Positions 1-64,000 of a stretch of DNA of 64,000 nucleotides are shown here, one piece after another (the first letter of the stretch is position 1; every line of letters begins with the position of its first letter). Under the pieces are notes generated by a model. The model was given only the letters and a program-made list of their open reading frames with translations. It ran no database searches and had not been told where the DNA came from. A program made the position numbers and the translations under genes. The stretch lies in contig KV918813.1 of the NCBI GenBank assembly GCA_002049455.2, forward strand, positions 186,001 through 250,000, in the 5' to 3' direction. Origin of the DNA: Porphyra umbilicalis. Lineage: Eukaryota; Rhodophyta; Bangiophyceae; Bangiales; Bangiaceae.

Positions 1-493
1 GTTTAGACCAGCAGCGCAGGAGATGGCACGGTTCAATGGGATCCACGCGACGCACCTCCAGCTCTCCTCGCCTCGCCCTGGTAATGGCATGCCCTTTGTA
101 CATGGCGGCCACGTCATCGGAGAGGGCAGGGTTGCCCGAAAAGGTTGGGGGAACCGTCTCGTCGTTTGAAGTGATCACAGCCCAATTGGCAAGGCCGCGC
201 GTCGGTGCAAAGTGAGCCCGCATCGCCGCACGGAGCTGCTCTCCCATCGACTTCCCCTTCAAAAGGGAGTCGGTTCTCCAGTAGAAGAATCGGGCCACGT
301 CCTTGCCCGTCTCCGCGCTCACGGCAAGCGGGTCCAAGTCCCTCGCCTCGCAAAACTCCACCCACCCCCTCTTCCCAGTGATGTAGGAATCATACTTGGT
401 GTTGGTGGCGATGGAAAGGAGCCCACGAGAGATCGCGCTGAGGTCAATCTCAGCGTCGGCGGGCAAGCGGCCCTCGGGTAGCGGCGGTACCAT
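1..493 (-). CDS. Tyrosine recombinase-like protein, 5' part (Crypton/integrase type), cut by window edge
   Basis: The reverse strand is open from an ATG at 493 to the left edge (164 codons, no stop seen). Residues about 25-115 look like the helical SAM-like core-binding domain of tyrosine recombinases: a TKYDSYITGKRGWVEFC segment, a hydrophobic helix ending VARFFYWR, then LRAAMRAHF. The order 'T..Y..y...W..FC ... V..F ... lraal..h' is typical of eukaryotic YR elements (Crypton-like) and phage-integrase relatives. The catalytic domain with its R-H-R-Y residues would lie outside the window, so activity cannot be judged. The gene is divergent from the unknown gene at 996. It could instead be a domesticated recombinase-like host gene. 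Family assignment is from motif reading only. Confidence 0.6.
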   Translation of the reverse strand, partial: MVPPLPEGRLPADAEIDLSAISRGLLSIATNTKYDSYITGKRGWVEFCEARDLDPLAVSAETGKDVARFFYWRTDSLLKGKSMGEQLRAAMRAHFAPTRGLANWAVITSNDETVPPTFSGNPALSDDVAAMYKGHAITRARRGELEVRRVDPIEPCHLLRCWSK

Positions 494-995
494 GATGAGA
501 AGGGGCGAGGGGGCAGCTCAATGGTTCACACGAAAGTGGTACGGAGAGAGGTGGGGCGTGTGTGACCTGATCTTGTCCTAGGAGGCTGCGACAGCCGCGC
601 AGTGGCAGCCCCTGTGCACTTCGCATGCAGGCGGCACACTGGCTGGACTGGGGAACAGGGGCACAGGCGTTGGTCAGTCAGGGCCGTTGCGTGTGCCCTC
701 GTGAGGGCCTGTGGCCCGTCCTCACATTCATGTGCCGTTGAGCAGCTACTGGGGGTGACCACAACTGCCGAAGGGCCGCGGCGCGCGGATGACCTGCTAT
801 TTCTGATCTCTTGACGAAAGGAAGGGGGGCTACGCGCGAAAAAAATTAACGTGACATCTCTGAAATGGCTTGCACGCCTCTGTCGTCGGCCTGCCGGTTC
901 ATCTGCATACGTCTGGCAGCCGCCAGCTGCTCCCGCCACAGCAGCGGTACTCTCCATCCACGCCGTTCTCTTTCTTTCTAAGCACCTTCCCCATC
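494..995. other. Divergent intergenic region
   Basis: About 500 bases between two head-to-head genes, so it should hold both promoters. It is less GC-rich than the DNA to its right. No TATA-like box, repeat or RNA gene was recognised. Confidence 0.5.
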
Positions 996-1778
996 ATGTC
1001 GCTGTTTGATGAATGTGTCGACCAGAACCTCGGCATTCACCCTGCCACGCAACTGCAAGCGGCCTTCTTTGTGCCCACCCCACCCACCGACAACGACCTA
1101 CTTCTTTTTTCATCTGCATCCAGCTTCTCCCCTCCAGATGGGGTGCCGCTCTCGCCGTGGCTTAGCGACCTGGCGGCGCTATCGCTTGGCAGCGCCGTCG
1201 CGGCGGGGGAGAAGCTACGACGCGCGGTTTCGCTTTCCGCCCGGGCTTGCGACCCATATCCCCCTCTCTCCTCCCCCCCCCCCCCCTCCAGTGACCACTC
1301 CGACGGCCAGGCACTGGTGACGCCGGTTGTAGCGGAAGACCAGGCTGCTACCAGCCGCAGCGGAGACGCGCAGGCCCCGGCGACGGGCAGGGCATCTGAC
1401 AAGGTCGCCGACCTTGGCGAGGTGTTGCGCCGTGCTCCTTTGCAGCGGAACCAAGTCGTTGCGCGCGGGCTCAAGTCGGTTGACGACCTGATTGTGGCAT
1501 GGGAGGATGGTTGGAAGGGGTACGCCCCGATGAAGGGCTTCCTGAGAGGGGCGGGCGGCAAGCTCGACAAGGCGCAGGTGAACTTACTCTCCAATGGTAA
1601 CACGGTGATGAAGAAGATCCAGGAGATGGGGCGGGAGGAGTTCCGGAGTACGTATGAGGTCAGCATTGGTGGGAAGGTTCCTACCCTGTTTAGCATCAGA
1701 ACGAGAAACGAGCGGGAGAACGGGCGGGGGAGCGTGCGGGGTACGAAAAGAGGGCATAGAGAAATGACGACGACGTAG
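996..1778 (+). CDS. Hypothetical protein, 260 aa
   Basis: ORF from ATG 996; upstream codons in the same frame lack another ATG. Residues 1-90 are hydrophobic/Ser/Pro-rich. A run of prolines and serines around residue 95 is encoded by a C-rich tract near 1272-1286. The C-terminal half (about 135-230) looks like a folded domain: LGEVLRRAPLQRNQVVARGL, DDLIVAWEDGWKGYAPMKGF, KKIQEMGREEFRSTYEVSI. The tail is basic. No family was recognised. Its divergent position beside the recombinase-like gene makes a shared mobile element possible but unproven. Moderate confidence that it is real: the C-terminal half has normal amino-acid composition, unlike the surrounding GC-driven ORFs. Confidence 0.5.
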   Translation: MSLFDECVDQNLGIHPATQLQAAFFVPTPPTDNDLLLFSSASSFSPPDGVPLSPWLSDLAALSLGSAVAAGEKLRRAVSLSARACDPYPPLSSPPPPSSDHSDGQALVTPVVAEDQAATSRSGDAQAPATGRASDKVADLGEVLRRAPLQRNQVVARGLKSVDDLIVAWEDGWKGYAPMKGFLRGAGGKLDKAQVNLLSNGNTVMKKIQEMGREEFRSTYEVSIGGKVPTLFSIRTRNERENGRGSVRGTKRGHREMTTT

Positions 1779-4700
1779 TGTTTGCTCGGCTTTTCGTGCG
1801 TCAGCAATACAACAGTCCCTTGCCCACACCCCCTTCTTTAAAATGTCCCGGCCCGGGTGGTCACCCTCTTGCCGGCCTGCAGCCAGAATGCGCCGCCGCC
1901 GCCGACGTTGCTTTTTGCCGCCCCCCCTTCCTCTGAAACTTGGAACGCGGGGTGGCAGCGTGACGATGACGGAGCGAGGGACTTTCTTTGTAGGCTGCGC
2001 TGCGGTGAAAAGCCTTCGAGGCAACGTGCAGCCGTCGCAAGGAAAAGGGGGATTGACGCCCGTGGGGGGACGGCGTCGGCGGCGCCGGAGCCGGCTGCGC
2101 TGACGGAGGACGTGGCTCGCTGTTAGGCGACCCCCGCCCTGGAGTAGTGACGCCGCTGGCCGCGGCGGTGGCGACAAGCCGGCCGCTATCCGGCTGCTGC
2201 TTGCCAGCACGCCCCTGGCCGCGCACCGTCCACGCAACAGACAAGGGTGGCCTCCCCGTGCGGTTTTCACACCTCTCCTTTGGCACCTGTGGCAGCAACG
2301 GCGGCGACTGGGACGCCCCCCCCGCGGACCGCGGGCACACCAGGAGCGGGGACAGCCGGGGGTGAGGCATCGCCACACGCGCCCCCACCGGCGGTCCCGG
2401 CCTCGTCTCACTGACTGATGCGGCTTCTGCGGCGGCGGCGCCGCCGCAGCCGAGCGTCGGCGCCGTCCACGCCCCGCACAAAGGCTCGTGGTGGACGGGT
2501 GCGGCAACCGCTGAAGCCGTGGTCGTCGATTTCGCAGGCGGGCCGTGAGTGGCGGCGACCGGCGCCGACGGCGCAGACGTAGTGGGTGTGGGGGTGCCGG
2601 CGGCAGAGGCGGCGCCTGACGCGCTCGGCCGCCTGCAAGGCGCGCCGGTGGCAGCGCGGGTGGCGGTGGGATAGTGTGGCTAGCAGCGGTACGTGCGGTG
2701 GCGGTGGCAGTCATCGTGGGGCGGGCGGCGGCGGCCGTGGCAATGGCGGCTGGGCGGAGTTAGGGGCGGCGGCGGCGTCAGGGGGGGGCGTGAGCCAAGT
2801 GGCGTCGGCCACCCGCCACCGCCGCCGTTAAATCTGCGACTGTGGCTGGCTGGCGTCGGCGGCGCCGGATGCGCCTGATACGTTTCCCTGTCCCCCGCTG
2901 CCGAAACTGGCGTTCGCGATGCCGGCCGCAGTCGGCGTACAGGCCGGGCTGCTGCCGCCGCTGGTCGGCAGCGCGTCCACGGCGCTGACGGCTCCCCAGG
3001 CGCCTTGATGTGCCCCCTAGTTTCTCTCGCCGCTACGTCTCAAAGGCGACAACCCCCCGCCGCTGCCGTCGTCGATGCCGTGGCCCTTGGCGCCGCCCCA
3101 TCTGCGGGCCCTTCCTCTGGCGTGGCGACCGCCCCGGAGGATGTGGTCATCCTCCTCGCCGTCTACGCTACGACCACTGTGGCAGTCGTCGCCCGGCCTG
3201 CGGTGCTCCCCCGCCCAGCAAACGCTGGCACGCCGCTGCCGGTCGACGCGGACGGGGGGATCACCTGGCCGCCCGCTGCTGCGCGTGAGAGCGTACGCCC
3301 AGCGAGGGAGACCGCGGCGCCCGACAATGGCAGTGACGGGCGCCCCAGTAGCCGGCTGCGGGCGGCGAGAGTGGCCGCCGCCGCCGTTGCCGCGGCGTCA
3401 GCGGCGGTGACGGTCGCCACAGTCTCTGCGGCGGTCGCCGCCAGGGCGCGGCGAGTAGGAGGGGGCGGCAACGAGGGGGGGGTAGGGGTGGGGGCGCCTT
3501 CATGGCGCCATCGATGCTCCGCCTTCCCTTCCAAGCGCTACCCCCCGCCTCCAGTTTCGGGGGGCAGGCAACTCCCGTCGATTGCGTCCTGTGGGTGCTT
3601 GCGGTGGTGGACGCGGCGGCGGCGAGCTGCGGCAATGGGGGCGGGTGGTCTGCGATCCGCGTGAAGCCAGCGGGGCTGGCGGGGTTGAGTTTGCGCCCCG
3701 CCTGAAGCGCCCTCGTGTCGGCGCTCCCCTCTAGCTGTGGCGGCTGTGTGCGCCTGCCGCCCTTCCCAGCGGCTTTGCCCATGGACGAGTGAGCCCGTCC
3801 TCGGCCTGGCTTGCACGCCCCTGGTGGCGGTTGTGGTGGTCTACGGCAGCGGCGACGCCCTCGACAGCCCGGGCCTCGTTTTTTTCCGCGTGGCCCCCCG
3901 GCGTGACAGTACTGGCCGTCGTCCCCGCGGGCTCGCGGCCGCGGCCGACGAACGCGGACGTGGCGGCGGCCGTCGGTGTCCGCCCGCCGTGGCATGCCGT
4001 GCGGGGCGCCGTCGGAGAGGGGGGGGGGTGCGGGGGAACCCGTCGCGGGGCATCAAGCCTGACCATGTGATGCTGGAATCGGTGAAAGTCGCAGGACCGC
4101 CGCCGGTGGCGCTCCCGCAGCTAGCACGGCGGGTTGTGGGGATGCTCGCAACTGCAGCGGCATCGGTGGAGGTGGGTGGGGGGAGAGAGGTGGCAGGTGG
4201 CGGCAGCGCTGAGAATTCTGTTGTGCCTAGGGTCTGTCGGATAGCTCTTCACTGGAATGGCCAGACTGCGGCGTCGCCGACGCCCCCTCGCCCGCTCCCG
4301 GCGGCGTGCCAGCGGCTGGCGGCTGCCAGCGGCAGCGGCAGGCGTCGCGCCTCGTTTGGTGTCGGAGCTGGCATTGTGGCGCTCGTCAGGCATCGACGAC
4401 AGTGTCGACTCGGTGGCCGACGACCAGTGATGGTCGCGGCAACCAAGGCCGGCTTGGACGCTGGCGGTTACGACGACGGGAGCGACGGGAACAAGGGCAA
4501 CAAGATCCTCGTCGGCACAGACTCGCCGGTGGCGATTGCCACCGCCCACTTGACTGAGGGCGGCGCGGCAGCAGAGGCAGGCGTCGACACCCGCAGCGTC
4601 AATGGTAGGAGCAGCGACAACCTCCGCAAGGCGATTGTCGGCGGCGGAGACCGCTGAGTTGGAGGCGAGCCGTCAGCGGGGGGGGGGGGCACCGCCTGTG

Positions 4701-7700
4701 ACTCCCGACACTGTAGAACGGAATCTGTCTTCCTTTCCCCCCACCTGCCATTTTGGGTGACGCTCGGCCCCCCCTGTCCATGGCACAAACACTGTCGGGG
4801 GATAGTTGTACCCCCCCACCCAGAACCGTACTCTGCGGGCTTGTCGCTCCACCCCCAGAGCGCGGCGCGCGCGCCGCTGATGAGTGCTTGGTTGCGACCA
4901 GGTGGAAGGGCCAGCCGGTGGCACTGGTAGCGGCGGCGGTGGCGGAGGGGGGGGGGAACGGGACCGATGAGGGGGTGCCCTCCTGTGACGACGGCTGGGG
5001 CGACGTCGACGACTGATGGGCGCGGGGCTTTCAGCGCTTCCATTCGAGGCGCCGCCACCGCCTCTCGAACGGTTGCCGACGCGCCCCCGACAGGCCTTCG
5101 TAGCGGTTGCAGTTGCGGCGGCGCTGGTGATCACCGTCGCGGCGGCGGGCGCCACTGGGCTGCTGTATGCTGGCTCATCTATCCACAACACCCGCCCGGC
5201 TGGAAGGGCGGGGACGGGGTGTGGGAGCTAAAGGTGGTAGACGCGGTGGCGTGGTGGTGCGACGACGTGTCGGGGGTGGCCGCCGACGAGGCAGACCGCG
5301 CGAATGACGCGGCGTCCATCACAGGCGTCGAGGGGTGCGCGGGGGGTCGGCTGGCGCGGCGTCCAATACAGTCGTCGAGCGGTGCCCCCGGTTGTTCTTT
5401 CGGTCCTCCGTCCCCCTCCTCGCTCCCCCCCCCTCGGCCCCACGCCCCCCCGGATTCGTCCTGCGGCGCCGTGTCCCGCCGTCGCCGCGGGCACGGCCGG
5501 GGTGGCGCCCTTACGCTTCTCCCGGGCCGACGCGGTCACCTCGGCGCTGCCAGACGCGTCGGGCGCGGCCGATGCCGCCGAAATCGCGTCCCAGGCCTCT
5601 GCTGCTGCCCCCGCGCACTCGCCGGCACCGCCGGGCGCTTGTGTCTCCCCCGGCGGCTGTGCGGCTGCTGCGGGTGCCGCTCGGTCCTCGGGCGGCGCAG
5701 GGCAGGCGGCGGGCTCTTGTGCTGGTGCTGTGGCGGCGCCGCTGGCACGCGACGCTGCTGCCGGCGCCGGCCGTCTTGCCGTCGCGACGGACGTCCCGCC
5801 GCAGGAGGCGGCCGCGGTGGCGGCGGCTGCCGGCGCGTCGTCTTCCCCAACTCCGGATGGGGCAGTCGCCCACCCGATGCCGTGTGGCTTTGGAGGCGGC
5901 TCTGGCGCCGCGGTTGTGGCCGCGGCGGTGCCCTGCCCGCCAACGCTACGCGGTCGCGGCAGCGCCACCTTGCCGGCGGATGGCGCGTCACGCGGGGTGG
6001 CGCCCCCCCGGCACGTGGAGGGCGTGCCGGTGGCGGTGGTTGTCGGGGGCGCGCCGTGGGGGCTGTCGGAGCCGGCATCCGCCCGCACTGCGAGCGTGCC
6101 GTGCGGGGGCGGTGCCGCCGCCGCCCCCCGCTCAGCCCCCCCCCCCCCCCGCCCCCTCTGCGTAGGTCGGTCTGGGCGGCCCGGCCGGGCGGCGGGTTTG
6201 GCCAAGGTGCGGTGGGGGGTGCCAAGACGGTATCACCGTTAGTTCTCGGGGCGCCTGTGGTGGCGCCGGCGGCGAGCGCGGGCGGTGGCGCCGGCGCGGC
6301 GGTGGCGGCGCAAGCGGGATCTGCCGCGCCTTCGCTGTCTGCTCCCGCATCGGTGGTGGGGCAGCACGCGCTGTCGCCGGCGGCAGCGGCAGCGTCACGT
6401 CCGCCGGCCGACACCGCGCACCGACTCCCCCCCCTCCCCCCCCCCGCCCCCCCCCGCGCCACGCTCGGGGACGACCGACGCCGTGGCGATGGGCGGGCGG
6501 CAGCAAGCGCGCATGGGTTGGCAGGGACCGCGGCGGAGGCGGCCAACGCCGGCGCGGCGCATCCCGCCGGAAGTTTCGGTGGCGCTGGTCAGCTGTCTGG
6601 CCTTGGCGCCGCCGCGCCACCGGCGATGGCCGCGACGCCCTCAGCGCAGTCCGGTGTCTCGGCCGCAGCCGCCCAATCAGCGGCCGCCGCGCCCGCAGTG
6701 GCGGATGCGCCCGCCGTTGCGCTGGCCACCGCGATGGACGCCAGCGGCGTCAGCCGACGCCGCTGGCGTCGCCGCCACCGTCGCGACTGGTGCACCCGGC
6801 GGCATCGACGGCGAAGCCCACCGCGCTTTCCCGGCGGCGGCGCCAGCGGCCGCGGCGTTCGCGCTCTGTGCCGCCGGTGGCTTTGCTGCCAACGCCATGC
6901 CTGCTGTCAGTGGGCCCGCGGTTTCGGGGCGGTTGCTGCAGGCGGCACCCGCGGGGGCGCCGACCTGCGCGACGGAGGCGGCGGCCTCGGCGGCGCCGGC
7001 GGCCGTACAACGGGGCGCCGCGGCGGCGGCGCTGGCCGCCGGCGCCGGGCACCTCCCCCCCCGCCCCCCCCCCCCACTCAGCGATCCCGCGCGGCCGACG
7101 CCCCGCCCTCGGGCGGGCGGCGGGTCGTGCGCAGGCCGCGGCAGTGGCGGTGGCGGCTGGGACGCTGGCGGCGGCGGCCGCGGTGGCGTCCTTGCTGCCT
7201 GCCACCACGGTGCCTGCGCGGCACCCGCCCCCCACGGACGGGTCCGAGCCGCCGACGTCGGCGCCTTCCCCGCGCCCGGGCGCGGCGGCAGGCGCAGCCG
7301 CAACGGGCAGCGTCTCTTCCCCCCCCCCCCCCCCCCCCCCCCCACCTGCTCGAAAGAGAATGCTGAGGTCCGGGCAGCAGACGTGCGGGTGCTGACGCGG
7401 GAGTGGGGGCGAAACGTCGAGGGGGCGAGGGGATGGACGCCGCCTCATTCATGGACGAGGCGGGTTGTCTTGTTACGGCTTGCAGCATGATTCAGGTGGA
7501 GAGAGGGTACATGGCGATGGCAGCCCGGGCCTTCATATCTCGCACACCGGCGCGCTCCTCCACAAAGTGGCCTTCTCCAACGCTGCAAAATGGTAGCCTG
7601 CCTCGATAACGCCCGCACCAGAGACATGCCGTGCTCACGCACACCCCCGACGCCCCAGAAAGTCACAGCGGTCCCCTCCCCTCACTGGTGCATGCCGCAG

Positions 7701-8698
7701 GCATCTGCAGCAGCGACATTCCACGCAACCAGCACGGTCACCTGGCCACCAGCGTGCGCCAGCGCCACGGCGCACGGGTGCAAAAGCGCTTACGACGGGT
7801 AGGCCGCGCGGGCGGTGGATGTCCCAGGTAGACGCGCCACAGCGTCGCATGGGGGACGGGATTGAGCGAGCGGCCGCGCCAGGCGGATATCAGCGGGAGG
7901 CGGGGAAAAGAGGGAGGTGGGCGGCGGCGACAGGCGAGCCGCGGCGGCGGATGCCCGGACGCGGCACGTGCGTGGTGGCGGCAGGCCGACGGAGAAGGCA
8001 GTTGGGCACCAGCAGCGGCAGGGCAGGAGGCGGCAGGGGGGGGCAGCTGCAGGGGGGGCGGCGCGGCAGGTAGGCACCAGCGGCGGGCAGCGGGCGGCGG
8101 CAGGTAGGGGGCAGCGGCACATGATCGACGGGGGCAGGTAGACAGCGACGGAGCGTGAGCGGCGGTGGAAGACGGGCCGCTGTGGCAGACGGGCGCCTGC
8201 CACAGGCGCGCCGCGGCGGCAGGTGGGCTGTGGCCACAGGCGGATGACGGCGGCTGGTCGGCGGCGGCCACAGGCGGACGGCGGCGGCAGGTTGGCGGCG
8301 GCCACAGGCGGACGCGGCGGCAGGTTGGCGGCGGCGGCAGGTTGGCGGCAGCGGCACGCGGACGAAGGCGGGAGGTGGCTAGTGGGGGCAGGCTAGCGGC
8401 GGCGGCTGGCCACCCGCTGGTAGGAGGCCGGCCGCCTCGGCAAGGCGGCCAGCGCCCGATGGGCGCCGGTTGGGAGTTGGGCGCACGGCGTGGGTAGACC
8501 CCCAGCGCGGGTGGTCGCGCGGATTGCTCGGGTGGGAGCGTGCCTCGACGTCCGAGACGGGTGGGTGGGCTGGCGGGCTGGTCGGGGCGGGTGGGGCGTG
8601 GCGCCCAGCGCCCGTCCAAACCCGATACTGTAAGCCCGGACAGCGATTTTACGCTGCAATTTGATTGGGCCGCTGAGAGAGAGAAAGAGAAGAGCATG
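1779..8698. other. GC-rich low-complexity region without a supportable gene
   Basis: Nearly 7 kb of GCC/GGC/CGG-rich DNA open in many frames on both strands, giving only Ala/Arg/Pro/Gly-rich translations. Candidate stretches on the + strand at 5,300-6,240 and 6,240-7,050 are Ala/Gly/Ser-rich and could be a decayed or homopolymer-broken low-complexity gene, but no domain, start or splice pattern supports this. A C25 run lies at 7,319-7,343. From about 7,450 to 7,800 base composition becomes more balanced, again without a recognisable gene. Confidence 0.6.
7930..8420. repeat. Degenerate GC-rich tandem repeat
   Basis: Imperfectly repeated units containing GGCGGCGGCCACAGGCGGAC and GGCGGCGGCAGGTTGGCGGC. 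The best-preserved copies lie at about 8,225-8,350 with a spacing near 33 bases. To the left the array fades into GGCAGGTAGG-type fragments. Confidence 0.6.
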
Positions 8699-8894
8699 TG
8701 TGGAACGTCCGGCCCACAACTGGTCCGCATCTGGTTTCCCGGACTGCCGATTTCGTTAGACTTATTGTCGCATCTCCCGCTCGACCTTTCAATTATCGTA
8801 TCTCCGACTTGACCTCACTGATCTTATATAAACCGCCACCCCGCCGCCGGACCGACGACGGCTGCGGCGGTCAGCCTTCTTTGACATATTCACA
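8699..8894 (+). repeat. 5' LTR of copia element
   Basis: 196 bases, TGTGGAACG...ATTCACA, matching 14,049-14,244 except for two transitions (CGCTCGACC versus CGCTTGACC, CAATTATCG versus CAATCATCG). It carries a TATA-like TATATAAA at 8,825-8,832. Confidence 0.95.
8825..8832 (+). promoter_or_regulatory. LTR TATA-like box
   Basis: TATATAAA inside the 5' LTR, in otherwise GC-rich sequence and repeated at the same place in the 3' LTR (14,175-14,182). The position suits the core promoter driving the genomic RNA of the element. Confidence 0.6.
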
Positions 8895-8906
8895 TGGTAG
8901 CCACGG
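8895..8906 (+). other. Candidate primer-binding site
   Basis: TGGTAGCCACGG follows directly after the 5' LTR. Only the first five bases agree with the TGGTATCAGAGC typical of initiator-Met tRNA priming, so the primer tRNA is not established. Confidence 0.35.
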
Positions 8907-9021
8907 TGCGCCGTTGCTGAGGGTTCCTGCTTCCCCACCGTCCTCTGCCCCGGCCCGGTCCCTCTACGCCGTCTCGCCCCCCCGCCCGACTGCCCGGATC
9001 GACTACGCCCCGGCCCTCCGT

Positions 9022-9052
<31 letters not shown>

Positions 9053-9074
9053 GCCCCCTCCGTCCCTCACCGCC

Positions 9075-9830
9075 ATGACCTCCTCCGGATCCCCCTCCAT
9101 GTCCCCCTCCCCGGCCCCCTCCTCGCCCGCCGCCTTCCTCGCCACGATCCCCAACGACCCAACGTCCTACGACGACATCCTCGCCCGCCTCCGCGCCATC
9201 GGATCCTCCTCGTCCACCTCCTGGTCGCCGGCCGACATCAACCTCTCCACCGCCATGGCGATCGGGGACTTCCCCGTCACCTCCCTCTCCCGTCGCCAAC
9301 TCACGGCCGTGTCCATGGCCGTCCACGACCTCTAGCCGCCCTACCCCACGGTCAACCTCCACCGCACGACCGGCGGACTCACCCGCCTCCAGCTCCTCCA
9401 ACTCCACCTCGATGGGAGCACGAGCAGATCCAGGGCTTCGGCGCCCCCTCTTCGCCCCTCGTCGCCCCCCTCCCTCCCGCTCCCGCCCCGCTGCCCCCGC
9501 CGCCTGCCCCGCCTGCCCCCCCGTCTCGCCCCGCCACACCGCCCCCGCCTCCCCGGCCGTCCACGCCCCCGCCCCGTTCGCCTGTCGCCGCCGCCGCCCT
9601 CCCCCCCGTCCGCGGCGCCCCTTCTTCTCACCCTCCCTCCACCGCCGTCCGCGCCGTCGCCCAGTACTACACCGCCGACCGCCAGTACGGCGGCCTGGAC
9701 GACGAGTCCCTCACCCGCGCGCGCTCCAACTTCACCAGCATCTGTGACGCGTTCTCGGTCCCGCGCTCCCTCCGCGCGACCTGCATCCCCTTGCCCTGCG
9801 CCTGAGTGAACACAACCTCCCCGCCCTCGC
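9075..9830 (+). pseudogene. copia gag-like region, frame-broken
   Basis: ATG 9,075 opens 86 codons (contains DPTSYDDILARLRAI and FPVTSLSRRQLTAVSMAV) and stops at a TAG at 9,333-9,335. Sense continues after the stop (PTVNLHRTTGGLTRLQLLQL), then, in another frame at about 9,660-9,800, with AQYYTADRQYGGLDDESLTR and RARSNFTSICDAFSVP. This is read as the gag/nucleocapsid region by position; no CCHC knuckle was recognised. A C29 run at 9,024-9,052 lies just upstream. The TAG may be a genuine lesion or a leaky stop. Confidence 0.55.
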
Positions 9831-9991
9831 CCAGGACTCCCGCGGCCTCCCTGAGGCGCCATCTGGGAGGTCATCCACTCCCGCGTCTACTCCGCCGCCC
9901 GCACCCTGCGCATTCCGCGAACAGTGGCAGTCCACGACTTACCGCTCCGAGCCGTCCTCACTAACGACACCGCCGTCTCCCGATTCGACGC

Positions 9992-12900
9992 ATGATCTCC
10001 CGCCTTTCCCTCCTTCAGTCCCAGCTGCCCCCGCGCTATCACACCGCCGCCATGCTCGCCGACAAGATCCTGGACACCGTCCGTGGCGAATGGTTCGCCG
10101 CCTCCCTCCTCGCCGGAGCCGCCCACCACAATCCCCACGAGCTCGCCGCCCAGCCAAGCTGCTGCTCGCCACCGGCCCCCCCGGCATCCGTACTCCCGCC
10201 GCGCTCTCCCCCCCCGCCGCCCCCCCCGTCCCGCACGCCACCGCCTTCCTCGCCTCCACCCCCGCCCCCGACGTCCCCTTCCCTCTGCCTCCGATACCTG
10301 GACCGTGGACACCCCACCCCCGACGACTCCCGCCCCAACGACGTCTTCTACGTTCTACGCCGCTTCCGTGGCGGCGCTGACCGCCCCTACCGCACGGATC
10401 GTCCCCCGCCCGCCCGTACCGCGGCCCCGGGCCGGCCAACCCCTGCCGCATTGCCGTGGCACAGATCACTTTCGCCCGCACGTGCCCCTCCCTGCGCCCT
10501 AAGCCCCTCGCCTCCCCCACCTCCGCCAACCTCGCCTTCCCCACCTCTACCGACGCCGTCCTGCCCCCTCCCCCCGCCGCCGACCCCCCGGCCGCCCCCG
10601 CCGCCCCGGCCGCCGCCTCCCCCCCCGACGTCGACTACACGCTGTGTGGCACCTCCCCACGCTCCCCCTCTCGGCCGTCTACGCCGCCCCCGAAGTCGAC
10701 ACTCCACCGCTATCGCGGACACCGGCACGCCCGGCGATATCGTCGGCGACTCCTGGTTGCGCCGCCACCCCCAACTCGCGACGTCCCCGCTCAACCCGCC
10801 ACCACCCGCTACGCACTCGGCCACGACGTGCCCCCGTCCCTCGGCCGCCTCTCCCTCCGCATCACCACCACCGACACTGCCGGCCGCGCCCTCTCCTTCG
10901 ACCTGCCGGACGTCCATGTCCTCCGCCACACGGCCGTCCCCCTCCTCCTGGGCCTCCAGTCGCACAAGCGCCTGCGTCTCGTGGTCGACACCCATCGCGA
11001 CATCATCCTCTTCGGCCGCGCCCGCCGCCCGGTCCTCTGCCGCCTCCAACGCGGCCACCTCACCCTACCCCCGCCGCCGCCCCGCCCTTCCGCCGCCCCC
11101 GCCCCCTTCGCCTCCTTCTACACCCGCTCGGAACTTGGCCTTGCCCACCGCCAATTTGGGCACGCCAGTGTTGACGCCCTGCTCAGGGCGTTCCCGCCCA
11201 CCACCTTCACCCCTGCCGACGTGGCCATCCTGCGCGACGTCGCCCGCTCGTGCATCCCATGCCAGCATTCGCCCACCTGCCCCGCCGCCCCCGCCATGCC
11301 CTCCCGCCCCGCCCACTCACGTTCAACCGCGTCCTCGCCTGGACACCTTTCAGTTGCGCCCCGACCTCCCCAAGGTCCTTGACGTTACTTGCCTCCACAC
11401 TGACTTTGGCCTCGGCCGCTTTGTCCCCGCCATGCGCGGCACTCACACCTTTGCTATCCTGTACCTCGTCTGGTTTTGCATCTGGGGCTGCCCCGACACT
11501 ATCCTCTCCGACCGCGGCTCTGAGGTTGAGAACGACGCCTTCATTGGCGCGCTCCACTCCATGGGTGTGCATTGGCGCCCCATCCCCACCGAGGCCCCTT
11601 GGGGCATCGGCCGCAACGAGCGCCACCATGGTCCGATCCGCGACACCTACCTCCGCATCTCGGCCGAGACGCCCCAACTCGCGCCCGACCTGGCCCTGGC
11701 CATGGCTTACAAGGCCCGCAATGATGCCCCCCGCGCCCACGGCTCCTCCCCACCGCGGCCGTCACCGGCGAGGCCCCGCGCCTCCTGATCGGCCCCAACC
11801 ACCACGCCGACCCCACCATCGCCGCCCGCCACAAAGCCATCAGACCGCACGCAACACCATGGAACACTACACAGCCGCTGACCCGCCTCCGCGGTGCCCT
11901 TTCCCATCCTGGCACAACCGTCCCTTTCGTCGAACTCGGCCAGGAGGTCTGGTTCCACCGCGACCGCCACGGCTGGCTCCGAGGTACCGTCCACTGCTCG
12001 ACGGGAAAACCGTGTACGTGCGACACAACGGCCAACTTTTTTCCTCCCACGAGTCCCGAACCAAGCCCTTCGTTCCCGCCGACCACCCGCCCCGCCCGCC
12101 GCCGCCCCTCGCCCCTCCCCTGCCGCCGCCGCCCCTCGCCCCGACTCGGCCCCCGCTGCCCCCATCCGCACCAACACCGCCGCCCCGCCCGTCGTCCCGC
12201 CCCTCCCCGCCGCCTCCCGTGTCTTCCTCTCCCCCGCCGTCAGCCCCGACTCCCCGGCCCACCCCCGCTGGGACGCCGCCAAGGCGACCGAGATCGCCGT
12301 CTTCGACTCCATCGACTGCAAGTCTGCCATCCCCGCCCACTCCGTCCCCGCCGGCCGACAAATCTTCCACTACCTCTGGCGTGTCACCCAAAGCCCAACC
12401 GCGGCAACGGCAAGCCGGCCGAGCGGGCCCGCTACTGCATCGCCGGCAACCGTGACTGGCACAAGGCCAGCACCGTCGCCACGTCCCCCGTCACCCCCCA
12501 GCGCGCCATCCGCGCGGTCGTCGCCGCCTCCGTCATCCTCCGATTCACCCTGCACACGGAAGACTTCCTCCGTGCCTACCTCCGTCGGACCGCCTCACCG
12601 ACCCCGTTTACGCCTGGGCGCCCCCCGAGGCCGGCCTCCCCGACGGCACGGTGTGGAAATTCCACCGCGCCATGTACGGGAAAAACCATGCCGGCCGTCA
12701 CTTCCACTTCAACACCCAGTCCCGCTTCCTCACAATCCCCGACATCACCCTCAGCTCGGCTTCGACACCATCTACCTCGTCCCGCTCCGCGGCGCCATCT
12801 CCACGTATGTCGACGACACCCTCAACGCCGGCGACCCCGCCTTCCTCGCCTCCGTCGCCACCGTCCTCAAGTCCTACTCCACCCACCGACCCGACCACGG

Positions 12901-13700
12901 CAACATCCAGTTCGCGGGCATCACCGCCCGCACCGACAACTCCGGCATCCACTGCGACGCCGGCCCTTACGCCGCCGCCCTCACCCCGCTCCGCTGTCCC
13001 CCCCGCTCTCCTCCCCACTGCCCGACCCCAAGGCCTCCACTCCCTCGCGGCCAAGCTCCTGTGGGTGGGCCGCGTCGCCCGTCCCGACGTCCTCACCAAT
13101 GCCACCCACCTCGCCAAGCTCCCCAACCCCACCGGCGCCGACGCCCGCCGCGCCAACGACACCCTCGCCGCCATCGCACGCCACCCCATCTCCCTCCACT
13201 ACCCCCCCCTCGACCCTGCATCCCTCTGCTTGGACGTCTACGCCGACTACTCCGGCTCCGCCACCTCCCCCCTGGACCGCCGCCAACTCGGGTACCTGAT
13301 CGCCCTGGTCGACGCCTCCCGCCGCTTTTCCCTTCTACACTGGGCCTCCCACCGCCCCCACCGCGTGTGTCGCGGCTCCTGCGCTGGCGAGCTCCTCGCC
13401 CTCGCCGACGCCGTCGCCGCCGCCCTCGACGTGCGCCTCCTGCTGCAAGGCTCCTCTCCCGCCGGATCCCCCTCGCCGCGTACACGGATTCCTCCGCCGC
13501 CTACGACTTGGTCACGTCCTTCAAGGACCCGACGGACATGACCGGCAAGAACGACCTTTTCATGCTCCGACGCTCCCTCCTGTCCGGCTCTATCCACGCC
13601 ATTTCCCTCGTCCAAGGCGCCGACAACCCCGCCGACGCGCTATCCAAGCCCTCGTACGCCCGCCCCGCGCCCAACCCCGCCCTCACCAATGCCCTCTTGG
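9992..13700 (+). pseudogene. copia pol-like region (PR-IN-RT-RNase H), frame-broken
   Basis: Protease: ADTGTPGDIVGDSWL with the DTG at 10,718-10,726. Pre-integrase zinc module: LAHRQFGHASVDALL ... CIPCQ at about 11,140-11,265. Integrase core: LHTDFGLGRFVPAMRG (first D near 11,400), then DTILSDRGSEVENDAF (about 11,490-11,545), then APWGIGRNERHHGPIRDTY. Reverse transcriptase: DGTVWKFHRAMYGKNH (about 12,640-12,690), then ISTYVDDTLNAGD with YVDD at 12,806-12,817. RNase H: LDVYADYSGSATS (about 13,220) and AAYTDSSAAYDLV (about 13,480), ending NPADALSKP. These modules occupy at least three different forward frames, so no single polyprotein can be made from this copy as written. Some breaks fall in C-rich runs. 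Confidence 0.85.
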
Positions 13701-14048
13701 CCGGCAAGCTCCATGTCCCCGTCATCTCCTGCACGACGTCCGCGGCTACCGCAACGCCCCCCGCGACGCCGCGCCCTCGCCGCGCCGCGCCCCGCGGCCC
13801 CCGTCGCCTGCCCGCGCCGACGAGGGGGGAGTTTGCCCCCCCCCTCGCGACCTCTGACGATGGCCAACTCGCCCAGGCCTCGTCCACGCCCGCTCGCCGC
13901 CCCACGCCGCCACGACCGCCACGTTGCCGACGACCCGGCCGCGGCCACGCCACCGCCCCCCCTCCCCCGCCACGCCCCCGTGTCCAAGACGACACGACAT
14001 CGACTTGGCCACGGTTGCGCTCGCCTCGGCTCGCCTACGACCGGGGAG

Positions 14049-14244
14049 TGTGGAACGTCCGGCCCACAACTGGTCCGCATCTGGTTTCCCGGACTGCCGA
14101 TTTCGTTAGACTTATTGTCGCATCTCCCGCTTGACCTTTCAATCATCGTATCTCCGACTTGACCTCACTGATCTTATATAAACCGCCACCCCGCCGCCGG
14201 ACCGACGACGGCTGCGGCGGTCAGCCTTCTTTGACATATTCACA
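14049..14244 (+). repeat. 3' LTR of copia element
   Basis: 196 bases nearly identical to 8,699-8,894 (two transitions). It is preceded by the short purine stretch GGGGAG (14,043-14,048), a weak polypurine-tract candidate. Confidence 0.95.
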
Positions 14245-16229
14245 CATATGGCCCCCCGTGCACGCGCCGTTTTGCTGTTTGCCACTTGGTCAGGCCAGTT
14301 CGCTGCCAACCCACGGCCACTCCCACTCGATCAGGCTCGCCCCATCCTCGGGCCGCCACGCCCGCTGCTGCCGCAACCCCCACCGCCGCCGCCGCCCCCG
14401 CCCCTGGACGCGGCCCCCGCCACTGGCGCCGCCCCCGCCCCTGATCGTGGCCCCCGCCGCCGCCGCCGCCGCTGCCGCTGCCGCCGCCCCCGCACCCGCA
14501 CCCGCACCCACCCTCGCCCCCGTCTCTGCACTCGCCGCCGCCGTCGCCGCCGCCCCCGCCCCAGCCCCCGCGGCCGCAGCCCCCGCCGCCGCCGCCCCCG
14601 CCCGTGGCCGCGGCTCCCGCCGCTGGCGCCGCTCCCGCCCCTGGCCGCCTCCTCTCAGGCTCATTAGAGTGGCGTGAGTACTGGGCTGGTGAAAGAGGTG
14701 TCGCCGTGGGTGGTGGATGAGGTGGGGTACGGGGTGAGGGGGGAGGATTGGTACTGAGGCGCAGGTGGAGCATGGTACAGGGTGGGGGGGCAGTGAGGTT
14801 TGGGTAGGATCCGAGGTAGAAAACTGAGTGGGGGTGGAATCGGGGTACTGACTGGGCGTGTTTCTGGCGACCGGGGCGTGGTAGCCAAGCGGGCGCGGGG
14901 GGTGAAGGTGGCGTGTTCTCAAGAAAAACATCTTGGGACAGACCCTCTCTGTCGCCACATCCTGACCACTGTATTCGGTAGGATCGCTGACACTGCTCAG
15001 TCCAGTGGATCACACGTCTGTCTGATGACACTGCACAATCCAGTGGAATCGTTGGTTGCGCTTCCCTACCTGCCTACAGCGGCTCTCGTTGTGTTTTCAC
15101 AGAAAAAGTACCATTGCACATCACTAGCAATGATATGTGTGCTTCCTGGCCAGCTGCGAGAAGAAAATATGCTGCTGGGTACACTTGCTTCACGCGTTCC
15201 TTCACTCGTGCAGTCCTGCTCACGTCCGAGGTGCGTCGAGCACTTCTGGGACAAACATGAGCAAAACATAACTTTCTTGGATAGGATCATGGTTGGGTCT
15301 TTGAAGGGCGCTGGTTACGGCATTGTGGGTCTTTTTCTACACAAAGGCTTCTTTCATACCGTTTCTGCCCTCCAAAGGTAACAGTCACCAGTACCCGACA
15401 CCACCTCCCCAGCCTACCATACCCATCCATGCCCCAGAAGTTTTAGGGCACTGCAACCGGCATGTACCAGCCCCTCAGTAGAGCCCAAGAGACGGGATTA
15501 CTACCATCACAGGAAGCCTGGAGGACGGCCTCTGTGACAAACTGTCCGCAAACCTCCCGAGCTATGGGCACGAGCTGACTACAGAGGTCCCAAGTTACAA
15601 AAGTATTCTAAGCCACTCCTGAAGTTGTGTACACCCCGCCCAAGGGATGTGTCCATGGTATGCCGCCCCCCCACCGACGTGTATACGACAACTCAACGGT
15701 TGCTCCTTTCGGGTACGGATGGCAACAAAGTCATGTGGTGGTCAACAACACGCTTTACAAGGTTCGTATACACATGGAGTAGCACAGAGACTGTACGGGC
15801 TCCATAGGAGTCGCCAGGGAAAAGTAAAACACGGCACTATACCCCCCCCAACAGATCACACCAAGCCAGCCCTGTCCCCGGACGGCACCTACCCCCGTCC
15901 CCCCGAGCCAGGGGGAAGTGGCAGGGGGAAAAGCCACCCGCCGGTGGCGCGAGCCGACGCTGGGGGGCCGGCAACGAACGGCTGCAGCAGTCGCCACGGG
16001 GACGGCGGCAGCCGGCGGCGGCGGCGGCCGGTGGTGGCGGCGACGGCAGGCAGGGGCTGCCGCGGCAGGGGGCTGAGGCGGCAGATGTGATGGCCGAGGG
16101 CCGCGGCGACCGCACGCTAGGGCGGCGGCGGCAGAGGGCGGCGGCGGTCGGGGCGGGGGCGGCCGCCGGGGCGGCGGCGGCGGGGGCGCCGGCGGCGGCC
16201 GGGGTGGAGGTGGCGGGGCAGGGGCGGCG
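14245..16229. other. Intergenic, no gene recognised
   Basis: 14,370-14,640 is a (CCG)n-like simple-sequence tract. 14,690-15,830 has ordinary composition with a 193-codon forward frame (14,800-15,381) lacking any recognisable domain. 15,840-16,100 returns to GC-rich DNA. No RNA gene was seen. Confidence 0.5.
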
Positions 16230-16700
16230 GCGGTGGCGGCGGCGGCCGGGACAGCGGTGGCGGGGCGGGGGCGGCGAGGACGGCGGCGGGGGCGGGGGCG
16301 GGGGCGGGGGTGGCGCGGCGGGGGCGGCGGCGGCTGCCGGGGCGGCGGTGGCGGGGCGGGGGCGGCGAGGACGGCGGCGGCGGCGGCTGCCGGGGCGGCG
16401 GTGGCGGGGCGGGGGCGGCGAGGACGGCGGCGGGGGCGGGGGCGGGGGCGGGGGTGGCGGGGCGGGGGCGGCGGCGGCTGCCGGGGCGGCGGTGGCGGGG
16501 CGGGAGCGGCGAGGACGGCGGCGGCGGCGGCTGCCGGGGCGGCGGTGGCGGGGCGGGGGCGGCGAGGACGGCGGCGGGGGCGGGGGCGGGAGCGGGGGTG
16601 GCGGGGCGGGAGCGGCGGCGGCGGCCGGGGCGGCGGTGGCGGGGCGGGGGCGGCGGGTACGGCGGCGGGGGCGGGGGCGGCGGCGGCGGGAGGGGGGGCG
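16230..16700. repeat. GC-rich minisatellite with higher-order structure
   Basis: The block GGCGGTGGCGGGGCGGGGGC plus GGCGAGGACGGCGG recurs at about 16,254, 16,345, 16,400, 16,490, 16,545 and (variant) 16,632. Spacing alternates near 91 and 55 bases, so the real period is a compound unit of about 146 bases present about three times. Spacers are (GGGGGC)n runs or GGCGGCTGCCGGGGC. Confidence 0.85.
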
Positions 16701-18013
16701 GTGGTGGCGTGGTCATGACGGCGGTCACGCTGCACAGGACGTCGGTGAGGCATGTGGGGGGGGTCGTGCGTCGCGGTGTATGGACAGTGGAGCAGGGGGT
16801 CCGTGATCAGGACCTACGAGCTATTCAAAGGTGGCCCTATGTGGTAGATATGCCCAGATACAATCCGGAAATGTGTTGAGGAGCGCCACTTGTCACACAG
16901 GCACGGCACCTGATTGGTAGAGGAGCCTTCGTGATGTGGCACTTGCCTTCGGGATCTGGCTGCCAGTTCCCGAAGGCTGTGGTTTCCCTGGTTGATCGAC
17001 GGGTGCAGTGTGCGACAAATCCATCGCGTTTTCTAATTCCCGGTGTCTGGGCTGCATTCCAGAAGACGATCGCGAAATCTGTCGATGGTTCCAGTGGAAA
17101 TTGTTGATCGCGATCCTCCTAATTATATAGCATGTGACATATAACTGGAGCGCATAAAACTATATATTGACTGTACTGTAGCCGGCCGATAGAAAGTGCA
17201 TTTCCATGGGATGCCAGATCAGATCAATAATCATGAACAAAGAAGCAGAAGAGAAGGAACGTCGCGCAGAGGGTACAGATGTGGCGCTTTATTTTAGAAT
17301 TCTCATCTTATGAGGCTTGACGAGTTTGCAAGATGAGACACACACCTTATGCTCTTTGACGTGCTCTTTCTGATGGTGCTCCCTGCGATCTTCATGCTTC
17401 TCTCCTTGTCACGTAGCGCTTGTATCTGTCCAAGAACAAATGTCAGGTACGTTCGACCTGGACGGAGAGCCTTGCACGAAATCGCTCTCTCAGGGGCAGT
17501 CCGCATGGATTGGTAGGCTACTTCTGAACCAAGCGGCCCTGGAGGCCTCGACCTTTGAATGCCTCTAGCTCCGTTCGGCACTGCACAAAAAAAATGAGAT
17601 TTCTAAAGTAAAGCGCCACAGATGCTCGTGTCAGACGCGCTGCACACAAACACAGAACGTACGCACACCGCCCCCCTCAGTAAATGGCTCTACTCTCCCA
17701 CTGACTCCACTGACTCTCCAACTGACTCCACTGACTCTCCAACTGACTCCACGCAAGACACTGACGTGTCTTGCATCAGAAATTGGTCCGAGCCAGTTCC
17801 GGATCGGAAGAGACCAAGAAAACGGCACGATTCTGGAGGGACAAAGAAACACCGAGGTGTATCTCAGCTCCACAAGACCCCTTGAGCGTCTACCTTTTTT
17901 TCCTTGAGTACCCATGCCACGGAGACCAGTTCTGTTTCTTGTCATGGTCAAAAGAAGTCTAGAACAGCAGGGAAGACCCTTTGCTCGTACGCCTACATGC
18001 ATGGAATAGACCT
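16701..18013. other. Intergenic, no gene recognised
   Basis: Composition is close to balanced and includes an AT-rich stretch at about 17,110-17,180. Short ORFs in this stretch (for example reverse 17,303-17,581) carry no recognisable motif. It contains the short tandem repeat at 17,696-17,752. Confidence 0.5.
17696..17752 (+). repeat. 21-bp tandem repeat
   Basis: The unit ACTGACTCCACTGACTCTCC plus one A is present about 2.7 times. In the forward frame starting at ATG 17,622 it encodes PTDSTDS repeats inside an 87-codon ORF that I do not otherwise support. Confidence 0.75.
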
Positions 18014-18231
18014 TCAGGCATCCGCGTCGTCCAACACGCCCGGCCGAAAGATGGGCGCCCGCGGCGCCATGCGCCCCCCCGCCAGCGTCTCGGCGCTCAG
18101 GTGCTCCGGCACGTCCCGCCCCCGCCGCGAGTCCCGCCGCAAATTTTTTTGGCGGGAGCGCGTGCGCGTCGCCTTGCGGCGCGCCCGCTTGGCCGCCACC
18201 ACCGCCGCGGCGAGGCGCGCCTCGGGGGTGC

Positions 18232-18271
<40 letters not shown>

Positions 18272-18862
18272 ACCCTCCTCCTCCATGGGCGCCGCGTCGG
18301 CCGCACCCGCCGGCGCCGCCCCCCCCCCCCCCCCTCCCCCGACACGGCCGCCGCCGCCACCGCCGCGGCGGCCGTCAGGGCGTCGGCGCGGGCGCGTTTC
18401 CCCTCCTCCCGCCGCCGCTGCCGACCGGCCTCCTCCTTGACCGCCCGCGCCGCACCCGCCGCCGCCGTGCGCTCCGCCGCCTCGACGCCCGCGGCGACGC
18501 GGGCGGCGGCGCGCGCCTTTTGCGTCTTGGACGCGCGGCCGCGGGGGAGTTTGCCGACGCGCCCGCCCCGCACGCCGAGGGTGCGGGTGCGGGAGGCGCC
18601 CGCGTCGACCGTGTCCGCACCGTCTTGGTCGTTGGCGTCGCCGGGGGGGGGCGCCCCCGCCGCCGCCCGGCGGCGGGCGGCCAGGAGGCCCCCCGCATCC
18701 GCACGTCGGTGGGGTTGGTCGGCGCCGCCGCCCGAGGGGCGTGCAGCTGCGGTTCGGGGGGGGGGGGGGCGCCATGGCATTGTCGGCGCCCGCGGGGGGG
18801 GCGCCGAGGAAGGAGGAGATGGCGGCGCGCGCGCGGTTGGTCGGCACGAGCGTGTCCTCCAT
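18014..18862 (-). CDS. Basic, Ala-rich protein of unknown function, about 282 aa, with two homopolymer frame breaks
   Basis: ATG at 18,862 opens MEDTLVPTNRARAAISSFLG. Sense moves to another frame across a G14 run (18,756-18,769): RADAGGLLAARRRAAAGAP, then GGRVGKLPRGRASKTQKARA and VKEEAGRQRRREEGKRARAD. It returns to the first frame across a C16 run (18,319-18,334): RLAAAVVAAKRARRKATRTR, SRQKNLRRDSRRGRDVPEHL, ending RAPIFRPGVLDDADA and TGA. The two shifts compensate, so total length stays a multiple of three. Polylysine/arginine clusters suggest a nuclear or nucleolar protein, but no family is assigned. If the run lengths are correct as written, the middle 145 residues would be a meaningless Gly/Arg/Pro frame. 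Confidence 0.55.
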
Positions 18863-20010
18863 GGTGGGGTGGGGGAGTGGTCGAGGGCACGCGTTGTCGG
18901 CTTGAGGTAAGGCGCCGTCCGCTCTAGGGAAGTCGTCGTCGGCTCCAGAGCAGTGGCGCGGAAGAGAGGCGGAAGGGACGACAGAGACTGGTCGTGGAGG
19001 GGGTGGCGTCGGGTTCGACTGCAGTCGGGGACCGGCCGCCGCGGTGTCGATGGGACGACGACGGTCCGCCAGCTTCCGAGCGGCGGTGGACCTCAGTACT
19101 GCACCTTTTATTGCATGCAGCTGCAGTACGGAAACTTGTCATTATAAGTGTGAACTCCCGATCAAATGGGTATTGACTGGCCGTCAGCAAATAGCAGACA
19201 GTGCTCGCCCCACACAATCCGTGCTGGGTCCTGACACCCCCCACATCCATCCGTGGCTCGCCCTGCCGTGGATGCCCCACGTCGGGGAAAACGGCGCTCG
19301 CAGCACCGTCCGCCCGGCGCCTGGCACGCCCCGACCGTGACAGCTGAGCCTGCGGGCGCACCCACCGCCACGCCCGTGGCCCAGTTGTGCTCGCAACGTA
19401 TCGACGAGGGAGCCGTCTCCCCCCATTCCTATCCTATGGCCCGCCCCCGTCGGCTACGTACGCCCCCCGTCGGCGGGACACGGCGCCCCAGACGTGTCGC
19501 GATTCCGGCTGGGCGGCACCTCCGACCTGCTCGCGCGGGCGGGCAAACGGGCGTCCAGGGCTGCGGCGGTGGCGGTGCCACCCGCCGGCACGCACCCAGC
19601 GGCCCGCCCCGTGGGCCGCCCCCGTTCACGGTGCCGCCCTGCCCACTGGGTGTGCCCATGCGCCGTGCCGCCGCGTTTCCTCCACCCTGACGCAACGCGC
19701 GGGGCGTCGGTCGACGGCGCGCCCCGGCGGCGAGTGACCCCGTCCCTTGGCCCTTTGCAGCTGCCGCGCTCGGTGCCGCTGCCGTCGTCGAGCCCCGACG
19801 GGCCCGCTGCTCCGCGACGACCGCGACTGTTAACACGAGCGCCGCTTCCCCGATCGACTCGAGCGCCGCCTCCTGCGCGACCCGCCCACGTCTGTCGCGT
19901 GGTCACCGCTGCCGCGCCGATACCCGCCCGCGCCACCGGCTGCCCCGCCCGTCCTTGAGCCGTCGCCAGCGGCGGCCTCCCCCCCCCCCCTTCCCCCCCA
20001 CCCCCCAACC
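18863..20010. other. Divergent spacer
   Basis: Lies between two head-to-head genes and should hold both promoters. The part at 19,420-19,980 is GC-rich and open in several frames without domain content. No motif was recognised. Confidence 0.45.
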
Positions 20011-21239
20011 ATGTCCACCCGCCGCCGCCCGCCCGGCCGCTACGCCGAAGTGCGGGTGTCCGCGGCGGACCTCCCCGCCCCCCGCCGCTTCCTCTACACC
20101 TACGCCGAGCTGTCGTCGGTCGGCGCCGACGGGCGGCTGACCTCCCTCGGCACCACCGAGTCGGTCGCCGGCGAAGCGTCCCCCGCCTACATCCACCCGT
20201 ACGAGCTGCCGCTCGCGACCGACGCGGACGCGGCGACCGCCTACTCCCTCACCGTGTGGGCGGTGGCGCGGCGACACTCCGTCGCGCCCGGGGAAAAGGA
20301 AAAGGCGGTCGCCCTCGGCTCGGCGCCCCTTGTCCTCCGCGACGCCCTCTCGACGCGCGACGGGGTGGTGGTGGCGCCGCTCGGGGCCGACGCGCGGGCG
20401 GGCAGCCTCGTGCTCGTCGTTGAAGCGCTGACGCCGCCCAAGCCGCCCGTCTCGTACAACCTGACGCTCGGCTTGGCGGCCGGGTGCGGCATGGCCGGCC
20501 CGCCCGCGCCGCGGGGCTCCACGGCCGGCCCCGACCCCGCCGTCTTTTTCGTCCTCTACCGCGCCATGGCGGCGGGCGCCCTCGACGCCGACTGGGTGCC
20601 CGTGTACCGCTCCGAGGGGATTGTGCCGCCCCGCACGGGCGCCGCCGGCGACGTCACGTGGGCGACCGCCTCCCTCGGCGCCGAGGCGCTGTGCGCGGGC
20701 GACGAGAACCGGGCGCTTCGCATTGAGTTTTTTCACGACCGCGACGGGGCGGCGGGCGGGCGGCGGCTCGCATTTGTGCAAACGTCCCCGTCGGCGTTCC
20801 GCTACGCCCGCCCGGGGGGGGTCCTCCGCATGGTCGGCGCGGAGGGGGTGGTGGCCGCCGGCACGGTCGGCCTGGTGGCGCTGAAAAACAACCTCGTCGG
20901 CGCGCGCGGGCGCGTCAGCTCCGTCTTTATCCTCCGCGTCGAGTCGGTGACGTGGGCGGGGTGGGGGAGCGGCGCCGCCGACGGGCCGTGGGCCGACTAC
21001 ATCGACCGGGATGTGGACGGGCGGAAGCGCGTCGGTGCGGACGAGGCGGCGGGGGAGTGGGAGTCGGACGAGGAGGAGGGGGGGGGGGGGGGGGGGGCGG
21101 GGGGGGCGGGGACGCGGGCCCGAGTGCGGCGGACAAGCTCAGTGGGGGGGTCAGCTACCTCGCCGTCCGCGCGTCGGACGTGCGGGGGGTGGCGCCGGGG
21201 GTGGGGCGGCCGCTGCCGGCGGGCGTGCGGCAAGCATGA
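20011..21239 (+). CDS. Tandem C2-domain protein, copine-like, no vWA domain; one frame break in a G20 run
   Basis: ATG 20,011. Residues about 5-160 fit a first C2 fold (YAEVRVSAADLP, RFLYTYAELS, SLVLVVEALTPP). Residues about 160-275 resemble the second C2 domain of copines: DPAVFFVLYRAMA, DWVPVYRSEGIVPPRTG, LCAGDENRALRIEFFHDRDG, FVQTSPSAF. These domains usually bind phospholipid in a calcium-dependent way; the acidic loop residues are only partly conserved, so calcium binding is uncertain. The frame breaks in the G20 run at 21,078-21,097. In the next frame the product continues ADKLSGGVSYLAVRASDVRG to a TGA at 21,237-21,239, about 409 aa in all. The copine vWA domain is absent. Without the shift the frame runs on to 21,363 through unlikely sequence. 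Confidence 0.65.
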
Positions 21240-21767
21240 GGGGGGTGGCGCTCCGCGTGTCGCGTCGGGGTCACAGGCTATTTTTTTTCCGCACATGCAA
21301 CGGCGCGCTTGTAGTGGGGGCGACGGACGCGGACAATGTAGAACGGTGGCGCGCGTGTCGTGATGCCTCTTGCCGCGAGCCGCAGCGGTCGGTGCGGAGG
21401 CGCCCAGCCGACGCTGGCACCGCCACCGCTCCAGAATGGTAGGGGCGAGCGCCCGACGCACCACGTGCATGGCACCGACGAGCTACAGAATTGGAGCACG
21501 GTTTACCACGCTTCCACCCCGCGGCTCGCGACAATCTCCCACGCACCGCCCGTTGAGCACAAGCGATGCCCGTCACCAAACAACCAAACAAAAGACAGGT
21601 AAGGTACGCACAACACCCCGGGTCGACCTAGGTCTGCGTCGTGGCGCACGCCACTCTGACGTGAACGAGTCGATGCCCGACGTCCTCGAGACTCGGCGGC
21701 GGCGGCGAACGCGGCCCGGCTGGTAGCCGTCGAGCGCCCGCGCCCCAACCGCATAATAGTCTCTCTA
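21240..21767. other. Intergenic, convergent 3' ends
   Basis: Lies between the 3' end of the C2 gene and the 3' end of the first metallothionein gene. No gene, repeat or clear polyadenylation motif was recognised. Confidence 0.5.
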
Positions 21768-22062
21768 TTACTTGCCGCAGGTGCACTCCTTCCCGCACTT
21801 GCAGTTCTGCAGGCGCCGCAGCACGCAGACGCGACCGAGGGCACCGGCAGAGCGAGAAAGCAGCGAGCCAAGATGACAGCGACGGAACGTTAGAACTCAA
21901 CTTCGAGGTGCAGGGAGGACCAAACAGGGACCCCACGTCCCTATGGGGTCCTCCCTTCCGTGGTGCACGCAAAGAGCAGCAAGAGAGGCCTGCGACAGCA
22001 CGTACGTCCCCGCAGGAGCAGCTGTCGTTCCCGCCTGGGCACCCGTTGACGACGTCCTTCAT
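21768..22062 (-). CDS. Metallothionein-like protein 1, 31 aa, two exons
   Basis: Exon 1 is 22,062-22,006 (19 codons from ATG), exon 2 is 21,806-21,768 (12 codons plus TAA). The 199-base intron starts GTACGT and ends CTGCAG, phase 0. The product has seven cysteines: C8, C15, C17, C21, C23, C27 and C29, mostly as CxC pairs (NDSCSCGD in exon 1, NCKCGKECTCGK in exon 2), with Lys/Gly spacers and no aromatic residues. This is the metallothionein signature: cytosolic chelation of Cu, Zn or Cd through thiolate clusters. It starts MKD like the second copy at 25 kb, supporting common origin. It is too short for ORF callers and was found by joining splice sites. The intron contains a GGACCCCA/TGGGGTCC inverted repeat. 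Confidence 0.82.
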
Positions 22063-22527
22063 GTTGGCGCTGGTCGGAGAAAGGAGGAGAGCGTTGTTGT
22101 TGAAGAAGGGATGGAGGAGTGGGAGGCGAAGGAGAAGAAGCGGCGTGGGGTGGTTGCGTGGTAACCTGGTGAAACGCCGTCGCACGCAACGGGACGAGGG
22201 GCCGACGCTCGAGCGCTCTTAAGCACCCAGCGCTGCATTTAGAGGTGGACCACGCGCCCTGTGCGTCGGCCCATGCGCCAAAGGGCAAGGGAGGCTTGGC
22301 ATACCCGTATAGGTGCTTGTGATGGGTGACGTTGCTGCCACGGACCTGCCAACGCGCCCCTTCCACACACACCTGGACGCTGCAGCGGTGTGGTGCCACA
22401 CGCAACCGCCACCTATCGTCGGCGGCGGGTGATGGAAGCTCCCGGGCATGCAACCGCAAGCCTGACCTGATTGGTAGCTCGGTGGCAGAGGGGAGCCTGG
22501 GACCCGGACGCGTGGACGCGGATGGGT
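22063..22527. other. Intergenic region upstream of metallothionein 1
   Basis: Should contain the promoter of the metallothionein gene read leftward from 22,062. No metal-response element (TGCRCNC) array was recognised by eye. No other gene is seen. Confidence 0.4.
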
Positions 22528-22581
22528 GGGCTGCGCCGCCCCGCCGGGGCGGCGCAGCCCAGCCCGGGGCGGCCCCGGGCT
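22528..22581. repeat. Two adjacent perfect hairpins
   Basis: First: GGGCTGCGCCGCCCC, loop GCC, then its exact complement (22,528-22,560). Second, directly abutting: AGCCCGGGG, loop CGG, CCCCGGGCT (22,561-22,581). All arms pair without mismatch. They lie 13 bases left of the inverted-repeat element at 22,594. Confidence 0.9.
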
Positions 22582-22593
22582 GGCGGGCCTGCT

Positions 22594-23450
22594 ATCGTCT
22601 AGTTGGGACTATTTCCCATCGACAAGCGATTTGCGATGGCTGCTCGATGGAACCTTTGCGATGGACCTCGATGGGAAGCGATGGGACCGTCGATGGAAAA
22701 CTTCAGCGACCGTTGTGGACATCCAGCGCTGACAACCAGCGTATCTGAGCGGTCAAGAGGGAGTTGGTTCTGCCCTCAGTACATGCCAAGAGAGAGTAAA
22801 ATACACAAATACTTCTGGCATCCGTCGTCGTCGCGTCGTCAGGTTCGGCGCCACCCGAGTCAACTTCAATCGGTCGCGCTCCCGGCTGCAGGCTGTACGC
22901 GTCGGTGCGGGTGTGCCCTTTCCGACATTTGTGAGCGTACTGGAGTGCGTCTGAAGGCAACCTATCGAGACAAGCACTGTGCTAACGATGGATTTTTCAT
23001 GCACACGGTGTTCAGCGACCCTTGCAAGGTCGACTTCTGAGTTCCACTGCATCAATTAACAGAGCTGTTGTGAGGCACCAAGTCAGATCCTGTCGGCGTG
23101 GACCTTTGCGAAGAAGACGGATGCCATATTGGTCGCGACGACGGTGAGATGGACAACTCCGCAGCCAATTTAATTTTATAATTACTACGAAACTTCTGAT
23201 GACACGATGATCCAAAAGAACGGTCCACATGTCTTGTCACGGAGATAGCGATTGTCCAATAGCACCCGAGCGTCTGTGTTCGGCTGATCACAACTGGCCC
23301 ATTGAAAGTTGACCACACCCCATCGCTTTGTCGACTGCGATGGGACCGTCGATGGTGAAAAAAACGCCCATCGCAGGCCATTTTCCGGGGTGCGATGCGC
23401 AATCGCAGGCTCGATGGTGCCTCGATGGGAAATAGTCCAAAGGAGACGAT
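22594..23450. mobile_element. MITE-like non-autonomous element, about 857 bp
   Basis: Ends are inverted copies of a 29-base sequence with 26 matches, sharing ATCGTCT and GGACTATTTCCCATCGA. Inside both ends lie many copies of CGATGG/CCATCG, including a 19-base direct repeat GCGATGGGACCGTCGATGG (about 22,678 and 23,337). Such iterated subterminal motifs are typical transposase-binding arrays. No coding domain was found inside (the 145-codon forward frame at 22,603-23,040 is featureless). A target-site duplication could not be fixed by eye. Confidence 0.65.
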
Positions 23451-25070
23451 GCATATCTATCCTGGCGCGCACCGCCGCCAGAGGTCATGGTGCGGCACCC
23501 ACGCCTTCGGAGGAGGCGGAGAGCCCTCCACTGCGTGTCTGCCGATGACTGGCTGCCCGTCGGTTGTATCCGAATGACAATATCCTTGGTCAAAATCTGT
23601 CAAAATCTGGACCGTCAGATCCGTGCGATGCGTCGCGCCCGCCACGCCCACCAGCACTGACCCGCGCTGTACCACTGTATCCGCAAGTGCACTGGGAGGC
23701 TAGCGATAGCGCTGCCAAACGCATCGACCGCCACCATCGAAAGCCGCGCGGATCTTGGGCCGGTGAGGGACACGGCAGCTCGACGGTTCCCGCAGTCCAG
23801 CACAGAACAAGCCGTTTGTCTGCGGGACCGCGTCTTGCACACGCAAGAAAAGAAAAAAAATGAAGACGCGATGCATGGCTTGATAGCAGGTCTGTCAACT
23901 GGTCGTCAATAACGCAGAGCTCGGTCCCCTCCAAAGGGGACCACAGAATTGCTGCTCAAGTCAGCGGGCAAGCGAGCAACTGAGGACAGAACATCGGGAG
24001 ACTGCCAACCCTCGTGCGTATTGCGTGCAATGGTTACCGACGCCATTGGTCAGGCAAGGACACCCTACAGCGCAGTAGCTTATATTCTTCCTTGATATGC
24101 CGGTCGAAGAGGCGCGGACGCGCTGTCGAGCGCGCCTCGCGAAAACGATCAACGTGCGCCACAACAAGACATCTCCGTGCCTGTCTTCCTTCTCTGTGCA
24201 GCTATGCAGGGACCGCCAGTCTCTGGCACCCTCTTGTACCACTCAGTTGGGAGTAGACACTGCAGTTCATGGACGCTGTGGCAGCCGTCGGATGGGCGTG
24301 TCCTTGAGGGACGTTGGCAGACACATCAGGTGCCGCGCAGGTTGCCGGACCTGAGAGCGTGACGAAAAGGCTGAATAACGAACTTTGCAACGATCCACTC
24401 ACAGGGACACATTGTAACATATGGAACTACTTTCAGTTTCACATTGATGCAAAACGAGAAGTAGATCTGCGGCAGTGTCTGCGCGGAACCGTGCCAGGAA
24501 GAAGTGCAGCGGCCTCTTGGCTATTACTGCAGTGACGTCTTCCATCAGCAAACACTGCGGGGCGTGCCCAGTCTGCGCTTGGCGATCGGCCCCCGTTGTC
24601 TGCCTGGTCACAAGGGCAGTGACCTGCGTGCTCCGTGCCGGTTGAGGCTGCTCTTGGCTAGTAGAGGTCGTTGAGAGCGCCCCCATTTCGGGGGTGCAGG
24701 CGCATAATGCGCCCAGAAGCGCTCTTTGAGCGCCCAGAGTCCCCTGCGCCCAGTGTGCGCCCGTAGTAGCACCCATGAAACAAAAATAGGAGCCCGTTTG
24801 ACTGGGCAGTTTCAGCGACGGAACGGTCGTGCAATGGACGGTGCAAGAAAACAAGAGTATATTGGCAACGCGGCTTCCCGTCGAGCACTCAGCGCTCCAT
24901 ATGTTTCCCACCAGCAGAGGGCAGCGTGCTACCAAACAACCGCCGTGCTGGTGGAGGGACATACGATGCGCGCAACGACCGGTGGACTAGCTGCTACTCG
25001 GACACTTGGGGCGGCAGCACCCTCGGCTCCCCATTGTGGGGGCCGAGCACGCCTTCCAGACCACAGCTGC
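23451..25070. other. Intergenic, no gene recognised
   Basis: Balanced composition. At 24,660-24,770 the motif GCGCCCAG recurs several times within a GCGC-rich stretch. ORFs up to 187 codons exist but show no motif. The right end is the 3' flank of the second metallothionein gene. Confidence 0.5.
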
Positions 25071-25475
25071 TTAAGAGCAGCTGCTGCAGGAGCAGTCGGA
25101 CCCGCACGAGCACTGTCGGCGCACCGTCCCAATGGCGCCCCGCCACCAACGCGTCGGCCCGAGAACAGCGAGCAGCCGGAACAGGCGAGCATGAAAACCC
25201 CGTGAGAAAGGTCGTTAGTCGCCCGATTCAATACGCGCCGCGTCCGAGTGGCTGGGAGCCACTTGCAGCGAACCCGCTCACCACCCCATCCGCTCGGGTG
25301 AGCCACCCCGCGTCTCCCAACACAACGTTTCCTCCCGATGGCCAAAGCGACCCACCGCATCCTCCCGATGGCGTCCCCGTGCGCGTGCCCCCCCCCGATG
25401 CCAACGTACGTTCGTGCACTTGCATGAGTCCTTGCCGCACGGGCACCCGGTGGCGACGGCAACGGCGTCCTTCAT
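25071..25475 (-). CDS. Metallothionein-like protein 2, 35 aa, two exons
   Basis: Exon 1 is 25,475-25,410 (22 codons from ATG), exon 2 is 25,112-25,071 (13 codons plus TAA). The intron is 297 bases, begins GTACGT, ends GACAG, and is phase 0. Nine cysteines at 11, 13, 18, 20, 23, 25, 29, 31 and 34: GCPCGKDSCKCTN from exon 1 and CSCGSDCSCSSCS from exon 2. It has no aromatic residues. Compared with copy 1 it shares the MKD start, an intron at the equivalent place, and the CxC rhythm, but is longer and Ser-rich where copy 1 is Lys-rich, so the two may differ in metal preference. Role inferred from family: cytosolic metal buffering and detoxification. Confidence 0.85.
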
Positions 25476-26565
25476 CTTGGAAGGCGGCGGCGGTGGCCCG
25501 GTACGGCAGCGGCGGTTGTGTGTGTTTGGCGGGCGGTCAGCGGCGGCTGTGTTTCGGAGGGGTGTGGCAGGCGGTGGGCGGTGGTTGAGAAACGGGGTTC
25601 GACACCCCCCAGCCACCGGCCGGCCCTTTTACACTCTTCCGGTGGCGAGGCCCCCACGGCACACCGGGTGGCGGCGCAGGGCAGCCCCGGCGCCGCGCGC
25701 CCCGCAAACTGGGCCTTTCCACGGAGCGGCGCACCACCCCCAGCCCGTGGCCTGGGCGCTCCCCCCGCTCGCCAAGACGCCCCGCTGGCGCACCTGCAAT
25801 GGCCCGCCCTCATTGGCGCGGCGCCCGCCGCGGCAGGCGGCCCCGACGCCAATGGTCGAGCGCGGCACCGTCGCGCCCCGCCTCGTCGCCTGCACCCCCA
25901 TGGCGACAGCGCGAACGAGCGGGCGGCGCAGCACCCGCTCGGCGCCCCCCCCCCTCAGAGCGCGGCGGTGGCGGTGGCGGTTCCCGCCCGGCCGCTGCGC
26001 GGCGGTGGAACGGCGGCCACGTCGGTGCTGCTCGACAGGCCCCACCGATCTGGCCGACCCGCGGGGCTTCCACGCCAAACGCGGCCCGACTTTGACCGCC
26101 CGCAACGACGGGGCACGGGTCGGCGGTCGGCGCCCATTGGGGCAGCCGCAGCAAAGCGGGCAGCCGCACAAACAGGTGGCAGCCGCAGCAAAGGGGTTAA
26201 CTGCAGCGAAGAGGGCAGCCGCAGCAAAAAGTGGTGGCGGCGGGCGGCGGCGGCGCCGCGAGCCCGCCGCCGCGGATCGCCACCGCGGCGCGAGCGGGCG
26301 CGCGCAGACGGCGCCGCCACGCCCCCATGGAGAGCCCCCCGCCCGCAAGTCCCGGCCGCAGACGCGCGCCGCCCGGGCAATTGACCGGCGGCGCACGACG
26401 CGCGCGACGGGGCACCGAGAGAACACCAACGCAACGGTGGAGAGCAGAAGGGACCGGACGCACTCACTCGCACCATAAAAATAAAAAAAACAGGCAGAAA
26501 CGACCACAAGAAAGAGAAGAGCGAGGAAAAAAAATAACAAAAAAAGAACAACACGCACACGCACC
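25476..26565. other. Intergenic, GC-rich
   Basis: Contains the promoter side of metallothionein 2. A short degenerate array of GGCAGCCGCAGCAAA units lies at about 26,140-26,235. A/G-rich sequence just 3' of the golgin stop (26,475-26,560) may include its 3' UTR. No gene recognised. Confidence 0.45.
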
Positions 26566-29500
26566 TCAAAAGTCATCATCGGGCTCGGTCTGCTTCATCA
26601 AAAACTCGACCCAGTTGTCGGCGACGCTGCCGACCGGCGGGAGCCCCCCCCCCCCCCCCCCTCCACGCCCACGGGCGGCGGCGGCGGCACGAGCGACGTG
26701 AGCACGTCGCCGAGCGGCCGCCGCACGAGGCCGACGGCCACATTGTCGGCGCGGGAAAAGGCGAGGAAGCGGGAGAGGAGCTGCAGCACGTCCCGCCGCC
26801 GCCGCGACGCGACGCCAAAGTAGGAGACGACCAGCTGCCGCACGACGCGGCGGTCGACGAGTTCGGGCGCGTCGCCGTCGGCGGCGCCTCCCCCCCCCGC
26901 CTCCCCCTCCCCACCGCCGGTCCCACCCCCACCGCCGCCGCCCGGCGTCGGGTGCACGCGCGAGACGGCCGCCTCGAGTTGCGTGCGCAGGTCGACGCGC
27001 TCCTCGGCGAGGCGCGCGAGGTGGCCGCGGAGCTCCGCCACCTCGGCCACCGCCCCCCCCGCTGCGTCGGCGCGCGCCGCCGCGTCGGCCATTGCCGCCG
27101 CCGCGGCTGCCGCGTCGGCCGCCGCCGCCGCCTTGACGTCGTCGAGTTCCCCCCGCAGCGCCGCCACCGCCGCCGCCTCGTCGGCGGCGCGCGTCGACTG
27201 GAACGCTTCGAGGACGACCGCCAAGTTGGCGGCCGCCTCGGCGTGCGTCGCTGCCGCCGCCTCGGCCGCCGCCGCCGCGTCGATCGCGTCGGCGCGCGCG
27301 GCGCGCGCGGCCGCGAGCTCGGCCGCGAGGCGCTCGGCGCGCGCCGTTGCGGCCGCCAGCTGGTCTGACGCGCGCGCGCCGTCGCGCGCGCGGCCCGAGG
27401 ACAGCTCCGCTTCGCGCTCGGTCAGCACCGCGCGCGCGTTGGCCACCCCCGCTTCCGCCGCGTCGAGGCGGTCGGCGAGCGCCGCCGCCCGCTCCTCCGC
27501 CTCGTCCAACTCGGACGTGCGGTCGTGGAGGGCGGCGGCGGCGGCGTCCGCCGCCGCCCGCGCCGCCGCCGCATCGTCGGCGGCGCGCCCACACTCGGCG
27601 CGCTCCGCGGCGAGCGCCGCGCGCGTGTCGCGGAGCTCCTCGTCCGCGTCGGCGAGCGCGTCGCGGGCGGCCGCTTCCGCGTCGGCCGCCGCGGCCGCGT
27701 CGGCGCGCGCGCCGTCGGCGGCGGCGGCGGCGGCGGCGAGGCGCGCCGACGCGTCCGCCTCAACAGAGCGGAGGGTGGTGGCGGCCGCGTCGCGTGCCGC
27801 CACGGCCGCGTCGCGCTCGGAGCGCGCCGCCGCGGCGGCGGCCGCCGCGTCGGCCGCCGCCGACGTGCGGTCGGCGAGCGCGTCGGCGAGACGCGCCGCC
27901 TCGTCGGTCGCCGCCGCCGCGCGGGCGCGGAGGGTGTCGGCGTCGGCGGCCGCCGCCGCCACCGCCGCCTCGAGCTCATCGATGCGTGACGCGGCGGCAG
28001 ACGCCGCAGGCGCGCCGTCAGCCGTGGCGGCGTCGCGGGCGGTGGCGGCCGCCTGGGTGGCCGCCTCGAGGCGGCGCTCCAAGTCTGCCACCCGTGCCTG
28101 CGCAGCGTCGGCCGCTGCCGTGTCGGCGGTGGGTGCTGCCGCCGCCGCGGGCGCGCCGCCCCACTCGCGGGCCTCCTGCAGCTCGGCGGTCACCGCCTCG
28201 AGCTGGCGCTCCAGCTCGGCCACCCGCTCGCGCGCCGCGTCCAGCTGGGCCGCATCGACCGCAGGCGGCGGCGCCACAGATCCCCCGCCCCAGTCGCGGG
28301 CCTCTTCCAGCTCGCTGGTGACCGCTGCCAGTTGCGCCTCGAGCTCCCCGACCCGCCCACGCGCCGCGTCCAGCTCTGCCGTATCGACGGCAGGCGCCGC
28401 CGCCGCCGCCGGCGTGCCACCCCACTCGCGCGCTTCCTCCAGCTCGCCACTGACCACCGCCAGTTGCGCTTGGAGCTCCCCGACCCGTCCGCGCGCCAAG
28501 TCCAGCTCTGCCGTATCGACCGCAGGCGCGGCCGTTGGGGACCCCTCCCCCCACTCGCGGGCCTCCTCTAGCTCGCCGCTGACCTCCTCCAGCTGCGCCT
28601 CGAGCTCCCCCACCCGCTTGCGGGCGTCCCCCAACTCCCCATGAACACCACGCACCTCTGCCTCGAGCGCCTCGACGCGGGCGGTCGCGGACGCCAGCGC
28701 CGCCTCCAGCTCCCCGACGCGCGCCGTCGCGTCGGTCGCCACGGGCGTGGCGGGCGGGGCACCCCAGCCGGCGTCCCCCCCCCCCAAGACGCCGCCTCGA
28801 GCCGCCCCGTCGCCTCGTCGAGACGGGCGCGCAGCTCGACCGCCGCCGCCGTTTGCTCGTCCAGCTGCCGCCGCAGGGTGGCCACGGCGGGGGCGTCCCC
28901 ATCCTCGTCCTCGTCGGCGGCGGCGGCCGCCGCGTCGGCACATCCCCCCCCCCCCCCCCCCTCCCCCCCCGCAGCCCCGCCCGCCGGCGGGGCGGCGCCC
29001 CATGCTTGCGCGTCGGCCAGCGCGGCGCTCACCTCCTCGAGGCGCACGCGGAGGCCCGCCGACGCGGCCACCGCCTCGTCGAGGCGGGAGCGCAGGGCGC
29101 CGACTTCGGCCACCGCCGCCGCGCCCGCGTCGGCGGTCGCGCGCGCGCCGTCTGCATCGGCGCGGGCGGCGGAGAGGTCGGCTGCCAGCGCCGCCGTCGT
29201 GGCGGCCGCCGCGTCGGCCGCCGCCGCGCGCTGCGCGTCGGCCTCGGCGGCGGCGGCGGCGGCCGACCGCGTCGCCTCGGCCAGCCGCGCCTCCACGGCG
29301 GCGCGCCGCCCGTCGACGGCGGCCAGGCGGTCGGCGAGGCGTGCCCGCTCCGCGGCCGCCCCGGCGTCGGCCACGGACCGCGCCGCCGCGGCCGCGGCCG
29401 CCGCGTCGCGGAGGCGGCCGTCGAGCGCGGCCGCCGCTGCCTCCCCGTCGGCCACGCGGGACCGCAGGGCGTCGCGCTCAGCGGCGACAGCCGCCGCGCG

Positions 29501-32500
29501 GCCGACCGCCGCCCGCGCAATGGCGGGAAGGTCGAGCGACGCGACGCTGTCGGCATCGTCGTCGGAGCCACCACCGAGGTCCTCGTCCTCGTCCAACAGG
29601 GGGCGCAACGCCCACACCGTCAAGCGCTTCTCGTCCGCCGCTGCGGCGGCCGCGTCGGCGGCGGCGGCCGTCGCGGCGGCCGCTTGGGTGTTGGCCGCCG
29701 CGGCCGCCGCGCGGGCGTCGGTCAGCTCCCGGCGGGTGGTGGCCACGCCAGCCACCGCCGCCGCCAGCTGGTCGGCGAGGCGCGCCACCTCGGCGTGCGC
29801 CGCCGACGCGGCGCCGTCGAGCGCGCCGACGCGGGCCGCTAGAGTGTCCTTGTCGGCGGCCAGCCGGTCGGCCGCCGCGGCCGCCTGCGCCAGCTCGGAG
29901 CGGGTCGTCTCCAACTCGGCCGTGAGCTCCTCCCACTGCTCCGCCCCAACGGTGCCGCCGTCGAGCGTGCCGCTGTCGCCGCCGTCACCCCCATCGCTAA
30001 CCACGCTCCCGTCGTCGCCGTACGTGTCGGTGAGCGACACCCTGCGGCCGCCATCAAGAAAAGACGCGCCCGAGCGGGCCGAGCCCGGCGTTGGTGGCCG
30101 CGAGCTGTAGGCCGACATGGATTCCCCCCCGCCCTCCTCCCCGTCCTCGTCCTCGTCTTGCACCGCCGAGCAGTCGTCGCCGTCCACCTCGGAATAGGTG
30201 TCGCCACCCTCCCCGGCGTAGCCGTCGCCGTCGCCTTGGACATCGTCCTCATATTCGCCCGCGTCGCTCCCCTCGCTTGGCGCCGCTGAGCCGACCGCCG
30301 CCAGCTCCTCCCGCAGCCGCCGGATCTCCGCGTTGGAGCCGTTGATGTAGGCGCGGGCAGTGTCGAGTTTGGCCACCAACCCGTCCCGCTCCGCGACCAG
30401 CGCGGCCACGTCGGCCGAAGTGCCCGCCCCGTCGCCACCACCACCACCACCACTGCCACCACTGCCACCACCAGCACCCCCACCACCACCCCCACCCGCC
30501 GCCAGCTGCGCGCGGAGGTCGTCGACCTCGGCGAGCGCCTCGTCCCGCTCCGAGATGGCCACGTCAAAGTCCTCCTCCACCAGCTCCAGGCGGGCGGCCA
30601 AGCCATCCGCCTCCCCCGCCGCCACCGCCAGCGTGCGTGCCCGCCGCTCGGCCGCCTCGGCCGCCGCCACCGCCACCTCCTTGTCCGCGCCCGCCGCCGC
30701 CGCCGCCGCCTCGGCGGCCACCGCGCGGTCGCGGAGGCGCGCCGCGTCGGCGGCGGACGCGGCCGTCGCCGCCGCCTCGGCCGCCTCGGCGTCGGCGGCG
30801 CGGGCGCAGAGGCGCGCCGCTTCCCCGTCGGCGGCCGCCGCGGCGGCGGCGGCGGCCGACGCGGCCGCGGCCGCGGCGGCGCGCACGCGGCGGACCTCGA
30901 CGTCGGCCGCCCGCAGCCGCGCCGTCTGCTCCTTGGCCGACGCGGCGGCGGCGGCGACCGCCGCCGCCGCGTCGGCCTTGGCCGCCCGCACCTGCCCGTC
31001 GAGGTCGTCGAGGCGCGCCGCCGCCGCCGCCGCCGCCGCGGCGGCCACGTCGCTGACCGCGTCCCGCTCCGCCCGCGCCGCCGCCGCGTCGGCCTCGGCG
31101 TCGCGCGCCCGGTCCGCCGCGGCGGCGGCCGCCCAGCCGCCCTCGTCGGCCGATGATGCCGCCGCCGCCGTCGCCGCCGCTGCCGCCGCCGTCAGCTCCG
31201 CGACGCGGGACGTTGCCGCGTCGAGGCGCACCTGCAGCGCCGCCGCCGCGCCGTCGCGGTCGGCGGCCCCCGCGTCGCGGTCGCGGGCGGCGGCCGCGGC
31301 GGCACGCCGCGCAGCGTCGGCGTCGGCAACCGCCGCGTCGCGCTCGGCGGCCGCCGCGGCAACGGCCGCGTCGGCGGCGTGGAGGCGGCCGCCGAGCGCG
31401 TCGCGCTCGGCCGCCGCGGCGGCTGCCGCCGCGGTCGCGGCGCGGAGCTCGTCAGCCGCCGCCGCGGCGGCTGTGGCGGCCGCGTCCGCGTCAGACCGCC
31501 GTGCCGCGTCGGCCGCCTCGGCGGCCGCGGACGCCGCGGCCGCGTCGGCCCGCGCAGCGGCCACCGCCGCGGCCGCCTCGTCCCGGCCCGCCTGCGCGGC
31601 GGCCACCGCCTCGGCGGCCACCGCCTCGGCGCGTGAGCGCGCCGCGTCGGCCGCCGCCATCGCCGACCGCCCCGCCTCCACCACCGCGTCGCGGTCGGCG
31701 TCTGCCGCGTCGGCCCGCCCCGCCGCCGCCGCCGCCTCGCTCTCCAGCGCCGCCACGCGGCCGGCGAGCGCCGCGGCGCGGCGCGACGCGTCGGCCGCCT
31801 CGTCGGCGGTGCCGGCCACCGCCCCGGCGGCCAGCTGCTCGCGGAGGGCGGCCGCTTCGGCGGTCGCCGCCGCAGCGGCCGCCGCCGCCGCGTCGGCGCG
31901 CCGCGTGGCGGCCGCCGCCGCCTCCCGTTGCCGGTCGCCGTCAGATGACGCGGCGGCCAGCTGCGACCGCAGCGCGTCGGCGGCAGCGGACGACGCGGCG
32001 GCGGCTTGCTGCGCTTGCGCCGCCGCCGCCGCCGCCGCGTGGCGGTGGCGGTCGCCCTCGGCAACGGCGGCGGCCGCCTGGGACCGTGCCGCGGCAGCGT
32101 CTGCCACCGCCTCATCCCTCGCGGCGGCGGCGGCAGTAGCTTCGGCACACCGCGCGTCGGCCGCCGACCGCAGCACGTCACACTTGGCGGCGGCAATGGT
32201 CAGGCGTGCCACCTCCTCCCGCAGGGCCGCCACCTCCTCCGCGTCGACGGGAGCAGCGTCGGGGGGCCAGGCGTCGGCGGCCCATTGGTCTGCCCCGCCA
32301 CTGGCGGCGTCCGTTCCCCCCCGCGCCCGCTCGGCGGCCGCCACCGCCGCCGCCTTTTCCGCCGCGAGCGTCTGCACTTGCGCTTCCAGGGCAGCGACGC
32401 GCTCCTCGTGGGCGGCGGGCGGCGGGGATCCCCGCCCGTCACCACCACCGCCACCACCCGCCGCGCTTGCCGCGAGCAGCCGCTCGACGTCGGCCTCCCG

Positions 32501-32944
32501 TTGTCGGCACCGCCCCTCCGCCGCCTCGGCGCGCGCCGTCGCCGCCGCCAGCTGCTCCCGCAGCGTCAGCCGCCCGCGGCGGCCGTCTGGGAGGCCGGCC
32601 GCCAGCCCCACCCCCGCGCCCGTCGACGGCGCCGACGCAGAGGGCGCCAAGCGGGGGGCACCGCCCGCCGCGTCGTCGGCAAAACTATCATCGCCGCTAC
32701 CGTCGCCCCAGTAGCTGCCGCCGCCACCGCCGCCGCTGCCGCCGCCGCCGCCGCCACCATCCGAGTCATCCCCGCGCCCGCGGCTGGCCGACCGCCCCGC
32801 GAGGCGGGCGGCGGCGGCGCCCTCCCCGTCACTCTCCTCGGTCGCCGCCGCGATGGCGTCGCCGGCCAAGGCGGCAGCGGCGGTGAGGCGCTCCGACGCG
32901 GCGGCGGCACGGGACTTGAGGGTGCTGCCGAGGCCGGACCACAT
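26566..32944 (-). CDS. Giant coiled-coil golgin with C-terminal GRAB-like domain, about 2,126 aa, two homopolymer frame breaks
   Basis: The chosen ATG (32,944) gives MWSGLGSTLKSRAAAASERL, a small amphipathic start like many golgins. Next comes an acidic/Gly-Ser region, then about 1,900 residues of Ala/Glu/Arg heptads with near-repeats such as ARVGELEAQLEEVSGELEEA. The C-terminus holds LVDRRVVRQLVVSYFGVASR then RRRDVLQLLSRFLAFSRADN, close to the GRIP-related Arf-binding (GRAB) domain of GMAP-210/Rud3, and ends VADNWVEFLMKQTEPDDDF. Known relatives tether vesicles at the cis-Golgi, recruited by Arf1. The frame shifts by -1 at a run of 11 C (28,775-28,785) and again at 18 C (26,644-26,661, just before that tail). 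With both shifts the length is an exact multiple of three. Read literally, it would look like two overlapping genes with wrong ends. Confidence 0.8.
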
Positions 32945-33254
32945 GGCGCCGGGGTGTAGGGGGGGGGGGGACGGACCCACCAGCGTGGGGGTGGGGTTGT
33001 GCCGCACGGGGGAGGGGGGGGGGGTGGGGGCGGAGGTGGAGCGGCGTCGGGCGCCGCGGAAATCGCCGTCGTGAGCGGGCAGCAGAGAATTATTGCCGTT
33101 ACCGGGCTGAGGAGGAGGAGGCGGGCGGCCACCCCTCGAGGGGCAGGCGGGTGGTAGAAGTGGCCGAGCTCGACGCGGCGGCGCCGGCACGGTGCGTGGC
33201 CGCCCTCGCGCCCCGTGTCGACAGCGCGGGCACAAGGTCGGCGGCTCTGGCGTC
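32945..33254. other. Golgin 5' flank
   Basis: Includes G-rich runs at 32,960-33,030. The reading frame of the golgin stays open upstream, but the only initiator-like codon further out is not ATG. Promoter expected here; no TATA-like motif seen. Confidence 0.45.
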
Positions 33255-33510
33255 CTGGCGGGGACGTGCCGCAAAGGACGACCCTCGATGTCTCGGCGCC
33301 ATGTGACCACCTGCACTCAGTGCCTCAAAACGAGGCGTTTCCAGGCCGGAATCCACTCCCGGCACGGCGCCACATGACCACCCGGAAGGTGCCGTGGCGT
33401 CGACCAATAGGAGGCCGGAAATACACCCCCAGAAGGGCCTTACGAGCGGCATTCGGAATTGGGGCTGGCTGGTTTTTGCGGGGTGGCCCGGGTTCTGTGC
33501 CCCTGCATTT
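33255..33510 (+). repeat. Left copy of inverted dispersed repeat
   Basis: Read on the + strand this stretch is related to the reverse complement of 52,945-53,255. In the 47-base core (33,322-33,368 against 53,204-53,158) 37 bases match, including CGTTTCCAGGCCG and CGGCACGGC. Further matches in the same order are AGGAC.ACCCTC outward and ACCAAT and TGTGCCCCTGCA inward, with indels. Confidence 0.6.
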
Positions 33511-33879
33511 CGCGGGTCCCTGGGCCGTCCGGCAGGGGCTCCCACGATGCACTGGGGGAGGTCACTGCTGCGCCATCCGCGGCGTTTGGTTGGTTCATCT
33601 TTACTGTCAGGAGGTGAGAGGGTGAATGCAGAATGGTCTCTGATATCACGGCAGATCGGGATATGGCGCCCGGACCACCAATGCTCCGCCCCTGGTCCGA
33701 TCGGCCGATTGCAGCTCGTTGGCGCGCGCGCTCGCGGGTCGGGATGCTGGCCACCGCCTCTGCTGAGCGCCAGCCTGATGGCCTGCGGGCCCTCCACCTG
33801 GTGGCCTGCGGGCCCTCCACGGTCGTTGTTGGGCCCTCCTCGCTCCGGTACACCCCCCCCACGGGCGCACGCCCGCCGC

Positions 33880-34170
33880 CGTCGCCGCCGCGCCCGCCGC
33901 CGTCGCTGCCGCGCCCGCCGCCGTCGCGGCCGCGCCCGCCGCCGCCGCGGCCGCGCCCGCCGCCACCGCGGCCGCGCCCGCCGCCGCCGCGGCCGCGCCC
34001 GCCGCCGCCGCGGCCGCGCCTGCCGCCGCCGCGGCCGCGCCCGCCGCCGCCGCGGCCGCGCCCGCCGCCACCGCGGCCGCGCCCGCCGCCGCCGCGGCCG
34101 CGCCCGCCGCTGTCGCGGCCGCGGCCGCGGCCGTCGCTGCCGCGGCCGCGGCTGTCGCTGCCGCGCCCGC
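33880..34170. repeat. 21-bp GC minisatellite
   Basis: About 13-14 copies of CGCCCGCCGCCGCCGCGGCC plus G, with T/A variants. A period of exactly seven codons makes it open in several frames (PRPPPPR, GAAAAAA, RGRGGGG), so no protein is inferred. It lies directly upstream of the C48 protease gene. Confidence 0.85.
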
Positions 34171-34369
34171 CGCCGCCGCTCCCGCGCCCGTCGCCAGCCG
34201 CCGGGGCGCTGGTCATTCGTCCCAGCGGCTGCGGCCGCTGGGGCACTGCGTCACCGCCGCGACCGCCACCTCCGGGGAGCCGGCTTGCGGGGCGTCCACC
34301 ACCAACTCCGCCGCTGGCCGTGGCTGCGGCCACCCAAGCGGATGCGGTCCCGGTTTACGGCACGGCGCC

Positions 34370-37300
34370 ATGGCGCGATCTTGGTTGAGATGTGGGTTTC
34401 TCTCCAACCCCTCTGTATTCGTGGAAGGGACGCGTGACTCGCTCATCATGCTCCCGTCCTCTCTACACCCCGTCGTCGTTGTGCCTGGGGATGTGCAGGC
34501 GGTGGGTGACACTGAGAAGGATGACGCACGCGCTGAGAGCGATCTCGGGTTGCACGCAAGGGGCGGTGAGGACGAGGGGAGCGAGAGGGAGGGCGTTGGA
34601 AGTGACCGCGGTGGGGGCGCAGAGGAGGGGGAGGGCGAAGATGGAGGCGACGGTAGCGGCTCTGGCGGACGTGCGGACGCTGGACATGACCAAGAAGAGC
34701 AAGTTGATGGTACGGCCGCCCCAAGACCCGCGGCACCTGCGCCTACCTCTCCTTTGGACGCCGTCGCGTCCCCACAAGATAACAACGGGGCGGCGAACGA
34801 GGTCGCCGATGACGGGGTCACCGACGGCATCGCGGAGGCTGTGGCCGATGCGGTAGCCGGAAACGTTTTCGCGCCGACCGACACTACCAGTGCACGTCGT
34901 CCTTCTGGTCGCGCAGGCCACCCTGCGCTCGATCCGGGCGTGTCGGTGGCTCCAAGACGCCGCACAGGAGCCGCCTCAAGCGTCGACCGCGTGCCGTACG
35001 AGGAGGACGCGCTTGCCAACTTCTACGCGACGGAGCTAAGGGTGGCGGTGGGCTTGACGGCGCGGATGGGCGGGGCTTCGGTGGTGTCGGGCGGTTGTGT
35101 GCACGGTGCCCGCGTTGTGGTCATTTTGGAGGCTTTTGACCCGGTTGTCACATGGTCGGTCTTCTCCGAGGGCACCCTCTTGGCCCTTTGCAGCTGCTCG
35201 GGCGTGCTCGGCAATGGACGCTCGGCGTTTACCGGGGTGGTAATGGAGTACCCGCAGATGCAGGAGGCGCTTAGGCGGAGCAGCACGTGCCGCCACGCGT
35301 CGGCATTGCTGCGGGCGTACGACACCCTCGCCCGCGACATTGGTGCTGTCAACTACGACAGCTTCTTTTCGGCGCTTCCGTTGCTGCTCGGACCACTCGA
35401 CGGCGACGACAACGGCGGCATGACGGAAGCGACCATCACGTATTACGTGACCCAGGCGGGGCTGCGGAAGAACGTGCCGATTTACGTCGTCTGCTACGAC
35501 GGCATGTGGGCGGCCGTCGCCATCCGCCCCTCGAGCAACAAGTTCAAGTTGGCCACGTGCTGCCAACTGTCGTGCAAGTCGCGGCCGTGGGGCTGCATCC
35601 ATGCCAAGGCGGTGAACAAGATCACTCGGGTGGACGCCGAGTCGGAGGCGGTGCGGGCGGAGATGGCAAGGGAGGACGAGCTCCCTCTTGGCCCAGCCGG
35701 CATTCTGAACTCGGAAGACCCGCCTGTTGGTGCGCCTGCCGCCGCCGTCCGAGCCTCTGCTGCGGCGCCCCCCGCGACGCCCACCAAGCCGCGCCAGAGG
35801 CGTCGGGCACGGAATTTGTTTCCGTGCTCGACAGAGGTGAGGTTGTGCGACCAGTACAGCTCGGCCCTCCAACTGCTTCGGAGCGAATCGCAGTACAGGC
35901 GGCTGGGCAAGGTGCATGTGGAGTCCAAGTGCCTTGTCTGCGACGACTCGGCCCGCGGCCACGACGTCAAGACGAACACGGCTGATCTCTACACAATGCG
36001 TGGTCGGCTGGAGGTGGTCGTCGGGACGTGGACCTGCGCCAATGGCCACTTTGTCGACTACGACGGGTCCGAGGACGGACTCTTTGCGGTGGCGGCGGAG
36101 ACGCTGTACGTCCGTGTCTTCTTGGACTCGGTACTGGGCGTGTGCGTCATTGCGCGGTCGACCATGGCGGCGGCGGCGGAGTACCTGGCGAGCGTCTTGA
36201 GGAACATTGGCGCGTACGCGGACGGGGAGTTCGGGCAGAACCGGCAGAGAATCTCCGACGCCGTCGGCGAGTTCACGGAGACGCTCATCATACCCGAGGT
36301 GGCCTTCGACTGCCGGGACTGTGGGGCCGAGGAGGCCACGGGCGGGCGGTTCAAGTGTGTTCTCGGCGACGGCCAAATCTTGGCCGTCCTGCAACAGTAC
36401 ATCATGCCAATGACGAGGCCCGGTATGGACGCGCCGCGCGCGGACATGGTCATCACGTACGCGTGTGCGGTCCGCAACGCCACGGTGCGGGCGGTGATCC
36501 GCCACCGCGTCCGGTCGGGCGCTGTCGACTCCGTCGCCGTCACGGCGAATGAGGTCCTCAAGTTTCGTCCGTTTGAGGCGGCCATGTCCGGAGCGCCGCC
36601 CGCGCCGCCACCACCGCCGACGGAGGAGAGCCGCGGCTTGCGGACGAGGGAGCAGCAGGAGGCCGCATTGCGGTGGTCAGCCGCCACCCTCTTTCACAAG
36701 TTCTTCTATGTGCGCAACCTCAACTCAGCGACGGGTGTCATTGCCGCGGGCGCCATTGACGAAGGGTCTTTGTCGGGCGTCAGTGACGGTGGCAGCGGCG
36801 TCAACTTGGCGACCGGCGACCAGAGCGGCGGAAACGCAGAGCGCTCGTCGGGAAGCGCTTCCGAGTACTCTAGCGACGAGTTGGAGCAGTCCGCGCCCGA
36901 GAGCAGCGTCAACGAGTCGGAGGGGAGCGACCCCCAAGGCGAGGGCGTCCAAGAAGCGCAAGAGCAGCTGGCTGGCGAAGAGCGTGAGGAAGCCACCGGC
37001 GTGGAGGAGCTCGAGATAGTCACCGGCGTGGAGGAGCTCGAGATGGCGCCGAGAACGCGTGACCAAGCCGTCGCGCCCGCCTCACCGCCCGCAACGCCGC
37101 CACTGGTCGCCGATGGCTTGCAGTTTCTGTTGTCACAGCCAGGCGGCGACGACGGGGCGGGCAACGAGACGATGGAGGGCAATGACGGGGCGGGGAACGA
37201 GGTGGTCAACGAAGATGACAAGGCGGGCGACGAGGCCATGGACGGCGATGACGAGGAGGGCAACGAATCGGTCGAGCCCGAGTTGATCCGGGCGGCCGTG

Positions 37301-38113
37301 CCACGCACTTACGACCGGTGGCGTACCCCGGTCGCGTCCGTTGAACCGCTGGCGGCGAGGAGGTCGTTGCCAAATAGCGACGACCCGGTCGCCGTGGACG
37401 TGGCCGACCCCTCTTCTCCGCTGACCCAGCGGGCAGTCGGCGCAACCAACGACGTGGTTGTGGAGCCGCTGACCGGCAGCCTCTTCACGCTCGTGCAGCT
37501 CGACAAGATCCCTCTCATCTTCGACGACTTTGAGCTGCTGCTGCCGTATGAGTGGCTGAACGACGAGATCATCAACGGCATGTCGACTCTCATGCGGTGG
37601 CGCAACGAGCGGACGGTGGCCGCAAACCCGTCCGCTCCCACGCACTACTTCTTCAGCACCTACTTCTACACCAAGCTCTGGCACATGAACGAGTACTCCT
37701 ACAGTATCGTGCAGCGGTGGACCAAAGATTTTGACGTGCTCAACTACGACAAGATCTTCTTCCCCATCAACGTCTCCAACTCGCACTGGATATTGGCGGT
37801 GTTGGACAAGTCTGCCGGCACCATCTCGGTGTATGACTCGCTGGGCGCGCGGAACGAGATTGTCGGGGAGAGCTTGAAGCGGTGGGTGCTCGACGAGGCC
37901 GACTTCTACGACAAGCAGGCGCGCCAGTGGACAGTTGTGCACCCGTGGTGCAGGCAGCAGGAGAACTGTGACGATTGTGGCGTCTTTGCCGTACAGAACA
38001 TGAACTTCATTGCGCGTGGACTGGCCCTATCGACAATGATGCGGAGCACGGCGTACTACCGGCGACGCATGGCAGCTGAGCTGCTGGCCAGTAGCATTGG
38101 CGGCGAGGGGTGA
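34370..38113 (+). CDS. C48 (Ulp1-type) cysteine protease with SWIM-like zinc motif, KDZ-transposon type, 1,247 aa
   Basis: The C-terminal domain (about 1,040-1,247) is a C48 peptidase. NSHW gives catalytic H1139, VYDSLG gives D1156, and QENCDDCGVF gives oxyanion Q1197 and nucleophile C1203. The family normally cleaves SUMO or similar conjugates. Residues 397-411 form a SWIM-like CCQLSCKSRPWGCIH. Around 515-570 a CLVCDD motif is followed by WTCANGHFVDYDG and EDGLF, and about 647 FDCRDCG. This arrangement is common in the N-terminal half of KDZ/Zisupton transposase proteins. An acidic low-complexity linker (about 820-980) separates the halves. The likely partner is the transposase gene 1.2 kb downstream on the same strand. 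All protease residues are intact, so it is probably functional. ATG 34,370 is the first in frame after the minisatellite; a later start is possible since residues 1-200 are low complexity. Confidence 0.85.
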   Translation: MARSWLRCGFLSNPSVFVEGTRDSLIMLPSSLHPVVVVPGDVQAVGDTEKDDARAESDLGLHARGGEDEGSEREGVGSDRGGGAEEGEGEDGGDGSGSGGRADAGHDQEEQVDGTAAPRPAAPAPTSPLDAVASPQDNNGAANEVADDGVTDGIAEAVADAVAGNVFAPTDTTSARRPSGRAGHPALDPGVSVAPRRRTGAASSVDRVPYEEDALANFYATELRVAVGLTARMGGASVVSGGCVHGARVVVILEAFDPVVTWSVFSEGTLLALCSCSGVLGNGRSAFTGVVMEYPQMQEALRRSSTCRHASALLRAYDTLARDIGAVNYDSFFSALPLLLGPLDGDDNGGMTEATITYYVTQAGLRKNVPIYVVCYDGMWAAVAIRPSSNKFKLATCCQLSCKSRPWGCIHAKAVNKITRVDAESEAVRAEMAREDELPLGPAGILNSEDPPVGAPAAAVRASAAAPPATPTKPRQRRRARNLFPCSTEVRLCDQYSSALQLLRSESQYRRLGKVHVESKCLVCDDSARGHDVKTNTADLYTMRGRLEVVVGTWTCANGHFVDYDGSEDGLFAVAAETLYVRVFLDSVLGVCVIARSTMAAAAEYLASVLRNIGAYADGEFGQNRQRISDAVGEFTETLIIPEVAFDCRDCGAEEATGGRFKCVLGDGQILAVLQQYIMPMTRPGMDAPRADMVITYACAVRNATVRAVIRHRVRSGAVDSVAVTANEVLKFRPFEAAMSGAPPAPPPPPTEESRGLRTREQQEAALRWSAATLFHKFFYVRNLNSATGVIAAGAIDEGSLSGVSDGGSGVNLATGDQSGGNAERSSGSASEYSSDELEQSAPESSVNESEGSDPQGEGVQEAQEQLAGEEREEATGVEELEIVTGVEELEMAPRTRDQAVAPASPPATPPLVADGLQFLLSQPGGDDGAGNETMEGNDGAGNEVVNEDDKAGDEAMDGDDEEGNESVEPELIRAAVPRTYDRWRTPVASVEPLAARRSLPNSDDPVAVDVADPSSPLTQRAVGATNDVVVEPLTGSLFTLVQLDKIPLIFDDFELLLPYEWLNDEIINGMSTLMRWRNERTVAANPSAPTHYFFSTYFYTKLWHMNEYSYSIVQRWTKDFDVLNYDKIFFPINVSNSHWILAVLDKSAGTISVYDSLGARNEIVGESLKRWVLDEADFYDKQARQWTVVHPWCRQQENCDDCGVFAVQNMNFIARGLALSTMMRSTAYYRRRMAAELLASSIGGEG

Positions 38114-39356
38114 CGGGGTGGTGGCATTGTCTGAGGGAGGGTCTTGGCGAGCAGCTGGTGACCTTTTTCCACCCGCTTTCCTCTCTCTTCTTGTTAGAAC
38201 ATGTGAAAAACGAACTGCTTACCATTGCGCACCCGCTCTTGCACGCTTCATGCTGGCAGGCTTGGTCCCTGCGGGGGTTCTGGAACTTCGTGTCATGGTA
38301 GGTCGTCGTCTTGCTCAAGCGCGCCGCCGTCCACGTCACGGCCAATGAATGATAGGGGGGCAACCTCGTGACAAGGCATTCAAAAAACTCGAAAAAATGT
38401 TCGAACTTACGACAATTGCATGTACAGCACATGTCGCGACCCTGCCTCACAACCGATCCAGGCGGACGGAGATCATGAGCACGATTTGCAAATGCAACAT
38501 CAATTCCCAGCATGATGAAAAGGTAGCGCCCCAGCATCGGCATTTATGTGATGATGCTCAACGGTGTCGCTCCCTGCCTGAGCGGCCCTTGCGGCCAGAT
38601 CCACCCGGCTGGATCCGTCGAAAGAAGCGCCTCCAGATGCGTGACTCAAGCGCTCAAACAGCTGCCCGCCAACTGCTGTGGCCGTTTGTAAGCGCTCTCT
38701 TGTGTCCGACCGCAGCAGAGACCCCTTGAGAGCTGTCTTGAGTAACCCGCTTCCCCTCCCGCGATACTGATGTGTGCCCCTCCTTCGCGGGTCGGTCGGC
38801 CCACCGACCGGGACAGACGTGGATGGCACTCCTTGCCAGCCGCTTGGTGGCCTTTGTTTCACGTCCCTGTCGGCCCGCCGCCATTGGGGGTTCTGGACGA
38901 CGTCTGTCAGCCCGGTGTGCCTCCTGGCTGCACCCATGAACGGGGGCGCGCGTTTCCAACGCTACCCCCTCTTTGGCCGGCCGTCTCGCACCCCTGTCCG
39001 GCCTTCGCCCACCCGCTTACCTGCCGCCGCCGGCAGACAGGCTTGGCTCGCGACTGTCTCCCTGCCTGCCCCCTCGATGTGCCGAATGGGTGAGTGGGAC
39101 CTCTCCTTGTGTCTGTCGTTGTCGTGCGCTGTGCTTGTGCGCCGCGCTCAGTGCAGCCTGTGCGCCGTGGCCGCCGCAGGCGCGGCCTACGCTTGGCACT
39201 GTGCGGACCGTCTCCCAGCTCCACGTGGTCGACGGCAACCTCCCTCGCTCTGGTGCGCTTCGCTGTTGGCGCCGCGTCGCCCCTCGCCACCTCGACACTG
39301 GCCGGAGGGATCTCCGCGGTTGGACCGCCGTCGACGCTGCCACCCTCTGCGCCACA
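38114..39356. other. Spacer between protease and transposase genes
   Basis: 1.24 kb. The transposase frame is open leftward to 38,973 but has no ATG before 39,357. Cys/Pro/Arg-rich translation there looks non-coding, though an upstream exon cannot be excluded. No repeat or RNA gene seen. Confidence 0.5.
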
Positions 39357-41525
39357 ATGGTCATCGTGGACGCGGACGCGTCGGCCACGGGCGAGACGCT
39401 CGACCACGGGGCGGGTGCTGCTACCTCTGCTGCGTCTGGCATGGTTGACACGCCGTTTCCCGCAGCCGTGGGGAGCAGCGCGGGCTTTTCGCCGGGTGCG
39501 GCCTCCGTCGCGCCGCTCGGCATTGACTACCCCGTCGTCGACGGCATTCCGGATCGGCGGGCCGTGGTAGGCCACGATGCGGCGCTGGGCGCGGCGCTGG
39601 AGGGCCACACGGGAGGACAGAGCGTGCTGACGGGTGGCATCAGCCTGCCAACCAACAAGTCGCCGACGGTGGACGTGTCGTCGGTAGGGGGTGCGGCGCA
39701 GATTGGGGGAGGCGACAGCGGCGTCCAACCTCTGCTTCAACCAGTCGCGCACGCGGTCGTCGACGCCGAGCGCGACGTCTTTTCCAACGCCGACGGCGAC
39801 CATGCCCCGAGCGTTGTGTTAGTCCCCGACGCCGAGTTGGCGGCGGACACCCTGTCTGACGTTGGGCGTGCATCGGTTATCCACGGCCAGGACACGGGCG
39901 GCATGGACGGAAACTACGAGTCGGCGGGCGCGTACGACTTCTACGTGTCCGAGCCGAGCGACGACGACGAGGCCGCTGCCGCGGGCGAGCCGGCGGTGGG
40001 CGACGCAGGGTTGGCGGTTGGTGGTGCCCCTGAGTACGAGCCGGACGCGGCCGCTGTAGACGCGGCGACCCTGGACCAGGCCGCTGCGGTCGGCGGGTTG
40101 GCGGGTGACGCGGCGCTGGCGTCTGGCGCCAACGACCCCTTGTTCGGCCCCATGCCCGACGCCCCGCCCGAGGCGGCTGCTGCCCAAGCTGCGGACGAGG
40201 TGCTTTGCGTCTGCACGGACTTCTTCCCCGAGACGGACGACGAGGATATCGACAAGGATCGATGGATGACGGTGCGCACCTTCATCGCGGCCATGCTTTC
40301 CGAGCCTGTGCTCAACATCTTTGCCGCGTGCAGCGCCATCGACGTGGAGGTGTTGGCGAGGACGCTCATCGCGCGGACGCGGAGCGCCGAGTGGATCGAG
40401 CTCGCCCCGTGTGTGACCCCCGTCGTCTTCGTGTGGCAGTTTCTCTTGCTCGTCCGCCACGCAATGGACGAGCAGCCTGACCTTTGTCAGGCAGTTGGGG
40501 AGCTGATGCTCTTTTGCGTTCTTGCGGAGGAGGAGACGATGGCTCGGTGGGTGGCCAAGGCCAAGCCTGCGGCCAAGGAGTACCGTGACAAGTGGGCGGA
40601 CGGCGATGCCGCCACGTACGACGCGTGGCTGCTCTCCCTTGGCATCCGTCCCGCCATCTCCCACGTCGTCGCCAGAGAGCCGTCCAAGGCCCGCGCGGCG
40701 GAGCAGGCTAACGAGCTGAGGACGGGCCAGTCGTGGCCGGGCCGGCCCGTTCTCCGCGCGTTCCCGGAGGACTCGACGGCGGAGAAGCAGCGGCTCAAGG
40801 CGGCCGGCAAGCGCGAGGAGAAGAAGGACGTCAAGCCCAAGGATGTCAAGGGGTGGGACGTCGACGATTGCCGGCACCACTTCCCGGACAGCGTGCTTCG
40901 TGCCCCCGGTGTCATCACGTTTGTTTGTGGCTGCGGCTACATCATTGGGTTTGAGCTCCTGAGGGAGACCGAGAGCCCCGCCCACGTTGTGGCAGCCTTC
41001 GTTCAGCGCTTCAAGAGGTTCCCTCGCGTTATCTATTTCGACACTGCTTGTCAAGCGCAGCGCAACGCCCTGAGGCGGGTGCCTTGGATGATGGACGGGG
41101 TGTGCACGTCTTGGTTTATTGACAGGCTTCATCGGTGCAACCATACCTGCTCCCCTGTCTTCAATGCCGACCAATACCCGGACCTCACGCGGGGCCACGA
41201 CACGTCGGGGGCCGAGAGGCAACACTCTATTAAAAAGCGGTCCAAGAACAGCCTTTCGTATATGAGGCAGCGGCGGTTTATTGTACGGTCGCGCATTATT
41301 GCAGCACACAACAACATCAAGGTGTCGCAGAGGCGCGAGGCGACCAAGGAGGCCAACCGGGAGCGTATGCCCGGCCGGGCCAAGGTGTCCGTGGAGATCC
41401 AACACAAACCCGTTGAGACGTATTTCCATGACTTTATTGTTGACCATTGTGAGATGGGGGAGAGGTGCCCGTGTAGAGATAGGGTGCAGAATGACGGGGT
41501 AGTCGGGTTGGAGAGGAAGGTGTGA
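39357..41525 (+). CDS. KDZ-superfamily DDE transposase-like protein, 722 aa
   Basis: First in-frame ATG is 39,357. Residues 1-280 are acidic, Ala/Gly/Asp-rich and probably disordered. The core begins near residue 520 with FVCGCGYIIGFELL. It then shows RVIYFDTACQAQRNAL (D562), WFIDRLHRCNHTCSPVFN (D589), and GHDTSGAERQHSIKKRS (E620), followed by LSYMRQRRFIVRSRI. This spacing and the 'yD.aCq', 'DrlH...H..Csp.fN' and 'n/s..E..hs' motifs match the Kyakuja-Dileera-Zisupton group of RNase H-fold transposases. It probably catalyses DNA cut-and-paste. The three acidic residues are all present and the frame is intact, so the copy may be active. No SWIM domain is in this protein; it is in the neighbouring protease gene, so the usual fused protein appears split here. 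Confidence 0.8.
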   Translation: MVIVDADASATGETLDHGAGAATSAASGMVDTPFPAAVGSSAGFSPGAASVAPLGIDYPVVDGIPDRRAVVGHDAALGAALEGHTGGQSVLTGGISLPTNKSPTVDVSSVGGAAQIGGGDSGVQPLLQPVAHAVVDAERDVFSNADGDHAPSVVLVPDAELAADTLSDVGRASVIHGQDTGGMDGNYESAGAYDFYVSEPSDDDEAAAAGEPAVGDAGLAVGGAPEYEPDAAAVDAATLDQAAAVGGLAGDAALASGANDPLFGPMPDAPPEAAAAQAADEVLCVCTDFFPETDDEDIDKDRWMTVRTFIAAMLSEPVLNIFAACSAIDVEVLARTLIARTRSAEWIELAPCVTPVVFVWQFLLLVRHAMDEQPDLCQAVGELMLFCVLAEEETMARWVAKAKPAAKEYRDKWADGDAATYDAWLLSLGIRPAISHVVAREPSKARAAEQANELRTGQSWPGRPVLRAFPEDSTAEKQRLKAAGKREEKKDVKPKDVKGWDVDDCRHHFPDSVLRAPGVITFVCGCGYIIGFELLRETESPAHVVAAFVQRFKRFPRVIYFDTACQAQRNALRRVPWMMDGVCTSWFIDRLHRCNHTCSPVFNADQYPDLTRGHDTSGAERQHSIKKRSKNSLSYMRQRRFIVRSRIIAAHNNIKVSQRREATKEANRERMPGRAKVSVEIQHKPVETYFHDFIVDHCEMGERCPCRDRVQNDGVVGLERKV

Positions 41526-43566
41526 AGAGACAATGTAGTGCCACCAAGATGCAACTGGTTAGATATAAAGCCACACTAGCAAAGTGGCGCCTTCACGCCC
41601 ACGACAATCCAACAGATGAGATAAAGACATCACCGCCACAAAGCGTCCACGCACCTGCTCACAGCACAGTCACTCGTGACGTCGCATAGTTGGCGAACCG
41701 CCGTCTCCGTAACCAGCTGCTCATTGCAGAGGCCAGTGCACCCCGCCGCCTGGCATCACATGCAGCTAGACGGACAGCGCAAAGGAAACAAAGGACAACG
41801 GATGCCAGTAGGAAAGACGTTAATGGGCCACGCTGACCATCGGCGCAGTGCAACTGCGTGCGTCGGCCATCGCCGGATGGCAAATGGATGCGAAGCGGGT
41901 GCCACGTCGGCACCTGAGACCACCGTCCTGCAAGAGCGACCGGACGCGGTGTGCAGCCAAGAAAGACACGCCGACGTACCTACCCTCGGGCTGAAGTTGC
42001 CGCGTCACGGCAATGGGGAGAGTGGAGAAGGACTGGGGAAGCTGTAGCACCAAGAGGAAAGCACCGACAGCCCAAATGGTTGGGGTGGAAGAACCGGTCA
42101 AAAAACACCCAGCCCCCGCGCACACCGAAAAAGTACGGGCCGTGTCCAAGTCCCCATCCCAACCAGCAGCACGCACCCGGCACTCCAACCGTACGCTCGC
42201 GCACATCCAAAACGTCCATTGCGCACAGCTACAAGCACAGCCAAGCGAAAAGCAGACGTGAGGCGTTGCAGGAGGGGGTGCCGTTGCCGCGGCACCACCA
42301 CCACGTCCGTGCGATGGGGGGGACAGCGCGGCGGGGGGCGCGGCTGACAAGCGGTGGTTGCGGCATCGTCACCGACTAGGCACGTGTCTGCCGGCACGGT
42401 CGGCGCAGGTGCCATCGGTGCAGAAAACGCGCGCTCCTGCGGCCCGGGAGCGGCCAACGTTGGTGCCGCAACGGCGCAGATTACACCGGCCCTTTGCACC
42501 AGCACACACGTGCAACCAGGCGCTTCAAGGCCTCTTTGATCTCGAAGGATCGCCACAGGACGTCAAAGGAGGTATTGAATTCAGTCTGAAGTGCGGAGAA
42601 CTACTCTGATACCTGCTTGAATATCACATAGGGCCTGAAGTAGCACCCGTTTTGGGGGAAACAGGGGCTGGCCGCCTCATCTGATTGTGACAGAGGGGCC
42701 ATATGATAGGCTTTCTTTCTGGTGGCATGGCCAAGATGTGGACCATCGATTCTGGCCATGCTAGGGGGGGGGGTGGCAGTGACAGCCGCTGTGAGGGGCG
42801 GATCGCAACTGTGTCTGGGGGGTCTAGGAGACAGGTGCCACGGCCGCCTCTTTGGAGGCGGCGCGGCCGGGGAAGCTGTTACGTGCGCCTGGCGCCCCGG
42901 CTGATCGCTGTGCGGTTGTACGGCGTGAGCCAGAGGCAGATCCGATGCCCGTCCCGGTCCCGCCAGACTGTGAGGGCTGGCTTCCCGGATGAAAATCGAC
43001 CTCTACTTATCAGGAGGAAGAAGCAGGAGAGAGCTTGACTGAGACAGCGTCAGCCCCAAAGTCGCTACTGACGTCTATGCGGCAGGCAGGCGCTGCATCG
43101 TCCGCCAGGTTCCGCATTGAACGAAAGGTGTGGCTCACTCCGGGGCTCTCCGCGAAGTCGGGGCGACGCGGCCAAAACTTGCGCGCCAGGAAAAAGCATA
43201 GGTTCAGACAGGGTCGGCGCAGGCCTTCACGGTAAGAGAGACAGTTACCCATCCGCACAAACGCAACGCTGAAGAGCACCTACACGGTGATGGACGGTGT
43301 GTAGCCATTGGGGCTGTGCCAGTTGCGAAACGGCTGAGCACAGTAGACATAAGTCGCGTTCTTTTGGGGGAGCATCGAGTGGGTGTTGGTGACACACCAA
43401 TCTCGCCGCACTATCCGTATGTCGTCTAGTGGTCTTCTCCAGTCGGCACACAGAAATCGCCGCGCCACTTTTCCGCACGTGTACAGGCGCTCTGTCAGTT
43501 CTATATGGGATCATCCTGTATACAAACACTACGACCAGAGCTCACTTTCCCTCATGGCTCCCACGC
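41526..43566. other. Intergenic inside the putative element
   Basis: No gene recognised; ORFs are short and featureless. A small inverted repeat (CCGCCTC TTTG GAGGCGG) lies at about 42,845-42,862. Confidence 0.45.
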
Positions 43567-44004
43567 ATGTACTCAACTTCAGCAAAGCAGCAGTCCCAAG
43601 TGCCGCGCAGGGGCAGCGACGCCATCGCCGCCAACCGGTCGGCGTCGTCATCGTCCGAGGTGTTCCCGCCGCCGACCTCCGAGGCAGCGCCCGCAGGGCG
43701 GCCGCCAAAACGTCAGGCGGCCTCTTCGCCACGACTCCAAGCAATTCTCAGAGCGCTGGCGTTTCCCCCGCCAAGGCGGGTAGCAGTCGACGGCGAAGCG
43801 AGCCGTTGGCACTATCAGCCCAGCCTTCGTCAGCCTGACGGTCCCCCTCGCTTTTTATCATCCTCCGTATGTCGCGGTAGGCTGCTGGCCGACGAGCCTC
43901 GCACGCCCCGCACACCACCCCACTACTCATTTCCTTCCCTGGCGGTACGCATTGTAAGAGAGGTCGCAGATGGACATACCAGCGTGTCCTTTTCATATGG
44001 CTAG
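43567..44004 (+). CDS. Small hypothetical protein, 145 aa
   Basis: ORF from ATG 43,567 to TAG at 44,002. Residues 1-60 are Ser/Pro/Arg-rich (MYSTSAKQQSQVPRRGSDAI). The C-terminal part has more natural composition (VAVDGEASRWHYQPSLRQPD, PSLAVRIVREVADGHTSVSF). No family was recognised. It lies between the transposase and the nuclease and could be an element-encoded accessory protein, an exon, or chance. Low confidence. Confidence 0.3.
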   Translation: MYSTSAKQQSQVPRRGSDAIAANRSASSSSEVFPPPTSEAAPAGRPPKRQAASSPRLQAILRALAFPPPRRVAVDGEASRWHYQPSLRQPDGPPRFLSSSVCRGRLLADEPRTPRTPPHYSFPSLAVRIVREVADGHTSVSFSYG

Positions 44005-44369
44005 GTACTATCGCGACCCACGTTCCTAAGAGGACAGCGCCATCCAGGCGCAGCCAAATGGTACATCATCTGCCCTGGCGTCGCCAGAATTCTGCCCTAC
44101 CACGCCAGCCGCCAATCCTCCCGACGACTAGGATGGTAGGTTCGCCTCCCTACCCAACTCAACTAGCACCCGGCCATCGTGTGGCTCCACGGCAAAGACT
44201 TGCGAGTGCACGTGCACATGGACCCGATGGCCCTTATGGACAGTGCCGCGACAGAGGAGATACAAGTAAGGCGTGTATGTGAACAAGAAACAAAGCAAGT
44301 ACTCCAATGGTTCTACTACAGTCGACCGCCGCCAATCCCCTCCCTACTCCACCCCCCTCCTTCTCCTCT

Positions 44370-46190
44370 CTATGCCCGCGGCCCGTACAGCTCGTCTGTA
44401 AAGAGAGAGTGGACGTACTCTGACACCTTGGTAGTGATGTGATGACCACCCGGAAGTGGGGGCAACTTGGCCAAGAGCGCCCGACCATCCGCCTCCGAGA
44501 GTCGACCATAGGCGAGCGCCAAAGATTTGGGCGTCTTGTACCCGGCCGCCATGATGACATCGATGCGGACCGGCCCGATCCCGGGCAGAACGCTCATCTG
44601 CAGGGACCAGAGCTGCTGCAGCGTTGCCACTCCTCGCAGCTCCTTCATGTACTCGTCCCACTTCGAGTACGTGAGGACGTCGTTGAAGCCCGGCGAGGCA
44701 CCGTCTGCAACACGGTTGCGCTCGAGCCAGGCCGCCAAGCCGTCGGCCGTTCCAAGCCGGCGGCTGCGGTGCCGCGTCATGGAGGCGTAATACTGCACCG
44801 TCTCGGACATGTTGTCCGTCCCCTTGACGAAGATGTTGTTCTCCACCGAGAGGGAGGCCAGGAAGGCGCCCACGTCCCCGCGCATGGCGGCGTCGCCCCT
44901 CGTCGCAGCTTCCACGCTCCCCTCAATTAAAAAGGTCAGCGACGACCGCCCCGACGCCAACATCCAGTACGACTGTTCGGCGAGCCGCCCGTCTCGCATG
45001 GAAGACACCAAGTCGGCCGCCGTCTTGCGCTCAATTAGCTGGTCGAGGATGAGCTCGGTGCCCGCCGCCGGCGAGCCCGCAAAAGCCCCCGCGCCGGCGG
45101 TGGTCACCCGCGCCACCAGTGTGGCGTCACCGCATGGAAGGCGACGCGTCACGATTCGGCCGGCCAACCCAGGGTTCAGACGGAGCCGAGACAGAAAGGC
45201 GGAGCGCGAAAATCCGCATCCAGTAGTCTCACGATCATCAAAAATGAGGAACACCTCGGAGGCAAGAGGACCAGTCGACGAGGGAGGGAGGGGGTACGTC
45301 AGTGCGATCGGCTGGCTGGCGAGCGCCATGCCACCCGCCCGGCTAGGCAAAGACCCGGCCGTACCTCCAAATGGAGACGCCCGGAGCAGGTCTTCCGCCG
45401 TCTGTTGGTGGGTGCCAACGCGGCTCGACACAGCCGCGTCGACAACGGCGGCTGCAAGCGTCTCGTCCACGGCGGGGCGGGCGTCTTCGTCCACGACAGC
45501 GACGTTGCCGTCGACAGCACCGTGCTCGGCGGCCGGCACGGCCGCCACCGGAAGGAGGGCGTCGTCGCCAACAACGATGATGCCCGCATCGACGGCGTCC
45601 GCGACGCCGCCGGCGCTGTCCGCGACGGCTAGCGGCGCCGACGCGCCCTGCTGGCCACCCATAAGAGGGGGGGCGTCGTCGTCGACAACGATGACGCCCG
45701 GCTGGACGGCGTCCGCGCCGACGATGGCGCTGTTCGTGGCGGCTAGCGGCTCCGAGGCGCCGTCTTGGCTGCCAGGGAGCAGCCGGCGACGAGACGCATC
45801 TTGACTGTCCCGCCGCTCAGCTGCATCTTGATCGCCGCGCGCCGTTGCTGGTCCCTCGCCGGGCTCTCTGCCGCCAGCACATCCGACGGCGGCCGGACCG
45901 CCCCGGCCATTGCTAGGTGGCAGGGCGCGATCCAGCACGCGCTCCTTAAGAGAGGGGGCACCGGCGCCGGCCGGCGCACCAAAGAGCTCGGCCTCAACGA
46001 CCTCGACGGCAGTGAGGGCGGGGATGCCGCGGCCGATGAGCCACTGCAGCAGTGCCACGTGCTCCGCCACAACGTCAGGCACAGGAGGTGCATGCCCACG
46101 CGAAGAAGACGAGGGTAGCGACGGTGGCGGCGACAGCGAAGACCCACGGCCCGCACAGCCGCGCCCAGCACCAGTTCCACGGGCCTCCAT
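44370..46190 (-). CDS. MUS81: MUS81-like ERCC4-family structure-specific endonuclease, 606 aa
   Basis: ATG 46,190 (the frame is open slightly further but only to a TTG). Residues 45-90 (EHVALLQWLIGRGIPALTAV) may be the helical N-terminus. 100-300 is low complexity. The ERCC4 nuclease domain starts near 310: VFLIFDDRETTG with D318/D319-R-E321, LPCGDATLVARV, and LIERKTAADLVSSMRDGRL with the ERK-xxx-D motif at 387-393, all catalytic positions kept. Then FLIEGS, and a C-terminal helix-hairpin-helix region (VLPGIGPVRIDVIMAAGYKT, LALAYGRL). MUS81 with EME1 cuts branched DNA such as stalled forks and D-loops in the nucleus. It lies inside the inverted-repeat block, in opposite orientation to the transposase, so it may be transposon cargo or simply the host gene. 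Intronless. Confidence 0.78.
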   Translation of the reverse strand: MEARGTGAGRGCAGRGSSLSPPPSLPSSSSRGHAPPVPDVVAEHVALLQWLIGRGIPALTAVEVVEAELFGAPAGAGAPSLKERVLDRALPPSNGRGGPAAVGCAGGREPGEGPATARGDQDAAERRDSQDASRRRLLPGSQDGASEPLAATNSAIVGADAVQPGVIVVDDDAPPLMGGQQGASAPLAVADSAGGVADAVDAGIIVVGDDALLPVAAVPAAEHGAVDGNVAVVDEDARPAVDETLAAAVVDAAVSSRVGTHQQTAEDLLRASPFGGTAGSLPSRAGGMALASQPIALTYPLPPSSTGPLASEVFLIFDDRETTGCGFSRSAFLSRLRLNPGLAGRIVTRRLPCGDATLVARVTTAGAGAFAGSPAAGTELILDQLIERKTAADLVSSMRDGRLAEQSYWMLASGRSSLTFLIEGSVEAATRGDAAMRGDVGAFLASLSVENNIFVKGTDNMSETVQYYASMTRHRSRRLGTADGLAAWLERNRVADGASPGFNDVLTYSKWDEYMKELRGVATLQQLWSLQMSVLPGIGPVRIDVIMAAGYKTPKSLALAYGRLSEADGRALLAKLPPLPGGHHITTKVSEYVHSLFTDELYGPRA

Positions 46191-46329
46191 TGTCAAAGAG
46201 AGATGGGAGAAGCGGGTGGTGTAGATAGAGGAGGGGAACGGGGGGGATGGCGCCTAGCGCGAGCGTGGCAGCGTCAATGCCTGCGGGGAGGAGAGGAGCC
46301 CTCGCCGAGGCAGGAGGGGGGTTCGCGAT

Positions 46330-46457
46330 AGGGATGGGCAGGAGGGGGGTGCGGGACAGGGGTGGGCAGGAGGGGGGCGCGGGACAGGGGTGGGAAAGAA
46401 CGGGGTGCGGGATAGGGGTGGGCACGCGGGGGGCGCGAGACAGGGGTGGGAGCGAGT
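46330..46457. repeat. 28-bp minisatellite
   Basis: About 4.5 copies of AGGGGTGGGCAGGAGGGGGG plus CGCGGGAC with variants, just upstream of the MUS81-like start (46,190). Confidence 0.8.
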
Positions 46458-48077
46458 GGCTCCCATATCTGATGAGCGGCGCGCCTCAGACGCTTCGGGA
46501 TGGCCACCGAATCATGGAGATGGCGGCTCGTTACCCCCGCTTCTAGGCACTGCTCGATGGCGGCAGTGAGGCGTCGGAAGAGCTCCCAGGAGCCGCACTG
46601 TATCTCCCCGGAAGCGCCAAGGGGGGCCTTCTTGCCTACGAACGACAGAACGGAGCACTCAAAGGTGAATGCGTGACCCCAAACTATGCCAATAGTACGG
46701 AATCCTCTGTTTCAATATTTGTGCTTTTTGGGTTTGCACGGGGGATGGCGTGCTGACTGCAGTCGAATGCCTCAGAAGGCCCCTCAACCTCGTTCACTGG
46801 GCACGGACCGGGGGGAGGGTGCCTACGCGGTCCCGCGAGCTCATCCGACAAGCTGGCTGCCATTGCTCCCCAGAATGGTCCGCAACGGCTGGAGGCGTCC
46901 AATGACAGCACGGAGTCAGTTCTGGGGGGGTGCGACGCTTGGAGGACAGCAGCGGAGAATGGGCTCGCTCTGGTTCTCTGATCTCGTTGGCCCGCCTGGA
47001 GCGTCTCGGAGGGGGCCCAGCCTCGGCCGATCAACCGTGAACCGTGAACCGGGTACCGCGTGGCAGCGCCCCAGTGTCTCCGAAGGGCGGTTCCGGGAAG
47101 GGACGCGACTGGCCCGGGCGCCAGCAGCTCTGGGCGCCTTGCGTCGTCCATGGTGCCGCCACAGCCATGACCTCCCGCGCCGCAAGAACCGCTGTTCCCA
47201 ACCGCACTGTCATTTGGGCGCGCTTTTGTACCACCGCAGTCGCCGTACCCACCGTCCCTTGCCCACTCGCCACAATACAGTTAGGAGCGCTTCGTCGTGG
47301 CGTGCAGGTGTGGAGGGCGGGGGGCGCCCAGCAGCCGCCACAGCCGCTTGTGGGATGGCATCGGTAGGACCAGTAGGGGTTTGGGGCCGGCACAGAGGAC
47401 CTGGCGGGTTCGACGACAGTCATTGTGATGAGGGATGAGATGGCTTGCAGCTCTGCCGTTTGTGCATGCTCTTCTGCCTGGGTGCTGCCGCTGCCGGCAT
47501 GCCGTGGCTGTGGGAGGGCGCAAGCGCATGGACACAACGCTGCCTCAGCGCCGCAGCCCTCTGGATGGCGGAGCGCCGCTGGGGCACAAGTGTTTCAGAG
47601 CCGAGGTAGGCCCCGCTTCCTGTGTGGCGTCTGGGGTAGTGGCTGCATGTGGCCGGTGGGGTGGTCGCTGGGGTGGCCGACCGCGGGCGCCAGCTGGGGC
47701 TACCGGTTGGGGGTTCCGGCTGGGGCCGACGGCTCGGGGTGTCAGCTCGTGGCGGGATGTGGTAGCTGCTGTGTTGGCCGGGGAGGATGCCAGGGGGCGC
47801 CGGCTGGGGCTACCGGTTGGGGGTTCCAGCGACGGTCGGCCGCTCGGAAGGGGGGGTGCACTGGGGGGAGTAGCTGGTGGTGGAGGTCTTGGGGGCCCCC
47901 GATGTGGGTGCGGATGTGGCCGTATGGAGCGTCTGCTTCCTGGTAGCCATCCATACCCTCCTTCGCCTTGCATACTTGGTTTGTTGACACAGCTATGTGC
48001 TGGCTATCGTATAGAGGAAAAGAGAGAGTAGAGAAGAGACTAAGACAGAACATCGTCAAGCAGGCACTGCATTGTGC
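46458..48077. other. Intergenic, no gene recognised
   Basis: It holds a 25-base direct repeat (core GGGGCTACCGGTTGGGGG) at about 47,692 and 47,809, about 117 bases apart, in a G-rich stretch. ORFs up to 250 codons have no motif. Confidence 0.5.
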
Positions 48078-51000
48078 TCAAGAAAAAGAAACCAACTCCT
48101 TGGACCACACCACGACGGTGCCAATCTGCGTGTCGAGGTCCACAGTCCCCTTTGTGCTGCCCGGGATAGGGTAGCGTGAGCTGTACGGGTAGGAAACGGA
48201 GGCGTCCAAGACGACGTCCAACTCGACGGCCACCAGGTCATTGTCAATCCAGCGCGAATAGATCTTCTTCTTGTTCTTGACCAGACGAGCAGTAGCGACA
48301 GACACGCCGAGCTCCGAGAGCAGCGTGCACGGCGTGCGGTTGGGGACGTTCTCCCAGTTCACTTGCCCACCCGCCGCAGCGCTTGCTCCAACCGCGGCCG
48401 TGTGCTGCTTGACGGCCAGGCGTCTCGAGCGCTTGACAGGCGCGGGAGACGAGGTGTTCGGCTCCGCGGCGGCCCGCCGTTTTCCACCAACGACTAGCGG
48501 TTGGTCTTTTGGAAGTGCGGCAGCAGTGGCGGCAGCGGCAGCGGCGGCAGCGATAGCAGCAGCTTTCTGCCCACGCGTTGAGCGCCTCCCCCCCGAAGGT
48601 GACAGGGCGGCGGCCGTGGCCGCCCCCGGCACGCCGCCCAACGACGGCACGCCTCTACCGTCCGGCCGACCGATGGTCAAAGCGGCCGCCGACGCCGCGC
48701 CGGCCGATGCACTTGGACCGGGCACTCTCGCACGTGATGCAGCCGCCGTGGTCTTCTCCGCTGCGCCGCCCCGGCCGCTCGGCCCTGAGCCACCAGTCGT
48801 GCTCTTCGTCGTCTCCTTGACCGCATGCGCGCCTCCCTTGGGCCTTGGTGTGAGGCCGACGCCTCTCCCACTTTCTTTCTCGGCCCTCGCGCTCGGTGCA
48901 GGGTTGGCAGAAGGGGCGACGCGTCGAGGTGGCAGCGGTGGCCGCCGCGCGGATGATGCAGCGGGCGTGACCATGCTGGCATCACCAGGAGGGAAGCAAG
49001 CACTGCCCGACGATGACGCGGCATGCTTCTTTACCGGCGGTCGCGCAGACGAGGCGGAGAGATGCGTACTCGCAATCTCGCTCGTCGCCGCGACTGGCGG
49101 GGACCCCTCCGCGGAGGAGCGCCCACCAGTGGGTGCACATGCAGCGCCCGAGCATGCCGTCCTCGAGGGAGTCGACGCAGGCGCAGCTTCGGAAGACAAG
49201 AGCCCAGCCGACGCACTACTCGGAAGCGACGGAGATGTAGAGCTCACCGCACCTGCGGGGGTTGCCGACGTCCGCGTCTTCGGCGTCCCTGGATGCACGA
49301 CGCCATCATTGTCCACTTCATGAACTGGTGGAGCACCCACAACAGCAGGGGCCGCAGCACCGACGGCTGCGGCCGCAGCGCCGTTCTGTGCGGCAGCGGC
49401 CGAAGGGGGGGGGGCATCCAATGGAGAAGATCCCGGGGATGACGCCGATGGCACCGAAGAAGTAGCGGGGGCGGATGGTGGCACGGGGCTCGCTGCTGGG
49501 CGAGGCGCCCGCTGTACGACCGCAGATGACGCGGGTGCCGGCGAGGGTGGCGCGGTCGACACGGGTGGTGATGGGGCCGGCGCCGTTGACACGGGCACCG
49601 GTGGGGTAGGCGTCAGTGGTGCAGGAGTCGGTCGGGCAGGCAACTTTGAGGAAGTTGCCGGCGGCGTTGGCGCCGCGAGCGCGGGTGCCGGCAGAGTTCG
49701 CGCCGCCGACGCTGGTACCGTCAGGGTAGGTCCGCTATGAGTGCCCACCGGCCGGGCGCGCGCGGCCGAAGAAGCGGACGCGGGAGGTGACGATACTGAC
49801 AACTCGGCCGAGGATGCGCCCCCGGCCGACGCACTAGAGGTCTTGGCTTTGATGCTCGTGTTGCCCGCCGTGCTCGTCTTGACCGCCGCGCTCGTCTTGC
49901 CCGCCGTGCTCGTCTTGACCGCCGCGCTCGTCTTGACCGCCGCGCTCGTGTTGCCAGCCGCTCGCACCTTGTCCGCCGCGCTTGTGCTGCCTGCCGTGTT
50001 GCCCGCCTCGATTGTGTTGTCCGCCGCGTTGGTTTTGCCCGCCGCTCTCATCTTGACGGCCGCGCTCGTGTTGCTCGCCGCACTCGGGCTGCCCGCCGCG
50101 CTCGTGTTGCCCGCTGCTTTGCACTTGATGGCCGCACTCGTTTTGACCGACGCGCTTCTCTTGCCCGCGGCGCCCGCAGTCGCGGCTCCACTCACCTGGG
50201 CAGGCACGCTCGTCCTGTCGGTGGCTTTGCCCTTGCCCGCGCGCGCCATCAAAGCTGCACGGATGGCGGCACTCTGCGAGGAAGCAGTAGCGGTAGGCGA
50301 TGGCGACGCCACCGAAGCGGTAGCAGCTGCAGAGGCGGACGCGGTAGCCGCTGCAGACGCTGCCCTCATAGCCGCGGGGTGGTCCGGTGGCAGCGGAGCT
50401 GGAAGCTCTTCGGGCGCCAGCCGCGTCAGGTGCGTCGCCTGGGGTGATCCCTTGGCCACCCAGCCGGCTGGTCGGCGAGGCCCGCCCGAAAACTTCTGGC
50501 CCGGCCGGCGATGGTCCGCCTGCTGCTTAGCATGCTGCGCCGGCGTCGGTGCGATGCGCGGCACCGCGCGGAGCCCGGAAAGCGTCCCCAGCTGCGGAGC
50601 GCGTGCCGTTCCCGACAGCAACGGCGTGCCCGAGAAGCCGTAGATATACTTGGACATGGCGAGATGTGCCTCATGCGACAGGCCGGCTAGCAGTAGAAAC
50701 TCAGCCACCCGCTGCTCGACGGTCGACTTGCGCTGGAGAGTTGCCCGCGGCAAAACCGCTCTGACCGTTGGCGTCGCAATCTTGGAGGCGCCTTTGGCGC
50801 GCGCAGCCTCCAGCATCCACTTGTCCACAATGACGCCGCGCGGCCACGGCGCGTCACGAGTAGCCTGCCTTGGCCACCAGGAAATGCACAGGCGCCGACG
50901 CCGTACGGACATGCCGGCGGCCAACGCGGTGTTGCCCTTCGTCAGCGCGTGCCGCAAGCGCGTCAGGCGGTCGGACGACGAGTCAAACATGGTCTTGAGC

Positions 51001-52043
51001 AAGCCCTTGGCGGCGGCATTGGGAATGTAGTCGGCTGGCGGGAAGGCTTGGACGGGAGCGGTTGGCACCCACCCTCGTCGCCGCCGCGGCCCGACGCGGC
51101 TCCGCCGCTGGAGCTGCTGTCCGTCTTCGTCTTCAGCTGACGAGAACGACGAGCTGCCGTCCGAGTCCTCGTCCTCGCCGCTGCTGCTCAAGCCCGTCGC
51201 AGGGGTGACATCGTCGCCATCTTGGAAGGCGCCAGCGGCCGCGGCCGCTGTCGTTTCCGCTGCCGCATGAGCCTTCGTGGAGGCTGCAGGGGCGTCCTCT
51301 CCGTCAGCCGCTGCTAAGACTGCTGCGGCAGCCGCTTGGGAGCGGGCGAGGTCGGCAGAGGCTGGTGGCGGCAGTGGTGTCGGTGCCCCACCGCCACCAA
51401 AGCCCGCCCCAGCCGCCACTGCCGCCCCAGCCGCGCCAGCAGAAGCCGTCGTTGTCGCCCCAGCCGCCGACGTTCGTGCAGCCGCCGTCGCACTCACCCC
51501 GCGCGCCCTGCGCATCGGCGCCTTCGGTGCTCGACCCTGCCGAGTCGTCTCCTCACCCGACCCGGTGCTCCCACCCGACCCGGCGCTAGCACCCGCCCTT
51601 CGAGTGAGGGTCTTCCCTGCGCTCTTATCCACCACCCCACTTCCTTCACCATTCACTCCAGCCATGGGTCTACCCAAAAGCAGGGCTTCAACCGCGTCCG
51701 CAGATGGCTCCGTCCGCAAGGCCAAGAGCGGCCCAGCCGCCGCCATCAAGCAGTTTGCGCTCTCCACGTAGCGGTAGAGCATGCACAACACGTCGCCCGC
51801 GGGGCTCAGCAGCACGTTGGCGTCCTCGAAGACAGGTACCCAAAAGACCTTTCCCGTCGTGTCGTAGCCAGACACGTGGACGTGGAAGTTGAAGTTGGTG
51901 TTGTTCTTGGAGAATAGCTCGATCATCCCCAAGATGTCCACCAAGAGCGCCAAGGTGACGGGGCCCATGCGCCCCGGCCCCACAAAGCCCATCAACTTGT
52001 CATAGGTCTCCTTGGCGCTCTGACGCACTGTCGCAGACACCAT
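48078..52043 (-). CDS. Large Ala/Ser/Thr/Pro-rich protein of unknown function, 1,321 aa
   Basis: Start taken at ATG 52,043 (the frame is open further upstream but through a GA/GC repeat array). Three parts look folded. Residues 1-115: SAKETYDKLMGFVGPGRMGP, FHVHVSGYDTTGKVFWVPVF. Residues about 330-510: KGLLKTMFDSSSDRLTRLRH, WPRGVIVDKWMLEAARAKGA, MSKYIYGFSGTPLLSGTARA. The last 95: VNWENVPNRTPCTLLSELGV, RWIDNDLVAVELDVVLDASV. Between them lies disorder, including about 20 six-residue repeats of the type KTSAAV/GNTSAA near 620-740. No family was recognised. The frame is open for 4 kb despite high GC, so it is coding. As the right-hand gene of the inverted-repeat block, pointing inward, it may be an element protein, perhaps DNA-binding; that is inference only. 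Confidence 0.6.
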   Translation of the reverse strand: MVSATVRQSAKETYDKLMGFVGPGRMGPVTLALLVDILGMIELFSKNNTNFNFHVHVSGYDTTGKVFWVPVFEDANVLLSPAGDVLCMLYRYVESANCLMAAAGPLLALRTEPSADAVEALLLGRPMAGVNGEGSGVVDKSAGKTLTRRAGASAGSGGSTGSGEETTRQGRAPKAPMRRARGVSATAAARTSAAGATTTASAGAAGAAVAAGAGFGGGGAPTPLPPPASADLARSQAAAAAVLAAADGEDAPAASTKAHAAAETTAAAAAGAFQDGDDVTPATGLSSSGEDEDSDGSSSFSSAEDEDGQQLQRRSRVGPRRRRGWVPTAPVQAFPPADYIPNAAAKGLLKTMFDSSSDRLTRLRHALTKGNTALAAGMSVRRRRLCISWWPRQATRDAPWPRGVIVDKWMLEAARAKGASKIATPTVRAVLPRATLQRKSTVEQRVAEFLLLAGLSHEAHLAMSKYIYGFSGTPLLSGTARAPQLGTLSGLRAVPRIAPTPAQHAKQQADHRRPGQKFSGGPRRPAGWVAKGSPQATHLTRLAPEELPAPLPPDHPAAMRAASAAATASASAAATASVASPSPTATASSQSAAIRAALMARAGKGKATDRTSVPAQVSGAATAGAAGKRSASVKTSAAIKCKAAGNTSAAGSPSAASNTSAAVKMRAAGKTNAADNTIEAGNTAGSTSAADKVRAAGNTSAAVKTSAAVKTSTAGKTSAAVKTSTAGNTSIKAKTSSASAGGASSAELSVSSPPASASSAARARPVGTHSGPTLTVPASAARTLPAPALAAPTPPATSSKLPARPTPAPLTPTPPVPVSTAPAPSPPVSTAPPSPAPASSAVVQRAPRPAASPVPPSAPATSSVPSASSPGSSPLDAPPPSAAAAQNGAAAAAVGAAAPAVVGAPPVHEVDNDGVVHPGTPKTRTSATPAGAVSSTSPSLPSSASAGLLSSEAAPASTPSRTACSGAACAPTGGRSSAEGSPPVAATSEIASTHLSASSARPPVKKHAASSSGSACFPPGDASMVTPAASSARRPPLPPRRVAPSANPAPSARAEKESGRGVGLTPRPKGGAHAVKETTKSTTGGSGPSGRGGAAEKTTAAASRARVPGPSASAGAASAAALTIGRPDGRGVPSLGGVPGAATAAALSPSGGRRSTRGQKAAAIAAAAAAAATAAALPKDQPLVVGGKRRAAAEPNTSSPAPVKRSRRLAVKQHTAAVGASAAAGGQVNWENVPNRTPCTLLSELGVSVATARLVKNKKKIYSRWIDNDLVAVELDVVLDASVSYPYSSRYPIPGSTKGTVDLDTQIGTVVVWSKELVSFS

Positions 52044-52209
52044 GTTGACGCCGTCGACGCGTGGGAAGCGCACGAAAGTGTTGTGCAAACAGGGTGAGCG
52101 GACGAGAACGGGCAAGCCACGGCAGGAAAGACCAGCGAGCACGGGCGACGAGGAACGCGACGAGCGAGGCCAATGCTGCAGGCAACGATAACGATGGGCC
52201 CGCGGGAGC

Positions 52210-52560
52210 GCGACGAGCGCGGGCGGGGAGCGGGGGCAACAAGCGCCGGCGGGGGGGCAAACGCAGCAGCGGGCGGGGGAGAGCGGGACGGGCGAGGGCG
52301 GGGGGGCAGCAACAGAAAGCAAGAGCGGGGAGGTGCGCGATGAGCACAGACGGGGGGGGAGAGGCCCCGGCAAATGCGGGGGGGGGAGAGCGCGACGAGC
52401 GTGAGCGGGGGGGGGGCACCGGCAAATGCGGGGGGGGAGAGCGCGACGAGCGTGGGCGGGGGGGGCGGCAACGGCAACTGAGGGCGGGGGAGAGCGCAAC
52501 GAGCGAGGACGGGGGTGCCCGCAACAACAAAAACGAGCGGGGAGGAGCGAAATGAGCGTC
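52210..52560. repeat. Imperfect G-rich tandem array, unit about 50 bp
   Basis: Repeats of GGCAAATGCGGGGGGGG followed by AGAGCGCGACGAGCGTG and a G run. The clearest two copies lie at about 52,370-52,470. On the reverse strand it would read as Pro/Ala/Arg repeats, which is why the upstream frame of the neighbouring gene is open. Confidence 0.7.
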
Positions 52561-52944
52561 GGTAGGGCCAAGCCTGACCAGGACGGCCGGCGAGATGAGC
52601 GACGAGGAGCGTAGTCGACGCGAGGGGGACGAGCGGCAACGAGGAGGAGAGGCCCAAGCACGGGCCTATGGCCAACAGTGCAGGGCGCGCGACGGCCGTG
52701 CCGCACGTGGATGCCGCACGTGGACGACGTGGGTGGACCGTGAGACGGCGCACAAACACCTCGGCCGGGCCCCTCACCCCGGTCAGCGGCCGCCTGTGCG
52801 GGAATCGAGGACCACTGTGGAGGCCAGATCTGGGACGCGAAGAATCAGTGAGCGTGACGGAGGACCGATCACGACGCGACGGCTGGTCCGATTGAGCACT
52901 GCCGCGAGATCGCGGGCCCCGAAGCGGACCCAGCGCAGCGCCCA

Positions 52945-53255
52945 AACGACAGGCGCAAATTGCAGGGGCACACCAACGGCAACGGACCGCTGTAAGAAAG
53001 CACAGCTCCGAATAAATGCATGCCCCACACCCATTCTGCAGGCGGCACGCATAAATTCCGGCCCGGGCACAGGCGCCCCACAAGGGGCCTGTGGTAGGGC
53101 GATTCCTGGCTGCTGATTGGTGGAGCGGCCGGCATGGACGGGAAATGGCACGGGTGTGCCGTGCCGAGTGTGGATAACGGCCTGGAAACGAGGCGATTGC
53201 AGGCCGTATAGGGGGGTGCTCTGTCCGTGCCGGAAGAATGAGGGTAGTCCTGGGC
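52945..53255 (-). repeat. Right copy of inverted dispersed repeat
   Basis: Reverse complement of this stretch is related to 33,255-33,510; core 53,204-53,158 matches at 37 of 47 positions. Relative to the left copy it has about 58 extra bases between the CGTTTCC and TGTGCCCCTGC landmarks. Confidence 0.6.
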
Positions 53256-53586
53256 CGACGTGCCGCGTGTGATTGACATCGTACACTTGGCGTGGTGTCG
53301 GCACAGACGGAACGGTTGCATTCCCAATCAAGCGGATCAATTCTTTCCGTCGAGTACCGGTTAAGCGCCTACTTCCACTCGAGGATTGACTGCTTTGGGC
53401 CTCTAATCTGCCGGCGACTGGATCGTGACCTGTTTGTCAGAGACTGGTGGCCGGCACTGCAACCTCTCTTCCTTCGTGCACATCGTGTACATCAAGCCTG
53501 CGTCCCGCGTTGGGTGTTGTTGTGTGGAAGAGTTTCTTCAACCTGTCGTAGACGCTCTTGTGATTGCACCTGCCAGACTTCTCGCC

Positions 53587-54741
53587 ATGTGGCGCTCCCT
53601 TTCTGCTGCCGCCGGCCTTCGCCGCAGAGCGGCCGCCGGCCTCGTGGGCGCCCCTTACAGACGGCATCTGTCTGCCACACCCATCGCCGCAGCCGCTGCC
53701 GCGGCCGCCGCCGCCCACCGGGCGCTGGTCGTTGGGGAGGCGTCCCCCGCCGGTGGAGTCTCCCTCGCCACCCGCGCCGCTGTCACGGCGGCGCATGAAT
53801 TTACCACCGCCCCCGTCTCCCTGCTCCTCACTGGCGACGGGGAGAAGCTCGCGTCGACCGTCGCCGAGGCGGTGCGGCTCGAGCACGTGGCCGACGTCCT
53901 CATTGCTGATGACCCGTCACTGTCACCGGCGCTCGCCGAAACCGTCTCCCCGGTGATTGCGGGCCTCGTCGGCCCCGCCGCGAGCGTCGACGGCGGCGCC
54001 TACACGCACGTGGTGGCGGGCGCCAGCTCCTTTGGCAAAAACGTGTTGCCCCGCCTCGCCGGCGCGCTCGGCGTTGGCGCCCTCACCGACATCACGGCGG
54101 TCGTGTCGGCCGACACGGTCGTGCGGCCCATCTACGCGGGCAACGTGCTCGCGACCGTGCGCGCGACGGACACCGTCAAGGTCGTCACCGTCCGCACGAC
54201 CGCCTTTGCGCCGGCGCCCGATCGTGGGGCCGACGGCGACGCTGCGCCAACGTCGTCGGTGCCGATGGACGGCGCTGCGGACGGCGCGGCGCCCCCCCCC
54301 GCCGTGCGGGTCGTGTCGGAGGAGCTCACCGGCGGCGGCGGGCGGCCCGAGCTGGCGGCCGCCAAGGTCGTCGTGTCGGGCGGGCGGGGCCTCAAGTCGG
54401 GCGCCAACTTTGCGCTGCTCACCGAGTTGGCCGACGCCCTCGGCGGCGCCGTCGGCGCGACGCGGGCGGCGGTCGACGCTGGGTTTGTGCCCAACGATTT
54501 GCAGGTCGGGCAGACGGGCAAGGTCGTGGCGCCCGACGTGTACATTGCGGTTGGGCTGTCGGGGGCCATTCAGCACCTGGCGGGGATGAAGGATAGCAAG
54601 GCGATTGTGGCAGTCAACAAGGACGCGGAGGCGCCCATCTTTAGCGTCGCCGACTATGGAGTAGTGGCCGACCTATTTGACGTCGTGCCCAAGATGACGG
54701 CCGCGGCCAAGGCGACCAAGGCTGCCAAGGAGGCGGCGTAG
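53587..54741 (+). CDS. ETFA: Electron transfer flavoprotein alpha subunit, mitochondrial, 384 aa
   Basis: ATG 53,587 opens [20 protein letters not shown], an Arg/Ala-rich mitochondrial targeting peptide of about 35 residues. Residues about 45-230 form the N-terminal ETF domain ([20 protein letters not shown]). Residues about 255-375 form the FAD-binding C-terminal domain: [33 protein letters not shown] from 305, then [20 protein letters not shown] and [12 protein letters not shown] passes electrons from acyl-CoA and amino-acid dehydrogenases to ETF-ubiquinone oxidoreductase in the matrix, as a heterodimer with ETFB. An Ala/Pro/Asp-rich insertion (about 220-240) sits between the domains, outside conserved motifs. 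Intronless; tail to tail with MPDU1. The frame is open upstream of 53,587 but without another ATG giving a better targeting peptide. Confidence 0.96.
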
Positions 54742-54918
54742 GGGGTGGCGGCGGCTGTGTACCGCCTGGACTGCCACATCACACAGTGTTCTTCACTGAT
54801 AATCTTTTTTCGTTCGTCCGTTCGTGTTGTGCAAGTTCGGTTGTCAACAGCGGCACTGTACTTGTCGCTCCAACCATCAGCTGGTCCGGCCATCACACCA
54901 CCACCTACCGCACCCCCC

Positions 54919-55842
54919 TTACTGCGTCTTTTTGGTCGCTGGCCGAGGGGCAGCCGGGCTCTTCTTGCCCCGGTAGAAAAGCACTTGCATCGCAATGATG
55001 CCGTTGAGCACCCCTGCGGCGATGTAGCCCGCCAAAATGGACGGGTCGTCCACCTCAGTCAGCGTCGTGAAGATGCGCGCCGTCGCGCCGAGCCACATGC
55101 CGACGCACGTCACCAACGACAGGGCACCGGTGCTGCCCGCCCGATAGTTGGCAATCGCCTGGGGAAGACGCGATGCAAACACCAGCAGCACATTCCCGGC
55201 GGTCAGCGCTTGCAACACGCCGAGCGGAAAGCCGCCGCTGCACATGCCGCCGAGGAGCGACACGGCGCCAACAACGATGCTCACGCCGAGCGCCGGTTGC
55301 CCCGAGTAGGCGTAGATGAGCACCAGAAGGGCATAATTTTGCAACAGCAGCGCCGCAAAATCCCCATACGTCGACGGCGGGTAGCCCTGCCGCACGTGGG
55401 CGGCGAGGTTGTACGTGTGGCCAAAGGTCTCGACGAGGAAGGTGGTCTTGGAGAGGCCCTCCGCGGAGCGGGAGGAGACGATCGAGGCGATTTGGGGGAG
55501 CTTGATAAGGCCCGCCGCGGCGACGATGCCCAGGCCAAGGCCCTTGGAGAGCGCAGCGCGGAAGCAGGTGCGGTCCTGGAGGAGGGTGGTAATCAATGGC
55601 ACCAGGCCCGTGTACGTCGGGCAGGCCGGCGGTAGCAGCCTGCGGTGTGGAGACAATAAACAGGTCCAAAAGTAAGCAGAATGGCTAGTGGAGCTGCCGG
55701 CGTGTCAGGATGGGCTTGAAGTGTGGAGCAGTAGCTCATGCATGCTGGAGCGGTTCACAGGTCGGAAGGTACGAAAGGGAGGCCCAACGTAACACCGATG
55801 GTCAACGCACTTATCAAACACAGACTGCACCAAAGATTGCAT
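54919..55842 (-). CDS. MPDU1: Mannose-P-dolichol utilization defect 1-like protein (PQ-loop), 250 aa, two exons
   Basis: Exon 1 is 55,842-55,811 (ATG, ten codons plus AA). The 171-base intron is GTGCGT...CCGCAG. Exon 2 is 55,639-54,919 (starts with the G completing a Lys codon, ends TAA). The joined length is 251 codons including stop. The body matches MPDU1: ALSKGLGLGIVAAAGLIKLP then QIASIVSSRSAEGLSKTTFL is the first PQ-loop, with a second around RLPQAIANYRAGSTGALSLV. Several membrane spans and a basic C-terminal tail (FYRGKKSPAAPRPATKKTQ) suit an ER membrane protein. The family is needed for use of dolichol-P-mannose and dolichol-P-glucose in glycosylation. Length is near the usual 247. Exon 1 is inferred from phase and splice sites, since exon 2 alone has no ATG at its start. 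Confidence 0.88.
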
Positions 55843-56070
55843 GATGACAGCAAGGAGTGCTTTATCCCAGAAGAGTGAGCTCCTTTGAGAACAATAGCAC
55901 GGTAACCAAGAACGTCCGCACCACGTGGGGGGCGGGAACATGAAGGCGCCCTCATCATGATATCACCGAGCCGAAGTCGATGGATCAGTCCAACTGACAG
56001 CGGACCAGTGTATGCATTTGTCTATTGTCAATAAAAATATACTAATGGAGCATCTTTCAAGAAAAGATCT
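55843..56070. other. Spacer before tRNA gene
   Basis: Contains the MPDU1 promoter side. Base composition becomes AT-rich just 5' of the tRNA (ATAAAAATATACTAATGG), a common feature of pol III gene flanks. Confidence 0.4.
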
Positions 56071-56142
56071 GGGGCTGTAGCTCAGTGGAAGAGTGTTCGC
56101 TTTGCATGCGAAATGTCCGGGGATCGAACCCCCGCTGCTCCA
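56071..56142 (+). tRNA. tRNA-Ala (anticodon UGC)
   Basis: 72 bases, cloverleaf read by eye. The acceptor stem GGGGCTG pairs with CTGCTCC and includes the G3:U70 pair that identifies alanine tRNAs; position 6:67 is a T-T mismatch. The D arm has TAGCTCAGTGGAAGAG (A box), the anticodon stem is TTCGC/GCGAA with loop TTTGCAT (anticodon TGC), and the T arm is CCGGGGATCGAACCCCCG (B box). CCA is not encoded, as expected for a eukaryotic nuclear gene. No intron. TTTT at 56,147-56,150 serves as pol III terminator. Confidence 0.95.
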
Positions 56143-56146
56143 ATCC

Positions 56147-56150
56147 TTTT
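56147..56150 (+). terminator. Pol III terminator of tRNA-Ala
   Basis: Run of four T residues five bases past the tRNA 3' end. Confidence 0.7.
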
Positions 56151-56510
56151 GTTCATCCGACGTCTGCTTCCCTCTCACTGTTGACATTTCTTTGTGTGCT
56201 ACGCCTTGCATGCTGCTCGGGCCACAAGCACGTACGATGTGGTATTGCATCGCTCCTTAAGACACCAAAAGAACAAGCACCGGGCAGATCTACACTGGAC
56301 AGTTCCGTTGACAGACGGCGCGTGCCGCATTGGCCTACGTCGCTGGCCTGCTGTTATCATAAAGACAAATCAGTTCAGAAAAACACTCGGTCGGTCGCAC
56401 AATACAAGCGTACACTTCGCTAGTGCAGACAAAAAAAGGCGACCAGTTACCACGTCTAATTTCTCACGACCAGTGCACACCCACAGGCCGAAAGCCGGAC
56501 GGAGACAAGC
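56151..56510. other. Intergenic, no gene recognised
   Basis: Balanced composition between the tRNA and the 3' end of the secreted-protein gene. Nothing recognised. Confidence 0.5.
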
Positions 56511-57056
56511 TCAGCACTGGATACCGTGCATGTCCGCCGATGTCGCAGACTCATCCTCGTCCAACGCCTCGCAGCACGCGGTCTTGCACTCATCCCGGCT
56601 GTTGCACACAAACGTCTCGATGCGAGTGCAGCCTTCGTTGAACCACATGGCGCAGAAGCTGCACACGGATGGCACGGCATGGAGGACAAGAAAGCGAGGA
56701 AAGTCGAAACCAGGAAGCATGATACAAGATGGAACTGTTAGCCACACACTCCCACAGACACGGACGCACGCCCACTTGATCATCGCCACCAGCAGAAGCA
56801 TCGATGCCAGCTACACAGCGCCACCGCGCCACGATCCAACAGAACCGACTCTGCCACGGAGATGTTCGCGCAGGGACACCGCACCACCCACTGGATGTGC
56901 CCCCTCAACGTACCACTTGTCGGACGTCGTGCCGGAGCTCGACCCGCGGCTGACCGGGGACATCTTTGCCGAGACGGACGTCGGCGCGGCGGACACACTA
57001 GCGACCAGCGCCAGTGCCATGACCGCCACCAGGAGAGCGCGCACGGAAGGCGACAT
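56511..57056 (-). CDS. Small secreted eight-cysteine protein, 96 aa, two exons
   Basis: Exon 1 is 57,056-56,914 and exon 2 is 56,658-56,511. The 255-base intron is GTACGT...GTGCAG, and the split codon TG|C restores a cysteine. Residues 1-23 (MSPSVRALLVAVMALALVAS then VSA) are a clear signal peptide. A Ser/Thr-rich stretch follows to 47. The cysteines are at 48, 50, 58, 66, 72, 76, 77 and 96, an even number that fits four disulfides: CFCAMWFNEGC, FVCNSRDECKTACCEALDED, ending MHGIQC. The acidic segment 78-84 follows the CC pair. No known family was recognised; it may be an extracellular signal, inhibitor, defence peptide or wall protein. It was found only by joining exons. Confidence 0.7.
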
Positions 57057-57942
57057 CGTCGAGTGGAGAGGGCCGACGTGAAACGCGCGGCGTTGTAGAC
57101 GCTCGGAGGGGTGGGAACGGCAAGGTTGAGGGGGCGTTGGAAATGGGGACTCGCGGCGCTCGTATCCTCGCCAGAGAGGAACGCACGACGGCAGCGCGAG
57201 GCATTTGAGCGTGGCGGCGACCGGCGGAGGAGCCCCGTTACAGTACCCCACCGCGACGGGGCTTGACCGAACGAGTGCCAGCACACACACTCCCGCGCGA
57301 GGCGACAACGCGGGAGGGAGGGCAGTCGCAGCACTGCTGCGGCAGCAGCCATGAGATTCGAAACAGTCTGTTGGGCCATCTAAACGGCTGGCGGCGCGCG
57401 GCGTGGCCAGGCGTCCAATTGACAGAGGCCTCTCCTGACCACTTGTTGCAGGGCGGCACCCCGGCGGGCCTCGTCACGGAGTGGCGACGTTGTTGTAAGC
57501 GACAGGTGACAGCCCGTGTGCTCCGCGCGAGGCCGAGAGCCTTGCGCTGTAGCGCCAACTCAAATGCGGTGTCACCCTGGCTCCACTCCCCTGCCACGGA
57601 GCCGCCCAGACAGCGAGTGTCAAGACCAAAACACGAGTCGGCGAGAGCAGCCTACGTATATGGCCCGGCAAGCACCTCTGCCACGGTACACGCGGGAATG
57701 CCTCGATTGCATGGAACGAAAAAACCCAACAGACGCGGATTGGACAACAACCCCAGACAAAGTAAAAAAAGAGAAAACAGCCAGCGCGAAGAAAAAACAG
57801 AGCAGCACGCACGCAGCGCCACCACAGAGCCAGCCCACCCCGAGTCCACCAAGTGCAGGACCGAGGCACACACCCACGCTGACGCAAGCATGACGACCGC
57901 GACGGTGCCGACAAAACAAAGCAACTCTCCCCCCCCACCCCC
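57057..57942. other. Intergenic, no gene recognised
   Basis: Includes the promoter side of the secreted-protein gene and the 3' flank of the next. An A-rich stretch lies at 57,715-57,800. ORFs here have no motif. Confidence 0.45.
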
Positions 57943-58523
57943 TCATCCGCCCAAGCGGTCTGGGTCCGGGTCGATCGTTTGCGTGGTCACCCCCCCCCCG
58001 CCGCCGCTCGACTCGCCGCCCTTCCACAGCGACGGCACGAGCGTGTCGTCCCAAACGCACGCGTCGACGCCGAGCGCAGCGCCGCCAAACGGGGCGTCGC
58101 CGAGGGAAGACAAGAGGCCCTCGTCCTCTGACGCTGCGCACGCCCCCTGCCACCCGCCGCCGTCCACGTCGACCGACGGGGAGGAGGCGGTCAGCAGGGA
58201 GACGGGGGGCACCCCCGCGCGCGCGCCGCACACGGATGCCGCCACGGGGGACGATCGAGACACCCCGACGGTGGCGCTGGCCGCGGCGGGCGGCGGGGTG
58301 GGGGACCCCACAGGCACATCTTCGAGGTCATCGCTGCTGCCCGTGCCGCCGTCGCTGCTCCCCGAGGCGCAACTTTGGGGCGCCCGCCGCGCCCCCCGCG
58401 CCGCTCGTGGGTCGTGGCCCACCGCCGCCGCCACGCCGCCGCTGCTGTCGCTGCCCGCAACCGACAGCTGCCACCCACCGACGCCGCCGCTGCTGTCGCT
58501 GGGGGGATCCCGCCGCCGCCCGC

Positions 58524-58554
<31 letters not shown>

Positions 58555-58821
58555 GGCCGCCGCCGCCGGGCGGTGCGGCTCGGGTGCCCGCGCGTCGACC
58601 GTCGACGGCGCCGGCGGCGGCGCGCACCGGGCGGCGGCGCGCGGGGCGTGGCGGCCAGACGCGCGCGGCGCGGTGCCCCCCCCCCCCCCCCCCCCGACGG
58701 CGCGCCGCCGTCGCGGCGGGCGGCCGGGGCGGCGGCGCACGGGGGCGGCAACGCGGCGCCCGCGGCCGCCGACGCCCCGTCTGACGCGGCGTCTGGCGGC
58801 GCCGCGGACGGCGCCCGCGTC

Positions 58822-58852
<31 letters not shown>

Positions 58853-60911
58853 CGCCCAGGGCCGGCGCCGCCGCCCGCACGGCCACGTCATAGTAGAGGG
58901 AGTGGTGGGCGCCAGAGCGGCGGCGGCGCCGCCGGGCGACCGCCCGCGCAGCGACGGGCGGCGACGGCGCGGCGGGGGCAGACGGCGGCGCGGCGCCCGC
59001 GGCGGCGGGCGCGCGCCGACCGGCGGCCGCCGGTCGCGTCGGGCGCGCCGGCGCCCGCGGCGGCGGCGGCGCCACGGGGGCGGTCGGCGGCTCCCCGCCG
59101 CCGTCCTCGTCGTCGGCGGTCGTGGCGGCGGCGGGGGGCGGGGGGGGGGCCCCCACCGCCCGTCGCTGCGACGGCCACGCCGCCCGCACGGCGGGGGGGT
59201 TGAGGTGCGCGGCGAGGCCCGCGCGGAGGCCCGCCGCCCGGCGCGGCGACAAGTTGCCGACCGACCAGGTGCTCGCAAACGTCTCGGCCGCCGGCGCCAC
59301 CCCCACGGCCGTGGACGAAAAGTGGGTCAAGGTCGCGGTCGCGGAAAAGGTGCCCGTCCGCCGCAGGGAGTGCCAGTCTGCCCAGTGGCTCATGGCGGCC
59401 AGTTCGGACGCGGGGGGGCGCCTCGACGCGGTGAAATCGGTCGGCTGCGCGTGCTCCATGTCGAGGAGCCTGCGCTCGCGCATCGGCGTCGAGCATTGAC
59501 ACGGGGTGTGGCGCGCCACGCAGAACAGGCAATGCCGGGTCGTGCGGTACTGGGCGCTCATGGCACGCTGCGGCAGCAGCACACCCACGGACAACAGCAA
59601 GAGAAGAAACAACCATGACCAAGCAGACACCCCGCCAAGCAGACACAGCGGTGAAGGCAGTCAGTATGGACGCTCAGAGTGAATGGCACCGCAAGGTCAT
59701 ACAACACACAACCACCCGGATGCCCGCGCCGACGCACGGACGGTCGGTCGCCCACGCGCGCGGCCCAAAAACGTACATGTACCGGCAGCGTGCCTTCGGT
59801 GACGCCATAGAAAAAGTTGAGATCGTACGACCACTCCCCGTAGCGCGTGCACTGCGTGGACGTGACCGCCACCTTGTCGTCGGGGAACCACGTCAAGATG
59901 ACCATGGCCCCGGTTTTGGCGTCAAACACCCACCGCGAGGCCGTCGGTTCGGGGCAGGGGCCGGGCACGGGGGGTTTGTTGTCGCCAAAAAACTGCACGA
60001 GGGGCGGCGGGGACGGAGAGGCGGGGAAGGGGACACGGGGAGCAAGGTCGACAAGGAGCAAGGACACGGAGCAAAAAAAAAAAAAACGAGGCACGGAGGA
60101 CATGGGGCGCACGAGCAGCACGGAGGAACAGGGGCGCACGACCGCGAGTCGAAAAAGAGGGTCAGCACAGAGCACAAGGTCCAACAGCGTGCCGACAGAG
60201 CCCACCAACGTTCCATCCGCACCAGCAACCGACGTGGCGACCGCCCCGAGGGGCATTCCGCGCCCGCACGCCACACCCACCTGCGTCTTTCACGCCAAGC
60301 CCCTTGTTCCACAACCCCCACGCGCGGCGCAACGCCGGGTGGCCCCCACACAAAACCTGCGGCACGCCGCTGCCGTCGGTCCGTAGAGGTGACGAGGCTG
60401 CAGGTGTCTGCACCAGCGCCACCGCGTGGCGGTCGCAGCGCACGGCGCCACCACCGCCCGAGACACCACACGAGGCAAGCGCCGCTCTGCATGCACCCGC
60501 GGCCGCCGCCCAAGGCACACCACGCGAGGCAACCACGCGCCGCATGCGCCCGCGGCCCGGCGCCCCCTGTGCGTGCGCACCCCCCCCCCCCACGACGCCG
60601 GCCGGCGCGCGGAGCCCCCACCCCCAACGCACCGTCCCAAACACAAACCCGTTGGCAACCGCGCAGGGCATGTACAGGAGCTGGTTGCCCGCCGCCTCGG
60701 GGGGCGCCCCCCCCCCCGCCAGCGGCGGGGCGCCCTGGGAGATGGGGCCGAGGGGGAGGTGGTCCGCCCCCCCCAGGGGCACCATCACGTCTTGGTAGGT
60801 CGGCGCAGACGCGAGGAAGGCGACGGCGGCGGCGGAGAGCGCGCCGACGGGGGCGCGGTCAAAGAGCCACGCCGCCGCCGCGGGCGACGCGAGGACGCCC
60901 GCGAGGACCAT
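57943..60911 (-). CDS. Three-exon protein of unknown function, about 706 aa, one homopolymer frame break
   Basis: Exon 1: 60,911-60,633 (ATG, 93 codons). Exon 2: 59,992-59,777 (72 codons). Exon 3: 59,567-57,943 (TGA). Introns are 640 and 209 bases (GTGCGT...TGCAG and GTACGT...CGCAG), both phase 0. Exon 1 has a hydrophobic segment (APVGALSAAAVAFLASAP) and LLYMPCAVANGFVFGT. Exon 2 reads VFDAKTGAMVILTWFPDDKV and GEWSYDLNFFYG. Exon 3 begins RAMSAQYRTTRHCLFCVARH then TPCQCSTPMRERR, a C-x2-C...C-x-C motif that could bind metal. It continues through Ala/Arg/Pro-rich sequence to a C20 run (58,676-58,695), where a -1 shift is needed to stay in sensible, acidic/Ser-rich sequence (DDLEDVPVGSPTPPPAAASA). 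With the shift, total length is divisible by three. No family recognised; membrane association possible. An upstream exon is not excluded. Confidence 0.55.
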
Positions 60912-61670
60912 GGCGCGCGCGCGCGCCGCAGGCGCGGCTGCCGCCGCGCGCGCGCCGACGCGGCCCCGCGCCCCGCACGTCGGTGGTGGGGGGGGGGCGG
61001 CCGGGCGGCGGCGGCGGCGGCGGGGGGCGACGCCGTCGCGACGGGGCCGGGGGGTGGACGCGCGCGCGTCACCCACTCATCCGTGGAGGCGCGCACGGCG
61101 GGGCGCGGGGGCGGGAGGGGCTCGTCCGCCCCGCGAGGCGCGGCGTCCACTCTCCACCCGTGACTGCTTTGAGAGCGGGCGAGGCGGCACGAAGAAACGG
61201 GCAGTGCCACTGCCACGGCGATCAAAAAGGGCCCACTCACACTGGAGAAACGGCACCCACCCAGCGGAACCGGTGTGGAAAGGGCTTGACCTTGCAGAAA
61301 AGCGTGAAAAACAAGGATCAACGGCGGGGGGAGCTTCACTTTTTGGTTCTTGGTGAGCAAAAGTACCGGTAGGCTACTTGGAGCGGTCGTAGAATTCATT
61401 GCAACTACATAGTTGAGGAAAGGTGGCGAGGAGGTCGCGTGCGAGTGGTCTCCCCGGGACGATGGTGACGTCCCAACCGGCTGGGCCGTGAGGATGCCGC
61501 CGACCGCCACGGTCGCCGTACTAGAGAGGCCTCACCAGCCTCGAAGCTGGTGCGGTGTGCTTCCCGTCTCCTTCCATTCAAGCAAGCCAGTCCCCTGCCG
61601 GTAGGCTCCACTGCCCGACGCACGGGCGGCCGGGTGGGGAAGCATTCGCACGGACCAACGGGCCACTACC
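60912..61670. other. Intergenic, no gene recognised
   Basis: GC-rich at 60,912-61,150, where the frame of exon 1 stays open without an ATG; ordinary composition further right. No RNA or repeat recognised. Confidence 0.45.
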
Positions 61671-64000
61671 CTATTGAAACCAGCCCTGGGTGCGGAGGAC
61701 GGTCAGGTTGCCCCCCCAGAGCCCATCGACGACGGTGGCCAGGCGTGCGTGCTCGTCGGCCGACCAGGCCCGCCCATTGACGGCAAGCACCGCCTCCAAA
61801 GCCACTCCCTCGGGCCCCCCAACAACTTACGCCGGGTAGGTGTGCGGGGACACGGCCGCCAGTGGGCTTCCCGGAAAGCGGGCCTGGTCCGCCACGAGTG
61901 CCGTGGCCCAGGAGCGCCGGCTGTCTGCGTCGAGGTCCCCCCCCAGCGCCAGTGCCACACCCCGCCGGGCGACGAGCCGCAGCTGGGCGTCGACCAGCAC
62001 CGGAGCAGGGGGGAGGGCGGTCACGCCCCTATCATCCACCCACCCCCCCACCAGGCGGCCGTGCCACCATTCCCGGCATCGCGCCTGGGCGGGCGTCCAT
62101 GGCGGCCACGCGCGCAGGCGGCGGCGGACGGGGAGTGGCGCCGTCACATGCCCCCCGTCGGGATCGGTGTGCACCGCCGACCGGTGGTACGAGCCGAGGG
62201 CGGCGACGAGCACCCGCCACCGTGGGACCACCCACCATACGCCACGGAGGGCGGCTTGCACAGAGTTGGGGCCGACCCAGAGTGTGCCGACCACAACGGA
62301 GAGGAGTGATTCGACGGGCGACGCGCGCGTCAGCGCCGCCCAGGCCGCCCACACGAGCGACGCGGACACAACGACGCCCGCAAACAGTTGGCACGTCACA
62401 GAACGCACAAAGGCGGCAATGTAGACGAGGCGCCCGCAGCGGCCATCACCGGCGCGCACCACCCACACGGCGGCGCCGCCGACCTGCGCGGCCGCAATGG
62501 AAAGCAAAAAATGCGGCACCCGCCCGTCGCTCCGAACCCTCGGTGGATGGAAGCATCGCATGCTGCATCGCGCCGCTCGTAGGGAGAGTCAGCGAGCCCC
62601 CGACAAGCATGCACGCGCCAGCCCAGATGACGAGAAAGAGGGAAACTGAGAGAGTGACGCGGATGGCAGAGCTGCCGACCGCGAAAGCCCCTTGTCGGTT
62701 GTTGTTTCGGGGCAGCGACCGTTGCGCCGCAGCAGGGCGTCGCTTGCTTCCCGGAGACGCACTCGGGAGGGGCCCCAACCAACGCTCCCCCACGTCCTCG
62801 CCGGGGTCGACAGGCGTCCATGCCAACGCCCCAAACATCCGCCAGACGTACTCAACATGCACAGTCGGCGCTGTCGGCGGCCCACCACGGTTGCCAATGA
62901 TGATGTAGTGGAATAGTGGGGCTTCCTCCCCCTCGAGCGCCGGTGCCGTTTGCACCGCCAGCCCGTGTTCAGAATGCCGATAGACGCGGGCAAAGTGGGA
63001 GGAGTCGGCCCCCACCGTCGCCACGTGCGCGCCCACCAGCCCCCCCAGCTGTTGCGCGTCGCCCGTGCCATCCATGTGCGAAGTCGTAAACGCGTACGTG
63101 CCCGACCCCGGCCGGGGGTGCGTGCCAACAAGCACCAACTTGTCCCGCCGAAAAGCAGAGACCCACCCCATTCACTCGTCTTCGGGGATGGCGTAGTAGT
63201 TGCACAGCACCGCCGCCTCGCCCGCGTAGAACACCCAGTACAGGCCACCCGAGAAGCAGGGGTTGGCCGTGACGTTCCCCCCCGTTTCGGCCACCACTAG
63301 AGGGCCGGGTAAGCGCGAGTCGTGGGCGCAACATTCTGCCCAGCCATCAACTACGAGCGCCTCTCTCAGCGCCGCCACCTGTGCGGCCGCTAATGGGAGG
63401 GAGCCACGGACAGACTGCTCCAGCAGTGACCGTCCCAGTCGACGGTCGTCGTCCGACACCGTTGTCCAATTCCGGTTGGCAACGGCCTCACGTGGCCCCA
63501 GTAGCGCCGTCAGCTGGCCCCATAGGCTCGACGGGCTATCGCTCTCCCCCGCACCTTTCATTGCGGGGAAGGACAGGCCTGTCGCCACAGCGATGGTGGG
63601 GCCATCCTCGGCGGCAGCGAGACAGCGGGCGTTGACCGTTGACGGGAGGGCCCCGGAAGGGAGGGTAGTCACCAGCTCGTCCTCGTCCGCCACGACCAGC
63701 GTCGACTGCAGGAGCATCTTCGGCGACGTCGCGGTCGTCCGCACTCGCCACGCGAGGCTCTCCAAGTTAGTTTTTCGTGTCCAGAACCAGCTCGGAGGGG
63801 TCGGGGTGCGGGTCCAACGCAAGGAGAGTAGTCAAGAGAGGGCCTGCCAGGATATCACCCACGTACTCCAAGTCCTCCGCATGGCGCTCCACCAGCGCCG
63901 CGTCATCGGCAAGCATGACGGGCCGGCCTGTAGCTTCGACAAGGGCCCACTCAAACGCCATCCACACGCTCGCGTTCTTCCACGGGCAAAACGCACGAGG
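61671..64000 (-). pseudogene. Broken membrane-protein gene, partial at window edge
   Basis: Reading leftward from the right edge, protein-like sequence runs CPWKNASVWMAFEWALVEAT ... LVLDTKN, then meets a 4-base tandem duplication (AACTAACT at about 63,769-63,776) that shifts the frame. It continues NLESLAWRVRTTATSPKMLL ... CNYYAIPEDE to an in-frame TGA (63,172-63,174). It resumes in the same frame (MGWVSAFRRDKLVLVGTHPR) through a hydrophobic span (VTLSVSLFLVIWAGACMLVG). It then shifts frame near a T6 run (about 62,510) into further spans (FLLSIAAAQVGGAAVWVV, LFAGVVVSASLVWAAWAAL), meets an in-frame TAA (about 61,827), and ends in LWGGNLTVLRTQGWFQ and TAG at 61,671. Four lesions suggest a pseudogene, or an unusual intron-rich gene misread here. 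Family not recognised. Confidence 0.5.

Follow-up and report, generated by a model that had tools for sequence, protein, structure and literature searches.

Giant KDZ transposons of Ectocarpus reach up to 30.3 kb, and the sections of that report considered here also cite a 31.7-kb KDZ element of Chlamydomonas (PMC12477816). The relevant passages of a second report describe Kyakuja families with 7-bp target duplications, CA..TG ends and no inverted repeats, and 8-bp duplications for Zisupton and for Zisupton-1_PGr (Dileera lineage) (PMC12730594).

The stretch of DNA analysed here, called the window, comprises 64,000 nucleotides of Porphyra umbilicalis contig KV918813.1 (positions 186,001-250,000) and contains, at 33270-53256, a DNA transposon of 19,987 bp. 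The 20-kb block has inverted ends of about 100 bp and 7-bp target duplications, and was transposed as one unit together with four genes, named A-D. An earlier note on this DNA had proposed such a transposon between 33255 and 53255, with diverged inverted repeats at both ends; the block and its repeats were confirmed, the exact termini lie at 33270 and 53256, and a target duplication, other copies and empty sites for two copies complete the picture. The explanation that best accounts for the data as a whole, with a probability of about 0.7, is a giant transposon that carries a MUS81-like nuclease and has one transposase laid out over two ORFs, with the roles proposed below for these parts carrying their own, partly lower, likelihoods. 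The element is delimited by the following features:

33270..53256, no strand: complete transposon of 19,987 bp; three other copies are collinear with it
33263..33269, no strand: left 7-bp target site duplication, GACGTGC; same design in copies C11 and C60, which have empty sites
53257..53263, no strand: right 7-bp target site duplication, GACGTGC, perfect match to the left one
33270..33369, plus strand: left terminal inverted repeat, about 100 bp, first letters CGCAAAGGACGACCCTC
53157..53256, minus strand: right terminal inverted repeat, about 100 bp, reverse complement begins GGCCCAGGACTACCCTC
33870..34190, no strand: short repeats close to the left end

The inverted ends of the window copy are imperfect; aligned over about 100 bp, they reach a local score of 46, whereas 500 shuffles and 285 internal segment pairs gave no score above 31; those of three sister copies score 76-81, against at most 36 in controls. 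The element ends are CG..CC. The 7-bp duplication is perfect in three copies, and in the fourth the visible bases agree (4/4). The earlier note had suggested a duplication of 8 bp or similar; its length is 7 bp (GACGTGC), and 8 bp was rejected because the eighth base is mismatched in C11 and C60.

A target duplication of 7 or 8 bp is expected of KDZ elements, in agreement with the 7 bp found. The KDZ profile PF18758 matches gene B with E-values of 0.0037 and 0.0022 (two lengths) and the C60 copy with 1.8e-4, all below the curated cut-off; no match to it was obtained in L064, L069, L066, L061 and L070. The CxC4 profile PF18717 matches A with 6.2e-5 (23.3 bits) and L070 with 7.4e-6 (26.3 bits), the cut-off being 26.9. 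Two narrower assignments do not fit: Kyakuja proper has CA..TG ends and no inverted repeats, whereas here CG..CC ends and inverted repeats of about 100 bp are found; Zisupton proper has 8-bp duplications, against 7 bp here, with the eighth base mismatched in C11 and C60.

Homologues of one transposase occupy two ORFs of the element, A and B. Two distinct genes appear to encode the transposase, an arrangement that is new in this analysis and went unnoticed in the earlier note. The features of the two genes are:

34370..38113, plus strand: gene A, 1247 aa, the cysteine-rich N-terminal transposase half fused to a C-terminal Ulp1 (C48) protease; aligns to the corresponding half of a relative with a single ORF
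35915..36142, plus strand: CxC4 cysteine cluster in A (6e-5, 2.6e-5; below the Pfam cut-off)
36368..36370, plus strand: candidate first catalytic Asp of A, residue 667, motif GDGQ, invariant against L070 and L061; predicted role
37550..38080, plus strand: Peptidase_C48 (Ulp1) domain of A (4.2e-22)
39357..41525, plus strand: gene B, 722 aa counted from the first Met, the C-terminal transposase half; predicted start codon
41040..41042, plus strand: candidate second catalytic Asp of B, motif YFDTACQ
41214..41216, plus strand: candidate catalytic Glu of B, motif SGAERQHS

In the single ORF L070, a stretch of 1123 residues aligns first to A (35480-36706, 8e-31) and then to B (40248-41477, 3e-77). 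The split order, A then B, recurs at 31 loci, counted as such because C15 accounts for two of the 32 rows, and the two halves are adjacent, or unsplit, at 17 other loci; these counts start from 85 B, 71 first-half and 17 MUS81 rows, and the classes are unchanged with all 87 Ulp1 rows. As for the candidate triad, D667 of A is invariant in a three-way alignment, and the Asp and Glu of B in three-way and seven-way alignments; the AlphaFold model of the B core, with a pLDDT of 33.6, gives no usable fold. All parts of the four-gene content listed in the earlier note were recovered in the block, with corrections to its C48/SWIM protein and its KDZ-type DDE transposase: the peptidase holds (Peptidase_C48, 4e-22), while SWIM was a by-eye reading of a Cys/His pattern, unlisted by Pfam; candidate DDE residues are present, but divided over A and B, and the Pfam KDZ match is below cut-off. 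Among the literature matches listed, nothing on point concerned split transposases, and an earlier description elsewhere is possible.

It seems fairly probable that A and B are two polypeptides that jointly form the DDE active site: A, with the cysteine cluster, the candidate first Asp and Ulp1, and B, which holds the other candidate Asp together with the Glu, would assemble one catalytic centre. Judging from its family, the Ulp1 part of A probably removes SUMO marks. The start codon of B and the two-protein reading are insecure, because the N-terminal extension of B is weakly constrained (omega about 0.71) and because in C118 a stop is found shortly upstream of the B core. These same two observations would suit another, rather unlikely arrangement, in which the transposase is undivided and, in some transcripts, the Ulp1 part is lost with a long intron, so that the first half of A is joined to B and splicing decides whether a protease or a transposase is made. 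The identical strand and order of A and B at 31 loci would agree with such an intron, as would the lack of a common reported open-frame length for the first half and Ulp1 at 21 of these loci, a mismatch that may reflect either decay or separate reading of the two parts. Conversely, at 10 of the 31 loci, window included, a single frame of A stays open as far as the protease and across it; C475 differs from both C60 and C11 by a one-base indel about 23 bases upstream of the first Met of B, with the downstream frame kept between C475 and C60; and inspection by eye of nine copies revealed no acceptor-like site in common where the B core begins. Two separate polypeptides are the likelier reading.

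The third gene encodes the nuclease:

44370..46196, minus strand: gene C, MUS81-like nuclease, 608 aa, from ERCC4 profile, phmmer and structure matches
44778..45239, minus strand: ERCC4 nuclease domain of C, with intact GD..ERKxxxD motif

The ERCC4-family nuclease proposed earlier to be transposon-borne is indeed so: PF02732 (ERCC4) matches C with 2.4e-14, its catalytic motif is intact, and the gene moves with the element, being present in all four full-length copies. ERKxxxD is kept in six of six aligned members and GD in five (C191 has GE). By sequence and predicted structure, MUS81 is the nearest of the three candidates for C, ahead of XPF and EME1: phmmer against the PDB gives 4.8e-11 for MUS81 vs 0.012 for XPF, and structural matches 1-17 of the C model, which has a weak mean pLDDT of 49.9 and clear fold matches, all come from MUS81 complexes, as chain A, C or E, and rank above the XPF and EME1/EME2 chains (the chain is named MUS81 for 2ziu, 2zix, 4p0p and 9f98, and presumed for the remaining structures). 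An XPF identity was rejected, as the host has its XPF in a gene of its own on C17. The MUS81 core is under purifying selection, with omega 0.23 (0.16-0.31) and 0.30 (0.21-0.40) in two distant pairs; constraint on the N-terminus is weak in some pairs (0.78, 0.45-1.29). For C475 vs C11, a near-identical pair with too few changes to test selection, omega is 1.1 for MUS81 and 1.4 for KDZ. Catalytic activity of C as a MUS81-type branch cutter is quite likely.

At 9 of the 31 split loci the MUS81 gene lies 2.4-3.1 kb downstream of B, always on the opposite strand (convergent); at the other 22 no nuclease gene is present within 12 kb. Nuclease distances track those of the transposase over seven elements (r 0.92, 2/5040 permutations), in a test that left out C475 and C60, near-copies of C11, and C516, which has no MUS81; with C238 added, r is 0.63 (146/40,320 permutations). 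C would cut branched DNA left by transposition, such as flaps and forks at strand-transfer joints, or recombination intermediates that arise when the sister chromatid serves to refill the donor gap; such cutting would allow more copy gain for a very long element. This exact step, with its effect on copy gain, is doubtful; the action on excision or gap-repair intermediates put forward in the earlier note stays hypothetical, given the 22 loci without a nearby nuclease gene.

Somewhat less likely still, the nuclease could be cargo with no part in transposition, a captured MUS81-type gene kept for host benefit, for instance as the only MUS81 remaining in the host. Indeed, ERCC4 and EME1/MUS81 C-terminal searches gave only XPF (C17), the gene C family and one 86-aa ORF below cut-off, and related loci that lack the nuclease are repetitive in the genome as well. 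The EME1-type profile PF21292 had 10 matches, all below cut-off, nine in the gene C family and one in the 86-aa ORF; no EME1 partner gene was found in these searches. However, a six-frame search, which likewise found no host MUS81 outside the gene C family, can be escaped by a host gene with many introns; host benefit would need just one or two intact copies, and many diverged ones exist, each convergent beside B and with distances tracking the transposase. The fullest reading of the element, in which the DDE site is divided over two proteins, one fused to a SUMO protease and both needed for cutting, and in which one branch added a MUS81-type nuclease for branched intermediates in a host that may lack any other MUS81, is tentative. 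No relatives were detected in viral contigs with MUS81 and B alignments and two short peptide patterns each (36 pattern matches each). Nothing on point about MUS81 or ERCC4 on transposons was among the literature matches listed; it may have been described elsewhere.

The huge low-complexity protein noticed earlier in the block corresponds to gene D:

48078..52706, minus strand: gene D, large, mostly low-complexity protein with conserved blocks; tentative start codon
50352..51119, minus strand: conserved block of D, used as query for the genome search

D is a lineage-specific core protein, for which no Pfam family was found. It lies convergent downstream at 21 of 31 split loci vs none of 17 unsplit loci, in a count of 52 D places from 57 rows, after two pieces on C181 had been joined and four second pieces omitted. 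Its whole-length omega of 0.37-0.39 was set aside as evidence because low-complexity stretches align poorly. Matches resembling the element ends on C273, C244 and C66 are inside larger 98-99% repeats, yet beside D-like genes.

Looking for other copies and empty sites, as the earlier note advised, yielded three further full-length copies elsewhere in the genome, 98.2-99.3% identical to each other. C11 and C60 have duplicated 7-mers and uninterrupted empty sites within paralogous repeats: eight such sites at 96-97% for C11, and for C60 a junction crossed by 35 of 41 rows; no empty site joining the flanks of the window copy itself was seen. A host segmental duplication, which the presence of several copies might suggest, is refuted by these empty sites, located in unrelated repeats, and its probability is negligible, as the copies also end exactly at the inverted ends with 7-bp duplications.

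These findings suggest that repair enzymes can be taken up by large transposons, which may also operate with a transposase in two parts; at 31 loci, such a division would represent, if true, an unusual control of cutting. How DNA transposons of very great length deal with the large gaps and extended tracts of repair that they leave is an open question, and an element with its own branch-cutting nuclease makes it testable; near-identical copies and empty sites provide a workable experimental system.

In Tn7 a DDE transposase works with a second nuclease (TnsA+TnsB), as proposed here; TnsA is, however, a restriction-like nuclease and the DDE domain is undivided. MUS81-EME1 (PDB 2ziu, 4p0p, 9f98) shares with C the ERCC4 domain with GD..ERKxxxD and HhH, the MUS81 chain being nearest; C differs by its location on a transposon and its long low-complexity N-terminus. 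KolobokP, with its His-Me homing endonuclease, likewise joins a second nuclease to a DDE transposon, although, from the part of the source considered, both enzyme families are unrelated to those described here (PMC9587614). The giant KDZ elements of Ectocarpus and Chlamydomonas are alike in size class, algal hosts and possession of extra genes besides the transposase; in the sections cited, accessory genes of giant transposons are mostly of unknown function, and neither a MUS81-like nuclease nor a divided transposase is described (PMC12477816). Kyakuja, Dileera and Zisupton, as far as the cited passages extend, have KDZ-type motifs and the cysteine cluster in common with this element, and Kyakuja also its 7-bp duplication, whereas imperfect inverted repeats of about 100 bp, CG..CC ends and two transposase genes are found here instead (PMC12730594). 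Finally, the fungal KDZ elements with TET/JBP dioxygenases have likewise captured a cellular DNA-acting enzyme, common to several KDZ transposons according to the same passages; there the enzyme is a dioxygenase, here a branch nuclease (PMC12730594).

The window element, a transposon of 19,987 bp, carries four genes, here called A to D:

33270-53256, whole element
34370-38113, plus strand, gene A: N-terminal half of the transposase (first half) followed by an Ulp1 (C48) protease
39357-41525, plus strand, gene B: C-terminal, KDZ-like half of the transposase
44370-46196, minus strand, gene C: MUS81-like nuclease
48078-52706, minus strand, gene D: large, mostly low-complexity protein

An earlier note had proposed to look for exact termini with a target duplication and for other genomic copies, and both were found. 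The ends lie at 33270 and 53256, with the 7-bp sequence GACGTGC on both sides. The genome searched amounts to 83.8 Mb in 665 contigs, designated C4, C11 and so on; phycobilisome linker genes gave 12 matches on eight of them, four on a single plastid-like contig, which makes a red alga the probable host. A search with left-end DNA revealed four other long matches, on C11, C475, C60 and C114, and a right-end search placed the other end at the right distance in the first three; C114 is a decayed, shortened relative. C11, C475 and C60 are collinear with the window element over the gene block, the DNA identity of the pieces that align being about 70-84%; among themselves the three share 98.2-99.3% identity across 20-21 kb, C60 being about 0.5 kb shorter near the right end. 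CGGATGT is present twice around the C11 copy and ACCGCCA twice around that of C60; C475 reaches the contig end, and the four visible duplication bases all agree. The terminal inverted repeats, of about 100 bp, are imperfect: they align with a score of 46 in the window copy, where shuffles and internal pairs reach at most 31, and of 76-81 in the other three, where these controls reach at most 36. At the scoring used a 33-base core alone aligns between the ends of the window copy, in keeping with the earlier caution that end-repeat identity was modest. Right-end-like sequences also occur beside D-like genes within larger 98-99% repeats (loci L012, L013 and L014, on C273, C244 and C66), perhaps representing another recently multiplied relative.

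When the flanks of the C11 copy were joined, eight other places matched at 96-97% straight through the junction, together with lower-identity ones; the joined C60 flanks match a different repeat, and 35 of 41 matches cross the junction, ending 53-57 bases beyond it. In the one junction read for each, a single 7-mer is found, versus two in the filled site; it is identical to the duplicated one for C60 and differs from it at one base for C11. The C11 and C60 copies are therefore insertions, and duplication of a host block is rejected for both by these uninterrupted sites. For the window copy, the one whose empty site the earlier note proposed to look for, no such site was seen: nowhere else in the genome do its flanks match over more than 60 bases. 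The element moves as a unit, with an insertion staggered by 7 bp. To the left of the window element is a long minus-strand ORF (28568-33316) that extends into the element's end, and to the right the host ETF-alpha ORF (53425-54741), which starts just beyond the terminus; the insertion place is possibly a shared promoter region.

The transposase is divided between A and B. The match of B to the KDZ profile does not begin until position 62-71, and on C4 a relative made of a single ORF covers both genes, its alignment running first along A (35480-36706) and next along B (40248-41477). Locus counts are lower bounds, since one search scored 76 candidates out of 207 and the other 70 out of 155: at 31 split loci, including that of the window element (34370-41525), the first half and Ulp1 are followed 1.0-4.1 kb further by B, all on the same strand; at 17 unsplit loci both halves lie within 560 bases; at seven (C200, C162, C99, C12:357361, C356, C26 and C135:3778) B is directly followed by Ulp1; 17 other B matches show no clear pattern. 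Open-frame length is equal for the first half and Ulp1 at 10 of the split loci, and for both transposase halves at eight of the unsplit ones, as in one ORF; no Ulp1 was found within 7 kb of any unsplit locus. Together, A and B would form the transposase, and we propose as candidate catalytic triad the invariant Asp of A (667) with an Asp and a Glu of B, by comparison with known KDZ motifs; the Ulp1 part may edit SUMO. A one-base indel distinguishes C475 from C60 and C11 about 23 bases upstream of the first Met of B, no C475-C60 indel occurs below this Met in the stretch read, and in C118 a stop occurs a short distance before the B core; an independent start for B is the favoured reading, though not a proved one.

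Gene D, for which no known family was found, has a conserved block with 57 genome matches. It is convergent with B, 6-16 kb downstream, at 21 of the 31 split loci versus none of the 17 unsplit ones, and no case on the same strand as B was seen among them; D is a third core gene of the split-transposase lineage.

Gene C contains an ERCC4 domain (2.4e-14) and is nearer to MUS81 (4.8e-11) than to XPF (0.012); with a weak structure model, structural matches 1-17 are all chains A, C or E of MUS81 complexes. ERKxxxD is present in all six aligned members and GD in five, C191 having GE. The nuclease query gave 17 genome matches, reduced to 15 loci after merging neighbours, and a six-frame genome search for MUS81/EME1 candidates outside this family identified only XPF, on C17. 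Nine nuclease loci are located 2.4-3.1 kb past the end of B and are encoded on the other strand: eight accompany the nine best-scoring B matches, the other of which (C516) has 401 bases of contig past B, and the ninth is on C88, where the B match is in two pieces. At the remaining 21 split loci no nuclease was found within 12 kb. The C143 nuclease is adjoined by a first half and D, the 6 kb searched downstream of that of C191 revealed no transposase, and two fragments on C473 and one on C12 are more than 12 kb from any B. On C238 (L061, L037) the neighbour of the nuclease, placed tail to tail with it, is another kind of KDZ-like ORF, undivided and at least 1270 aa long; this suggests either a second association or a module swap between elements. 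It looks as if the nuclease was gained once in one family branch, with C238 as a second association. Relatives devoid of the nuclease likewise recur across the genome; hence its role, which would be the cutting of branched intermediates, would be to help transposition and not a required one.

Genes A, B and C are constrained between diverged copies. From ERCC4 to HhH, nuclease omega is 0.23 (0.16-0.31) for the window versus C475, 0.30 (0.21-0.40) for the window versus C181, 0.37 (0.20-0.66) for C181 versus C248 and 0.38 (0.28-0.49) for C181 versus C238, while the N-terminus is less constrained (0.40 to 0.78); the B core is under strong constraint (0.10) and its N-terminal extension under hardly any (0.71). 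Transposase and nuclease distances correlate among seven elements (r 0.92, 2 of 5040 permutations), and including C238 lowers r to 0.63 (146 of 40,320 permutations). Between C181 and C248 (L064/L066, L034/L033) transposase dS is 0.56, far above the 0.15 of the neighbouring nuclease, as if parts of the element had recombined.

Among the literature matches listed, neither a MUS81-like gene on a transposon nor a divided DDE transposase appears. Brown and green algae have giant KDZ elements that carry additional genes (PMC12477816), and fungi have KDZ elements with captured TET/JBP enzymes; target duplications there are of 7 bp in Kyakuja families and 8 bp in Zisupton (PMC12730594). The window element is filed as a variant of the giant KDZ-like transposons; by profile score it is a candidate for formal KDZ membership.
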